A stretch of DNA of 64,000 bases. Source: Chondrosia reniformis. Its lineage: Eukaryota > Porifera > Demospongiae > Chondrillida > Chondrillidae. A program made the translations under genes and the position numbers. Positions within the stretch are counted from its first letter, which is position 1. The number at the start of each line of letters is the position of its first letter. The notes under the pieces were generated by a model. That model did not search any database, had not been told where the DNA came from, and saw nothing but the letters and a program-made list of their open reading frames with translations. Of the stretch, positions 1 through 64,000 are shown in pieces. Location of the stretch: assembly GCA_947172415.1 (NCBI GenBank), contig OX359189.1:4974501-5038500 (forward strand), in the 5' to 3' direction.

Positions 1-304
1 TTTTTCCCAAATATAGTAAGAAAAAAATCCAGTGCTGTACTATCGCTCTCTAGTGGATTTGTTACCCCAATCTTCTCCTTGAATTCAGCTATAGGTGTAG
101 CAGTTTGATTGCCTTCACTAATGGATGTTAGGCAATCTGTCTCATCTGAAGAAGACATGTAATCTTCACTATCTTCATTCGCTTGAGCATTATCAAGAGG
201 ATCAGGTAATATCTCCATTACTTCAAGCAAACTATTGCCACCTTCAAACTCTCCTTCTACTTCAAAATTTCATCTCCTGAATCATTCCAACCATCAAGAA
301 CCAT
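1..304 (-). pseudogene. piggyBac-like transposase, N-terminal part (runs off the left edge)
   Basis: Read on the minus strand from an ATG at 304, the frame gives an acidic, Ser/Asp/Glu-rich leader (ending near STALDFFLTIFGK) that continues past base 1. A disordered acidic leader followed by a 'LDFF..' entry into the catalytic part is typical of piggyBac/PGBD transposases, which cut and paste DNA at TTAA sites. The catalytic Asp residues lie outside the window. The frame shifts by one base near 270, next to a run of four Ts, so this is either a decayed copy or an assembly error. The identification rests on a short stretch and on the leader's composition. An in-frame stop lies just upstream of the chosen ATG. 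Confidence 0.5.
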
Positions 305-344
305 GGAAAGAACTGCTCCATCATTGAAGGATTTTCCTTTATTC

Positions 345-724
345 TAATATTATAAATTACCAATTTATTTTAACTCTGTTTGTGCAAAACTTTATTGAAT
401 AATTTGTACATACCTTATTCATTCCGTTTCTTAGTCGCAGAACAAGCAAAATAAGCCGAACTGCCGTAATACAAAGATGTACGTTCAGTCGTTCGTAAGG
501 AAAGGATACTCGAACGTTTTCCCGCCTTAATGCCTAGCTACGCAGCCGCTTAATTAAATAATCAAACTATAGTTTTTGCGGAGACTTATCGAAGCTAGAA
601 AGAATTGTTTACAGTCGTTTTAGTTGAAATTAACGTTGAGCCACTAAAGTGGCTTGCGCACTGTAACGTGATTGATTATAACTTAACGCGCACGGAAAAA
701 GGTTAACCAATACTCTATTGTAAT
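345..724. other. non-coding stretch, nothing recognised
   Basis: AT-rich spacer between the piggyBac-like fragment and the next minus-strand ORF. It could hold the promoter or terminal repeat of the piggyBac-like element. I see no matching inverted repeat because the other end is outside the window. Confidence 0.4.
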
Positions 725-1039
725 TTAGAATTTGTATATACATGTAAGAATATGGGACTGAATATCTTTCGGTGATCGGTAAGGGAGTTGATTGCAATGA
801 GCAAAATCCATGTTAGACCCTATTTTCACTCCACAAGGATCACACTTGTAGTTTCCACCTAGCTGACAACCTCCTTCTAGCCACTGAGCTACCTTGTCCC
901 CATTAAAAGATTGTAAGGTATCATTGAACTGTGGACCCTCAGAAGTGCTTACAGATTCTTTTGTCCATTCACAAAGACAGTCTACCCTATCTCCAGCAAG
1001 GGCAATACTGTCTGCTGCTGATGATGAACCTGCTGCCAA
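725..1039 (-). CDS. unknown 104-aa ORF with a Cys-x2-Cys/His motif
   Basis: An ATG-to-stop frame of 104 residues. The second half carries GGNYKCDPCGVK, about 10 residues, then a His/Cys pair and 'YRSPKDIQ'. Cys-x2-Cys followed by His/Cys suggests a small zinc-binding module. I recall similar 'GG-x-[YF]-x-C-x2-CG ... H ... RS-x-x-D-x-Q' segments in hypothetical proteins of cnidarians and sponges, but cannot name the family. It is probably one exon or a fragment of a longer transposon-borne gene. It lies on the same strand as the piggyBac-like fragment, but no splice link between them is evident. Confidence 0.35.
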   Translation of the reverse strand: MAAGSSSAADSIALAGDRVDCLCEWTKESVSTSEGPQFNDTLQSFNGDKVAQWLEGGCQLGGNYKCDPCGVKIGSNMDFAHCNQLPYRSPKDIQSHILTCIYKF

Positions 1040-2383
1040 TATGTGTATATAGGGACGCTCAACAACTCAGCCATAAGGTACCAGTGTTGATACCACTCTA
1101 GAAAACTTTCACAGCACATTGTGTAGAGCTCACAACAACTTTGTAGCATGTGCCAAATGTTCTACTCCCTAATGATTGAGCTATACAAAATATTTGCTAA
1201 TATATGTCATTATAAGATTGTAAAAATATCTGTATAAATCTCCCCACATATACTCAGTCATCAAGAACAGCCTGTATATAAAGAATACACACTTAAGGTG
1301 ACATTCTTAATTTGGTTGATATTAAGATATTTATAAGCCAATGCAGCTAGCAAATACAACTCAAGCATATTGCTGTTAACCAACATTTTCAAAAAGTCAA
1401 TCTTGCACATATTGCCTTACATATCCTTTTCTAAGCTGATGTACTTATCCACTCTAATATTAATTGGACCTTCTAAGATGTCTGTGTACATTTGTGTGAA
1501 ATCATAGCCTATAGAAAGTATATATTCAACTGACATTTACATTGGGATTTACAGGGCAACTGTGCGGTTCAATGTCATGCAGTTAACATAATATTATAAG
1601 CCAGGTAGTTGCCAGGCGGTACATGTATAATTGTCATTAGCCACTTCCAGTAGTTATACTAGGGTACCAGGTGCAATTTCCAAAAAATCAATTTGGAAGT
1701 CCCGGATACAGGACTAATGGTGTTAACTACATGCAGCCCGAGTTAATTTTAGTTTTCTTTTTGAGTTTAAAAAGTGAATCTCGTACATGTTGCCTTGTAT
1801 TTCCTTTTCTATATACGTACAAATGTACATATTCCTACATATACCCAGTCTTAAATAGTGCAAAAGTGTTTGTGTGTGTGTGTGTCTAACTGATGTTATA
1901 TCCAGTCTGTATAGAACTAATTGCCTGCATGTATCTTCATTTAAAATGTGTGTATTGATATTGATGTATATTGATGTATATACCTCTTTCATAAAAGTTT
2001 CCGCAATGTGCTACATCGTCTAATACCAATTTAGACTGGACGCAGTCTTGCTGATCTTTGACATCTCCTAATTGCTACAGTTTAGTGATCTGATGTATGG
2101 AGGAGCTTACTGGGAGTGATCCTGTAACAGTTCCTTCCACACATGTTCATTAAGGCTGCAAGTTGTGTAGAAGCTTGCTTCGTTTTAAAGTGAACTCTTT
2201 CAGTTTTAATGCTGTCTTAGTCTGCAAGTGCTTCTTTCGTCTTTAATTTTTAGTGTTCTGGATATTTTCTGACCCACTTGATTTTTGTCCATTTTATTTC
2301 TATCAAACATTTGTACCATGCACATGTTGATTATTTATATACACATTTGATTATATTAAGTTGCATAAACTCACAATCACTTT
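1040..2383. other. non-coding spacer with a short (GT)n run
   Basis: No convincing gene on either strand. It contains a short GT microsatellite around 1868-1886 and general AT-rich sequence. The short open frames here have biased composition and no recognisable motif. Confidence 0.5.
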
Positions 2384-2422
2384 CTGCGCCAGTGGAGAAG
2401 CCCTCACTTCATTCGTATCTGC

Positions 2423-4822
2423 ATGAACATTATGGAAGTAGCACTCAGAAGAAGGAGCCTGCACAAGAGAGCGCGCTGCAGCAACCATCACATCTTCAGC
2501 ATGATGTGCCGTGACGAAGGAGTGTTCCCGGCAGGTCTCAGGATAAAGCCACCGGTGAAAACCAGAGAGGGGTACAGAATCGCGGAGCAGGCGAGCAGGG
2601 CCTTTCTGTCAGCTCGCATACGCGAGACCTACAGAAACAAACGTGACCTCAGTTCCAAGATCAGGACCCTTCAATCCCAGCTACAACGCAAACTTCAGGA
2701 GGATGACTACCAGAAGGTGATCCGGCTTAGCTATGCTGCTGCTGAGAGCACCCATGCCAAGACCAAGCTGAACCACACCAGAAAGCTGGACAGGCTCAGG
2801 GACGGTCGGGACAAGCATCGTGAGCTGCGCCCCCAGGGCATGGAGAGATGGGTGATCAACCTAACAAATCAACCTCTTTCCAAACCACAGGAGGACGTGC
2901 TCAGACTTGGACTGAACTTCACACCGGCCCCAACCAAGCTTCCTCTAGTGGACACAATAGCTGCAGTAGAGGAGGGAGCAAGACAGCTGAACGAAGAAGA
3001 TGCGGAGGACCTCCGGGGACGGGTATGTGGAATTCTGAGACGTGCCAAACCACCCAAAGACAACCTGTCCAAGGAGCAAAGGAAGGCCTTGAAGGAGCTG
3101 AGAAGCCTGGAGAATGAAGTGATCCTGCCAGCTGATAAGGGGAACGCTACAGTGATGATGACCAGAGATGATTATGACACGAAGATGAGGGGGATGCTGA
3201 GTACGGCCACCTACAAACAGCTCAAGAAGGACCCAACTGCAACACAGGAGGGTAGACTGAGTCGAAAACTGAAGGAACTGGAGAAGAAGGGGGAGATCTC
3301 AGGGGGTCTATACCATCGACTCAGGCCCTCTGGCAGCCAACCTCCCAGGATCTATGGCCTCCCAAAGATCCACAAAGATGGCATTCCACTCAGGCCCATT
3401 GTCTCCTGCATTGGGGCCCCTTCTTATCAGCTTTCCAAGCACATCGCCTCCCTCATTTCCCCCCTGGCAGGTAAGACAGCTTCACATGTGAAGAACTCCA
3501 GGCACTTTGTACAAGTGATGGCAGACCTGAGAATTGAGGAAGACGAGGCGCTGGTCAGCTTTGACGTGTCCTCCCTGTTTACCAATGTTCCTGTCGATGA
3601 AGCTGTTCGAGTCATTCGTGACAGACTGCGACAGGATGAGGCATTGGCTGACAGAACCACTCTCTCTCCAGACAGAGTTGCAGACCTGCTTGAGGTGTGC
3701 CTCAAGTCGACGTACTTCAGCTACGGAGGAGAGTTCTTCGAGCAACGGGAAGGAGCAGCAATGGGCTCACCTGTCTCTGCTGTGGTGGCAGACCTGTACA
3801 TGGAGTTCTTCGAGGAACTGGCACTTAGAACTGCCCCCATGAAGCCCCGCCTCTGGAAGAGGTACGTAGACGACACCTGCTGCATCGTGAAGAAGGGCAC
3901 AGTGGAAGAGCTCCTAACCCACCTGAACAATGTGCGACCGTCCATCAGGTTCACTGTGGAGGTGGAGAAGGAGGGAAGACTCCCCTTTCTTGACACCTTG
4001 CTCCAGAGGAGGGATGATGGCAGCCTGGACGTCACCGTCTACAGGAAACCGACGCACACAGACCGGTACCTGGACTTCCACTCCCACCATCCACCCCAGG
4101 TCAAGAGGGGACTGGTCAAGTGCTTGTTCGACAGAGCCAGGACCATCACCACTGGACAAAACAACTTGCAGAAGGAAGAACACCATCTCACCAGAGTCCT
4201 GAGGCAGAATGGATACCCTGGTGCCTTCATCCGCTCATCTTCCAAACCCCCCAGATGGGACATGGAGGCAACCGAAACACCACCACTGGAAGAAGAGCAC
4301 AGACCCCCACTGGTGATGCTCCCCTACACAGAGGGGGTCAGTGAGGATATCAGACGTGTCTGCATGAAGTTTGGCGTGAAGGTTATCTTCAGGTCTGGAC
4401 ACTCTCTCCGCTCCATGCTGACCAAAGTGAAGGACCCCTTGCTGATGGAGAAGCAGGCCAAGGTGGTGTACCGCATCCCCTGCAGCTGTGGCGAGGTCTA
4501 CATTGGAGAGACAGTGAGAAGACTGGAGACCAGAGTGAAAGAGCACAGAGATGCATGTCAGAAGGGAGCACTGGAGAAGTCAGCACTGGCGGAGCACGCA
4601 TGGAAGAACCACCATCCAATCAAGTGGGAGGAAGTCTCCGTGGTTGACCGGGCCAGGACCACCAAGGAGCTGCTAATAAAGGAGGCCATCCACATTGGAC
4701 TGAATCACCGTTCCCTCAACAGGGAAGGAGGTCTGGAGCTGCCTAGATGCTGGATGGCCGCATTGAAGAACACAAGCTGTGGATCTGTGGCGCCAACTGA
4801 CAATCCCAGTGACTGCACTTGA
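2423..4822 (+). CDS. Penelope-like reverse transcriptase with GIY-YIG endonuclease
   Basis: An uninterrupted 799-residue frame. PLE proteins copy element RNA at a nick made by their own nuclease. Around residues 141-166 is the N-terminal 'VINLTNQPLS...GLNF' block. Residues 236-247 carry LPADKGNATVMM, a PLE fingers motif, and 309-330 carry YGLPKIHK...RPIV. The RT catalytic residues are Asp381 in FDVSSLF and the YVDD box at 481-484. The AMGSP motif is at 446-450. The C-terminus from about 680 has paired Tyr motifs (VYRI, VYIGET), Arg at about 701 and a Glu in LLIKEA near 754, which is the GIY-YIG nuclease layout. The true start could be Met27/28 or the first Met. The absence of stops over 2.4 kb suggests a young copy. 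Base composition is more GC-rich than the flanks. Confidence 0.93.
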   Translation: MNIMEVALRRRSLHKRARCSNHHIFSMMCRDEGVFPAGLRIKPPVKTREGYRIAEQASRAFLSARIRETYRNKRDLSSKIRTLQSQLQRKLQEDDYQKVIRLSYAAAESTHAKTKLNHTRKLDRLRDGRDKHRELRPQGMERWVINLTNQPLSKPQEDVLRLGLNFTPAPTKLPLVDTIAAVEEGARQLNEEDAEDLRGRVCGILRRAKPPKDNLSKEQRKALKELRSLENEVILPADKGNATVMMTRDDYDTKMRGMLSTATYKQLKKDPTATQEGRLSRKLKELEKKGEISGGLYHRLRPSGSQPPRIYGLPKIHKDGIPLRPIVSCIGAPSYQLSKHIASLISPLAGKTASHVKNSRHFVQVMADLRIEEDEALVSFDVSSLFTNVPVDEAVRVIRDRLRQDEALADRTTLSPDRVADLLEVCLKSTYFSYGGEFFEQREGAAMGSPVSAVVADLYMEFFEELALRTAPMKPRLWKRYVDDTCCIVKKGTVEELLTHLNNVRPSIRFTVEVEKEGRLPFLDTLLQRRDDGSLDVTVYRKPTHTDRYLDFHSHHPPQVKRGLVKCLFDRARTITTGQNNLQKEEHHLTRVLRQNGYPGAFIRSSSKPPRWDMEATETPPLEEEHRPPLVMLPYTEGVSEDIRRVCMKFGVKVIFRSGHSLRSMLTKVKDPLLMEKQAKVVYRIPCSCGEVYIGETVRRLETRVKEHRDACQKGALEKSALAEHAWKNHHPIKWEEVSVVDRARTTKELLIKEAIHIGLNHRSLNREGGLELPRCWMAALKNTSCGSVAPTDNPSDCT

Positions 4823-4874
4823 TGGGATGCAAGGCTATATAATGACAAATACTCACACTAGCTTCATCTTCGCC

Positions 4875-4907
4875 CTGAAGAAGGTCAGAGTACCCTGACC
4901 GAAACGT
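4875..4907 (+). ncRNA. hammerhead-ribozyme-like motif in PLE terminal repeat
   Basis: CTGAAGA is followed by a stem-loop (GGTCAG / CTGACC) and then GAAAC. This is the order of hammerhead core box I (CUGANGA), helix II and box II (GAAA). Hammerheads are known in PLE terminal repeats. The base of helix II would have an A.C opposition, and I could not place helix III or a UH cleavage site with confidence. Activity is therefore unproven. Confidence 0.5.
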
Positions 4908-5067
4908 CGGCAAGACAAACTTGTTTCTTTTTTGTCTTTTTAACGCTGGTATTAGAGAACCTAACCCTTTTTTGATGACTGCGCCAGCGGAGAAGCCCTC
5001 ACTTCATATATATATATATAATATATATCTTCTAATATAGACACTTTCCCTCCTAAAGTCACATTAT

Positions 5068-5460
5068 GATATATGTTCATTTCACAGTTATCTGACAAAT
5101 TGAAATTTTTTATCAATGTAACACATGGTTTCGATATAAATTTCCCATAGGTTTTCTATAGTCCTATGGCCTTTTATATGCAGACTTTGTCCTCAGTTTT
5201 CTAACAAACGAAGCCTAAATAAAAAATCCCTTAATTTAAATGAGTTTTATACCCTATACTTTATGATGATATGCCCATTTTGTTTCTAGATCCTTTCTTG
5301 TAGCCATATGAATTATTTAATTATATTACATTATTTATTTATATTAGATTACCTTAGTTTATTGTAACTTGTACTGTATATATCTAGAACTCAGTAATGA
5401 ATTGATCATGACCAATTGCAAATTGACTTCAGCCATGACAATCAGACTCCTTCATCATAG
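5068..5460 (+). repeat. copy of the CATAGGTTTTCTATAG repeat family ending in the GTAACTTG motif
   Basis: Carries the shared block from the ATCTGACAAATTG segment through CCATAGGTTTTCTATAG and TTTATACCCTA to GTAACTTGTACTGTA (5364-5378). Related copies lie at 7925-8278, 37970-38167, 42230-42608, 58565-58925, 60717-61415 (minus, interrupted) and 63800-64000. This copy marks the outer end of the left arm of the large inverted duplication; its mirror partner is 60717-61415. Confidence 0.8.
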
Positions 5461-5865
5461 CTCAAAATTAATAAAAAAGAATTTTGCCTACACATTCATG
5501 ATACATAATATGTAAAATGCATGCCCAGTCAAAATAGCTCAATAACAAAAAAGGTTTCATGGAAGAATGTGGCCATGCATGCAAAGTACAAAAATGCATG
5601 CATCTATGTATATATAATGAGATTCTTACAGTATTAAACAAACACCTAGTTTCAGGTGTCTTTCTGCAATGGTAAGGGAGAAACAACAAAGACTTACTCT
5701 TGCAACCTGTCAAATTTGACAACAGCTGTAACAGATGACACCCTTTCTTTAATCCAGGATACAGGTATTAATATAGTATTGTTTGGTCCCAAATTAAAAT
5801 TGGTTTACCAAAGCAATTCCGTTTTGGTTGCTGTTGCTACCAATTAACAAAAGCAAACCATATAT
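5461..5865. repeat. left-arm segment mirrored at 60260-60716
   Basis: Matches the reverse complement of 60260-60716 throughout, including the AAAAAGAATTTTGCCTACAC and AAGCAAACCATATAT stretches. No protein family is recognised in either copy; the short frames are not conserved as proteins between the copies. Confidence 0.75.
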
Positions 5866-6252
5866 ATACAAGTTAAATAAAACATTCAAAAATGAAGTTA
5901 AAAGTAGGGATGGCACTATAACAGTGATTGGCATATCTATAAAAAGTAACGAAACAAGAAAGTGATCATAATATGGTAAGGCTAACATTGCAGAAGTGGC
6001 AAACTGAAACTTAACTAAACACATCACTTCTATGTTTGGGCGCATCATGGATACACTAGAAGTAGGGATTGATGCGCCCAAACATAGAAGTGATGTGGTT
6101 AGTTACGTTTCAGTTTGCCACTTCTGCAATGTTAGCCTTACCATATTATGATCACTTTCTTGTTTCGTTACTTTTTCTAGATATGCCAATCACTGTTATA
6201 GTGCCATCCCTACTTTTAACTTCATTTTTGAATGTTTTTATTTAACTTGTAT
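5866..6252. repeat. foldback (long inverted-repeat) element
   Basis: Two arms of about 170-190 bp, beginning ATACAAGTTAAATAA and ending TTATTTAACTTGTAT, pair almost base for base around a short centre containing GGGCGCATCA...TGATGCGCCC near 6050. It looks like a non-autonomous foldback MITE. A second copy sits at 59865-60255 in the mirrored arm. The homology between the arms of the large duplication stops exactly at this element's outer edge (6252 / 59865). Confidence 0.85.
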
Positions 6253-7874
6253 TGCCTCTTTTTTCTTATTAGCATTGTTTTTTTGGCGATCGAAAATCCC
6301 ATCGTTCTTGATTTATGAGGTGTTAATTGATAATACATTGAATAGGGATGACATGTTTTTTCGGCCATCCATCCTTACTCTCCGATAACGCACTACTTTC
6401 AGACTCAAGCTCAGTGCTTGTATATGTGACTATATATATATATATCGGGAAAGTATGACCTGGTGGCCTTTGTGTAGACTTATATATTGCAACCAAGCAG
6501 TTGAACTATGTACCTGGATGGACAGCTTGGTAGCCTAGCTAATTGCATAAGGAGTATGTTTGTAATATATAACTGGAATGAAAGGACAAGCAGCAACAGT
6601 AATAAAATCTCAAATTACTTCAATTCCTTCTGCTGGCCATTAAAAACTTAAGTAAAGAGTATAAGCTGTTTTTTGTGAGACAAATTAAACTTTAAATGTC
6701 TCCTTGCCAAGCATGCATGGAACCCTTAAAATTCAAATTGGCATACTTGTTCATTGTGTATATCACACATGCATGGCATCTATAACAGTGGTGATGATGT
6801 ATATGTCTACATTTATGTTTAATATCGTTCCATAATATCATCATCTGTGTACATGTATTGATATGATATTGCATTAATTGAATAAAATGTTCATTTAAAT
6901 TATCAAGATAACCTTTCCTTTATATCCATATATATGGCTCCAAGGATATAATCAATTACAGTTGATAATTCTCAATTAAACTCCATCATCACATGCACAT
7001 GGCAAATCCATAGGACATTTATGGTAATATGCAACTTACAACAGAGTTGATTATAGAGATTGTTCCAAAACATACAAAATGAGATACTGTAGATTACTTC
7101 AATAGTGCATGACTACATCGCTTTTAGAAAAGTCATTGAAATGACCATTTTCATGCATTGATCATATACCAGTAAGGTACATGTTAAACCTAATGGCATA
7201 CTGTCACTTCCCAAATCACTCTTGAATAACAAATATTCAAATGGTATCACTACCCTGCCTTCTACTACATATATAGAGTAGGTTTTATGACCTTGTTTGA
7301 TTCAATATGCGGATTTTAAGAACTAACATGACAGTCCTAAGTTTACAGCTTGTAATGAACCTAAACAAACAAACATAATAAAAACACAAAATTCTTTTGA
7401 GAACTACTACAACAGACTAGTGATTGACCAGTGGCAACTAATATATATATATATATGGCAATTATTAGCTATATACTACGAACATAGATCTTGTATATAT
7501 ACTTATACCTGACATTTCAGTAGCCATACATGACTGTCCATGCAAAAAATTAACATTTTTACTATATGACCAATATTGAAAGAGCTTCTACAGTAATATG
7601 TAAAAACAGCTTTAAAAATTTTTACTTCCGTTTAGAGCTACTTATATACCATATTAACAAACATATTACCTAATGATAGAAATGTTCTTAGGAATGATTG
7701 ATAACTTTAATCAATTAAAATGATTGAATATGAATTTGGAACCCTATACAGATATGTAACAATGTGATTTGTTATTAATTCAGCTTATCTACTTAGGAAA
7801 GAATTAGAAGAACAAGATATAAGCTCAGAAAGTCCAGCAGACGAAGATGAAGAGTTGTATATATATATATTATT
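6253..7874. other. non-coding stretch, nothing recognised
   Basis: AT-rich, with (AT)n runs near 6430 and 7440. No gene or named repeat recognised. This 1.6 kb has no counterpart in the mirrored arm, where a different repeat lies at 58926-59864. Confidence 0.5.
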
Positions 7875-8278
7875 ACACAGTGCAAGTTACAAGTTTATAC
7901 ACGGATGCAAGTGACTCACAATAATTAAGCAAAACTTCGCCAGACGTTTCCTATGCACATGTACCATGATATATGTTGGTATCACAGTTATCTGACTAAA
8001 TGAAAATTTTTATTAATATAACACATGGTTTAAATATCAATTTTCCATAGGTTTTCTATAGTCCTATGGCCTTTTCTATGCAGACTTTGTCCTCTGTTTT
8101 CTAACAAACAGAGGCCTAAATAAGAAATCCCATAATTTTAAATGAGTTTTATACCCTATACTTTATGATGATATGCCTATATTTTTCTAGATCCTTTTTG
8201 GAGCCATATGAATTAATTAATTACATTATTTATTTATTTATATAGATTATATTAGTATAGTGTAACTTGCATTGTGTA
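7875..8278 (+). repeat. internally deleted repeat copy bounded by ACAGTGCAAGTTAC motifs
   Basis: Begins with ACACAGTGCAAGTTAC (7875-7890) and ends with GTAACTTGCATTGTGTA (8262-8278), so the ends are inverted repeats of each other. The interior is the CATAGGTTTTCTATAG family block. It is the shortest copy that shows both ends as a clear TIR pair, consistent with a MITE. Confidence 0.65.
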
Positions 8279-8396
8279 TATATAGCAGCTGATTTATAAT
8301 ATTAGATACTAAGCAAACATGTATCATAATACAATGACTAATGGGCCCCAGCTTGGCCTTGTGCTTGTTTCTAAAAAGTACATACACGTGTCATTC

Positions 8397-8438
<42 letters not shown>

Positions 8439-8439
8439 G
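8279..8439 (+). other. 5' leader of the RLE retrotransposon with (AAT)n
   Basis: About 110 bp of leader, including GGGCCCCAGCTTGGCC, then an (AAT)n run at about 8398-8434, directly precede the first Met codon at 8440. The same leader and a shorter (AAT)n precede the second copy on the minus strand (58420-58520). The microsatellite therefore belongs to the duplicated unit rather than to the target. Confidence 0.7.
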
Positions 8440-11224
8440 ATGGAGGCCCCACAGACCTGGCAATCTCAATCGCGCTCCACATTGCGCTGCTGCCCCTGCA
8501 TGAAAACCGGAAAATTTGTTAGATGCCAATGCGTTAAAAAGGGTCAGCCTTGTGTGGGTTGCTGGCCTTCTTTGGCAAGCCCCAGCCAATGTGCGAACTC
8601 GGAGCACCTTCACAGCCATCTGGCTGTTGTCACGGTCAATTTAGCTGCTAGCGCGCCATCATCTGAACACCTTGATGATTATAACAGTGATCAGGCCTCC
8701 TACATTAGACCATCTGTTAGTTTCTTGAGCCAGTCGAAGAAAGTGTTGAAAAGAATTCCACGTAATTCCAGAATATGTGTCGCTAGGAGACTTGCAACCC
8801 TGGTCGAACAAGTGGTCACCCGCAACGACATTCCTGCATGGTTAGCGCCCCTGCAGTTCCCAAAGAAGTGCCTATTTACTCCACCTAGAGGCGGAAAGTG
8901 CTGGAACCTGGCATCCTTGGTAAAAAACCAAGTTCTCCACGAGTCACACAGCATTCAAAACGAGGCTCAAAATCCTCAGCTCAGTCGTTGCCCAGGTAGA
9001 TCCAAAGCTAGCAACAAAGCACCCTTGCTCATCCTGGCTCTCAGATATCTCACCTGAGCTGCAATTCCACTTTGCAATTCCCAATCAACACACAGTAATT
9101 TAGAAGGCCATCACATCATTCCCAAATGGCTCAGGAGGTGGTCCGGATGGCCTCCTCCCTCAGCATTTGAAGGACCTGACAGGCAATTCCGCTGGTGATG
9201 GAGGTGTTTCCCTATTGGAATCCTTAGGTGGGCTTCTATCTTTTATCCTGGAGGGCAGGACTCCACCACCTATACGTCCACTCTTCTTTGGTGTTAATCT
9301 CACTGCCCTGACAAAGAAAAGCGGTTGGAGTCGCCCCATTGCCGTTGGCTGCACCCTCAGAAGACTTGCTGCAAAATGCGCTTGCCTTCATGCTTTGGAG
9401 TCCACCCCAGCATTGCTGTACCCACATTAATTGGGTTTTGGTATCCCAAGAGGAGCTGATGCAGCCGTCCATGCTGCCCGCATCTATCTATCGCAAATGC
9501 CTAACAACAAGGCTCTCCTCAAAGTGGATTTTAGGAATGCTGTCAGCAGCATTAGATGCGACAAGATGCTGGAAGCTGTTAAAGCATACATCCCGGAATT
9601 GTTGCCATTTGTGCATTCGGCCTACTCTGCCCCGTCAATATTGTTATGGAATGAGGTCCTTATTCCATCATCAGAGGGAATCCAACAGGGGGACCCACTA
9701 GGCCCTTTGCTGTTTAGCCTCACCATCCGTGAGCTTAAATCCAGCCTGGTGTCGGAGTTTAAGGTCTACTTCCTAGATGATGGCACCATGGGCGGCGACC
9801 TCGATGATGTGACAGCTGACTTGAAGAGGATTAATGAGGAAGGTCAGGCATTGAGTCTGATATTCAATGTGTCAAAGTCTGAACTGATCTCACATGATCA
9901 GTCAAAACTGGGCACTATGTTCTCTACCTTTCATGACCTAGTTTTTGTGGATCCCAAAGATGCCACCCTGTTGGGCTCCCCCCTAGGTCCCAATTCCATG
10001 ATTGATTGCCTCCACAGTCAAATCAATCAGTTGAGGTTGGTTGGAGAACGTCTTTGCCATCTTGAAACCCATGACGCCATTAACATCCTACATCACTCAC
10101 TTTCAATCCCAAAACTTCTCCACATACTCAGGACATCACCAGTTTTTCTTCACCTCTTTTGGTATCCTGGGATGAGCTACTCTTGTCTGTTTGGATCAGA
10201 ATCACAAACATTGATTTGAGACTGGGAGATCCATCCTGGTTACAGGCATCACTTCCAGTCTCATCTGGCGGTCTAGGGCTTAGGAATGCCTCAAATCTTG
10301 CACCCTCTGCTTTTTTGGCCTCTGCTAATGGAGCATCCGCCCTGGTCCAGAAACTACTTCCACCACACCTACCATCCTCACCCACAGCGATAGAGAGACC
10401 GCTCTATCCACTTGGAAACGTGGCCTACTGGAAGACACACCCCTGCCCCCTTGCAGTTTACGTGGCCGTCAGAAGTCATGGGACCAACACAGAGTTGAAC
10501 AGCTTTACCTATCCCTCCTGTCCAACTGTGACAACAACATATCTAGGATCCGTCTTCTTGCAGCTGCCTCAAAGCATTCTGGAGCTTGGCTTAATGCCCC
10601 TCCAGTCTCCTCCCTTGGTCTGCGAATGTCCAACGAAACTATTGGCATAGCTGTGGGTCTACGGGTGGGGGCTGCCATCTGTCATCCTCACAACTGCGTG
10701 TTTTGTGGCAGGGAGGTCGACCAGCTTGGCCATCACGGTTTATCATGCAGATACAGTCAGGGCCGCCTTGCTCGACACAATGCGTTGAACAGCATCATCC
10801 ATCGCTCCTTGGCTGCAGCAAAGATTCCTTCCCGCCTGGAGTCAACTGGTCTCCACCGCTCAGATGGCAAACGCCCCGACGGTATCACCATGACCCCATG
10901 GTCAGAAGGCAAGTTCCTTGCCTGGGACGCCACTTGTGTCAACACCTTTTGCGTGTCCGACAACAACAAGTGTGCCTGAGAGTGTGGAGCAGCTGCAGCA
11001 CATGCTGAAGGAGAAAAGGCCGGCCAGCCTTGACCGTGCCTACTCCTTCCAGTTCATTGCAATTGAGACCTCAGGTTCAGATGGCCTCAGTACCATGTCT
11101 TTCCTGAGAGTACTAGGCCATCGTTTGAAGACAAACACAGGAGAGCCTCAGTCTCTTGTATTTCTATTGCAAAGGCTCTCTGTAGCCATCCAGACTGGGA
11201 ATGCCATCTCAGTGTTTGGCTCCC
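8440..11224 (+). pseudogene. non-LTR retrotransposon with N-terminal Cys cluster, RT and restriction-like endonuclease (copy 1, broken)
   Basis: Decayed single-ORF element. From 8440 the product opens with a Cys cluster (CCPCMKTGKFVRCQCVKKG...CVGC). Around 9431-10219 lie RT motifs: LLKVDFRNA (motif A), IQQGDPLGPLLF (motif B) and FLDDGTMGG (motif C). At 10626-10979 come a C-x2-C-x7-H-x4-C finger (VFCGREVDQLGHHGLSC) and then KRPDG...LAWDAT, the RLE catalytic pattern. The tail contains RLSVAIQTGNA. RLE plus a single RT ORF places it in the R2-like group of early LINEs; the clade is undecided. It has several frameshifts. A deletion near 9030, compared with copy 2, removed about 150 bp. The 3' end is cut at 11224, where an oppositely oriented relative begins. 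Confidence 0.82.
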
Positions 11225-12060
11225 TTGTGCTTGATAAGAAACAAGGGGCTGTCCTTAAGATGTATAAGATTTTTGGAATGGCAAGAGAGTGTTTCATTAG
11301 CACAATGGCATCATGGCCGTCCAAGACATGGAGCCTAGACCCCAGGGTATTGAGATTATGGATCTTCTTAAGGATTGCAGAAGAGAGAATCTGAATCACC
11401 AATGGGACTGCCCACGAGGGTAGCCTCTCTGGGATCAGTCCTACAAAGGTTAGGGGCACAAGCCAACAACTGAGATCCAGCCCAGGTGTCACTTATAAGC
11501 TCTGTCTTCTCATGGTTTAGGTTGAGACCAAGCAGGTTAGCTTCACGTTCTATAAGTTGGATATCCTCATATTTTTCATTTTCACAACCACCTAGTGTAC
11601 CGTCATCTAGATAGAATACTTTGAAAGTACACTGCACCTTGGTAATCAATGGGTGAATGCCTAAACAGAAAGCAAAGGACCCAAAGGATCACCCTGCTGG
11701 ATACCTTCAGATGATGATATCACATACTTCTGAATGAAAAGGGATGATGGAGCAGAATAACAGGAAAAAAACATACGGGAAAATCTCTGGAGTGACTTCC
11801 TTCACAACTTCCAGAATTTCGACGAATGCAATTGAAGGCGTTCTTAAAGTCCAGTTTAAGCATTATCTTGTCTTTGGGAAGTGTACTTAAAAAGGACCTA
11901 GCTACGTGGACAGCTACTTCACACACGTGAGCAATTCCAGATCCCAATTGTAGAGGGGCAGGTGTTGATCCAGTACACTTCATAACTCTAGAAGGTGCGA
12001 GTTTAGCCACTGCTACATAAGAACCCTCCATATAGCGGAAATCTCCGGCTCGTGTGTGAA
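11225..12060 (-). pseudogene. second RLE-type non-LTR retrotransposon, RT part (broken)
   Basis: On the minus strand, successive frames give LPKDKIMLKLDFKNAFN (RT motif A, about 11880-11830), VFYLDDGTLGG (motif C, about 11610-11580), then HDAIVLMKHSLAIPK near 11300. It is related to, but clearly different from, the element at 8440-11224. A stretch matching this element's post-RT region reappears on the plus strand at 54232-54345, continuing there into the endonuclease. It is interrupted by stops and frameshifts. Its inner end abuts the truncated 3' end of copy 1 at 11224/11225. Confidence 0.75.
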
Positions 12061-12235
12061 TGAAACAAGAAGTGTAAATTCTATCTATTAACAGTGCAGC
12101 CCACATAATTCGAATTAGTACATTTTCATATTTCACTGTATGCAGCTGAGTTTTTGAACGGCTAAACCACTTACACAGGATACATATTTCAGTATTATTG
12201 TATAGCAAGTTAGTATTTTTTCATTCTCTAATAAA

Positions 12236-12237
<2 letters not shown>

Positions 12238-12273
<36 letters not shown>

Positions 12274-12310
12274 ACACACTCACACACACACATAGCACAC
12301 ACACACAAAT
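12238..12310. repeat. (CA)n microsatellite
   Basis: Interrupted CA repeat. The mirrored arm has the corresponding (GT)n at about 53342-53398, in the same relative position, so it predates the inverted duplication. Confidence 0.9.
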
Positions 12311-13178
12311 ATACATACACACCGAAAAATAGTTTTACTAAGGAGATTCAAACCTTGCAATCTACAACTGCTGAAGACATTGAAGACTGATCCTGGCTTG
12401 ATGTTTCCACATTAGATGCAAACTGGGATAGCAATTCTGAATCTGAACACACCACAAGTTTAAACTTTAACAGCAAATCTGAAGCAGGACAAAAAATATA
12501 ACCAGCAGTCCTAAGAAAATACAAAGAAAAAGGCAGAGAATTTATTCTGACTCAGATAACAACTCCAGACTCTAGGGCTCAAACGGTGAGACAAACATTG
12601 CTAAACCGGCCACCTAAAAACTCAGGATGATAGTGCCCTTGAGGATAATACATCCAGTGACTCACTAGAGGAAGATTGTTACGCTCATCCTAGAGATCAA
12701 AGATATTGATTTTAATTAAAAAAACTAGAAAAAAGAAAGTAACAGGTTACTCACATTTTTCAATTGTAATTTTGGTATCCCAGGCATTCCTACAAAAGGC
12801 ATATGTAAATAGGAGGTGATTTTCATAAATATACATGCATATACCTGAACCCAAAGCATAAACTTCATCCAGTTAGTTAGTACCATAGATCCTTGAACAT
12901 CAAGATTGGAAGGGTATAGGTGCATTACTCACAGTATTAGTGTTGCAATAATGGAAGGGTTCCATTGTTTATTTAACACCTATTAATTATGTGCACACGA
13001 ATGTTGGAGTGTCAGTATGATAAATGAGGTTATAACTATAATCTATTGGCTTGGAGATTGGAATTTTATCAATTTTCGGACATCCTATTCAGCCACAGGA
13101 AACAACGAGCTTAAGAATATAAAATCTTGTAATGCAGCAATTTCCACTGATTCCAATGATACCAAATGTGATGTATTT
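12311..13178. repeat. left-arm segment mirrored at 52245-53340
   Basis: Matches the reverse complement of 52245-53340 except that the right copy holds an extra element at 52889-53147. Near 12500 the left arm reads uninterrupted across the insertion point (AAAGAAAAAGGCAG), giving the empty site. No protein family is recognised. The homology stops at 13178, where an 11.6-kb stretch absent from the right arm begins. Confidence 0.8.
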
Positions 13179-13659
13179 TAGAGAGCTCTCAATAGTAAGG
13201 TATTCTCTTTCTAACAATCTGCATCTAATGGCTTAGTATGCAACCAACACAGAATAAACTGTTATGAATACATGACACAGCCACTAACACCGAACATGTA
13301 AGATTCCAATTCAATCAATAAAATAATAATGTAGCTACAGTAAGTATAATAATTCAAATCAGTTGAACAAGTTGCATAAAACTAAGCTACTACAGTTCTA
13401 GCTCTGCTTCTCATGATCCTGAGCTACAGGTTACTCACAACTTTTAGCCAGATTTGGCCTCACTTCACGTTCCTTTCCACGGGTGCCATTATAATAATTA
13501 TTAATGGCACCTCTTACATTGTAAACGATTTTCTGCATATACATGTACAGAAGTCATTAAATCATTTTTATTATTTATCATTATGCATAAAGTCAAACTT
13601 GATAAGATAAAGATAATCAAGTATCTTGAGTTTAAAAAACTAACACATATGTATGTATG
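13179..13659. other. non-coding stretch, nothing recognised
   Basis: AT-rich; no gene, no obvious repeat partner in the window. It contains a short inverted repeat around ATAATAATTATTAAT near 13490. Confidence 0.45.
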
Positions 13660-13968
13660 CAAACTCAAAACTATAATTGTCTGGTACTAATTAGATGTCT
13701 AGTTAACAGATTTCTGGTTGACTCTTGTACTCTTGTATGCGACAGCATAGTACAAATATAATAATACAAATAGTATATAGTACAAAGAGTAAAAATGTTT
13801 CAAGGCTATATCACATAGAAAATGTTTTCGCGCAAGCTTTACGTAACATAGTATTAGTAAATGTGGTTTGTAAATCTATTTTGTTGGTTCAACATTTGAC
13901 GCGAAGGAAGAGAAAGAGAATTTTAAGCTGGAAAACGGAAACCAGTAAAATGTCTGCCATTTTTTGAC
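13660..13968 (+). repeat. dispersed repeat, related to 21470-21710
   Basis: Shares diverged blocks with 21470-21710: GGTTGACTCTTGT, GCTTTACGTAACATAGTATT, GACGCGAAGGAAGAGAAAG and TTTTAAGCT. Both copies lead into the sequence that forms the repeat units of the adjoining minisatellite (AAAGCCAGCC). Confidence 0.6.
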
Positions 13969-13997
13969 AGATGAGGTTACAAACAGGAAGCCATACG

Positions 13998-14362
13998 TTA
14001 AAATATAAGACAAAGCTTATATTTTTAACTAGATATAACGAAAGTCAGCCAAAGGTCTTAAGAATTAAGAGAAAGCTTATTTTAAACTATACATAACAAA
14101 AGCCAGCCAAACGTCTTAAGAATTAAGACAAAGCTTATATTTTTAACTAGATATAACGAAAGTCAGCCAAAGGTCTTAAGAATTAAGAGAAAAATAAGCT
14201 TATTTTAAACCATATAGATATAACGAAAGCCAGCCAAACGTCTTAAAAATTAAGAGAAAGCTTATTTTAAACTATAGATAACGAAAGCCAGCCAAGCATC
14301 CTAAGAATTAAGAGAAAGTTTTAATTTTAACTAGACAACGAAAGCAAGCCAAACGTCTATGT
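13998..14362. repeat. minisatellite, about 62-bp period, roughly six units
   Basis: Tandem units each contain AAGCTTAT...TTTAACTA, ATAACGAAAG, CAGCCAAACGTCTTAAG and AATTAAGA. Units differ by small indels and point changes. It is followed by two copies of a different unit (14372-14490). Confidence 0.85.
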
Positions 14363-14371
14363 ATCAAGCAG

Positions 14372-14490
14372 GGTTATATCACTATATTTTGAGAGCTGCA
14401 TCTTTAACTGGCAATGTAAAGTCGTGCTAGGGTTATCACTATAATATTTTGCGCACTGCATCTTTAACTGGCAATGTAAAGTCGTACTAC
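14372..14490. repeat. two-copy tandem repeat, about 65-bp unit
   Basis: GGTTAT(AT)CACTATA...GCTGCATCTTTAACTGGCAA and TGTAAAGTCGT occur twice in succession, with minor differences. Confidence 0.8.
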
Positions 14491-15155
14491 AAAACTGTAT
14501 CTGTGGGAAGTCATATAATAACGCACAAATGCTAATCCGCTAAAATAATATACTGCATACGTGGTCAATGCCCCCGAAAATCAAACTACCACGGATAAGA
14601 CATGTATGCAGACAAAAATTAAAAGAACTCCATAACTTACTGGACTATTGAAATTCCTCTTCCTTGGCCGACGTCTGCGTAACATTTTTTGGTAGGGCCA
14701 GTGTCAGTGCTAGCGTGCATGATCTTGGGCTGTGGTACTACATGTACAGGCTGTCAATTAGTTTCTGAGTCGAGATCTTGAACGGATCTTTGGCCATTCT
14801 GCCAGCTGCAACCCTGTGGGATATACTACAAACTTTAAAATAGAAGTGTATTTAATTATACTAAATTAAACAAAAAGGTGACTTTACGTCTTCAATTTCA
14901 GGCATCTCAGATATTTCGGTCATTTCAGGCATTGATTCGTCAAAATCCATTTCCTTGCAATTTGTCATATTCACCTTACTCAAATAAGGGCTAAAATTTG
15001 CATTCCTCGCCTTTTATAAAGTCACTATATACTGTGAACTCTAACTTTTAATTAATCACTATTTTCCAAGACATTTACAATCATATCTAGAAAGTATCAG
15101 AACAAATTTCTTTACAATCCTTCACACATATATTTAGGTACGTATACTAATTATT
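14491..15155. other. non-coding stretch, nothing recognised
   Basis: No gene or named element seen. No long open frame on either strand. Confidence 0.45.
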
Positions 15156-15565
15156 AGGGGCTGCCACAGGCAGCCCCTTATATTGTTTTCTTTTGCCGAT
15201 TACGTTGTACGGCTTCATGTTACGGAAAGATATATATATATATATATCTATATATATAATACGGGTTCATACGCAACTATTATAACACTTATTTTATACG
15301 TCGATATATGTATAATACGAGTTCATACGTAACTATTGTTACACTTAATTTATACGTCAATATATCGTTTTTGCAAATGGCGGCGTTCAGGAAGCTTTAG
15401 TTAACGAAGCTTTTCCAGCGTTATTTATAAAGTTCCGGACACTTAAGCGTCCTCAATCGTTAGCATTACGAATATATATATTAAATCCCAACGATGCGGC
15501 CAAGTACTTCGAGTTAATTCGGGGGCGGCAGCCCCACGAGTTTTTAAACTCGAACTACTTGTTTA
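15156..15565 (+). mobile_element. palindrome-ended non-autonomous element, copy 1
   Basis: Starts with a short palindrome, AGGGGCTGCC-x2-3-GGCAGCCCC, then TATTGTTTTC. It ends with GGCGGCAGCCCC, the hairpin CGAGTTTTTAAACTCG and AACTACTTGTT. Copies are at 52889-53147 and 60872-61257. The ends are not inverted repeats of each other; each end folds on itself. It has no coding capacity. Confidence 0.75.
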
Positions 15566-17359
15566 TGTAGTTAAAAGTTTTAATTAGTAGCCCAATCATA
15601 TAGCGTTCTGGAGAATGTCACATTATATAGAGACACATTTTTGTAATGTCAGCTAAAATGGCACCAATTCAATTATATAGCGACGATGCTTACATTATTA
15701 TCATATATATATATATATATATATATAATGTAGACCCAATCGTTCTGGAAGCTTTCTGCCAAAAATGCTGGCAAATAAATGTCCTTATGTGCCTAGGTTA
15801 ATCATACACACAAGAATTTGGAGTAAATTACAATTATTTCTGCTTCAAAACAATTAACTCCAGGATTCCTCATTACATTCCTTTATTGATTTGTCAAACA
15901 TGCACTGCAAAAGATATTCCTGTATATATATTATAAAATCTGTTCCTTCCACTTCTAGAAATATATCATGATCATCACAAAGAGTACATGTCCTTTAAAA
16001 TGGACTGCAAAAAACATTTGAAAAGACATGAGATCTGGCACAGGTGTGTACATATGTGAGCATGATGCAATAGTCGAATGCATATCTCACACAAGATGTA
16101 TGAGAGTTAGAAAGTCTAGATCTGTCTTCTATATATATAGTTTTCCCTTTTCCCCTATAATGTCAACTATATATAATTAATAGGTTGATTATGTTATAAT
16201 CATGAATATGTACATACCAAAGTGGTACACTTAGGGATGATAGTTTTTGTCTGTACATGAATGTCTGTTACATGCAAGTGTTCACAGCTGCTGTGAAACA
16301 CTTCTGTTTCCCTATTGCTGTGGAAAGCAATTTTGGTAATGAAGGTGAGTTCACTTGTGATTAAATCAAACATGCATAAATATTATATACCATATTTTTG
16401 GAGCCATCTGATGTTCAACCCTATTATGACGTTCACATTACGCTGAAAGTCCTAATATGGATTGGTTATGTGTTTAATGATGGAGTTGACTTGAGATTTA
16501 TCATCTGTAATTTTTAATTAGTTCATGAAGCCATATACAGATAGAAAGAGATGACGTTATTGTATTGCATAAACTAATTGTGACCTTTCTGTGCAACTGT
16601 TTACAAACTGTACTATATAATATGTGGTCAATAGTGTGATAAAATATTTAGTCAGCTTTTCTGAAACCACAACTGTTAAATTTTTGAAGCCTTTCATGTG
16701 CAATGTATATTAAGAGGAAGATTTTCAAACTACATCTAGACCTTGAAAGCTTTTGTTTCAACAATAATATACTGAAATGTATTCCCAATTCCTACTACAA
16801 GTTTCAACACTTGTTTCACCCAATACCAGGGCTCATCAGCTAGGATGGGTAATGTGGCTTAACTTTTGCCATGTTGGGCTTTGAAAAAAAGCCAAAACTG
16901 TATATAGGTCTGATACTTTGCATGGTCAATGTACTTTTCCAGAGCCTACTGTGAAAAGGGTACGATATTGCCATGTATAGAAATAAATTGACCACAATGG
17001 AATAAAGAGCTATCTATTCTGCTCTCACTTAACTTTCTTGTGGATGTTCTATATTATTTTATATATTTTTATACAGTATAATAATTTTATAATTATTATT
17101 ATTAGGCATGCCTGGCTTATCTGGAAACCTGGGATAAAGGACAGCTGATTTGGGAACAGAATTATGATTGTCACTTGTGATCTTCAATAAATGCATTTGC
17201 TAAATGTGCTTTTAGATTTGAAGGTCGAAAGTCAAGAGTCATGTTAACTTATCTGATTCTTGATCAAGACTTTTTTAAGGAATTCTTGAATATAGACTTC
17301 ATCAATACCATATTGAAGCAATTCTTCAACATCATACTGAGTGTATATACGTATTAGTT
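15566..17359. other. non-coding stretch, nothing recognised
   Basis: AT-rich with (AT)n at about 15700-15726. No gene, splice-supported exon or repeat partner recognised. Confidence 0.45.
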
Positions 17360-17468
17360 ATACCACGGCGCTGAGGTGTATATGGGTTTTATATGTATGA
17401 GTCACGAGGGTGCGTAGCGCTCAAGGGCGAGTACGTATAAAACCCATATACACCGAAGTGCCGTGGTA
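17360..17468. repeat. hairpin-forming terminal segment
   Basis: Arms 17360-17394 and 17435-17468 pair closely (ATACCACGGCGCTGAGGTG against its complement). A diverged copy is at about 21737-21822. Both copies are followed by GTGATATATACTCCGT and then by the start of a small Cys-rich frame. This suggests they mark the promoter end of the same element family. Confidence 0.7.
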
Positions 17469-17521
17469 TGAGTGATATATACTCCGTAGCTTCTTATCGT
17501 TATTTTGGCGGGACTTTCAGG

Positions 17522-17728
17522 ATGGCTCATCGGGCGTCTGGTTAGTTTGGCTTAAACGCAGACGACTTTATAGAATGCTCTTGCCCTGACTACTCCAACT
17601 GTCCTAAATGTAAGAAGAATTGTCCCCCCTCCAAGTAGAAGCGTCTTAGTTTACCATATTTGGGCAGGGATATAACAGGATTTAAGAAGCTGATGCAGGA
17701 TATAGCTTCTTAAATCCTGTTATATGAC
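17522..17728 (+). pseudogene. Cys-rich short ORF remnant (N-terminus of an unknown element gene)
   Basis: From ATG 17522 the frame reads MAHRASG, a TAG stop, then FGLNADDFIECSCPDYSN, CPKCKKNCPPSK, a second TAG and KRLSLPYLGRD, ending in a stop near 17726. The related copy at about 21874 has TGG in place of the first TAG (MANLASAWF..LNPDDFIE), showing the stop is secondary. Six closely spaced Cys residues followed by Lys/Arg suggest a small metal-binding domain. The family is not known to me. A perfect 22-bp inverted repeat (17670-17691 / 17704-17725) lies at its 3' end. Confidence 0.45.
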
Positions 17729-18164
17729 GGTTACGAAATTTTAACTCAGGCAGTTGCCCTGGCAACGGAGTATATGTATATAGATAAATCCTTTAAACAA
17801 CCATAATACAGCCTGAGTACAGCCTTTACTCTTTGCCACTATAGCAGTGTGTATGGTAGTCACTTAGTCTTGTATATACTCATCTACCATTTTTATCTGT
17901 GGAATTGGTAATGCAATGTTACTAGTCTCGTGAACCAGACCCCACCCGTCGCTGGCAGCCATTTTCTCCGTGACGTCATATGCGGACCGGAAGAGGTTAG
18001 GCATAGGCCGAGAAGTCTTCCACCCACGCTTAAACGACTCCTTATTTGAGCAATCAATAACCTCAAAAATGCAATGAATGAAGTTATCAAAGTAATAATA
18101 GATAATGAATGTCTTTTTCTGTGCCATTGATCAGAGTCGTCAGGAGACTTACAACCACTACAGT

Positions 18165-18375
18165 ACTGGTTGTTGACTTGCGCATTGCGTTATAAAGCGA
18201 ACATAGATAAGCGTCCTCCCGTAACCAGTTGGAAGTGAAACAAATACATCTTTCCCTTTGCCAAACTCCAAAACAGTCTCCAACGGCTTGGGTTTTACAT
18301 TTGTGTACCCTTTTCTTGAAGCTGCTTCCCGAATTAAGACAGAAAGCGCAACAAAATTTACAGCGCTAAAGTTTT
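18165..18375 (-). pseudogene. RecQ-like DEAD-box helicase fragment
   Basis: The minus strand gives one open stretch of about 65 residues: leader, 'VKPKPLETVLEFGKGKD', then VFVSLPTGYGRTLIYV. This matches the start of RecQ-type helicases, where the Q-motif region is followed by Walker A (LPTG-x-GKS). The Walker A Lys is replaced by Arg, so this copy would not bind ATP normally. Helicase motifs II-VI are not seen downstream. Invertebrate genomes carry many transposon-borne RecQ-like genes, so I read it as debris rather than a host gene. Confidence 0.55.
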
Positions 18376-19325
18376 AGACTTGCTTTCGTGGAAGCCTGGC
18401 AAGAGGAAAAGCAGGAAGAGGCCTGGAAAAGAGTTTGTGCGGTTGTTGGAAAGCCTTCTTCGCTTAATAAAAACGATTCTCTGTCGAACGTATGGATTTA
18501 AACGACGAGGCATTCTTCGAGAGCAACAAGAGAGATTATTTTTAGATCACTAATAATATTTAGCGCCTTATCGATAAAGAAGAGATGCCTTAACGATATA
18601 GAAACGTGCTAACGAGATGCGAGTGTTTGTGAGGCTTGCAAGGGACACGCTTATTACTTTCAATCAGCACTGTACATAGGAAAATCTCTAACACAACACG
18701 ATCATTAGCCTCGCTTCGCTCGCTCACGCTCGCAACCAGTGTATATCTTACTTGACTTGGTGTCGTCCTTTGTGCGACATCCGCAAATGCTTCACTTTTT
18801 AAGGGTTCTTCTGAATTAGATTTTGAATCCTTTGTTTTCTGGCGACCTTTATCCTTTTTAGATTTGTAGTTAGTAGTCTGTATAAAAGAATAAAATTAAT
18901 TGAAATGTAATTTTAAAGGAAATTTTTTAACCTTTCTCTGTTTAGGGGCCAGTTCTTCAGTTTCCTTGTTCTCTTTTTCCATAGTAAAAATCTAACTTCA
19001 GACTACAAACTGATGAAATTTATATCATATTATAATATGAATATCATTATGCTATGATATGAATATCATTATGCCATGATAAAAGCTATAAAAGGATCAT
19101 GGTCGGTTGCATAAAATCATTATGACTATTAGTGAAGAGAAGGAAAGTTCGATATAATACTGAAATGCAAGTGCAGAAGGTTGATATTAAGGATTTGCAT
19201 GCTTACTCTGTAGACATTACAGTACTAGCTAATTTTGTCTTAGACAAAGTGAAAGGAAAACACTTTTCAGTGCACGAATGTGATGTAAGGGTTTATCTTT
19301 GGGATGGTACATCCTTCGACTTTTG
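18376..19325. other. spacer, no recognised gene
   Basis: Contains short repeats such as ATGATATGAATATCATTATG near 19030-19080 and a CGCTCGCT-rich stretch near 18720. A 64-aa frame at 19132-19326 runs into the neighbouring PLE terminal repeat and has no family resemblance. Confidence 0.35.
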
Positions 19326-19425
19326 AGCATTTAAAAACGCAGTTGGTTTTCGTATCTTCGTCAAACGTTTCGACCCTGGGGGTCTTCCTCAGTGACTGAT
19401 GGTTGAGTGGAAGAATTGCCTGTAT

Positions 19426-20516
19426 TTATAGAGGATTTTCCTGCCAATTTACACTTCCTGTCATGTGACTCTCAGCAGGATGAGAAAAACAGGAAGTTTG
19501 AATACTAAATCGTCTCCAGTCTTGACATAACACAATGCCTTGATCTAAATTCATTCTCACCTGACTCTTCTGGATCCTGATGGCTTCTTTGACCCTTCTC
19601 CTTAGCCAGTGGATTTCCCTGTCTGTAATCTTGGCCTTGTCCCAAGTAATTGAGTGGCCAGTCCTGAAGGAGTGAACAGCTATACTGTTGTTCACATCCC
19701 CCATCCTGACTGCTCACTTGTGTTACGCCAATCTCACTTTCAGGGTCCTTCCAGTTTCACCAATGTAAACTGCAGAACGCTCACAGCAAGGATTTAGGTA
19801 AACTACACCCTTGATATCCATAGGTAGTTGTGGCTATTTTGGGTCGGATAAAACGGTTCTCAGTGATCTCTGTTTGTAGAAAAGGTGTGGATACCCATTT
19901 TCCTACAGCTTTTATCCATCATCTCACTGAGTCCCTTTATATATGGAATAAAGAGTTTGTGTTTACACTCATCCTCACTCCCCTTAGTTTGCCTTCTCCT
20001 GTTGAGCAGTCTATGAGCCTCCCGTTTAGGGTATCCATTAGCTTGAAGTACTCCTTCCAGAGGCTCTTTTTCTTCTTCCAAGCTACTGCAGTTTGGTCCA
20101 CAAATCTTTTCGGCTCTGTCTTTGAGACACAGGGCGATACCAGTTTTTACCCTAGGGTGGTGATGAGAGGTAAAGTGAAGGTACCTGTCTGTGTGCATTG
20201 TTTTCCTATACACAAATGTGTCCAAACTTCCCATGCACTTCTTTACTTGTACATACAGGAAGGGTAAGGAACCATTGGTCTCCTTCTCCATGGTAAATTC
20301 GATGTTGTTATTTCTTCCATTGAGGAAACTCAAGAAGTCCTCCAGCTGCTCTTCACCATGATTCCAGATGACAAATGCGTCATCCACATATCTCAACCAC
20401 AACGTAGGTCTTGTCACAGCAGCACAAAGGGCTTCTAATTCGAATTCCTCCATGAAGATATTCACTACCACCGGGGAGAGAGGATATAAATAGAGGCAAT
20501 TCTTCCACTCAACCAT
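19426..20516 (-). pseudogene. PLE protein remnant (RT palm to GIY-YIG)
   Basis: Reading from 20516 on the minus strand: SPVVVNIFMEEFE, then LRYVDDAFVIW with the RT catalytic YVDD, then LPFLYVQV and TVYRK-like FVYRKTMHTDRYLHF, all typical of PLE proteins. After a stop at about 19860 other frames give a GIY-YIG trace (SAVYIGETGRTL) and a tail with RTGHSITWDKAKI. The fingers and motif A are missing, so it is 5'-truncated, and at least two frame breaks occur. It is distinct in sequence from the intact PLE at 2423-4822. Confidence 0.8.
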
Positions 20517-20560
20517 CAGTCACTGAGGAAGACCCCCAGGGTCGAAACGTTAGACGAAGA
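20517..20560 (+). ncRNA. hammerhead-like motif in PLE terminal repeat
   Basis: CTGAGGA, then AGACCCCCAGGGTC (a stem), then GAAACGTTAG. Its inverted partner is at about 19360-19400. Core boxes I and II are present; no clear cleavage triplet. Confidence 0.4.
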
Positions 20561-21126
20561 ATCGAAAAGCAACTACATTTTTAAACGCTCAAAAGTCGAA
20601 GGATGTACCATCCCGAAGATAAGTTCCACGCAGTTATAAGGAATCCTTATTCTATTATGTAAGGGTTTGGTTAACAGTATTGGACTTTGAATTCAGCATT
20701 TTAATTGCAAGAGTTTCCTGATTCAATCCCATATCATCTTGACTTACACACTAATGGATGCAGCTTTTAATTTGTTTGATATTTCCTTATTGCTTGATCT
20801 CAAGCAAATGTTCTACATTTGCCTCTACATTTCATATACATACATTGGCAATGAAGTAACATATCCAGTCTGGCCCTTTAGTGGAAAAGAAAAGGTCAAC
20901 TAGTGACGTTTGGGGAAAATGTATCAATCTTGCAGTGTCTGTGAGTGGAGTGATGATGAAAGCTAACACTGATCATCTGTATTCTAAATTTTTACATAAT
21001 TTGTTGCTAACATATTTATAACATTACATTTTTTGACTCTAATTCTTAGACTATAAAGGAATTATATATAATTTTATAATGCTTTGTTGCATGGCAATTG
21101 AAATATATATATATATATATATATAT

Positions 21127-21312
21127 GAGTGTACTAATTTATTGAGACTCAGCAACAATTGTATTTAAAACAAATTGAATGTTTTGACCCGGAGGTCTTC
21201 ATCAGCATAATGGAAATCAGCAACATTATGCTGATGAAGACCTCCTGGTCGAAACGTTCAATTTGTTTTAAATACAATTGTTACTGAGTCTCAATAAATT
21301 AGTACACTCATT
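21127..21312. repeat. head-to-head pair of PLE-type terminal repeats
   Basis: Two arms of about 90 bp (21127-21215 and 21222-21312) are reverse complements. Each includes GAGACTCAGCAACAATTG or its variant and GCTGATGAAGACC...GGTC-GAAACGTTC. No coding sequence lies between them. Confidence 0.75.
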
Positions 21313-21436
21313 ATGAACACAACAAAAACCCCTTATCACTTCATATATATATATGTACAGACAAAAGTTGAAAAATTTGTTACTTATGAAATTCCATTAG
21401 TTGCTGCAAAGCATTATAAAAAACAAGTATATTCAG

Positions 21437-21712
21437 TTTTAAAAACTCGTGGGGTGCCAGGCACCCCTAACTGAACTCAAACTACTTGGCTAATTATCAT
21501 AGATATCCGGTTATATAACTGATTTCCGGTCGACTCTTGTTGGCCGTTAGTTTTTCAAGGCCATATCTTGTAGAAAAGATTTTTTGCACGAGCTTTACAT
21601 TACATAGTATTATTATAGTTGGTTTCTAAATCGTTTTTGTTAATTCAGCATTCGACGCAAAGGAAGAGAAAGCTAATTTTAAGCTAGAAAACGAAAGCCA
21701 GCTGAGCATCCA
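21437..21712 (+). repeat. dispersed repeat with palindromic GGGGTGCCAGGCACCCC start
   Basis: Begins with AAAACTCGTGGGGTGCC-AGGCACCCC, resembling the ends of the palindrome-ended element at 15156-15565. It continues into the block shared with 13660-13968 and stops at CAGCTGAGCATCC. Confidence 0.55.
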
Positions 21713-21735
21713 CCATTATGGTGACATATATATAT

Positions 21736-22060
21736 AATACCACAGCGCTGAGGTGTATATGGGTTTTATATGCCAGAGGTCGAGTATGTATAAAATCCAT
21801 ATAAACCGAAGTGATGTAATACGAGTGATATATACTCCGTCGTATCTTATCATTATTTTGGCGGGACTTTTAGGATGGCTAATCTAGCGTCTGCTTGGTT
21901 TTGCTTAAACCCTGATGACTTCATAGAACATAGACAGTTGGAGTAGTCAGGTAAGAGCATTTGAATGCTCTTGCCCTGACTAATCCAACTGTCCTAAATG
22001 TAAGGAGAATTGTCCACCACCCAAGAAGAAACATTGAAGAATTAATTACAGATTTAGGAA
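21736..22060 (+). repeat. second hairpin-ended element copy
   Basis: A diverged copy of 17360-17640: hairpin, ATATATACTCCGT, TTGGCGGGACTTT, then an ATG frame MANLASAWF..LNPDDFIE. The continuation is broken by an extra inverted copy of the next 27 bp (AATGCTCTTGCCCTGACTA and neighbours), which makes a second hairpin at about 21926-21985. Confidence 0.6.
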
Positions 22061-22452
22061 ATGTTTCGAAATTACTACATAGTTGAATTATATATTATAG
22101 TTAGTGAGCATTTTTACTGCAGTAGAGCAAACTTGAACAAGTTTCGGTTAAAATTCGTAGACCTTCCTCAGCCAATAGTAATTAATATTCAACTATCATA
22201 TATCAAACATAGCAATGAACCCTTACTCTGTTGCATGTTACATTGGATATATTGTTTTGAAAACCCTTTTTTGATAGTCGTCCTCATCAAAAAATGCAAC
22301 CATGTCATAGAATATATTTTCAACTTTTGTATTTTAATCATGACTGCATGATGACTCCAGAAACCAACACCAAAACTCCTACACCTGGTAAAGCATTCTA
22401 CGTTTTTTATATATTTGTGCATAGATATAGATCGACCCCCATTTATCTATAG
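22061..22452. other. non-coding stretch, nothing recognised
   Basis: A 96-aa frame at 22061-22351 is hydrophobic and compositionally AT-driven. No motif was recognised, and I do not call it a gene. Confidence 0.4.
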
Positions 22453-23227
22453 TTAAGGTGGCGGGTGCACCTAATTATCGCTCCTGCATATTCATAGCTT
22501 CAGTGACCACAAATGATATTCATAGTGCAACCTGCCCGTAATAGGATCCGCGAAAATGACGCTTTCGTTGCTAGCTTTGATCTGGAAACTTCTTCTCCCG
22601 CTCAACCTGCCCACGGACTATCGACCGACTTGAAGAAAGCGATGGAATGCTGAAATATTCTACTTGAATTCGTCCACTTCCGCTGATGACGTCACTACTC
22701 TAGTATAATCATGTGGGATTATACTCTGTAACTTGATTTTTACTGTCTTATTCCTGCATGCTTTATTTCATGTGCTTGAAAGTTTGTACAACTGTTCACT
22801 GTTACCCAAGCTTTGATCACACGAGAGGAATTTCTCTATGAAGTACTGAATAATGAGAAAATGGTGGCATAATGGATACTTTTTTACAATGAGAATCTGT
22901 TTAGCCTATTTCCTGCCGTATTCCAGGAAATCCCTCTCGTATAAGCATGAAGTACTTCCTGAAAATGCAATTAGAAGCCCTGCCAGCAAAGTACAGGGAT
23001 AAATGGCTGTACTAGGCGGTAAAAATACCTTTGCGGTTGGTTTCTTTTTCTACAGAATTCTCAAGAAGCGGTTGGCTTACAGCGTAAGAAATGTTGATAA
23101 AGGTAATGTAGATGTACAAATCCTACTGTGTATGGCTATATATAACGAATTGGTTCGATGCCCAGCACGAATGGAAGCAAAGAAATGTTTTGTTATTTTA
23201 GCGCGAAAGGTGCACCCGCCCCCTTAA
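22453..23227. mobile_element. TTAA-flanked MITE (Kolobok- or piggyBac-type ends)
   Basis: TTAA at 22453-22456 and 23224-23227 bound a 767-bp unit with imperfect terminal inverted repeats (GGTGGCGGGTGCACCT on the left, GGGGGCGGGTGCACCT as read inward from the right). TTAA targets are used by piggyBac and Kolobok; ends opening with purines favour Kolobok. No transposase frame is present. A 74-aa frame overlapping the right TIR is fortuitous. Confidence 0.7.
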
Positions 23228-23750
23228 TGTTGGATCGAGGTTGCCCACGCACATCGTTTTTGATGCCCATATCTAAATTTTATATGTAGAGTGTGGCTAA
23301 AATTTGTAACACACAATGAGGATATCTTTAAATTTCCTTTATCTTTTAGGGACAATGATGAGGCATTGAAGATTGGCATTTCAATGTAGTTAATTTAGTA
23401 GATGCATGAAAGCGGCGGGAATATTTTCTTTATTAAGTGTCTTGATCAAGTTAGAGCATTAGGATAATGTCCATTGTGTTGAAATTACAACAAACTATAA
23501 AATTATAAAAATAAAAAATGTATGGCTAGCAACATTAAGTCAGTGAAAATGATAGATTAGACTATATGGATGTCTATAAAACTCTTGTCCTGCATATCCC
23601 TTCGAGAATTCTTCACACTCCTATAAAGGGATAAGTGAGAATTTAACAGTATATTTTATAAAAGGATAGTGATAGAAAGCATGCAAATTTTGATATCAGA
23701 TTTTGTGTCTATGTGTGGAGAAGAAAGTATACATATATATGTGAGTGCAG
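23228..23750. other. non-coding stretch, nothing recognised
   Basis: AT-rich; no recognisable gene or repeat. Confidence 0.4.
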
Positions 23751-24365
23751 CCAGTAGAAATCACTTCAGCTCCACCTCCGATATGTCTTTCACCTACTCA
23801 GCGCCCACCTTCTGCCAACGAATCTTCCTGCAACAATTAATCATCTTCTTCATTCAGCTTCCCTTGCCATGCATACTTTACTGCCTCCACTGCCACTCTC
23901 CTCAATAGCCTCCCATCATACACCTTGCTTAACAACACTCTGAAACAAAAAACGGTGCGACGTAATCTTGCCAACCACACCACTGGCATGCAGATCCCCC
24001 ACTTCTAATAATAATGACACTCTAGGGTGCAAGGTTCCTATGCCCAAGAACATACGTAATGCCTTCAATTGTATCTGCTCCAAAGCCTCTATAGATTCCA
24101 AGAGCACCCCCATATCTCAGCTCCATACAACATGGAGGATTCAACAAGAGAACTCATTAGCTTCTTGAATGCCCTGATACCTACATCGCCCACTTCCACC
24201 CTGTACCACTCAAACCAAGCCCCCAGAGCCTTCTTCCCTGGCACCACCTTGTCTTATACCATATCCTTAAGGTCTGAGAGCTCACCCACCACACAGCCCA
24301 AGTACTTGTAGCAGCACACCATTGGAATCTCCTTGCCATCCACCATGTACCTTATCTCGCTTCTT
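23750..24365 (-). pseudogene. LINE open-reading-frame 2, C-terminal tail (broken)
   Basis: Minus-strand frames give, in order, MVDGKEIPMVCC-YKYLG, a KALGAWFEWYRVEVG segment, SSLVESSMLYGAEIWG, then LEQIQLKALRMFLGIG and LHPRVSLLLEVGDL. A thumb region with 'YKYLG' followed by 'LYGAEIWG ... QLKALRMFLG' is typical of the post-RT part of non-LTR retrotransposons (Jockey/CR1/RTE range). At least two frame changes occur. The RT palm itself is absent, and a pogo-type MITE begins 27 bp from its upstream end. Confidence 0.65.
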
Positions 24366-24391
24366 ATCTGATTTTTTCCTGATATGCTATA

Positions 24392-24775
24392 CAGTTGAAC
24401 CTCAGTTATCTGGCCTCACTGGGACCAAGCTATGGCCGGATAAGTGAAATGGCTGGATATGTGAATCATCTTAATGAATATGTAATTTAATATAACTAAG
24501 TACGTCATTATACATCATACCTGTCTACATATACGTTTATATTCTAATCTCAGAACTTTGTTTACTCATTAGATTATATGCACAATAATTATTACTGAGA
24601 TTTAGCAAGAAAAGAGTCCAGTTTTAGTTGCTTCAACTTTAAGAAGCTCGAACTAGCCATCACTTTGCTGTGAACTCGCACATGTACTAAACAAACGATG
24701 GGCATTAATAAGAGTATGTGACCTTCGAGTCCGGATAATCTGAGAATTGAGGTTCACATAACCGAGGTTCTACTG
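24392..24775. mobile_element. pogo/Tigger-type MITE, 384 bp
   Basis: Ends CAGTTGAACCTCAGTTAT and (inward from the right) CAGTAGAACCTCGGTTAT, flanked by TA at 24390-24391 and 24776-24777. These ends and the TA duplication are diagnostic of the pogo/Tigger group. There is no coding capacity. Confidence 0.88.
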
Positions 24776-24777
24776 TA

Positions 24778-25300
24778 TATAATTATAATATAGCGCGGAC
24801 AACTTCAAAATAATTTAGAGGATGTTGAAGGTAGATTGACATTTGACTGAAATTGTTAATTAATAGATGGCCTATAGTGTACATGTGACTGATAATTGTC
24901 TAACGTATTTTCATATGTTGGTTTTCTACTCCTGTTAAAACATAAGAAAAAGATCTAAATAGACAATTTCCATCTCCTTGAATGCTTTTGATGGTATATG
25001 GATTAGAAGGACCAAGAGGGGTGTTAGGACTACCAGGATAGACTCTATCCATCTTTTTAAATGAAAGCTTAAGTTTTGAGCATGCATTACATCTCTACTC
25101 TTCATTTACTTAGAAGTATTTAAATGGACTTCCATTAATGTTTACTATAGAATTGGTGGTTTTCCTATAAGTTGCATTATTTTTTAGGGCTTTGACAACT
25201 TTGCTATTGTTGACCTTTTTCCTTTTTGCTGGAGGCTTAGTTGTTTGAATAAAAGCATTATTTAAAATTGTAGATAATGATTTACTAGAGTCATGTGTGG
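24778..25300. other. spacer downstream of the Helitron helicase
   Basis: No gene recognised; it may contain the 3' end of the Helitron. I could not identify a CTRR terminus with a preceding hairpin. Confidence 0.4.
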
Positions 25301-25307
25301 GAGGAAT

Positions 25308-26692
25308 TCATTTTGCTTCTGGTACCTCAGTATCAACTCTAGAAATTAACTTATACTTGGTAGAATGTCTAGAAAAAGCTGGTATTGAAAATAAAGGAAG
25401 ATCTTTTCTATATGTTTGCCTAAGTCGATTTACTTCTTTCAAACAGTTTATACTGACTTTAACTGACTGTGAATTAAAAGTAGTCAGATAAATACCTACA
25501 AGTGATCTTATACGAGACAAAGCTACATAAGCCATACCAGGAGTGAATATTGAATTTGACAAATCAATGATTGCACAGTCAAGTGACAGGCCTTGACATT
25601 TATGAATAGTAATAGCATAAGCTAATATAAGTGGAAATTGTTTCCTGTAAATGTGGAAATCTTGCATAAGTGTAAAACGAGACTTTACCATTTCTATATG
25701 GTAAGCTTTGTCAAGGTGATCAAATTTTACAGCGATGTAATCATAGCTAATAGCTTGAACAGAACCCAAAGAACCGTTGACTAATCCAATTTTAGCATTA
25801 ATATTACGTCGTAACATAACACGAGCTTCTACAGCTATAGAAAGGGTAGTTTCTAAACCTGCTGTTAAACTACAGTCAGATTTTAGTTTTTGTAATCGTT
25901 TTACTGCCTGTTTTGTCCACTTAGTTGTACTCATTGTCTCATCAACTCATCAACTTCGTCAGTACATGGAATCTTATGCATTTCAGATGTTAGCATTGTA
26001 ATATTAAAATCATCACACTGTTTTCTAGTTGGAAAAAGACAAATATGTCTCTTTTTGATGTTTTGAAGTTCTCAAAAGAGCCCTGTTATAGGTTTGTCAA
26101 TAACCTTTTGTTTAAGTACTGTTTCTATGTTTTCTGTCAACTGACCACACCTTACAGCATCTAATAGACATGCATATTGACTATCTTCTTTTTGACGTAC
26201 ATTTTCTGTTAATTCTTCATAAATAAAGGCATCTTTCCAAATGTTTACAGATGTTATACATTCCAACTTAATTGCTAATGATTTCTGAGTAATTTTTTCA
26301 TACACGGGATCACCATTTACTGGCTGTAATTGTAAAAGATCTCCAATAAAAAGCATGTTATTAGATCCAAATCAATCATCATCACCAAATAGCTCATCTA
26401 GCCTTAGATGTATATAAGTCAAATTCAAATTAGAGACCATAGAAACTTCATCTGTTATAAAAAGTTTAACATTTTTTAAAGTGGTTTTCATATTCTTTTG
26501 TGATACTTTTGGCAATGTCCAATAGCCTGCTGAATGGCTATCATGTACAATGGGTAACTGAAATAATCTATGAATAGTAACACCACCAACATTAAATGCA
26601 GCTAAACCAGGAAAACCAAATTTACATCTTGTTACATAAATACCTTGTCCATATTTATACCTTCTTTTACAGTATGCACTACATCTGTGCAT
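25308..26692 (-). pseudogene. Helitron Pif1-like helicase (broken)
   Basis: The minus strand gives three segments. 26692-26372 carries FITDEVSMVS (Walker B) after GVTIHRLFQLP. 26356-26072 carries LFIGDLLQLQPV and ELTENVRQ (motif III and on). 25934-25308 carries ARVMLRRNI, VNGSLGSV, AYAITIHKCQGLSLD and GMAYVALSRI (motifs V-VI). The order and motifs match the Pif1-family helicase of Helitron Rep/Hel proteins, which drive rolling-circle transposition. Walker A is missing: CRCKFGFP of the Rep part runs directly into GLAAFNVGG, so an internal deletion removed the C-terminal Rep region and helicase motif I. Confidence 0.88.
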
Positions 26693-27260
26693 TTGATACC
26701 TAAAGACTAGTCTGTGTAGTTCTGGATTAATTGATTTATTTGGAAGTTGACAATTTATATGATTTATAATCCAATTTAGTACTACATTTGAATCATCACC
26801 TCCAATAACAGGAGCTACCTTAATCCAAAGAAGTGCATGATAATGCGGTGCACCACATGCTTGGTATTCCTTTTTCCAGTAGAAGTGATCAATTTCCCCA
26901 AGAACGGAACCCTTTATACTTTATTAATACAGTTTTAAAGAAAGCATGAAATTTGAATGAAAATTGTCTAGAAAGTGAAATTGGATCTTCAATACAAAGT
27001 TTTCCAATATTATATGTAAAAGGTATACATTGTTAACTTTTTGAAGATAATCCATTATATCTGCAGATTCATACCCTGCACAGCTAAACGTGAGGAATAG
27101 AGTAGGTGGTTGAAAATTTTGTATCATACATCGAAGTTCACTTTGCCTCAAAAACCAGTACTGTTTAGTACCACGAACTGACTGGAGCATAGTACACAAA
27201 CTTGCTTCAAGTTGCCCATCAAATGCAGCAATTTTGTCTAATAGTAAGCTGACTGACATA

Positions 27261-28035
27261 CAGTACAGATCAAAAAAAGGTAACGGTAAAAGTTAAACGG
27301 TAAACGCTAAGTGCTAAAAGCTAACCGATAAACGATAACCGTTAAAGGCTAACCGATAAGATTTTTTAATAAACGATAAAGGGTAAACACTAAAGAAAAA
27401 TCAACAAACGTTTAGGGTGATGGTTAACCGATAAACATTAATCGCTAAAGAATGGCTAAACCGTTAACCGTCAAATGTGCCTTCTCTTTTTCTTTTCCTT
27501 CCCCTTTGTGATGCTTCAGGATTCGTGTCCTTAACTATTGCCTTCCACAGACGATTTTTTGTTCTTATTGTTACTTCTTCCCCTACTCTAAGATTTCCTT
27601 TTGTGCGCTTCAATCTCCTTAGCTTGCTTCTTCTCTCTAGAAACCCCTTATCGTCATAGCACACCGAATTATTTCCTTGATAAATAATTGCAATGTAGTC
27701 CATAGTTGCGATCAGTTAAAAGTACTTCTGAGTCAATAAAAAAAGCTAATGAGCTAGTCAAACGTTAAGCACACTGATAAATTACACCTTAAAGCGACAC
27801 CTAAGTGAGAGCTAATTGGAAAAATTAACCGTTAACAAAAGCGATCTACCGTTAATCGTCAGCACTAACCGTTAAAGAATAACCGATAACCGACAAGACG
27901 TCAAACGGTAACCACTACAGTAAACCAATAACCAATACAACCCTTTAAACGTTAAACGAAAAAAAAATAACCGACAACCGATAATCGCTAAACGTTAACT
28001 GACAAAAAGCGTTACCTTATTTTTGATCGGTACTG
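27261..28035. mobile_element. TA-flanked MITE rich in GTTAA/CGATAA short repeats
   Basis: Terminal inverted repeats start CAGTACAGATCAAAAA on the left and CAGTACCGATCAAAAA read inward from the right. They are flanked by TA (27259-27260, 28036-28037), as in Tc1/mariner. The mirrored Helitron copy has the uninterrupted site with a single TA at 50904-50905. Both halves consist of many degenerate ACCGTTAAACG-like units. A 79-aa frame (27464-27703, minus) sits in the centre. Confidence 0.88.
27464..27703 (-). CDS. 79-aa ORF inside the TA-flanked MITE, function unknown
   Basis: ATG-to-stop frame: MDYIAIIYQGNNSVCYDD at the start, then a KLRRLKRTKGNLRVGEEV-TIRTKNRLWKAIVKD segment and a basic end (RGRKRKRE). 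Its composition is richer in GC and charged residues than the repeats around it, and 'VGEEV..RTKNRLWKAIV' resembles a small beta-barrel. This may be a captured exon. I recognise no family. It occurs only in this copy, so conservation cannot be judged. Confidence 0.35.
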   Translation of the reverse strand: MDYIAIIYQGNNSVCYDDKGFLERRSKLRRLKRTKGNLRVGEEVTIRTKNRLWKAIVKDTNPEASQRGRKRKREGTFDG

Positions 28036-28213
28036 TAGATTTACTTTTTGAAGATTTTAAGATATTGTACACACCAGAAGAAATTTCTTGTAATTCTTTC
28101 TGCCAAAGCAAAAAGACACATTGAGGATTTTTTCTGAAACGTGAATCCTTGTTTAAAAGACGTGATTTTATATACTCACTTTATGATAGTTTGATCTCAC
28201 GATTATGGTACTG

Positions 28214-28456
28214 CAAACTTTCATTAACAGTAAGAAATTTTTAGTAGTAAAGTTATCAAGTAAAATATCAGGAATGAATTACTGATGAAAAGTCTATTTT
28301 AGCATTCCTGTTGCTTTCTCTTAATAACTTTACTACTTTATTCGTAATATTGAATTGAATATAAGTATAGTAATAGATTATTCAACAGGTTTTCACAAAG
28401 GTAACAGTGATAAAATAATTACAAAAAATGTAGAACTAGAGAATATGGACAGTGTG
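28214..28456. other. spacer with imperfect inverted repeat
   Basis: TAGTAGTAAAGTTAT at 28242-28256 pairs with ATAACTTTACTACTTTA near 28324-28340. It could be a subterminal or nested hairpin of the adjacent Tc1 element. No gene. The stretch 28214-29704 is absent from the mirrored arm. Confidence 0.4.
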
Positions 28457-29459
28457 TCAGAATCCAGTTGCACCACCTTCACATTTAATGACTTCTGGAA
28501 CAACCTTCCTTAAATGGCCTATGTATCTCTCGCATTTCTCCACTATAACAGTGTCCCAAAAGTTGTTGATTCCAGCTATACATTCTTCTTTGACCTTTGG
28601 TTTGGCAACTCTCCGTATGTATTCTTTTAATTCATGCCAGAGATTCTCAATTGGATTAAGGTCAGGAGACTCTGGGGGTGTAGGCCACCAGTTAATTCCT
28701 CTGTCTTCATAGAGCCTACTTGCCAATCTAGAGCAGTGCTTCGGGTCATTGTCTTGTTGGAAGTGGTGTCCATCTGGGTAAACTTCTCTTATAAATGGTA
28801 CAAGTGTTTGGTCTAAGATGGACACAAACAGTTGTGCATTCATCCTTCCATGAAAAATGAATATACTGGTCCGACCATGAACACTTATTTCTCTCCAAAC
28901 ATGGAGCTTGAATGGATGCTTGGGTCTTGGTTTGTACCTTGGCTTCCTTCCGTGTTTAAAATAACATGTTCTTCTATGAGTCTCTTTCTGAACTCTGGTC
29001 TCATCTGTAAATATTACATTTTCAAAATTCATTTCTTTAACATTCTCCTTGGCCCACTGTAGTCTCTTCTCTTTATTTGCATCACGGATCATCTGACAGT
29101 ATCTAGTACCCTTTGAAGTCCAGCCTAACTGTAATCTCCACCTAAGTATTGAAGTTAAGGATGCATCCCAGCCTTTATTTTTCAAATGCTGTTGCAGTTC
29201 TTTTGCAGTTGTTTCATCATCCCTTTCCATTTGTTCATCTATAGTTTTTAGTATCTCTTCATTTACTTTTAGAACACCCCCCTGACCCTGGTTTCCTTTA
29301 AACTAGTCCAGTTTGTTCATACTTTGCCAAAAAATAGTGGATTCCTGCTTTTGATACTTTGTGACCTTCCCCTGCTAATTCTCGAACAATATCTCAATAT
29401 GATTTCCCCATTCTAATATAATCGATAATCCTTCGCTTCACGTATACTGTATATGGCAT
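28457..29459 (-). pseudogene. Tc1-like transposase pseudogene (DD34E)
   Basis: Starts at ATG 29459 with MPYTVYVKRRIIDYIRMGKS. It has in-frame stops TGA and TAA in the HTH region and a frameshift at a run of Gs near 29283, then an open 257-residue stretch from 29230 to 28457. Catalytic residues are visible: Asp in VIFTDETRV, Asp in FQQDNDPKH and Glu in SPDLNPIENLW. I count 34 residues between the last two, the DD34E signature of Tc1. The catalytic domain is complete but the N-terminal HTH domains are broken. I could not locate paired TIRs. Confidence 0.92.
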
Positions 29460-29704
29460 TCTTGGACAAATTCCTGCAAAATTTCGGCTCTCGTAAAACT
29501 TCTTCAATAACGATTTTGGCTCTTAAATGATTTCACAATTCAACACCCGACGTTGACACAATTTTCGACACATACTCGGCAATTATCAACTATGTACGTT
29601 AGCATTTTGAGACGGGCTCGTTTTCGAAAACAGACTGGCATGGAACGGGTATGGGTACGGGCGACTGACGGCCGTCAAATGCTCAGGTTTTGATAATTTG
29701 TATA
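29460..29704. other. spacer upstream of Tc1 pseudogene
   Basis: No gene. Probably includes the 5' untranslated part and end of the Tc1 element. It has no counterpart in the mirrored arm. Confidence 0.4.
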
Positions 29705-30170
29705 GTATATCTCCATGGCACAAGAGGAAAAGTGCCATGTACAACAGGTAGACCAAACATATGATCTCAAAACACCATCTGCTGGTGATCCCAAATTTTG
29801 CTTTTATATGTACTTCCACATCAGAGCTACCATTCATGAAACCATGGTGGCTTCTAGAAGGGAGGGAAGCATGCACAGGTTGCAATTGTGCAACATTTGC
29901 CTCAATCTCCAGTGGAAACGTCACATGTTTGGATTTTCCAACCGAGCTCTGGTAAGGAATTTTATAATTGAATGTTAACACATTTTGATTATATGCACCA
30001 TATGCACCATTCACTATTTTTATAAAAAGTGTAAAGAAAAGAACTACATATTTACAACAAGTAGAAGCAGAGAACCAGGAAAGGCAATATAACTGATGTT
30101 TTAAATGTAGCCAATAATAAAACCATTTACAAGTAGTCATTGTCAAATGGTATAAAATGTGTAAAGTTAA
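29705..30170 (-). repeat. left-arm segment mirrored at 50040-50475
   Basis: Matches the reverse complement of 50040-50475. In the mirrored copy the same sense encodes YLLYMVLLLLCHG-YIEQNPSP, a degenerate 2A-like peptide. This copy reads YLLYMALFLLCHGDI and then diverges at the block edge. It is likely a leader of a retroelement or Helitron gene. Confidence 0.6.
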
Positions 30171-30602
30171 CATGTGTTGTAGATACAAATCAAACACATA
30201 CTCTCTTATTATAGGTTGCACATTTATATTCTTTGATTGTATGTTAGTATAAAACATACTAAAAGATTCAGTTACCAAAGACTCTCCCAATATACTCCAT
30301 CCCAGTCCACCTGATTTTACAAAAAACTACAAATTGAAAAAATACATTATAGCCCTGAAATCCAAGTCTGTGTTTATAAGTTAATACATATATTTAAACT
30401 GGAAAGGAATCAAACATGTTTGACCCTGTCTGAAACAAATTAAGCCTGCTCAGCACTATTACTGTGACAAAAGTAAATTTAAAGCAAATGGCCTGAATCC
30501 AACAAACGGGGGCCCTCCATTTGACTTGCTAGTGCATGTGGAGCTGCCAACCCATATAAAAATGGGCAAAGTCATTAATCCTTAATTCGCGAGTGACGCA
30601 TA
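30171..30602. other. spacer with degenerate copy of the 32290-32500 repeat
   Basis: Block 30440-30560 (CAGCACTATTACTGTGACAAA ... GGGGGCCCTCCATTTGACTTGCTAGTG) is a diverged copy of 32290-32470. No gene recognised. Confidence 0.45.
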
Positions 30603-31351
30603 CAATGGAACTTGGGTTATCTGACACCAGATTTAACCGGAGGTTTCTGATAAACACTTGTAGAAACAGAATTATATCGTATACCTTTTTATATTTAAGG
30701 CCCTTATTTATTCAAAACCTGCTTTATCCGTATCTGACAATGATTTTAGTATACGGATATAGGTGTGAATATTATTTCTCACCTTAAGTATCCAACGGTT
30801 GCGACGATTTTTATACGAAATGGCTGAAAAAACCAGCAAAAAGGCCAACAGTGAAGAAGGATATATGCCAATATAAACTAAAGAATCCAATGTGTACTCA
30901 AGCAAGCGTCCTGGAAATGGTTGCCAAATGTCATTGTTTAAGTATCGGACAATCAACAGTGAGTGATATTCTAAAGGAATCTTCAAAGTGGCTGCTTACA
31001 GAAGATTCTGATGACACCAAGAAACGACAGCCGTTGCATGAGAAGATGGAACAAGCACTTATGCTCCGGTTTTCGAGTATTCGTTTACAAAAAGTAGCCG
31101 TTTCTGACGATATACTAAAGATGAAAGTGAAAAAATTTGGAGATGCACTTAATATGGACAATTTTGTATCTTACTTTCATTTATGAATATACACTGATGT
31201 TTTATCACTGAATTTGTATTACACTGTATTTGTACTACACTGAAGAGTAAGAGTTATTAATTGGTATTTTGGAACCCTTATTTATCTGACACCTGATTTA
31301 TCCGACATTTTTGGTTGAAACAAACAGTGTCGGTTAAACCAGGGCCCACTG
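30603..31351 (+). mobile_element. pogo/Tigger-like element, internally deleted
   Basis: Left end CAATGGAACTTGGGTTATC preceded by TA (30601-30602). The right end reads inward CAGTGGGCCCTGGTTTAAC. The right-arm partner (CAGTGGGACCTGG at 49670-49690) is preceded by TA, supporting pogo-type insertion. Only the N-terminal DNA-binding part of the transposase remains. Confidence 0.7.
30851..31186 (+). pseudogene. pogo/Tigger transposase, CENP-B-type N-terminal fragment
   Basis: A 111-aa frame: DICQYKLKNPMCTQASVLE and IGQSTVSDILKESSKWL form the first helix-turn-helix of CENP-B/Tigger proteins. QPLHEKMEQALMLRFSSIR and VSDDILKMKVKKFGDAL form the second. No DDE domain follows, so the fragment is unlikely to transpose. 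The mirrored arm keeps only the second half (about 49850-50035, minus). Confidence 0.8.
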
Positions 31352-32572
31352 AATTTGCATCAGATAATTAGGTATCTTCAATAGCAAGTGCCGCATATTT
31401 GCGTCAAAGATACCATGGGTGTTTTGTAGTGCGATTTACAGAGCTACATAACAATGCTGAAGCTGAAATGTTGGCGATACAAAGACTAAAGACGGTGGAT
31501 TATTTGTGCACCCTATTCTACTTGCCACGCTTCACTTGACGGTTTGGTAAACAATTTGTTTGAGGTTACGACGCTTCTCCAATGTTCTAGAGCTTTGAAT
31601 AGATTACATAAAGAAATACTGTTACAAAAGTATAACCAGGGCTCTTCCTGACCGAATTTGATTCTGTAGATAATCAGAGAAAGCTTCTTACCCAAAGGAA
31701 CTTAGAAAACATAGCCGTGCTTACCTTCTTCACTAGGAGAGGTAATATCTTGAAAATTAGAGCATCTTAGAAGCCAATAATAGAGTAACAAAATATGTCT
31801 AAAAATCAGCATCAAAGTTGTACGTCATAAAGAGTTGTCACATTCCTATCGAGGTGACGAATTTTAATTCCTGCCTTATGGTGTCCTTGTGACAATTAAA
31901 TATCGCTTCTGGCGATTATTAAGCCCACGTAATTATCTCGCGCATAAAGGGTTAACTTTACATATATATTTATTTAGAAAAGCGTACACAAATGACTGCA
32001 AACTAAATGACAATGACATTAAACTGCAGACTGATATATATAACAGTCAGCTCTTAACTAGAAAATGCATTGTATTGTGGGGCAAACCTGCGCTTATAGT
32101 GTATGCTTAGTAGCAGCATTTGTATACCTATCTAATTGGTCTATTACACATCAGCTGAATTTTTTAGTTTTAATTTTCTGATCGAAGTAAATAATAACAA
32201 AGAGTAACACAGGTGTACATATATTTGTACAGAAGTGCTGATCATTATAAAGCTCATGATTACACAGGAATTGAGTCAAAAGAGCAACCTCAGCACTATG
32301 ATTTTGTGACAAAAGCGAATTAGCATCATATAGGCAGCTTTATGAAAGCAGCCATGTCATGGCCTAAATGGCTGTATACGGTGGCCTAAATGGTCATACA
32401 GTGGCACAAATTCCACAACCAGGGACCTCCATTCCACTCGCTAGTGTGGGACTCGTTCCCCAATTTAAAAATGGTATCCAGAAAGCCCCCAAATTTATCA
32501 ACTTACCTTAGTTTCTTTATTAAACTTGCACGTCATCTATAACTTAAATAATAACACAGTGCAAGTTACAAT
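31352..32572. repeat. innermost left-arm segment, mirrored at 44737-45610 and 49322-49675
   Basis: Matches the right arm in reverse, ending at ACACAGTGCAAGTTAC (32554-32569). At 31691-31697 it reads straight through CCCAAAG, the single target copy for the P-like element that interrupts the right arm (duplicated CTTTGGG at 45604-45610 and 49322-49328). The frames around GKKLSLIIYRIKFGQEE (31695-31513, minus) are alike in both arms, but no family is recognised. Confidence 0.8.
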
Positions 32573-33233
32573 ATAGATCTACTAAGGTAATTTATCTACA
32601 TATACTGATACTTAATACACATCTTCTGACCGCAAATATTATTAGTTATAACGTTAACCTTACCATACATTTCCAGAACAAAGACAAAGTAACAAGCAGA
32701 ATAAATACTAGTAGTGACGCAAACACAGTCGGTAAATTGACCACAATTAAAACTCTTAGGAGAAGACGATAAGTTGAACACTGATTCATTTTCTCCTAAT
32801 AAGTAAATGACGATGACATCAAACCACAGACCGATATAACGACAAGCTCTTTATTAAAAAATGACAACCGGAAAGGCCCCAAATTTGTGGTAGATGGCAT
32901 ATATAAGGACGGATCTAAATTATTACGCAATCATATATATATAATATATATAGACTTTATGTTTACATAAACTGAGTTAGCATCCAGGTGGGGGCGGCAC
33001 CTATTGCAGTATAACGCTAAAACGGTATTGACCCTGTGTATAGCGGGTGTTTTGACTACCAGTGCGGCAATAATATCTTTGCACGCCAAACAAAGAATCT
33101 CGAATGACGTACGTATACCGGAGGCCCGGCCTGGCATCGACCACATGTTTTTCCAAGAACGACTGGCTAGAAACTAAGCAGTAGCTCTTTTGAAACTTAG
33201 TACTGTCCCGAGAATCAAAAGTTCCTTTGCGCA
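32573..33233. other. spacer at the left edge of the 12-kb centre
   Basis: No repeat partner found. The last 200 bp, before the exon at 33234, are richer in C+G than the flanks and could hold a promoter. Confidence 0.35.
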
Positions 33234-33451
33234 ATGGCAACATCCGAAGCTCCCGACGTTCCTAAACCGAGTGAAAATCAACAGGACCTCCCACAGCTGG
33301 CCGATTTCGCCGAGCTCACGTCTTCACAAGCTCAATGCATCTTGGAATCGGCACTCATGCATTTTCGCCAGATGGACGAACATGCTCCAACTTCAGGGGT
33401 CCAACTATCCACGGCTTCGCTACTCGACAGCGGTCTCGTACGGCACCCACA
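33234..33451 (+). CDS. possible first coding exon of an unknown gene
   Basis: From the ATG at 33234 the frame gives MATSEAPDVPKPSENQQ, then LADFAELTSSQAQCILESAL and a Ser/Thr-rich tail up to VRHPQ. It ends at ACAG|GTGAGT near 33451, a strong splice-donor match. GC content is clearly higher than the surroundings. No family is recognised, and the next exon cannot be placed. It could be a host gene start or a transposon ORF1. Confidence 0.4.
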
Positions 33452-34246
33452 GGTGAGTTCGCTAGAACGCACATTCTAACTGTTTTTGATACCGCGATAA
33501 ACTAACGCATATTAATGGCCTCACATTCACAAGCCGCCAGTATCGTCGGAAAGCGACCTCAGCTCACACTTTCCCTCCCAAATAATAATATAGATTTCAT
33601 AACATCACAATAGCTTAAGTCTGGCACAGGTGCATACAACTCCTATTATAAACTAGGCATGGGCCTATTAATATGCAGGCCGCAAAAGCAGCACAGGACA
33701 AATAGCCCATATATAGCAGCAAACACATACAAGCACGGTTAGATAAAGCCAGTAGTCCCCTGGCAGGGCATAGCACGCAGCCTTTAGGAGGCATGGCAAC
33801 CGACCATTGCATACCAGCAGCACCACAGCGGCAGACTGGCAGGCATGCATTTGTGTAGCCCTTATACACGCAGCAGCTGGCACACACACCACACTGGACA
33901 TCCTATGACCATGTGGCCCTGGTATATAGGGTCATCAGCATACGCAGCATACCAACAGCCATATAGCTAGGCAACAGCCTACACACTAAATTACGCGGCG
34001 CAGCACGCATTAACAAAAAAAATAATCAGTCATGCAAGCCTCACATACCACCCACCCAGGCCACTCTGGCAATTGACATAAGCTCTGAACTTGTTGAAAT
34101 GTTGATTAATTAATATTTGCACAAACAACTAAGTTTAACAAAAGTAAAGGATCAACAAAGTAAACAAATCAAATATAATGATGCAAACTACATGCATGCA
34201 TAAATTTGAAAACTTGAAACATGTCATATAGCATGCAGGGTTAATG
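33452..34246. other. intronic or intergenic stretch, nothing recognised
   Basis: The 33600-34060 part is relatively CA/GC-rich with many GCAGCA/GGCA words. No gene or repeat partner seen. Confidence 0.35.
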
Positions 34247-34537
34247 TTACAGTAGTGTTTTGCAAGTGTTCATAGCTACGTGTAACGGATGATGTTTTGG
34301 AATGTTTTCCCCAACACGTTTCCCTGCATGGAATATATCCAGAAGCACTCTCATACTGGATCCAAAGACACTCTGCCACTTCATGCGCCAGGCACAGCAA
34401 TTGTCAACATAAAATTCAGCTATGTGAACATCCTGCCCCAGCAATCTGTCCCGCAGTTCAACAAACAAACTCTTAACAGTGGAAAAAGACAAATCCCTGG
34501 TTAGTTTCCATGACACAACCTGGCCCAAGGTATTCAT
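34247..34537 (-). pseudogene. transposase-like fragment (VDNCC..WR / DIFHA motif)
   Basis: The minus-strand frame gives LGQVVSWKLTRDLSFSTVKS, then EFYVDNCCAWRMKWQSVFG and RVLLDIFHAGKRVG...IPKHHPL. The pairing of 'VDNCC-x-WR' with 'LDIFHA' recalls DDE transposase cores in metazoan transposons of uncertain superfamily. Flanking sequence shows no further coding match. Function inferred only. Confidence 0.4.
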
Positions 34538-36657
34538 TACACAAAAAAGGACATTGTATAGAGTTATCCATTTTTTATCTTCATTCCTGGAAATGCCAAT
34601 GTTTTCTGCCTGGTGAGAAACAGTATTGTTTCATTATACATATATATATTTAGGGATAACAATTAATAGTTGTCAAATGCATATACACTCACTGACTGAT
34701 GCAAAGGTATGGTCACAGCAAAGCCAGCCATCTGTTTTTATCAGTACTTAAACTTGCCATCTCCTTTGTGTATAGTGGTAGCTTCTTCCAGAATCCAAAG
34801 AGAAAGATATTTGAGAGGAAAAGTCTAGATAGACACAGATCAACACCAAAGAGTTGCTCATAATTCTCAATGGTTGGAAAGGAGCTTTCTGGGTAGACAT
34901 TGAGGTAAGTACAAAATTGTTGAAAAAACTGCTTTAGCCTAAAGTAGGTTTAATATCGATTTCTTCGTAAGGTATCTTCAATGACACTGAAGGTAATCCC
35001 TGCTAAAACTATACTCTGAACTAGTTCCATCAATCTACAAGTAAAACCTCCTTAGGAAACTCTGAACCTTCAGTTTCTTCTATTTCAGCATTAAGTAGGG
35101 TTAGGGTTAGGATTACAAAAGAACCTTCATTTTAATTGAACTTTCACTTTTTAGTTGCTATGATACATGTCATATCATTGCAGCTGTCTGCAAAAGTTTA
35201 TAGTTAAAAGAAGTTAGTATTCCTCCATATTGACAGTTTAGCCACGCATATATCCATCTACATCTTCACTTATTACAACTTTAGACATGTAAACCTGCTG
35301 AAAAGGCTGTGTCAATTGCAGACAATCAGCTGATTTAACAGTTAACCTGTACTTCCTTTGTGGAGTAGTTATCAGTCAAATTCTGTTAATTAGGGAAAGT
35401 GTCATTTTAATAAACACAGCTTTATTATACATGTACAATGTAATCAATGGCCTTTTATTCCTTTCATCTATATGTTAATTTGCCTCAACCTATATATATA
35501 CAATCTTACTACATAAGCATTTTTTCTTTTATATACTTCTTTGTTCATTCCAGAAAAAAGAGTTATCGCAAATGGAGTTCTTCTGAATAGGAAGCCACTC
35601 AGGTGAGCAAATTCTATAGAATAATGTTAGCTGAATATATAATTATATTGTCTATTATTATAAAACAGGAATATTAACCTAACACCTGTGCATATAGGAT
35701 AGCTATGTACAGGCATGCATAATAGGTATGGACATAAGCTAACTTTCATATGTGCACTGGCCATGTGTGATTTATTCTATATATGTTTGTACATTTGCCT
35801 TTCTAGGTTATCAAAAACACACCTTTTCTCTAACCATTTGAAATAATTATATACATTAGTCAATCAATATGGTTACAGAATGCAGTGTGTTCATATACCA
35901 GGTCCCTGTATATACATCCTATAATGTTACATCGTTTTTCCATTTGTAGTAAGTGTAGAAGAAAAGAAGAATTTTAAGATACAATAAAACAGAACATAAA
36001 TACATTATACTGTATTAGAGATCTTGATAGACATTTTTAATTTATTATGTATGAAAAGAAAAGTAAAAAATGTGACAGCACTAGTCTTGTATGTGAATCC
36101 CTTTTCAAAAACTCCAATTTATGTATTTATACATATATATAAAAGTTAAACTGTGGATAGATGGCTATGCCATTATGCATTGTATGTGTGACATGGCTAA
36201 ATTGGATGAATTCTATACAGCACAAGTACATATCAACTCATTAGATCAGTCCATGACAAACCTATTCCATTCATGCCAGTTTAGATAACTAAAGGTTCCT
36301 AGTAAATAGAAGAACCTCTGTATTAATTGGTATGGATAGGTTTAGGTATGTACATGGTTAATATCTACCTAGTCTGAACATCCAACACTGCGATGCAAAG
36401 AGTCTTCATTTAAGTGACATGGCGAAATTGCAAGGAGTATATATATAGGTGGTCATGCAGCCTCTTTCATTGTCATTTATTTGGTTGCATGCATGGTCAA
36501 CAACTTCGTTTGTTATTGAAAATAAAATTACGCACAAAAGAGAATGCAAATAAAGTCAACTCTCTATACATTATTATATAATATATGTAGTATACTTCAT
36601 ACAGGACATGGAAGTATTATATCCGTATATATACTTGCACTGTTTATATATATATAG
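34538..36657. other. non-coding stretch
   Basis: No gene recognised. It includes two to three TTAGGG-like units at 35096-35114, too few to be a telomere tract, and an AT-rich run near 36590-36650. Confidence 0.45.
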
Positions 36658-37105
36658 AGATCCAAGTGACCCCTAGGATAATCAGTATTTTAAACAGTAC
36701 AAGACTTTAGTCACACTAGTACTGTTGCAGGCTTTGAAATCCTCAACTACTGCATAGAGAGTAGTAGTTGATACAGATCATTCAATTGCAAGGTAGATCA
36801 TCCAATTGCAAGGTAGAACACATGGCCTACCAATTACCTTTTCACACCTTAGTATAGACTGAAGATGATGCATCTGCATGCCATATATCAACAAAGGCTC
36901 CAGTATTAAAGGGGTCTCAGCTAATAACCACAGCAGATTTGATAAGAACACCGACGGTTGGTTGCATGCATTGGCATAATCAACAGGGTTAGAGACCATT
37001 TTGTACCTTGTACACAGGGACATCATATACGTATATGAAGGCCTTGGCCTTTTATGTCTTGTACTGTTTAAAATACTGATTATCCTAGGGGTCACTTGGA
37101 TCTCT
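36658..37105. mobile_element. MITE with 49-bp terminal inverted repeats
   Basis: GAGATCCAAGTGACCCC... at 36658-36706 is the exact reverse complement of 37057-37105. The interior (36707-37056) is non-coding. Related interiors occur at 38168-38512 (opposite orientation), 59630-59830 and 62225-62400. Confidence 0.88.
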
Positions 37106-38167
37106 TTAAATTTGTAACTTGCACTGTGTAGCTAGTACTTGATTGTAATTTTAATATTACATAGTCACTTGGATCTCTTAAATTTGTAACTTGTACTGTG
37201 TAGTACTTGATTGTAATTTAATATTTTATATATTTGCTAGTAACTTGCACTGTGTAGTGTACTTGAGTGTTATTAGCTAACAAAGTATTTCACTATACTT
37301 ATAGACATTCGCTATAAGCAATTTCGTTACTGTATGTAGTACACATGGAAAACGTACTAACATGGATAAGAATAAAGCCTAGTTGAAAGTCAGCAATATG
37401 AATTTACTAATTCTGGACGTTTCGACCCAGAGGTCTTCATGCATCAGCAATATATGAGGAGTGGGAATACAATTCAGTATAAATAGGAAATTAGTAAATT
37501 CATGTTGCTGACACTCAACAAAGCTTTATTCTCGTAATGATCGCAACAAACACACCTTATTCCTACACATGGACAAGTAAAAATATTAACAGATAACGTA
37601 AGAAGAGAAGACAGAGCTTAAATTACCAAAGTAATACGGTTGACCAAACGAATCCAGTCTTTCGCATCAATATAGGAACAACTCTGCCTCAAACTTGACG
37701 GGAACGTATACAAAAACGCTTTATCTAACCTTCGCTACAACTCGCCTGTTCGGTAGCTCCTTCTCGTAGGAGAGCGTCGACTTGTCATAGCCGTTCTCGA
37801 AAGGATGATCTTCTTTAGCAACGAGGCGGTGACGTTTACGCAACGTCACATGATTCTCAAAATGTGTGTACGGAGCGACATACGAAGGTGTTGGTGACGC
37901 ATTAGAAAAACATCACAATACATCACCAGCTTGCGCAATCGTAACTTTGAATTCTTCATTATATCTTGATTATTTTGCTCATTTAATTAAGCAAAACTTC
38001 GTCAGACGTTTCTTATACACATGTACCATGATATATGTTGATTTCACAGTTATCTGACAAATTGAAATTTTTTATCAATATAACACATTGTTTGCATATA
38101 AATTTCCCATAGGTTTTCTATAGTCCTATGGCCTTTTATATGCAGACTTTGTCCTCTGTTTTCTGAC
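37106..38167. repeat. 1.1-kb direct repeat, copy 1
   Basis: Together with the right TIR before it, this is repeated at 38513-39040 plus 41838-42418. The second copy is split by the Merlin element. It contains three GTAACTTG-x-ACTGTG motifs (37114, 37186, 37240), a PLE-type pLTR with a hammerhead-like core (37383-37545) and the antisense short ORF described at 37660-37935. This copy shows the uninterrupted Merlin target at about 37573-37580. Confidence 0.9.
37660..37935 (-). other. recurrent short ORF of the repeat family
   Basis: The minus strand encodes MYCDVFLMRHQH, then RTHFENHVTLRKRHRLVAKE, then DHPFENGYDKSTLSYEKE and LPNRRVVAKVR, then stop. Other copies at 41910-42190 (minus), 58926-59186 (plus), 61482-61718 (plus) and 63562-63768 (minus, decayed) keep most of this frame despite nucleotide differences. 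The function is unknown; it is possibly a fragment of an element gene. Confidence 0.45.
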
Positions 38168-38561
38168 ATCATATACGTATATAAAGGCCTTGGCCTTTTA
38201 TGTCCCTTGTGTACAAGTTACAAAATGGTCTCTAACCCTGTTGATTATACCAATGCATGCAACCAACCGTCGGTGTTCTTAGCTCCCTCACAAGGCAAAT
38301 CAAATCTGCTGTGGTTATTAGCTGAGACCCCTTTAATACTGGAGCCTTTGTTGATATATGGCATGCAGATGCATCATCTTGGTACTAAGGTGTGAAAAGG
38401 TAATTGGTAGGCCATGTGTTCTACCTTGCAATTGGATGATATGTATCACTACTACTCTCTATGCAGTAGTTGAGGATTTCAAAGCCTTCAACAGTACTAG
38501 TGTGACTAAAGTCTTGTACTGTTTAAAATACTGATTATCCTAGGGGTCACTTGGATCTCTT
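38168..38561. mobile_element. TIR-MITE, second copy with inverted interior
   Basis: Right TIR at 38513-38561 is identical to 37057-37105. The interior before it matches 36707-37056 in reverse orientation, with small differences such as an added GCTCCCTCACAAGGCAAATC near 38281. The left TIR is missing; the homology starts at ACATCATATACG. Confidence 0.85.
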
Positions 38562-39040
38562 TAAATTTGTAACTTGCACTGTGTAGCTAGTACTTGATTG
38601 TAATTTTAATATTACATAGTCACTTGGATCTCTTAAATTTGTAACTTGTACTGTGTAGTACTTGATTGTAATTTAATATTTTATATATTTGCTAGTAACT
38701 TGCACTGTGTAGTGTACTTGAGTGTTATTAGCTAACAAAGTATTTCACTATACTTATAGACATTCGCTATAAGCAATTTCGTTACTGTATGTAGTACACA
38801 TGGAAAACGTACTAACATGGATAAGAATAAAGCCTAGTTGAAAGTCAGCAATATGAATTTACTAATTCTGGACGTTTCGACCCAGAGGTCTTCATGCATC
38901 AGCAATATATGAGGAGTGGGAATACAATTCAGTATAAATAGGAAATTAGTAAATTCATGTTGCTGACACTCAACAAAGCTTTATTCTCGTAATGATCGCA
39001 AGAAAACACACCTTATTCCTACACATGGACAAGTAAAAAT
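38562..39040. repeat. 1.1-kb direct repeat, copy 2, first part
   Basis: Near-identical to 37106-37580; ends at the Merlin target duplication GTAAAAAT (39033-39040). Confidence 0.9.
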
Positions 39041-41829
39041 GGATCACCCGTAATATACGGACACGGCGTCCATTTGCATCAATGACGTAAGCAATCACTT
39101 CCGCTTCACCTACTATGTCTTTGTCGAATGGCGCTTATCTCCCATGGTTGCATCGGGCGCTTCACTTAGTTTATTAGCGTTGATGGGTCTTCACACCCCG
39201 AATCACTCTACGGTAAGTATATCGCCTCTTTTGACCAATTCCTCCTTCATTTTTGGTCCAGTTCATTTTCAGTCGACACTTACTTTCATTTTTTAGTATT
39301 TAGGTTCTACTTGTGTGTATAATACAGCAGCTATGCATCCTCTTAAGGTTTTGTTTTATCATTGTAGGAAAGGTTGTCGGGATGTATTGTTAAAAGTTCC
39401 GTTTATGGTTTTTCATTGGCACTTAAGTAAGAATTTCTGTGTGTCTGGACGTATTTATGTATGCTTAAGTGTTTGTTTTGTTTGAGTGCAAGCACACATA
39501 CTTCTTGCCGTGCTTTAACAAGACCGTCTTGTTAAAGCACGGAATGGACCATTGGTAATTTTATGTTCCTCAGATTAAGCTAAAATTCTGATTAATTTCT
39601 ATTATCTGTAAGACACCTTTTGTTTGACCTCTTTATTTATTTGTAAGTGACTTTCATTGTTGATCTCAATTTAGTATCTATGATTACAGGAAATAATAAA
39701 TGTAAATAGATGTGTAAATGTAAAATTCTATAAATAAAGGAGTGTATGTATTTAAACAGGGTATTGTTGCGTAATGTGTGCAAGAATGTTTTGAAATGCG
39801 TCTATTTTTGTAATCCCATACCGTTCCCTCCACATGAACTCGTCTAAGTAGGTGGGTAGTTGGTCTTCAGATACCCCCCTCATATTTTTGAATCTGATTT
39901 TTGCTCTATTCCAATAGCTCTCAATATTTTGTGTGTGGATCCCAGTCGGACCCACAAAATTGAGGCTGTGGTTTACTGTTCTGTGGGCAGCTACATTAGG
40001 TAGCTGCCCAACATTACTGTAGGCCCTCCATTCATCAGACACAATTACAGTGCCAGGCTGCACATGTGCCTGAATTATTGGCAATAGTGTACCAGCCCTT
40101 CGGTCAGGCACCAATTCCATGTACCCGAGGGCTGGCTCAAAGGAGGTATCACATAGGCCAAATACCCATCTCTCTTGTCTTGGAGGCCTGCCCCTATGAT
40201 TCTGAGTATACATATAGTACGTGTGTAATGTTAATTTTTAATCAGCATTGTAGATGTAATCTTAAAAATGTAATTTTTTACCTTAGGTTTGTGGGTGAAG
40301 AGGGACTCATCGATTTGTACCTCCTTCCCTGGACCTCCAAGCAGGATTGGAGTGGAAATCAGCTTGGTGGAACAGACCTCCCTCAGCCATTGGTAGACTC
40401 CACAAGCTGTGTTCTCTGCTACCTCAAGTTGGGCTGCTGCTGTTGTGACAGCTATTTCAAATGCCCACCAGTGCATGAGGAGTAGCCACTTTTGGATAGT
40501 CAACTTCGACTTAGCGAAGAAACTCCCCTCCCGCAAGGTTAAACACTTGTGGCAGGCAGGACACCTCCATCTATGTAATAATTAAATCTATAATTTTATT
40601 TTGTAATTATTATTTATTATTATTAGTCATTTTATTATTCTAATGTATTATTCTTTTGTAATTATGTATTTGGTAATAAATTGTATATTAATTAAAATTG
40701 TATACCTGAATTTGTCAGAGATGTCATTCCTAGGAACCATGGCCATGCCTGTGCCACAAGGACATGTCTTGCTGCTGGCCAGCAAGCCTTTTGATTGAAA
40801 CCAGCATATTAGGTCATCTTGTGGTCCAAAAGCAACCTTACCAATATTCATGAAAGACATTTTTAAAACCGCTTAGAAAAACCGCCTTACAAATTAGGTA
40901 TGAATAATAATTAATCGTATGAATAATGTTAATCTGTACAAAATATTGGAAATCAGCTCGACTGAAGTTATTATTATTCTCAGGCGATTATTATATAGTC
41001 GTGACATATCCCCTCGATGATTGCATAACTCCTACATACGCGATTATATTGTAATTGCGCAAACTCTATTACATCATGTATAGTGTCGTATCTATAAGTA
41101 GTAACAATTTCACAATTAATAATAATTAAAAATAAATATTTACAAGCATTTCATAGTTTTAAAGTTATTTTCTTCTTTAAATTCAATCTGTAGAAACATA
41201 GAAAGGTATATAATAGACAAAAATGTTCAAAAAAAGGGGACAAGGGTTAGGGTTACATATACATGTAGTGCTGTAACTTTATCAAATGGAGAGATATTAA
41301 GCTAAAAATTGCTCTCAGCTTTCAAAGACATGCATAAAACATATCCAAGGAGTTTTAAAAAAATTGATGTTTACTCGTATTTGCCCTATCTCTCACCATA
41401 CATTAGGTTTGTATACCAGAATCTAATGTACATTTAGTGACTGCAGATCTTAAAGTTCGCTAAAAAACATTAAACTATAATCCGCATTTAGTTGGGATTC
41501 CCTAAACGGGCCAAATTACAGAACGCCTGAACCCTAGGTGTTCGGTAATTTTTCGGTATAGGTGCTCTGTAATTTTTCGGTATTTTTTTAAATGGAAAAT
41601 CAGGGGACAAGGAAGAGGAATATTGGAGGGACACAGCCAACAACTTGACAACTTACGGGCGCATCTGATTTTGGAAAGCGTACGGTGATCCATCAACCGC
41701 TATAAAACAAACAAAAGAAGGCAGTAAGCGCCCCAGTGATACTTGGAAGCGCCTCTTGAACTGAAGCGGAAGTGATTGCTTACGTCATTGATGCAAATGG
41801 ACGCCGTGTCCGTATATTACGGGTGATCC
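39041..41829 (-). mobile_element. Merlin DNA transposon, complete
   Basis: Perfect 68-bp terminal inverted repeats (39041-39108 and 41762-41829), starting GGATCACCCGTAATATACGG, flanked by the 8-bp duplication GTAAAAAT (39033-39040, 41830-41837). The empty site is present in the other repeat copy at about 37573. An 8-bp duplication and an IS1016/IS1595-like transposase fit the Merlin superfamily. The transposase gene lies inside on the minus strand. Confidence 0.95.
39752..40860 (-). CDS. Merlin transposase, three exons
   Basis: Exons by reading: 40860-40706, 40570-40282 and 40201-39752, each with GT donors and AG acceptors and consistent phase, giving about 297 residues without stops. Exon 1 supplies MSFMNIGKVAFGPQDD and TCPCGTG. 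The exon 1/2 junction reads DKFR-WRCPACHKCLTLR, so the zinc ribbon (CPC...CPAC) is completed only by splicing. Catalytic residues of the IS1595-like DDE domain are visible: Asp in VQIDESLF, Asp in VIVSDEWRAY and Glu in TQNIESYWNRAK. The length fits Merlin transposases, which act as DNA cut-and-paste enzymes. Intact exons and perfect TIRs suggest a recent or active copy. Splice sites are predicted, not proven. Confidence 0.9.
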
Positions 41830-41837
41830 GTAAAAAT

Positions 41838-42608
41838 ATTAACAGATAATGTAAGAAGAGAAGACAGAGCTTAAATTACCAAAGTAATACGGTTGACCAA
41901 ACGAATCCAGTCTTTCGCATCAATATAGGAACAACTCTGCCTCAAACTTGACGGGAACGTATACAAAAACGCTTTATCTAACCTTCGCTACAACTCGCCT
42001 GTTCGGTAGCTCCTTCTCGTAGGAGAGCGTCGACTTGTCATAGCCGTTCTCGAAAGGATGATCTTCTTTAGCAACGAGGCGGTGACGTTTACGCAACGTC
42101 ACATGATTCTCAAAATGTGTGTACGGAGCGACATACGAAGGTGTTGGTGACGCATTAGAAAAACATCACAATACATCACCAGCTTGCGCAATCGTAACTT
42201 TGAATTCTTCATTATATCTTGATTATTTTGCTCATTTAATTAAGCAAAACTTCGTCAGACGTTTCTTATACACATGTACCATGATATATGTTGATTTCAC
42301 AGTTATCTGACAAATTGAAATTTTTTATCAATATAACACATTGTTTGCATATAAATTTCCCATAGGTTTTCTATAGTCCTATGGCCTTTTATATGCAGAC
42401 TTTGTCCTCTGTTTTCTAACAAACGGAGGCCTAAATTAAAAATCCCTTAATTTAAAATGAGTTTTATACCCTAAACTTTATGATGATATGCCCATTTTGT
42501 TTCTAGGTCCTTTCTTGGAGCCATATGAATTATTTAATTAATTAATTATATTATATTATATTATTTATTTATATTAGATTACCTTAGTATATTGTAACTT
42601 GTACTGTA
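41838..42608. repeat. 1.1-kb direct repeat, copy 2, second part, and repeat-family tail
   Basis: Continues copy 2 after the Merlin element, identical to 37581-38167 up to about 42418. It then runs on through the CATAGGTTTTCTATAG family tail to GTAACTTGTACTGTA (42594-42608), a part that copy 1 lacks. Confidence 0.88.
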
Positions 42609-42753
42609 TATATATATATATCCACTCTTCATGCAGGTGTAAATGAAACATAAAATAGAGTTATTAAGATGTCAATATTATTTTTAGTATAAATTTATGT
42701 ATATATCCTGGTAGACCAGTATATGTCTGTGGAAGTTATCAAGATCTTCATAA

Positions 42754-44577
42754 TGTCTTCATTTACTCCATCTTCCAAGAGATTGATCGAAAATACAGTT
42801 CCCAAGTGCAACTTTTATGACAAAGGAGGCATCTAAAAGAGTGGCAAGGACAACAACTGAGATTCCATTTCCATGGAAGGATGTCATGCCACCAACAATC
42901 TACAATTGGTTGGAGTGTCTTGCTAAGTCCCATAACACTAACACTATTTGTAGGGGCCCTGGCAGCAACAGCTGCCATAATGGGACCTTTAGCTCGTGTT
43001 AAAGTGCATGAAACCTACCAAGAGTCAATGAGCCTGTACGTCATCTGTATTGCTGATCCTGGGTCGGGAAAATTACGAGGATTCACTCTTTCAATAAGGG
43101 AACCCCTCAGTAGCCTTTTAATGGAGGAAAGAGTAAAATGACAGGAGACGATTACACAAGACAAGGGCTTTTCAAACACTTAGCTCACCGAAACGGGCAT
43201 GCCTTGATTGCCCATGAAGAAATGACTGCTTTTTTGACCTCCTACAACGAAGTCAAGCAGAAGGTCAAGGGGAAGGGCAGCTCAACTGCCCATTCTATGA
43301 TGGTAGTGATTGGATCAAAAGCACTGGTATATGAATTACTACCTGTGGATGTTAAAATGATTTAATGAAAGGGTTTAATACTGTGATACCAAACTTTTCC
43401 TCTGTGTATCCTGAAAGGTACCCAAAGAGCTGCTACAAATCGAGAGAAGGTTCCTTACCCAGGTGTCTGCATGTGTGGCTACTTACAACCAGCCCTATTT
43501 GTGCAAAAAATATATCCAACCATTTACAACTACCATGGTGGCTTTGTGGACAGACTTCTTCTTTGTATTCCAATGCCCCATCTTCTAAAAGAAAATAAAG
43601 TAGAGCAATGGAGCCACAAGCTTCAGGAATATGACCTCAGAAGTTTTGGACCAGTCTACATGAATATTGAAAAGTGGCATTTCAGACAGCAGATATATGA
43701 GATGGATGAAAAGGCAAAAGCCATTTATGTTGAGTTTTCTGATGAAATTACCAAGATGATGAATAGTAAATGGGAAGCAACAGATGATGACCATGAGCAA
43801 TCTGAAATAATTGGCAATGTTTCAAAGGACCGGCGTGTCATGATTAGGTGCAGCAATAATATATACATTACATAATTACCTTTTTGTGCATGTATCCACC
43901 TGATGTTGACATGTAATGATTGTCTTCCATGTAGGCTTTGTGCTGTGCTGCTGTACTATACAACGCTATTGAAAAGGCACTGCAAAATACTGATATAACA
44001 ACAGATGACATCACAAATGTCATCCCAGAGGATATCACACTGATGGCCCTTCACCTGACAAACAACTTTCAGGCTCAAAGATCTGTATAAGAAGAAGTGG
44101 GTGGTATAATTAAAATAATTGCATTAATAAGTCAGTCATATGCATGTACATAACACTTCCTTTATATATAGGCAATGATTCAGTGCGTGGACAAGGGAGA
44201 TTCAGAACCCCGCCTTAAGAAACATGAATTTACTGATGACAGGCTTATATCGCATATACTCAGCCGACCTGTATTCGGAAAGAACAATTGCAAGTCAAAA
44301 AGTTAAAGGACTAATGGAATCCTACAAAAGGACAGTCTGGGCATCATTGCACACATGAAAAGGATATGTGCTATTTCAAGCCCCTTCCAATCCAGGGTAA
44401 TAAAAACAGCATATTAAAGAGACTAACTACCAGTACTGAAGAGAGTTGGGATTTCTACGAAGCTACTTTCTTAAAAAAGTACTCTTCGATTAGTGATGAT
44501 CAGATGAAGAGATTAATTGGGTATGCCCCAAACAAGGAAGAACTCATGCCTTACTTGCCAGATCTAAACTATTGATT
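42754..44577 (+). pseudogene. DUF3987-like gene (P-loop ATPase-like), broken
   Basis: Consecutive plus-strand frames give FPWKDVMPPTIYNWLECLAK, then FVGALAATAAIMGPLARVKV, LYVICIADPGSGKLRGFTLS, then GLFKHLAHRNGHALIAHEE, then YPTIYNYHGGFVDRLLLCI-PMPHLL, WHFRQQIYEMDEKAKAIYVE, and after a likely intron (about 43857-43934) LCAVLLYYN. It ends near 44575 with a weakly related tail (KKYSSISDDQMKRLIG). The order is that of DUF3987 proteins, which are phage- and transposon-associated P-loop proteins of unknown role. The Walker A GSGK is present, but the next Ser/Thr is Leu. Five or more frame breaks. It lies between two boundary motifs (42594 and 44740). Confidence 0.6.
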
Positions 44578-44736
44578 AAATAACATTAACGACGTCAACT
44601 TTCATTATCTACTTATTACTATTACTATAATGGCTATTATTTATTTATTATCTATTGTAAGTTGTTAAGCTATATTGATCATTAATTGACAAAATAATAA
44701 TGATTAATTAATGAATGAATTATAATAGTTATATAT
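44578..44736. other. AT-rich spacer at the inner edge of the right arm
   Basis: Low-complexity AT sequence between the DUF3987-like pseudogene and the boundary motif at 44740-44757. Confidence 0.5.
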
Positions 44737-45610
44737 ATTGTACCTTGCACTGTGTTATTATTTAAGTTTTACATGATGTGAAAGTTTAATAAAGAAACTA
44801 AGGTAAGTTGATAAATTTGTTAGCCTTTTGGATACCTTTTTTAATTGGGGAGCAAGTCCCACACTAGCGAGTGGAATGGAGGTCCCTGGTTGTAGAATTT
44901 GTGCCAAGGTATGACCATTTAGGCCACCTTATACAGCCATTTAGGCCATGACATGGCTGCTTATATGGTGCTAATTCGCTTTTGTCACAAAATCATAGTG
45001 CTGAGGTTGCTCTTTCGACTCGTCTAATCATGAACTTTATAATCATCAGCACTTCTGTACCAATATATATACACCTGTGTTACTCTTTGTTGATTTCGAT
45101 TGTTATTTACTTCGATGAGAAAATTGAAACTAAAACTTTCAGTTGATGTGTGATAGACCATTTAGATATGTATACAAATGCTGCTACTATATAAGCATAC
45201 ACTATAAGTGCAGGTTTGCCCCACAATGCAATGTATTTTCTAGTTAAGAGCTGACTGTTATATATATCAGTCTGCAGTTTAATGTCATTGTCATTAAGTT
45301 TGCAGTCATTTGTGTACGCTTTTCTAAATAAATATCCATGTAAAGTTAACCCTTTATGCGCGAGATAACTATGTGGGCTTAATAATCGCCAGAAGCGATA
45401 TTTAATTGTCACAAGGACACCATGAGGCAGGAATTAAAATTCGTCACCTCGATAGGAATGTGACAACTCTTTATGACAGTAAAACTTTGATGCTGATTTT
45501 TAGACATATTTTGTTACTCTATTGTTGGCTTCTAAGATGCTCTAATTTTCAAGATATTACCTCTTCTAGTGAAGAAGGTAAGACGGCTATGTTTTCTAAG
45601 TTCCTTTGGG
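44737..45610. repeat. innermost right-arm segment (mirror of 31697-32572)
   Basis: Reverse complement of the left arm, beginning with the GTACCTTGCACTGTGTTATTA version of the boundary motif and ending in CTTTGGG, the target copy of the P-like element. Confidence 0.85.
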
Positions 45611-45708
45611 CATAGACTAACCAACATACGGGATTGGAAACGCGTGACGTCATTAAATCGAAACTTGGAACACTGGAAATTCTGCTGAGTTATGGGAAGT
45701 GTTAGAAA

Positions 45709-46643
45709 ATGGCCGACCGAATCGATACGTATAGTTTCTTTCTGAGCTTCGTGACTTCTCTTGAAAACGGAATCCATTCAAACAACTTTTCGAAAAGAGG
45801 AAAGACACAAAACACCGAGATCAAGCAATTTTTAGAAGCAGCGAGTGCACAGGAAGAAATAGTAAGACAATTTTCGATCGATCTTTATGAAGCTGTGCAA
45901 CGCTGTATAATATTATCATGTGCTACTGTGCAACAATGTCGAGAAAGGTCCTCAAAGGCTTTTTACCAGCTGCAACTAAAAGTTGTTATCGATTTATGGC
46001 ATAAAGTCCATCGTGAGCTCTCTTTGCAGCCTCCAAACCCTCTTTGGCCTCAAACCATAAGTAGGCTTATTTTTGAGGATTCATTGGCAAAAAGGCTATC
46101 AGAGACAAGGAACAAAGGTGCAGTTTCTACAGAAGAATCAGCAGTGATTCAGGCAGATCAGGAGAATGCACTTAGATACCCTGCAGGTTTTGTACCCTTT
46201 AAATTGTTAAAAAGTATAAGAAGAAAGACACGGAAGAAGCTGCTGCAATTGTAAATTGTCTGTCTAATATGGCAGTCCAGGTAGAAGAAAGTAGTTTTTT
46301 GGCATACACTAGTGAATGGATTAAGGCTATTAACAGAGGTGGTCTCTTTGAATGCACCGATGCATCCTACCATTTCTTCAGATGTATGGAAATAGAAATG
46401 AGGACTGCAATGAAGGGGCATGTTGTAGGCAGCACTGCTGCAGACAGTGAGATAATATCATCTGTTTGCTCAAGTGAATCTGTTCTCTCTCACTGGGAGA
46501 GTTTAGCAAGTACACTAAGAGAAGAGTCTAAAATGGCCTTACTGAAGAATATCATTGAATTGTGGTTGACCATTAGACTGCATGCATTTACCAAAATGGT
46601 TTTGGAACAATTTAAAAAAGAAAAGGAAATTTCAACATCTTAA
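45709..46643 (+). CDS. partner ORF of the P-like transposon, function unknown
   Basis: About 311 residues if the frame is followed across a one-base shift in a run of A near 46213. Landmarks: MADRIDTYSFFLSFV, QFLEAASAQEEIVRQFS, ENALRYPAGFVPFKLLK, then CLSNMAVQVEESSFLAYTSE and INRGGLFECTDASYHFF, ending in VLEQFKKEKEISTS. It is largely helical and charged, with no THAP finger, membrane segment or catalytic motif that I recognise. I recall related 'ENALRYAAGYVPFK' proteins in cnidarian and sponge genomes, but no function. Its position inside perfect TIRs, opposite the transposase, suggests a role in transposition or its control. The shift could be a sequencing error. Confidence 0.65.
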
Positions 46644-46837
46644 GCAACATCCCTCAGAGCTAATTTAAGTTCTCTAAGTAGTACAAGTTCCAGAAAATAA
46701 TTATTGAAACATGTTACGGTAACAGTTACTGTAATTTATTTTTATTCAATGACACAGTGTCAGTTATACTTTTCAATTTCAAGTATATTCATGTGACAGG
46801 AAAAATGTATTGAAAAGTATAAAACAATTATAAAGTT

Positions 46838-48873
46838 TCAGTTTATTTTCTTAGGTCTCTTTGGGAGTGGCACTGATTGTGACACCCCAGGTTGCTGCGG
46901 AAATAAGCGTTTCTTTAAGCGAGATTCACTCCTGACTTCATCTAGAGTAGCAGATGCTTGTAATCTAAGCAAATCTGTTGCCTCCTGCATTCTTATAACA
47001 CTAGGGTTTGTATTTCTTCCTCCAGGCTGTCTAACTTTTCCAAAAAAATTCTCTAAGGGGTCTTGACTGAATCTTTCACTAAGTAGGTAGTGGCCTTGTA
47101 ATTCAGGATGTTGCAAAAGTTCCTTCACAACAGCAACAAATGAAAGCACTGTCATTCTCAGCCCCACTTGAGTTTCATGGCTAAACATCATTAAGGCTTT
47201 CTCTGCTTTGGTATATCCAGTTCGCTCTGATACGGCAACTTTCCAAGCATCTAAGTAACCAAGAAAAGCATCTTCTAGCCATGTCAGTCGACTATCATTT
47301 GGTGATGTATATGGCTTCAAGTCATTCTTTTTCTTGTGAATCCATTCGTCCTTGCTTCTAACATTCAACATATCAAAAAATCGATCCATAAATAGGAGAA
47401 AAGTCTGAGTACCAGCAGAGCCTGGAATTGCATAATACTGCAGTGCCTCACATGTTGAACGGCTAAGTATCTGCACAGCTAGACTAACTCTCATCTTGGA
47501 GAATGATGTAAGATGAAAATGCTCCCTTTTCAACTTGTATGCAATATGTAAGCCTGCACTTTGTTTAGAGCAATGCATCAAGGCTTCTTCTAGTTGCAGA
47601 AGATGCTTCCAAGATATGGCCATGCCATTCCACAACTGCCTGCTGAAGGTGTGACTACCTGAATTACTTAAGTTATTCCTAGCTGTCTTCAGTAAGTGTG
47701 GTGCATCAGAAAAGAAGTAAACTAACTTCCCCTTAATGGCACTGTATGGATTGATAGCTTTGTGAACCAGTTGGTGCAAATTTGATGGATCTTGATGCAT
47801 ATTGAAGTAACGGCGGTTAGGGCTTGATCCATCAGCAGTCTGAAACACAACAGTAAAATCAGATCTCTCAAGAAGCTCAACAGCTTGCCAGAGTATTTCA
47901 AAGAGGTTTACACATGTTACACCAGCAGTTGGGAAGTTAGCCAAGGGAAAGTTGAGCTTAAAAAATTTCCCTAACCATAACAGTCAATACACGTGTAGCT
48001 ATTGCTGGAGTGCTTCCTTTCTCTAATGTAATAAGTTGTTGGTCTACTGCTCCAAGATTGACAAAGCCAATTATACGAGATGTGTTCTTGTCATACACTA
48101 AATCAGATCTGTCCACTAACTTAACAATTGCATTTTTTGGTGTAGCCATTTGCAGTAGTTGGTCATCACATACACCTTTACAGAGAGGTGCAGTTTCCAA
48201 ATAACTTAGGACTCGCTGAAGAGTAGTTACATCTAATGTATCAGGAAGCAACTGCAAATCTGGAATGCCATCCCTATTTATTAAATGACCCCATATCCAC
48301 AGTCTCCATGATCCATTTACTGTTGCTATTACATGTGATATGCTGATAGGCTGCTGTTCAGTAAACTTTTCTTGTACATGGAGTCGATATAGGCTATGAT
48401 TCATGCCAATTCTCCACTTGGAAACTGCTGAAGAACTTCATCTGCAATGGTATCCAAATTGGGGACAGGATGAAAACCCGGAGAAATCAAAGTTGGAACA
48501 AGTGGCTTCAATGGGGTTGCCATTTGCATACCGGGATCTACATCGGAATCAGCTACATAAAGAAGTCAAAAATATAATGTGTATCATACGTAGTACGATG
48601 AACTATTAATAGACTCATGGCATGTAAATAATTGTGTGCAGTAGACTGCCTCTGTAGACTCCTATTTATAATTAATTAGTGCATGCATGAGTTTAAGTTT
48701 GGGAGCTAACTTTTATTGTCTGCTGATGGACTTGGTTCTTGCTCACTCAGTGTGTCAGTAGGAGGTACTGAATGCATTGTTAGACTAACAGTTGATGGGC
48801 CTGACGATTCATTTGCCACTTTTGACTGCTTTCCCTTACTCTTCCTATGTGATAGATGCTTCTTTCTTCCCAT
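46838..48873 (-). CDS. P-element-like (THAP9-type) transposase, two exons, frameshifted
   Basis: Exon 1 48873-48711 (MGRKKHLSHRKSKGKQSKVA) joins exon 2 (48552 on) with GT/AG sites and matching phase. Exon 2 runs DSDVDPGMQMATPLKPLVP, then MNHSLYRLHVQ, DLVYDKNTSRIIGFVNLG, a KLNFPLANFPTAGV segment, FQTADGSSPNRRYFNMH, FSDAPHLLKTARNNL and finally SQDPLENFFGKVRQPGGRN. These are hallmarks of P-type RNase H-fold transposases. One-base shifts occur near 48405 and 47957 (the latter in a run of T). No N-terminal THAP C2CH finger is visible; the start is only a basic stretch. Young TIRs argue the shifts are recent or artefactual. Confidence 0.85.
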
Positions 48874-49321
48874 TGGCTTAAACCTTCAATTGGTAAATGG
48901 TTGATGAACACGATCGGCGTACGGATAGTCGGAGGCAACGTAGCTGAAGGCCGTAATTATTAAAAGCCGTTTAGAATGAAAAAACGTCTTTCATCGCTTT
49001 TATATTGGTACAAAACTTACCCGCTGGCCGAAGCGTCTGTCGTTTTGTACCTTTATCTAGTACGATACGAAAGAACAATAGGTGAACCGTTTTCCATTGT
49101 GTAGCCGATTATCACTGCCATTGCTTAGAGGGGAAACCCCTTCGTTATTCGACGTTATAAGCTGGCGATAGCCCTAAAAGTATAGCGAATGTCACTACGG
49201 AAACTCGTTACTTAGAAACCACAATGGATCAGGAGTTCCAACACGGAAGTACGACGTCACCATATAAATATCTGTATAGTGACGTCACGCGTTTCCAATC
49301 CCGTATGTTGGTTAGTCTATG

Positions 49322-49675
49322 CTTTGGGTAAGAAGCTTTCTCTGATTATCTACAGAATCAAATTCGGTCAGGAAGAGCCCTGGTTATCCTTTTGTAACGG
49401 TATTTCTTTATGTAATCTATTCAAAGCCCTAGAACATTGGAGAAGAGTTGTAACCTCAAACAAATTGTTTACCAAACCGTCAAGTGAAGCATGGCAAGCA
49501 GAATAAGGTGCACAAATAATCCACCGTCTTTAGTCTTTGTATCACCAACATTTCGGCTTCTGCATTGTTATGTAGATCTGTAAATTGCACTACAAAACGC
49601 CCATGGTATCTTTGATGCAAATATGCAGCACTCACTATTGAAGATACCTAATTATCTGATGCAAATACAGTGGGA
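49322..49675. repeat. right-arm segment (mirror of 31352-31690)
   Basis: Resumes the inverted-arm homology immediately after the P-like element's target duplication and ends at the TA beside the pogo-type end. Confidence 0.8.
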
Positions 49676-50035
49676 CCTGGTTTAACTGCCACTGTTTGTT
49701 TGAACTAAAAATGTGGGAAAATCAGGTGTCAGATAAATATGAGTTCCAAATATCAATTAATAACTCTAACTCTTCAGTGTAGTTCAAATACAGTGTAATA
49801 CAAATTCAGTGTAATACAAATTTAGTGATAAAGCATCAGTGTATATTCATAAATGAAAGTAAAATACAAAATTGTCCATATTAAGTGCATCTCCAAATTT
49901 TTTTGCTTTCATTTTATGTAAATCGTCAGAAATGGCTACTTTTTGTAAACGAATACTTGAACACCGGAGCATAAGTGCTTTTTCCATCTTCTCATGTAAC
50001 AGCTGTTGTTTTTTGGTGTCATCAGAATCTACAAA
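49676..50035 (-). pseudogene. pogo/Tigger remnant, right-arm copy
   Basis: Starts with CAGTGGGACCTGGTTTAAC. The minus strand encodes LLHEKMEKALMLRCSSIR and KAKKFGDALNMDNF, i.e. the second half of the CENP-B-type region. The first half, and about 840 bp of the left-arm sequence (30171-31009), are deleted here. Confidence 0.75.
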
Positions 50036-50480
50036 TCTACAACGCATGTTAACTTTACACATTTTATACCATTTGACAATGACTACTTGTCAATGGTTTT
50101 ATTATTGGCTACATTTAAAACATCAGTTATATTGTCTTTTCTGGTTCTCTGCTTCTACTTGTTGTAAATATGTAGTTCTTTTCTTTACACTTTTTATAAA
50201 AATAGTGAATGGTGCATATAATCAAAAGTGTTAGCATTCAGTTATAAAATTCCTTACCAGAGCTCTGTTGGAAAATCCAAACATGTGAGGTTTCCACTGG
50301 AGGCTGAGGCAAATGTTGCACAATTGCAACCTGTGCATGCTTCCCTCCCTTCTAGAAGCCACCATGGTTTCATGAATCGGATCCCCAGCAGATGTTGTTA
50401 TGAGATTGTGTTTGGTCTACCTGTTATACATGGTACTTTTACTCTTGTGCCATGGATATATAGAACAGAATCCTAGCCCC
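50036..50480 (+). repeat. right-arm leader segment with degenerate 2A-like peptide
   Basis: Reverse counterpart of 29705-30170. The plus-strand frame from 50400 reads MRLCLVYLLYMVLLLLCHG, then YIEQNPSP. 2A-like peptides (consensus D-[VI]-E-x-N-P-G-P) are common at the start of invertebrate retroelement proteins, often after a hydrophobic leader. Here two consensus positions are changed. The frame continues to 50672 with a basic segment (CYKKRKDIDHRQESYSE) leading toward the Helitron Rep region. Confidence 0.5.
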
Positions 50481-50682
50481 TTTACCCAAAAAGATGAGAA
50501 ATTTCCAAAAAAAGTTTTATGCTACAAAAAAAGAAAGGATATTGATCACCGTCAAGAATCATATAGTGAAAACCTTGTAAAAAGGATAGCCGATGCTCGC
50601 AAGTTATCTTTATCATCAGACAGTGATATTGAACAATACAAACTTTTAGGCATTCAAGACAGTCCTTTTTGATAATCGTCAA

Positions 50683-52245
50683 AGGTATCTTGATGTAATG
50701 TGTTTCCAATACTTTTCCCAACTGGAAAATATGGTCAGTACCATAATCGTGAGATCAAACTATCATAAAGTGAGTACATAAAATCACGTCTTTTAAGTAA
50801 GGATTCACGTTTCAAAAAAAATCCTCAATGTGTCTTTTATTATCGAATTACAAGAACTTTCTTCTGGTGTGTACAATATCTTAAAATCTTCAAAGAGTAA
50901 ATCTATGTCAGTCAGCTTACTATTAGACAAAATTGCTGAATTTGATGGCCAACTTGAAGCAAGTTTGTGTAATATGCTCCAGTCAGTTCGTGGTACTAAA
51001 CAGATCTGGTTTTGTAGGCAAAGTGAACTCCGATGCATGATACGAAATTTTGGACCACCTACTCTATTCCTCACGTTTAGCTGTGCAGAGTATGAATCTG
51101 GAGATATAATGGATTATCTTCAAAACGTTAACAATGTACCTTTTACATATAATATCGGAAAACTTTGTATTGAAGATCCAATATCACTTTCTAGACAATT
51201 TTCATTCAAATTTCATGCTTTCTTTAAAACTGTATTAATAAAGGGGTCCGTTCTTGGGGAAATTGATCACTTCTACTGGAAAAAGGAATACCAAGTACGT
51301 GGCGCACTGCATTATCATGCACTTCTTTGGATTAAGGGAGCTCTTGTTATTGGAGTTGATGATTCAAATGTAGTACTAAATTGGATTACAAATCATATAA
51401 CTTGTCAACTTCCAAATAAATCAATTAATCTAGAACTACACAGACTAGTCTTTAGGTATCAAATGCACAGATGTAGTGCATACTGTAAAAGAAGGTATAA
51501 ATATGGACAAGGTATTTATATAACAAGATGTAAATTTGGTTTTCCTCACCAAATTTGAACAGTTGATAACTTAAACTGTGTGGAAGATAGCCTAAAAACT
51601 CAAAAAAAAAATATAACCTAAAACGTGCTAAAAATGAAATTCATATAAATGATTACAATCCTCTCTTGCTATTCTTATGGAAGGCAAACATTGACATTCA
51701 GTTTGTTGCAGAGTCATCACTTGCTCTAGCCCACTATGTAAGTGGATACGTCACTAAGGCTGAAAAGAGTAGCAAGCAGGATATTTGGAATGATGTAAGT
51801 GAGTCTAAAACTATTTATAGTCGACTTTGGAATTTTGGAATACGTAGTTTGCGTTCTCGTTAATGTGGTCTCTATGAAGCAAGTGATTTGCTTTTAGGTG
51901 ATCATCTTAATGAAAAATCAAAAACTGTGAAGTGGATTGATATCTCTATGCCACATAAGAGAATACGAAGATTGAAGAATCAAAGTTCTTCAAGAATTAC
52001 AAAAGACTGACCCAAAAAGTGAAAATATTTTTAATGATAATTTAATTGATACATTTTATCCAAGACGGCCACAGAATCTTAAAAATCTTTGTCTCTATGA
52101 TTTTGTGGCTACTTATGCTTTTTCTAATATCAATGACAAAGAAAGGGTATATAGGAAGCTTAAAAATTCTAGACTTATTAATCACAAATTATTTGATCTA
52201 GAAAAAGAATCACAAAGAGAAGATTATTTTTACTCTTTGAAAAAA
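50683..52245 (+). pseudogene. Helitron Rep protein, right-arm copy (broken)
   Basis: Plus-strand frames give, in order, VMCFQYFSQLENM, ELQELSSGVYNILKSSKS, SVRGTKQIWFCRQSEL, PPTLFLTFSCAEYESGDI, LGEIDHFYWKKEYQVRG and ALHYHALLWI (HUH motif H-Y-H). Then come MHRCSAYCKRRYKYG, FLWKANIDIQFVAESSLALA, VSGYVTKAEKSSKQDIW, CGLYEASDLLLGDHL, NLIDTFYPRRPQNL and NHKLFDLEKESQREDYFYSL. It stops there; no helicase follows. Stops at 51556 and 51861 and shifts near 51985 break it. It retains the segment deleted from the left copy. Confidence 0.9.
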
Positions 52246-52888
52246 CATCACATTTGGTATCATTGGAATCAGTGGAAATTGCTGCATTACAAGATTTTAT
52301 ATTCTTAAGCTCTTTGTTTCCTGTGGCTGAATAGGATGTCTGAAAATTGATAAAATTCCAATCTCCAAGCCAATTAATTATAGTTATAACCTCATTTATC
52401 ATACTGACACTCCAACATTCTTGTGCGCATAATTAATAGGTGTTAAATAAACAATGGAACCCTTCCATTATTGCAACACTAATACTGTGAGTAATGCACC
52501 TATACCTTTGCAATCTTGATGTTCAAGGATCTATGGTACTAACTAACTGGATTAAGTTTATGCTTTGGGTTCAGGTATATGTATATTTATGAAAATCACC
52601 TCCTATTTACATATGCCTTTTGTAGGAATGCCTGGGATACCAAAATTACAATTGAAAAATATGAGTAACCAGTTAGTTTCTTTTTTCTAGTTTATTTAAT
52701 TAAAATCAATATCTTTGATCTCTAGGATGAGCGTAACAATCTTCCTCCAGTGAGTCACTGGATGTATTATCCTCAAGGGCACTATCATCCTGAGTTCTTA
52801 GGTGGCCGGTTTAGCAATGTTTGTTTCACCGTTTGAGCCCTAGAGTCTAGAGTGTCATCTGAGTCAGAATAAATTGTCTGCCTTTTTT
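52246..52888. repeat. right-arm segment (mirror of 12520-13178)
   Basis: Inverse homology with the left arm resumes at AAACATCACATTTGGTATC, just after the Helitron fragment. No coding match. Confidence 0.75.
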
Positions 52889-53147
52889 AGGGGCTGCCAT
52901 AGGCAGCCCCTATATTGTTTTCATAACGCAATTTATGTATGGCTTCATGTTACGGATATATATATATATATATGTATAATATGAGTTCATACGCAACTAT
53001 CGTAACACTTAAGTTTTACGTCAATACATCGTTTTTGCAAATGGCGGCATTGAGGAAGCTTTAGGTAACGTAGTAGAACAAGTAGTTCGAGTAACTTCGG
53101 CAGGCGGCAGCCCCATATGTTTTTAAACTCGAACTACTTGTTCTTTG
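52889..53147 (+). mobile_element. palindrome-ended non-autonomous element, copy 2
   Basis: Starts AGGGGCTGCCATAGGCAGCC and ends GGCAGCCCC...TTTTTAAACTCGAACTACTTGTT. The left arm, near 12510, reads directly across the site (CTGCCTTTTTCTTTG as its complement), so this copy inserted after the arms separated. At most 1-2 bp could be duplicated. Confidence 0.85.
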
Positions 53148-53630
53148 TATTTTCTTAGGACTGCTGGTTATATTTTTTGTCCTGCTTCAGATTTGCTGTT
53201 AAGGTTTAAACTTGTGGTGTGTTCAGATTCAGAATTGCTATCCCTGTTTGCATCTAATGTGGAAACATCAAGCCAGGACCAGTCTTCAGTGTCTTCAGCA
53301 GTTGTAAATTGCAAGGTTTGAATTTCCTTAGCAAAAGTATATTTGTGTGTGTGTGTGTGTTGTGTGTGTGTGAGTGTGTGTGTGTGTGTGTGTGTGCGTA
53401 GTTTATTAGAGAATGAAAAAATACTAACTCGCTATACAATAAAACTGAAATATGTATCCTGTGTACGTGGTTAAGCTGTACAAAACCTCAGCTGCATACA
53501 GTGAAATATGAAAATGTTTGAATTCGAACTATGTGGGCTGCACTGTTAATAGAGATAGAATTTACACCTCTTGTTTCATTCACGCACGAGCCTGAGATTT
53601 CCGCTATATGGAGGGTTCAAAGTAGCAGTT
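53148..53630. repeat. right-arm segment (mirror of 12020-12500) with (GT)n
   Basis: Includes the interrupted GT repeat at about 53342-53398. The homology breaks at about 53630, where the left arm continues into retrotransposon coding sequence and the right arm does not. Confidence 0.8.
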
Positions 53631-54030
53631 TTAATATAGAAAGTTCAGACGGTGCTTTAAAATTGAATGAAAGAGTAAAGATTGTGATTAGGCAATATCA
53701 GTAAACATTGTGGTTATAGAAAAATGCTTTGGTGTACGCAACGTCTATACGTCTAATGGGTATGTGTCAAAGATTTCGCAAACAGTCACTTTCCGTATAG
53801 ATAATTCTTTATAGTGGTAAGCGGCTAGAAATAAACAAAAAAGTACTCTGTACAAATGTTTTTGTTTTAAAAATGTCGTGGCCAGAGAGTCAAAAGTGCG
53901 GTTTCTTTTAATATCATTTACTCTAACCTTTTCCACTGTTGCTGCTGCTATTTCGGTCCTCTTCGTACCTTAAATCCTATCTTAATAACGACTGGAACTG
54001 AACGGAAGCAAAATTATATATATTATTTTT
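53631..54030. other. spacer, nothing recognised
   Basis: No gene or repeat partner identified; ends in a TTA/AT-rich run next to the inverted 3' end of the retrotransposon. Confidence 0.4.
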
Positions 54031-54215
54031 TAATTATCATTATTATAATAATTATTATTATTATTATAATAAAATAAAGAAAGTTAGATATTTGGTTATC
54101 CAAATAAGGTCAAATGGCTCCAATAATGGCAGCGGCATTTCTTTCTGAATAGCCATGGATACCCGCTGGATTAAAAAATGTTTGGCCCTGGTATCACCAC
54201 TGATAGAAATCAATC
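54031..54215 (-). repeat. inverted copy of a retrotransposon 3' end
   Basis: Reverse complement of about 55300-55475 (GATACCAGGGC..., CCGCTGGATT, CATTTCTTTCTGAATAGCC), including the TTA-rich tail. Thus the plus-strand element is bounded by its own 3' end at both sides. Confidence 0.85.
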
Positions 54216-55430
54216 TATGGAATCTAGGCTCCATGTCTTGGACTGCCATTACGCCATTCTGCTAATGAAACACACTCTTGTCATTCCAAAAATCTTATAC
54301 ATCTTAAGGACAGCCCCTTTTTTCTTATCAAGCACTCTAGCAGTTTTTGACAGAGAACTCCAATCCCTACTTAGTGAAGTCCTTAACATCAATTTTGTCA
54401 ATGATGCAGTGTGGACTCAGGCCACACTACAAGTTAAGAATGGAGGAATCGGTCTTTGTAGTGCTGTGCAGCTTGCACCTTCTGCCTTCTTGGCCTCTGC
54501 TGCTACCTGTACCAATCTTATCACCACAATTCTGCATTCTAGTAGTCCAGCTCATCAATTAAATATCACTGGAGTAGACGAAGCCCTGTCTGAGTGGAAA
54601 AAGGACCACAATCTTTCCCCTCCTTCTCCATCGAAAGCCTCAAAGCAAAAGGCTTGGGACATTCCCCATGTAGAGGAAACCTACACGTCACTGCTGCAAA
54701 GGGCCAGAGTTCACGGGCCAGATTACTTGCTGCAGCAACCAAGGAATCTAGAGCATGGCTTAATGCTATGCCAATATCTGCCTTTGGTTTGTGTTTGGAT
54801 AATAAATCTGTTCGCACTGCCATAGGCCTACGGTTGGGAGCCCAACTTTCCCACCCCCATCCCTGTCAGCAGTGTGATCAACAAGTTGATGAACTAGGTA
54901 GACATGGTCTGAGCTGTTTGAAAATCCAAGGAAGATTTTGCCGTCATACTGCCATTAATCCATCATCAAAGTGAAGCTAATGGCAGCCCAGATACCATCA
55001 AATTTGGAGGCCTCTGGCCTTAACAGATCGGATGGTAAACGACCTGATGAGATAACCATCACTCCTTGGAAGTGTGGTGGCTCTTGAGTTTGGGACGTTA
55101 CTGTTCCTGATACCTTTGCCAATTCATATGAACACGTTGCCTGTCTGGGGGTTGGTAGAGTTGCTTCCCTCGCAGAGGAAAGGAAATCCACCAAGTATGA
55201 GCAACTTTTCGGGGTATACCATTTCAAACCAATTGCCATTGAAACTTCTGGCGCCTTTGGACCAGAAGCAGCTGACGTCTTTGATGATCTTGGCCATAGA
55301 TTGATTGCTATCAGTGGTGATACCAGGGCAAAACATTTTTTTAATCCAGCGGGTATCCATGGCTATTCAGAAAGGAAATGCCGCTGCTATTATTGGAGCC
55401 ATTTGACCTTTTTTGGCTAACCAAATATCT
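54216..55430 (+). pseudogene. second RLE-type non-LTR retrotransposon, C-terminal half (broken)
   Basis: Starts in the post-RT region (HYAILLMKHTLVIPKILYIL), then LAPSAFLASAATCTNL, ARLLAAATKESRAWLNAM, LGAQLSHPHPCQQCDQQ with the finger C-x2-C-x7-H-x4-C (ELGRHGLSC), and the RLE region SDGKRPDEITITPW...VWDVT. The end is PIAIETSGAFGPEAADVF, then AIQKGNAAAIIG. The frame changes near 54735 and 55000, and a stop lies just before VWDVT. It is the same family as the fragment at 11225-12060 but overlaps it only at about 54232-54345. It ends in an ATT-rich tail. Confidence 0.82.
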
Positions 55431-55687
55431 AACTTTCTTTTTTTATTGTTATTATAATAATAATAATAATTATATATTATTATTTTAATTATTATTATGG
55501 AAAAAGGATAATGATTTGTGGTAATTAGGGCATGAATGAGGTAACAGGATTAAGAAAAGAAAAGGCCTAAGTGTCCATATACAATAAAATACTAAATGAA
55601 ATAATACAGGAAACACAAACATTAAATAATTATATATGAAAAGTGATCTTATAACACATTTCCTTAAAAAATAAAATAAAGTCCAAT
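55431..55687. other. AT-rich spacer between the two RLE elements
   Basis: ATT-rich tail of the plus-strand element followed by the 3' untranslated end of the minus-strand one. No gene. Confidence 0.5.
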
Positions 55688-58497
55688 TCAACAGGTGGAC
55701 CCAAGGGAGCCCAACACTGAGATTGCATACCCAGTCTGGTTGGCTACAGAGAGCCTTTGCAATAGAAATGCAAGAGACTGAGGCTCTCCTGTGGTCGTCT
55801 TCAAATGATGGCCAAGAACCCTCAGGAAAGACATGGCGCTGAGGCCAACTGAGCCTGAGGTCTCAATCGCAATGCGCTGGAAGGAGTAGGCATGGTCAAG
55901 GCTGGAGTACTTGCCGGCCTTTTCTCCTTCAGCATGTGCTACAGCCATGGATACGCTGTTCAATGCATTGTGTCGAATAAGGTGGCCCTGACTGTATCTG
56001 CATGATAAACCGTGATGGCCAAGCTGGTCAACCTCCTTGCCACAAAACCCGCGGTTGTGAGGATGACAGATGGCAGCCCCCACCCGTAGGCCCACAGGTA
56101 TGTGAATAGTTTCGTTGGATATTCGCAGACCATGGGAGGAGACTGGAGGGGCATTAAGCCAAGCTCCAGAATGCTTTGAGGCAGCTGCAAGAAGACGGGC
56201 CCTAGATATGTCGTTGGACAGGAGGGATAGGTAAAGCTGTTCAACGCTGGGTTGGTCCCATGACTTCTGACGGCCACGTAAACTGCAAGGGGGCAGGGGT
56301 GTGTCTTCCGGTAGGCCACGTTTCCAAGTAGATAGAGCGGTCTCTTTATCGGTGTAGGGTGAAGATGGTAGGTGTTGTGGAAGAAGTTTCTGGACCAGGG
56401 TGGATGCTCCATCAGCAGAGGCCAAAAAAGCAGAGGGTGCAAGATGCGAGGCGTTCCTAAGCCCTAGACCGCCAGATGAGGCTGGAAGTGATGCCTGTAA
56501 CCTGGATGGATCTCCCAGTCTCAAATCAATGTTTGTGATTCTGACCCAAACAGACAAGAGTAGCTCATCCCAGGATACCAAAAGAGGTGAAGAAAAAACT
56601 GGTGATGTCCTGAGTATGTGGAGAGTTTCGGGATTGCAAGTGAGTGACGTAGGATGGTAATGGTGTCTTGGGTTTCTAGATGGCAAAGACGTTCTCCAAC
56701 CAACCTCAACTGATTGATTTGACTGTGGAGGCAATCAATTATGGAATTGGGACCTGGGGGGGAGCCCAACAGGGTTGCATCTTTGAGATCCACAAAAACT
56801 AGGTCTTGAAAGGTAGGGAACATAGTTCCCAGTTTTGACTGATCATGTGAGATGAGTTCAGACTTTGACATGTTGAGTGTCAGACCCAACGCCTGACCTT
56901 CCTCATTAATCCTCTTCAAGTCAGCTGTCAAATCATCGAGGTCGCCGCCCATGGTGCCATCATCTAGGAAGAAGATCTTAAACTCCTACACCAGGCTGGA
57001 TATAAGCTCACGGATGGTGAGATAAACAGCAAAGGTCCTGGTGGGTCCCCTGTTGGATACCCTCTGATGATGAAATTTCGACCTCATTCCATAACAAGAT
57101 TGACGGGGTAGAGTAGGCCGAATGCACAAATGGCAACAATTCCGGGATGTATGCTTCAACAGCTTCTAGCATCTTGTCGCATCTAATGCTGTTGAAAGCA
57201 TTTCCTAAAATCCACTTTGAGGAGAGCCTTGTTGTTAGGCATTTGCGATAGATAGATGCGGGCAGCATGGACGGCTGCATCAGCTCCTCCTGGGACACCA
57301 AAACCAAATTGATGTGGGTGCAGCAATGCTGGGGTGGACTCCAAAGCATGAAGGCAAGTGCATTTTGCAGCAAGCCTTCTAAGGGTGCAGCCAACGGCAA
57401 TGGGGTGAATTCCACCGCTTTTTTTGTCAGGGCAGTGAGATTAGCACCGTAGAAGAGTGGACGTATAGGTGGTGGAGTCCTGCCCTCCAGGATCAAAGAT
57501 AGAAGCCCACCTAAGGATGCCAATAGGGAAACACCTCCATCACCAACGGAATTGCCTGTCAGGTCCTTCAAATGCTGAGGGAGGAGGCCATCCGGACCAC
57601 CTCCTGAGCCATTTTGGAATGATGTGATTGCCTTCAAAATTACCTGTGTGTTGATTGGGAATTACAAAGTGGCATTGCAGCTCAGGTCAGATATCTGAGA
57701 GCCAGGATGAGCAAGGGGGTGTTTATCCTTAAGGGCCTCCAGTGTTTCTCCGTTGTGCTCGGCAGTTACATCTTCACTGCAGGCTAACCTTACAGCTCCC
57801 CTGTAGTTGCCCTCTTCCAGCTTACCTGAAACTCTGGCAGCAAGCAAGTCAATGGGTGCTTTGTTGCTAGCTTTGGGTCTACCTGGGCGTCGACTGAGCT
57901 GAGGGTTTTGAGCCTCGTTTTGAATGCTGTGTGACTCCTGGAGAACTTGGTTGTTTACCAAGGATGCCAGGTTCCAGCGCTTTCCGCCTCTAGGTGGAGT
58001 AAATAGGCACTTCGTTGGGAACTGCAGAAGTGCTAACCACGCGGGAATGTCGTTGCGGGTGACCACTTGTTCGACAAGGGTTGCAAGTCTCCTAGCGACA
58101 GATATTCTGGACTTAAGTGGAATTCTTTTCAACACTTTCTTCGGCTGGCTCAAGAAACTAACAGATGGTCCAAGTCGGAGGCCTGATCACTGTCGAATAA
58201 TGGCTTGCTAGCAGCTAAATCGGCCGTGACAACAGCCAGATTGCTGTGAAGGTGCTCCGAGTTCGCACATCGGCTGGGGCTTGCCAAAAAAGGCCAACAA
58301 TCCACACAAGGCAGACCCTTTTTCACGCATTGGTATCTAACATATTTTCCGGTCTTCATGCAGGGGCAGCAGCGCGATGTGGAGCGCTATTGAGATTGCC
58401 AGGTCTGTGGGGCCGCCATCTTATTATTATTATTATTATTAGAATGACACGTGTATGTACTTTTTAGAAAAAAACACAAGGCCAAGATGGGGCCCAT
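55688..58497 (-). pseudogene. RLE-type non-LTR retrotransposon, copy 2 (broken)
   Basis: Mirror of 8341-11224, about 94% identical where compared. From about 58420 it has the same Cys cluster (CCPCMKTGKYVRYQCVKKG, one Cys changed to Tyr), then KASNKAPIDLLAARVSGKLE, which the left copy lacks. Next are RT motifs (GGGPDGLLPQHLKDL, LRLVGERLCHLE and others in shifted frames) and an open 348-residue end (56734-55688). In that end the finger (GFCGKEVDQLGHHGLSC) has lost the first Cys, and the endonuclease core KRPDG...WDAT is deleted: LIRHNALNS joins directly to VAHAEGEKAGK. A true C-terminus (VLGSLGSTC) is present, unlike in the left copy. Confidence 0.85.
58419..58440. repeat. (ATT)n microsatellite in the retrotransposon leader
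   Basis: Shorter counterpart of the (AAT)n at 8398-8434, in the same position before the first Met codon. Confidence 0.85.
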
Positions 58498-58925
58498 TAG
58501 TCATTGTATTATAATGCATGTTTGCTTAGTATCTAATATTATAAATCAGCTGCTATAAATATATACAGTGCAAGTTACAATAAACTAAGGTAATCTATAT
58601 AAATAAATAATATAAATAATGTAATTAAATAATTCATATGGCTCCAAGAAAGAATCTAGAAACAAAATGGGCATATCATCATAAAGTATAGGGTATAAAA
58701 GTCGTTTTAAAATTAGGGATTTCTTATTTAGGCCTCCGTTTGTTAGAAAACAGAGGACAAAGTCTGCATATAAAAGGCCATAGGACTATAGAAAACCTAT
58801 GGAAAATTTATATTCAAACCATGTGTTATATTAAAAAAAAATTTCAATTTGCAGATAACTGTGAAACGAACATCTATCATGGTACATGTGCATAGCAAAC
58901 ATCTGGCCAAGTTTTGCTTAATTAA
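58498..58925 (-). repeat. right-arm repeat-family copy (mirror of 7925-8340)
   Basis: Begins after the boundary motif ACAGTGCAAGTTAC (58565-58578) and contains the CATAGGTTTTCTATAG block in reverse. Confidence 0.8.
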
Positions 58926-59629
58926 ATGAGCAAAATAATGAAGATAAGAAGGAAGAATTCAAGGTTACGATTGCGTAATCTGATGATGTATTATGATGTT
59001 TCCCTAGTGCTTCACCAACACCCTCGTATGCCGTTCCGTACACATTTAGTGAATCAGGTGACATTTCGAAAACGACACCACCTCGTTGGTAAAGAAGATC
59101 ATCCCTTTTGTGAACGGCTAGACAAGTCGACGCTCTCCTACGATAAGGAGCTACCGAATAAGCGAGTTGTAGCGAAGGTTAGATAAAGCGTTTTTGTATA
59201 CGTTCCCGTCAAATTTGAGACAGAGTTGTTTCTGTATTGATGCAAAAGACTGAATTCGTTTGGTCGACCGTATTACTTTGGTAATTTAAGCTCTGTCTTC
59301 TCTTCTTACGTTTTTGTTAATAATTTTTTACTTAGTTATGTATATCATTATGAGAATAAAGCCTTGTCTAGTGTCAGCAACATGAATTAACTAATTTCCT
59401 ATTTATACTGACTCTTATTGCTGATGAAGACCTCTGGGTCTAAACATCCAGAATTAGTAAATGCAAGTTACTGATGTTCAACAAGGCTTTATTCTTATCC
59501 ATGTGTGTATGTTTTCCATGTGTACATACAGTAGAATCTCATAACGAAATTGCTCATAGCGAATGTCTATAAGTGTAGTAAAATACTTTGCTAGCTAATT
59601 ACACTCAAGTACACTACACAGTGCAAGTT
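58926..59629 (+). repeat. repeat-family body with short ORF and PLE-type pLTR
   Basis: Near-identical to 61440-62160. Contains the recurrent ORF (58926-59186: HQHPRMPFRTHLVNQVTF, RKRHHLVGKEDHPF..., LPNKRVVAKVR). A terminal-repeat unit follows (about 59350-59515) in which GCTGATGAAGACC...GGTC lies between inverted arms ATAAAGCCTTGT / ACAAGGCTTTAT. It ends at ACACAGTGCAAGTTA (59616-59630). Confidence 0.8.
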
Positions 59630-59864
59630 AGATGATGCATCTGCATGCCATTATCAGCAAAAATTCCAGTTTCATGCAGGGGGTCTCAGCCAATAATCAC
59701 CACAGATTTGAGTTGCCTTGAGTGTGAGCTAGGAGTACCGTTGGTTGCTTACATGCATTCACATAAAGAACAGGGTTAGACTTGATTTAGTAACTTGCAC
59801 ACAGGGACATAAAGGCTGAGGCCTTTAATTTATTTCACGAACAATGTCCCTGTCCAATGAAGCA
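59630..59864. repeat. partial copy of the 49-bp-TIR MITE interior
   Basis: GATGATGCATCTGCATGCCAT...GGGGGTCTCAGC and ACAGGGACATAAAGGC match the interior of 36658-37105, diverged, without the terminal repeats. Confidence 0.7.
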
Positions 59865-60255
59865 ATACATGTTAAATAAAAACATTCAAAAATTAAGTTA
59901 AAAGTAGGGATGACACTATAACAGTGATTGGAATATCTAGAAAAAGTAACAAACAGGAAAGTGATCATAATATGGTAAGGCTAACATTGCAGAAGTGGCA
60001 AACTGATACTTAACTAAACACATCGCTTCTATGTTTGGGCGCATCAATCCCTACTTCTAGTGTATCCATGATGCGCCCAAATGTAGAAGTGATGTGTTTA
60101 GTTAAGTTTCAGTTTGCCACTTCTGCAATGTTAGCCTTACCATATTATGATCACTTTCTTATTTCGTTACTTTTTCTAGATATATATTCCTATCACTGTT
60201 ATAGTGCCATCCCTACTTTTAACTTAATTTTTGAATATTTCTTTTTAACTTGTAT
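59865..60255. repeat. foldback element, second copy
   Basis: Same palindromic structure as 5866-6252, in the mirrored arm, with several substitutions and small indels. Confidence 0.85.
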
Positions 60256-60716
60256 ATATATATATGGTTTGCTTTAGTTAATTAGTAGCAACAGCAACCA
60301 AAACAGAATTGCTTTGGTACAAAAATTTTAATTTGGGACCAAACAATAGTATATTAATACCTGTATCCTGGATTAAAGCAAGGGTGTCATCTGTTACAGC
60401 TGTTGTCAAATTTGACAGGTTGCAAGAGTAAGTCTTTGTTATTGGTCCCTTGCCATTGCAGAAAAAACCTGAAACTTGGTGTTTGTTTAATAATGTAAGA
60501 ATCTCATTGTATATACATAGATGCATGGCCACATTATTCAATGAAACCTTTTTGTTATTGAGCTATTTTGACAAGGCATGTATTTTACATATTATGAATC
60601 ATGAATGTGTAGGAAAAATTCTTTTCTATTAATTGTAAGCTATGATGAATGAATGTCATGGCTGAAGTCAATTTGCAATTGGTCATGATCAATTCCTTAC
60701 TGAGTTCTAGATATAT
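60256..60716. repeat. right-arm segment (mirror of 5461-5865)
   Basis: Reverse complement of the left-arm segment; no recognised coding content. Confidence 0.75.
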
Positions 60717-61439
60717 ACAGTACAAGTTACAATATACTAAGGTAATCTAATATAAATAAATAATGTAATATAATTAAATAATTTATATGGCTCCAAGAAA
60801 GGACCTAGAAACAGAATGGTTATATTATCATAAAGTTTAGGGTATAAAACTCATTTTAAATTTAGGGATTTTTAGGGGCTGCCACAGGCAGACCCTATAT
60901 TGTTTTCATAACACGATTTATGTATGGCTTCATGTTACGGATATATATATATAATACGAGTTCATACGTAACTATTATAACACATTTTATACGTCGATAT
61001 ATGTATAATACGAGTTCATATGCAACTATTGTAACAGTTAATTTATACGTCAATACATCATTTTTGCAAATGGCGGCGTTCAGGAAGCTTTAGTTAACGA
61101 AGCTTTTCTGTCGCTATTTATAATTTTCAGGACACTTAAGCATTCTCAATCGTTAGGATTAAGAATAATATATTAAAGCCCTATGATGCGGCCAAGTAGT
61201 TCGAGTAAATTTGGGGGGCGGAAGCCCCATGAGTTTTTAAACTTGAACTACTTGTTTATTTAGGCCTCCGTTTGTTAGAATACGGAGGACAAAGTCTGCA
61301 TATAAAAGGCCATAGGACTATAGAAAACCTATTGGAAATTTTTATTGAAACCATGTGTTATATTGATAAAAAATTTCAATTTGTCAGATAACTGTGAAAC
61401 GAACATATATCATGGTATATCTGTATGACCAATGTTTGG
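60717..61439 (-). repeat. repeat-family copy interrupted by a palindrome-ended element
   Basis: Opens with ACAGTACAAGTTAC (60717-60730), is split by the element at 60872-61257, and resumes at TTAGGCCTCCGTTTG. The uninterrupted sequence is seen at 58718-58740. Confidence 0.8.
60872..61257 (+). mobile_element. palindrome-ended non-autonomous element, copy 3
   Basis: AGGGGCTGCCACAGGCAGAC start, TATTGTTTTCATAAC, and GGAAGCCCC...TTTTTAAACTTGAACTACTTGTT end. Its interior is close to copy 1 (shared CAGGAAGCTTTAGTTAACGA). It is inserted within a T-rich stretch of the repeat family. Confidence 0.85.
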
Positions 61440-62224
61440 CGAAGTTTTGGTTAATTAAATGAGCAAAATAATCGAGATACAATGAAGAATTCAAGGTTAC
61501 GATTGCACAATCTGGTGATGTATTGTGATGTTTCCCTAGTGCTTCACCAACACCCTCGTATGCCGTTCCGTACACATTTAGTGAATCAGGTGACATTTCG
61601 AAAACGACACCACCTCGTTGGTAAAGAAGATCATCCCTTTTGTGAACGGCTAGACAAGTCGACGCTCTCCTACGATAAGGAGCTACCGAATAAGCGAGTT
61701 GTAGCGAAGGTTAGATAAAGCGTTTTTGTATACGTTCCCGTCAAATTTGAGACAGAGTTGTTTCTGTATTGATGCAAAAGACTGAATTCGTTTAGTCGAC
61801 CGTATTACTTTGGTAATTTAAGCTCTGTCTTCTCTTCTTACGTTTTTGTTAATAATTTTTTACTTAGTTATGTATATCATTATGAGAATAAAGCCTTGTC
61901 TAGTGTCAGCAACATGAATTAACTAATTTCCTATTTATACTGACTCTTATTGCTGATGAAGACCTCTGGGTCTAAACATCCAGAATTAGTAAATGCAAGT
62001 TACTGATGTTCAACAAGGCTTTATTCTTATCCATGTGTGTATGTTTTCCATGTGTACATACAGTAGAATCTCATAACGAAATTGCTCATAGCGAATGTCT
62101 ATAAGTGTAGTAAAATACTTTGCTAGCTAATTACACTCAAGTACACTACACAGTGCAAGTTACTGGCAAATAAATAAAATATTAAAATTACAATCAAGTA
62201 CTACACAGTACCAGTTACAAATTT
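61440..62224 (+). repeat. repeat-family body with short ORF and pLTR, second right copy
   Basis: Near-identical to 58926-59629, including the frame 61482-61718. Ends with two versions of the boundary motif (62148-62163, 62203-62218). Confidence 0.8.
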
Positions 62225-62400
62225 AAAGAGATCCAAATGACCCCTATTCAGTATTTTAAATTGTATGTATGGTTGCAGACTTTGAAATTCTCAACTACTG
62301 CAAAGAGAAAAGTAGTTGATACAGATCATCCAATTGCAAGGTAGAACACATGGCCTACCAATTACCTTTTCACAGTTTGGTATAGACTGAAGATGATGCA
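62225..62400. repeat. 5' part of the 49-bp-TIR MITE, interrupted by a PLE
   Basis: AGATCCAAATGACCCCTA...CAATTGCAAGGTAGAACAC matches 36658-36860. It is cut at GATGATGCAG, where PLE coding sequence begins. Confidence 0.75.
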
Positions 62401-62950
62401 GGTTTACCAGACCGAAGGATCCTGTACCCCAGGAGGCACGCAGTGGGATAATGTACAGAATCCCATGCAAGGACTGCAATAGCTCCTATGTTCGACAGTC
62501 CAAGAGGTCCTTGGCCACACGACTGACGGAGTACCAGCGAGCAGTGTTCACAGGTACCTCAAACTTGTCAGCATTAGCCGAGCACACCATGAACACTGGT
62601 CATGAGGTGGATTGGCCAAATGCCATTGTTTTGGACTCTTGTCAGGTTTTTTACCAAATATCGTACCTGGAGTCTTGGTACATCCACAAGGAGAGAGCCC
62701 CCCTCAAAAGGGAACGTGGTCCACTTCCATCTGTGTACCTGGCCTTGCAACATAGCCAGTAATTACTTATACTGCTTAGTATTTAACCACACACAGGTAA
62801 TTGTTTTAATTGTTTTGATCCGGTTTGAACTGGTTAACGCTTAAATTTGCTAGCTAATATTGTCACAACATCACTGTTTTTTCATTCCCTGATGATGGTC
62901 CCTCTGTAGGTTTCAAAACGATGGAATTTTTAATTTTTGATAAATTGTTC
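62401..62950 (+). pseudogene. Penelope-like element 3' end with GIY-YIG domain
   Basis: 5'-truncated. The frame enters at FTRPKDPVPQEARSGIMYRI and continues PCKDCNSSYVRQSKRSLATR, SALAEHTMNTGHEVDWPNA and YLESWYIHKERAPLKRERGP, ending at 62762. It is a GIY-YIG nuclease with the second Tyr-x-Gly replaced (SYVRQ for YIG-x-T), so probably inactive. Downstream at about 62890-62932, CCTGATGATGGTCCC...AAAACG is a decayed hammerhead-like motif of its terminal repeat. A third PLE lineage in the window. Confidence 0.82.
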
Positions 62951-63410
62951 AGGCTAGAGACGAATGACTAGCTACACTATATACATATATACAGTGCAAG
63001 TTACAATACACTATATACAGTGCAAGTTAATATATATATATACTTGTACTGTATATATATTATGAATATCTGTGATTTTGAAACTTACAATGTATCAATA
63101 TACGAACAGAATATATTCCTAAATTTGGTGTTTATTTGTGTATACACATTTTGTGATAAACTTATTGTACACATGCATGGTAGTACAAATAAATTGCTAT
63201 TCTGCCAATATATATATATTTATTTAAGTTTTTATTTATTTATTTATATTAGATTACCTTAGTATATTGTAACTTGCACTGTATATATATAATTTGTAAC
63301 TTGCACTGTGTAGTACTTGATTGTAAGTAAACATGTATAAAACATAAGCAGCATCATTATATACAGTGGAAGTTACAATATACCATATACAGTGCAAGTT
63401 ACAATATAGA
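62951..63410. repeat. cluster of boundary motifs
   Basis: At least seven copies of ACAGTGCAAGTTAC or its complement (62991, 63016, 63042, 63269, 63296, 63363, 63390) separated by AT-rich sequence. It looks like repeated nested insertion of, or recombination between, elements with this end. Confidence 0.7.
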
Positions 63411-64000
63411 TGTTAACAGAAAACATAAGAAGAGAAGACGGAGCTTAAAGTACCAAAGTTTTACTACAGCCGTCTAAACAAATTTCTTTTACATCAATAT
63501 AGCAACAATTCTGGCTCAAACTGAACGTGAACGTATAGAAATACGCTTTATCTAACCTTTACTAAAACTCACTTATTTGGTAGCTTCTTCTCATATTCTC
63601 ATAGCAGAACGTCGACTTGTCATAGCCGTTCACGAAAGGATGATCTTCGTTTGCAATGAGGCGGTGACATTTTTGCAATGTCAAACAATTCCTAAAATGT
63701 GTATGCAGCGACATACGAGTGTTAGTGACGCAACAGAAAATATCACTATACATCACCAGATTGCACAATCATAACCTTGAATTCTTCCTTATATCTTGAT
63801 TATTTTGCTCATTTAATTAAGCAAAACTTCGCCAGACGTTTGTAAAACACATGTACCATGATATATGTGGGTTTCAGTTATCTGACAAATTGAATTTTTT
63901 ATCAATATTACACATTGTTGTAATATAAATTTCCCATAGGTTTTCTATGCAGACTTCGTCCTCTGTTTTCTAACAGACGGAGGCCAAAGTAAAAATCCCT
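63411..64000 (-). repeat. repeat-family copy, truncated by the window edge
   Basis: Same orientation as 37600-38167; carries a decayed version of the recurrent ORF (63768-63562, minus) and the ATCTGACAAATTG / CATAGGTTTTCTATG blocks, running off at 64000. Confidence 0.8.

Follow-up and report, generated by a model that had tools for sequence, protein, structure and literature searches.

The analysed window, a stretch of 64,000 nucleotides of the Chondrosia reniformis genome, contains a mobile-element-rich stretch of about 27 kb twice in opposite directions. These two arms, designated A and B, probably represent sister copies of a single low-copy segmental duplication, which spans at least 27 kb and lies in a transposon-rich region in the middle of the chromosome. 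A Helitron, a LINE, several MITEs, unassigned sequence and a decayed CDK5-activator gene fragment together make up the segment as a mosaic, and the duplication is ordinary in kind. The genome searched comprised 117.4 Mb in 15 contigs, with the window being located on contig C1. The features of the two arms are compiled in Table 1.

Table 1. Features of the inverted arms A and B (window coordinates; C2 to C13 denote other contigs)
Feature	Position	Strand	Evidence or remark
Arm A, outer part	5066-13179	+	Self-BLAST; pairs with 52240-61413
Arm A, inner part	26609-32578	+	Self-BLAST; pairs with 44731-51546
Arm A only, no arm B counterpart	13180-26608	+	Collinear with C6 up to A 26172
Arm B, inner part	44731-51546	-	Self-BLAST; pairs with 26609-32578
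Arm B, outer part	52240-61413	-	Self-BLAST; pairs with 5066-13179
472-bp segment, found only in A and B	5388-5859	+	DNA search of genome (2 of 2 candidates)
Arm B partner of 5388-5859	60266-60706	-	DNA search of genome
High-copy foldback MITE	5866-6252		Matches in both orientations
R1-family insertion in TATA tract, arm A	7871-8276	+	Right junction shared with B; empty on C6
Longer R1-family copy, same junction, arm B	58556-59630	-	Self-BLAST
LINE fragment (RVT_1), arm A	8400-11227	+	3' end near 11227 common to copies on C13, C5 and C11
Same LINE, arm B	55702-58427	-	Self-BLAST
113-bp piece matching interior of terminal-inverted-repeat element, arm A	11227-11339	+	Adjoins LINE end
Element with terminal inverted repeats of about 190 bp, arm B	54067-55463		Absent from C6
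CDK5-activator region, first piece, arm A	18721-19294	+	
Insertion between CDK5-activator pieces, arm A	19295-20656		Weak RVT_1; absent from C6
CDK5-activator region, second piece, arm A	20657-21123	+	Pfam match 20691-20900
Decayed Helitron, arm A	24858-32888	-	Helitron_like_N 26924-27259; PIF1 26372-26692; Pif1 2B domain 25308-25934
Arm A gap segment (273 bases in B)	28214-29705		Tc1-like transposase 28457-29230
Helitron-family sequence past inner edge, arm A, not in B	32579-32888	+	Helitron copy comparison
Truncated Helitron, arm B	44731-52239	+	Helitron_like_N 50830-51558
Arm B segment, no arm A counterpart	45611-49321		P-element-like transposase 46838-47944
Helitron sequence, arm B, no arm A counterpart	51547-52239	-	Present in the copy at C2:4842000-4851200

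Comparison of the arms by self-BLAST yielded, after splitting at insertions and deletions, 13 inverted blocks in mirrored order. All ten block pairs listed in the initial annotation were recovered to within about 60 bases, and its estimate of arms of about 27 and 17 kb around a 12-kb centre agreed with the measured 27.5 kb (A), 16.7 kb (B) and 12.15 kb. The 8,288 aligned columns of the 13 blocks contain 461 substitutions (5.6%), and the identity check proposed in that annotation revealed no wide spread, the heterogeneity among the blocks not being significant (p = 0.097); when gaps are counted, the identity of single blocks drops to 85-96%. At eight of the 12 steps between neighbouring blocks the gap in one arm is close to zero (-7 to 4 bases) and that in the other arm measures 136 to 3,711 bases, as expected from insertions or deletions in one ancestral sequence; the remaining four steps show gaps in both arms, the largest with 13,429 bases in A versus 693 in B. 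The uniform divergence and the alternating gaps bear out the view that A and B stem from one contiguous segment and not from many independent insertions, and this origin is further backed by two shared insertions that are missing on C6 and by the 472-bp piece. Uniform identity is nevertheless weaker evidence than had been assumed, since the divergence among copies of the nested LINE, MITEs and Helitron at other genomic sites is similar to that between A and B. The best inverted chain comprised 14 blocks with 8,972 aligned bases, the fourteenth being a short palindrome in the centre, versus four blocks with 2,060 bases in the best direct chain. Random placement of the partners gave chains of 3,888 bases on average and 6,990 at most, and none of 5,000 placements reached 8,972, in a control that assumes independent blocks although blocks of one element are not independent.

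A third copy was detected on another contig. Between C6:3870565-3891593 and arm A, 20 collinear blocks could be aligned, with 803 substitutions in 12,111 columns (6.6%), which is more aligned sequence than arm B shares with arm A. Its homology begins at position 5860 of the arm A numbering, at the foldback MITE, and ends at A 26172, with none in the next 11 kb of C6; A and B reach to at least 5066. The recurrence of the block order on another contig indicates that the stretch is an old segmental duplication of low copy number, present at least three times, and not a novel type of element. Segmental duplications are defined by a length of at least 1 kb and an identity of about 90% or more, and the A-B and A-C6 alignments lie within these bounds. 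The copy number was low as well, since near-full matches to 12009-13179 were found only in A, B and C6 among 40 scored of 85 candidates, and for 16616-18720 without its MITE the 40 scored of 363 candidates contained such matches in A and C6 alone; the nested MITEs and the Helitron have further copies. The outer part was also considered as one high-copy element, which was rejected because many or several copies exist for its MITE, R1 and LINE pieces, whereas the other pieces searched have few. The divergence among blocks was not uniform in the comparisons of A with C6 (p = 2e-6), B with C6 (p = 0.04) and C10 with A (p = 8e-14). With respect to the inverted duplication proposed initially, the shared descent of A and B stands, whereas a private event at the scale of the window that would explain the structure alone is not supported, given a collinear copy of similar divergence on C6 and the further copies of the Helitron part on several contigs. 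The case illustrates that a dispersed duplicon may be taken for a private palindrome when it is read from one window.

The Pfam scan of open frames of at least 70 codons covered 16 of the 22 frames in A 11340-24860, three of the four in A 5388-8400 and chosen frames of the C6 pieces. The CDK5 activator scored above the curated cut-off in both A and C6, as did a DDE_1 transposase in a C6 insertion and the Helitron helicase and OTU domains in the chosen C6 frames. Matches to RVT_1, a CEP76 peptidase-like domain, DraIII, DM13, Coatomer and DUF1491 remained below the cut-off. A tRNA scan and an Rfam scan at the gathering threshold yielded nothing, and nothing noticed in the sequence pointed to a role of the entire segment. 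The intervals 5066-5387 and 7922-8285 belong to the R1 repeat family, several further members of which occur in the window and additional ones elsewhere in the genome.

The inner part of the block represents a Helitron according to its Rep and Pif1-type helicase domains: Helitron_like_N was found in arms A and B and in a copy on C2, and Pif1-type domains were detected in arm A as well as in the copies on C2 and C6. Further copies of this part are present on C2 (at 4.10, 4.84, 5.04 and 6.50 Mb), C5 (4.05 Mb), C6 and C10 (4.32 Mb). The C2 copy contains DUF6570, Rep (Helitron_like_N), Pif1-type helicase and OTU in that order, with the OTU match being above the curated cut-off in the C6 and C10 copies and below it in C2. 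Two of three other Helitron copies compared match A to about 32,888 and the third to about 32,650; Helitron homology in arm B stops at 44731, which is equivalent to A 32578. The claim that the inner edges coincide with a boundary motif consequently fails for arm A, where the homology runs on to about 32,888. Position 52240, at which many copies stop, was dropped as a candidate Helitron end because the query itself changes to other sequence there. Several copies start at 23761 or 22030, but no clear terminal hairpin was seen by eye at these candidate 3' ends. No characteristic termini common to the whole block were found, the copies ending at different places and each perhaps being truncated.

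A minor possibility is that A, B and C6 arose by independent insertion of a giant Helitron of at least 27 kb, whose replication ran beyond its 3' end and took along the outer segment, including the LINE, the MITEs and the CDK5-activator fragment, as cargo to new sites, two of the three being separated by 12 kb and oppositely oriented. Copies of the family are numerous in the genome, and in A as well as in C6 the Helitron continues into the outer segment, also across A 23761, with interruptions only by insertions and deletions. Next to its Helitron, C10 moreover matches A 6725-7428 weakly and in reverse (75-81%) and shows patchy similarity around 16391-17775. The review PMC6431247 describes the capture of gene fragments by bypass of the terminator, with sizes of up to 39 kb in maize, and Helentrons with OTU and gene-fragment capture are treated in PMC6431247 and PMC4067079. 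However, the ends on the 5' side differ (A about 32888, B 44731, C6 26172), although the homology on C6 may be interrupted by an insertion longer than the 11 kb compared, and no common outer end was found, as C6 starts at 5860. In addition, the candidates scored contained no other Helitron copy accompanied by a near-full match to the outer segment, and A and B share insertions that are absent from C6.

These shared insertions also bear on the relationship of the three copies, among which A and B look like the closest pair. A three-way alignment of 1,479 columns revealed 71 differences between A and B, 79 between A and C6 and 95 between B and C6, and the sites with C6 (50) or B (42) as the odd one out did not differ significantly in number (p = 0.47). 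Since the copies are nearly equidistant, the sisterhood of A and B rests mainly on two shared insertions. The R1 insertion is common to both arms, with C6 showing an empty TATA site, and portions of a single terminal-inverted-repeat element, absent from C6, are present in both A and B. An independent R1 insertion at the same TATA tract in A and B is possible, because R1 elements are numerous and sit in TATA tracts; the comparison is confined to the right junction, since B lacks the sequence of A 6262-7870. Likewise, the 113-bp piece in A could derive from another copy of the terminal-inverted-repeat element. The 472-bp segment was recovered only in A and B by a search that skips very common words, so that this result is no proof of rarity. 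In the Helitron part, every informative site groups A with C6 (six sites in one block) or A with B (five sites in three blocks) against C2 and C10, and copies with the outer segment are thereby set apart from the two copies without it.

The similar distances among the three copies and the existence of an interchromosomal copy would also suit a segment that was copied here twice from elsewhere, either from C6 or from a lost copy, and acquired opposite orientations by chance without any local inverted duplication. We consider this unlikely, as the source would have to carry the 472-bp piece and both insertions specific to A and B, and none was found elsewhere. An assembly artefact, in which a haplotype or fold-back misjoin set two versions of one locus in inverted position, is very improbable in view of the 5.6% divergence, the 12-kb spacer, the third divergent copy on another contig and the private insertions and deletions of each arm, which the initial annotation had already held against a fold-back. 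That independent copies of several transposon families came to lie in mirrored order by chance is hardly credible, for although several blocks belong to multi-copy repeats (the foldback MITE, the R1 family, a 603-bp MITE and the LINE), the near-zero gaps, the low-copy segments in the chain and, decisively in our view, the collinear C6 copy together with the placement test refute it.

For the favoured reading as sister copies of a segmental duplication, the nested insertions in three copies that are about 5-7% diverged provide a means to order the events. One copy would first have been exchanged between C1 and C6, in either direction, and soon afterwards the C1 copy would have been duplicated locally and inverted, presumably by template switching or another break-repair route, giving rise to A, B and the spacer. 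Private insertions and deletions would then have cut up both arms, and B would thereby have lost the counterpart of A 13180-26608, with some Helitron sequence being retained. Arm A may be the source copy, because its Helitron runs 310 bp into the spacer, whereas the Helitron of B breaks off at the edge.

Large inverted repeats or palindromes occur, for instance, on sex chromosomes, and these resemble the present locus in having two long opposite arms around a spacer; the arms described here are diverged and a third copy exists elsewhere. The C2 copy resembles OTU Helitrons in its domain order, but only part of the duplicated block is a Helitron, the copies in the window are broken, and the assignment is based on domains. 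None of the listed publications on Helitrons, including those that combine them with inverted and segmental duplication, concerned this locus by title. Segmental duplications, or duplicons, are known from pericentromeric, transposon-rich chromosome regions, and the locus shares with them long low-copy blocks with 5.6-6.6% substitutions, placement both on another contig and nearby in inverted orientation, and a repeat mosaic with a gene fragment. In contrast to duplicons, the arms are heavily eroded, and a pericentromeric setting is suggested by position only. The data bear on the exchange of blocks among mid-chromosome regions of a compact genome and show nothing unexpected for such regions. 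As in pericentromeric duplicons, the Helitron copies of this genome concentrate mid-contig, with 25 of 26 hand-picked loci falling into the central 30% of their contigs, compared with eight of 32 for a MITE.

The mirrored arms of the window (C1:4974501-5038500) are genuine and of an ordinary type, with arm A comprising positions 5066-13179 and 26609-32578 and the inverted arm B positions 61413-52240 and 51546-44731. Every one of the inverted block pairs described in the initial annotation was reproduced by self-BLASTN of the window. The resulting chain of 13 blocks extends over 8,507 bases in arm A and 8,354 in arm B, with slight overlaps counted twice, and contains 461 substitutions in 8,288 ungapped columns (5.6%). 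Divergence per block ranged from 3.1 to 8.5%, with no significant difference among blocks (chi-square 18.7, 12 degrees of freedom, p = 0.097). At eight of the 12 steps between blocks essentially no gap is present on one arm, which indicates an insertion in the other arm or a deletion in the first, and four steps have gaps on both arms. The best inverted chain includes 14 blocks and 8,972 bases, whereas the best direct chain is limited to four blocks and 2,060 bases; the inverted chain was longer than all 5,000 random placements.

Genome searches (117.4 Mb, 15 contigs) with separate blocks led to a third copy on another contig, C6:3870565-3891593, and C6:3866293-3893000 was aligned as separate pieces. 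This copy, referred to as C6, is collinear with arm A between A 5860 and A 26172 over 20 blocks, with 803 substitutions in 12,111 columns (6.6%), and differs from arm B in 148 of 2,171 columns (6.8%); C6:3893001-3903000 gave no match. Block divergence was heterogeneous for A-C6 (p = 2e-6) and B-C6 (p = 0.04), unlike that of A-B. The C6 copy is devoid of most of the LINE (A 8411-10869) and of other insertions in arm A, for instance 15155-15555, 19294-20657 and 22460-23223, and also carries private ones. Among the best 40 of 85 candidates scored, near-full matches to 12009-13179 were confined to A, B and C6; two further places are similar (79%) along about 130 bases, and a short part resembling a simple repeat matches widely. 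For 16616-18720 outside the MITE, the best 40 of 363 candidates scored yielded near-full matches in A and C6 alone. The collinear C6 copy and the few near-full matches thus indicate that the arms are part of a low-copy duplicated block on more than one contig.

The favoured explanation is a segmental duplication in two events, one between chromosomes and one local and inverted; the local event would have given rise to A and B soon after the split from C6. A giant Helitron could conceivably have transduced the whole block; however, no common ends were found among the copies, the candidates scored included no near-full match to the outer segment beside other Helitron copies, and its matches on contig C10 are weak, patchy and partly reversed. 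The inner edges, both of which had been placed at a boundary motif, coincide with it in arm B (44731) but not in arm A, where Helitron homology continues past 32578, to about 32888 in the Helitron copies C2:4840655 and C6:3751951 and to about 32650 in C2:4115354. The inner edge is therefore a break in B inside the Helitron rather than a terminus of both arms. The outer edges are not common to all copies: C6 starts at A 5860, at the MITE, arm A ends at 5066, and the copy of the repeat family R1 at the outer edge is longer in arm B than in arm A. The outer end of A lies about 240 bases beyond a reverse-transcriptase-like open frame (2423-4822), and the R1 copy may owe its truncation at 5066 to the insertion of this frame's element. 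This frame of 799 codons has a GC content of about 0.54, and its similarity to reverse transcriptase (E = 1.1e-5) falls short of the curated cut-off.

With respect to the relationship of the three copies, structure speaks more clearly than substitution counts. The 1,479 columns common to A, B and C6, summed over seven segments, revealed 71 differences for A-B, 79 for A-C6 and 95 for B-C6; the sites at which one copy alone differs number 26 for A, 42 for B and 50 for C6 (C6 versus B not significant, p = 0.47). Single segments disagree, B-C6 being closest in the LINE end and 13054-13179, and A-C6 in 12009-12116 and 12320-12529. At A 7871-8276 an R1 element is located within a TATA tract that is present without the element in C6, and the R1 element of arm B has an identical right junction. 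An element with terminal inverted repeats at B 54067-55463 is absent from C6, and arm A retains a 113-bp interior piece of it adjoining the LINE end. Moreover, the 472-bp segment 5388-5859 was found only in A and B (two of two candidates). Together, these three features favour the topology ((A,B),C6), in which the internal branch is short. They fall short of proof, since R1 elements are numerous and sit in TATA tracts and the left junction in B is lost. In the Helitron part, aligned with copies from C2 and C10, the informative sites group A-C6 (six, one block) or A-B (five, three blocks), with none for any other split; these sites set A, B and C6 apart from C2 and C10, without telling A-B from A-C6.

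Features of the arms and the spacer
Feature	Position	Strand	Evidence
Helitron_like_N, decayed Helitron, arm A	26924-27259	-	Pfam match
PIF1, decayed Helitron, arm A	26372-26692	-	Pfam match, just below cut-off
Pif1 2B domain, decayed Helitron, arm A	25308-25934	-	Pfam match
Helitron_like_N, Helitron, arm B	50830-51558	+	Pfam match
LINE, arm A	8400-11227		3' end common to copies on C13, C5, C11
Foldback MITE	5866-6252		Repeat search of genome, 1.2-kb query
603-bp MITE	31353-31955		Repeat search of genome
Two open frames	11371-12220	-	Weak reverse transcriptase matches (E = 0.006, 0.05)
Open frame	33234-33452		Start codon in GC-rich stretch, frame ending in apparent splice donor (by eye); no Pfam match
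Transposase fragment, spacer	39752-40213		DDE_Tnp_IS1595 (E = 7.7e-19)
Two open frames, spacer	42821-43872	+	DUF3987 (E = 1.6e-6, 1.5e-4)

A better kept Helitron copy at C2:4842000-4851200 contains, in order, matches to DUF6570, Helitron_like_N, PIF1 and Pif1 2B and a weak OTU match. The region C10:4.32-4.34 Mb matches arm A in 11 blocks (493 of 6,535 columns differing), mainly within A 22030-32162 and with two patchy blocks further left; its block divergence is heterogeneous against A (p = 8e-14) but not against B (p = 0.73). Among 26 Helitron loci, 25 fall within the central part of their contig (0.35 to 0.65 of its length), compared with eight out of 32 for the 603-bp MITE (Fisher p = 2e-8), the 26 loci being hand-picked from genome searches, with those on C13 and C14 left out and the size of C5 interpolated, and not a random sample since the search ranks candidates by similarity. 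Judged by its position, the Helitron cluster may be pericentromeric.

The block also carries a decayed gene fragment of a CDK5 activator (p35-type) in transposon-rich surroundings. In a piece of the C6 copy (L068:4104-4589), a 162-codon open frame gave a Pfam match to the CDK5 activator family (E = 1.1e-14), with hits to four different PDB sequences (E = 1e-12 to 3e-12). The respective region of arm A (about 19150-21040), which has no counterpart in arm B, is interrupted by stops and by an insertion of 1.36 kb, and 20691-20900 still matches CDK5 activator (E = 4.3e-8). The fragment may have been captured, or it may belong to a host locus that was duplicated.

The 1.2-kb query that includes the foldback MITE yielded at least 94 matches among the best 40 of 2,442 candidates, mainly within the MITE part, and the query with the 603-bp MITE at least 41 among the best 40 of 146. 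The frames at 11371-12220 lie mostly in 11340-12008, a stretch of arm A without counterpart in arm B. In the spacer, the DUF3987-matching frames probably belong to an element or gene of unassigned kind, and the transposase fragment is of the IS1595/Merlin type. R1-family repeats are also nested in the arms (self-BLASTN, genome search), and self-BLASTN detected more copies at 36644-39040, 41830-42618 and 63401-64000. These include a 530-bp direct repeat (37056-37584/38511-39040, 99.6%) and a 592-bp pair (37577-38168/41830-42421, 99.7%), both far more alike than arms A and B.
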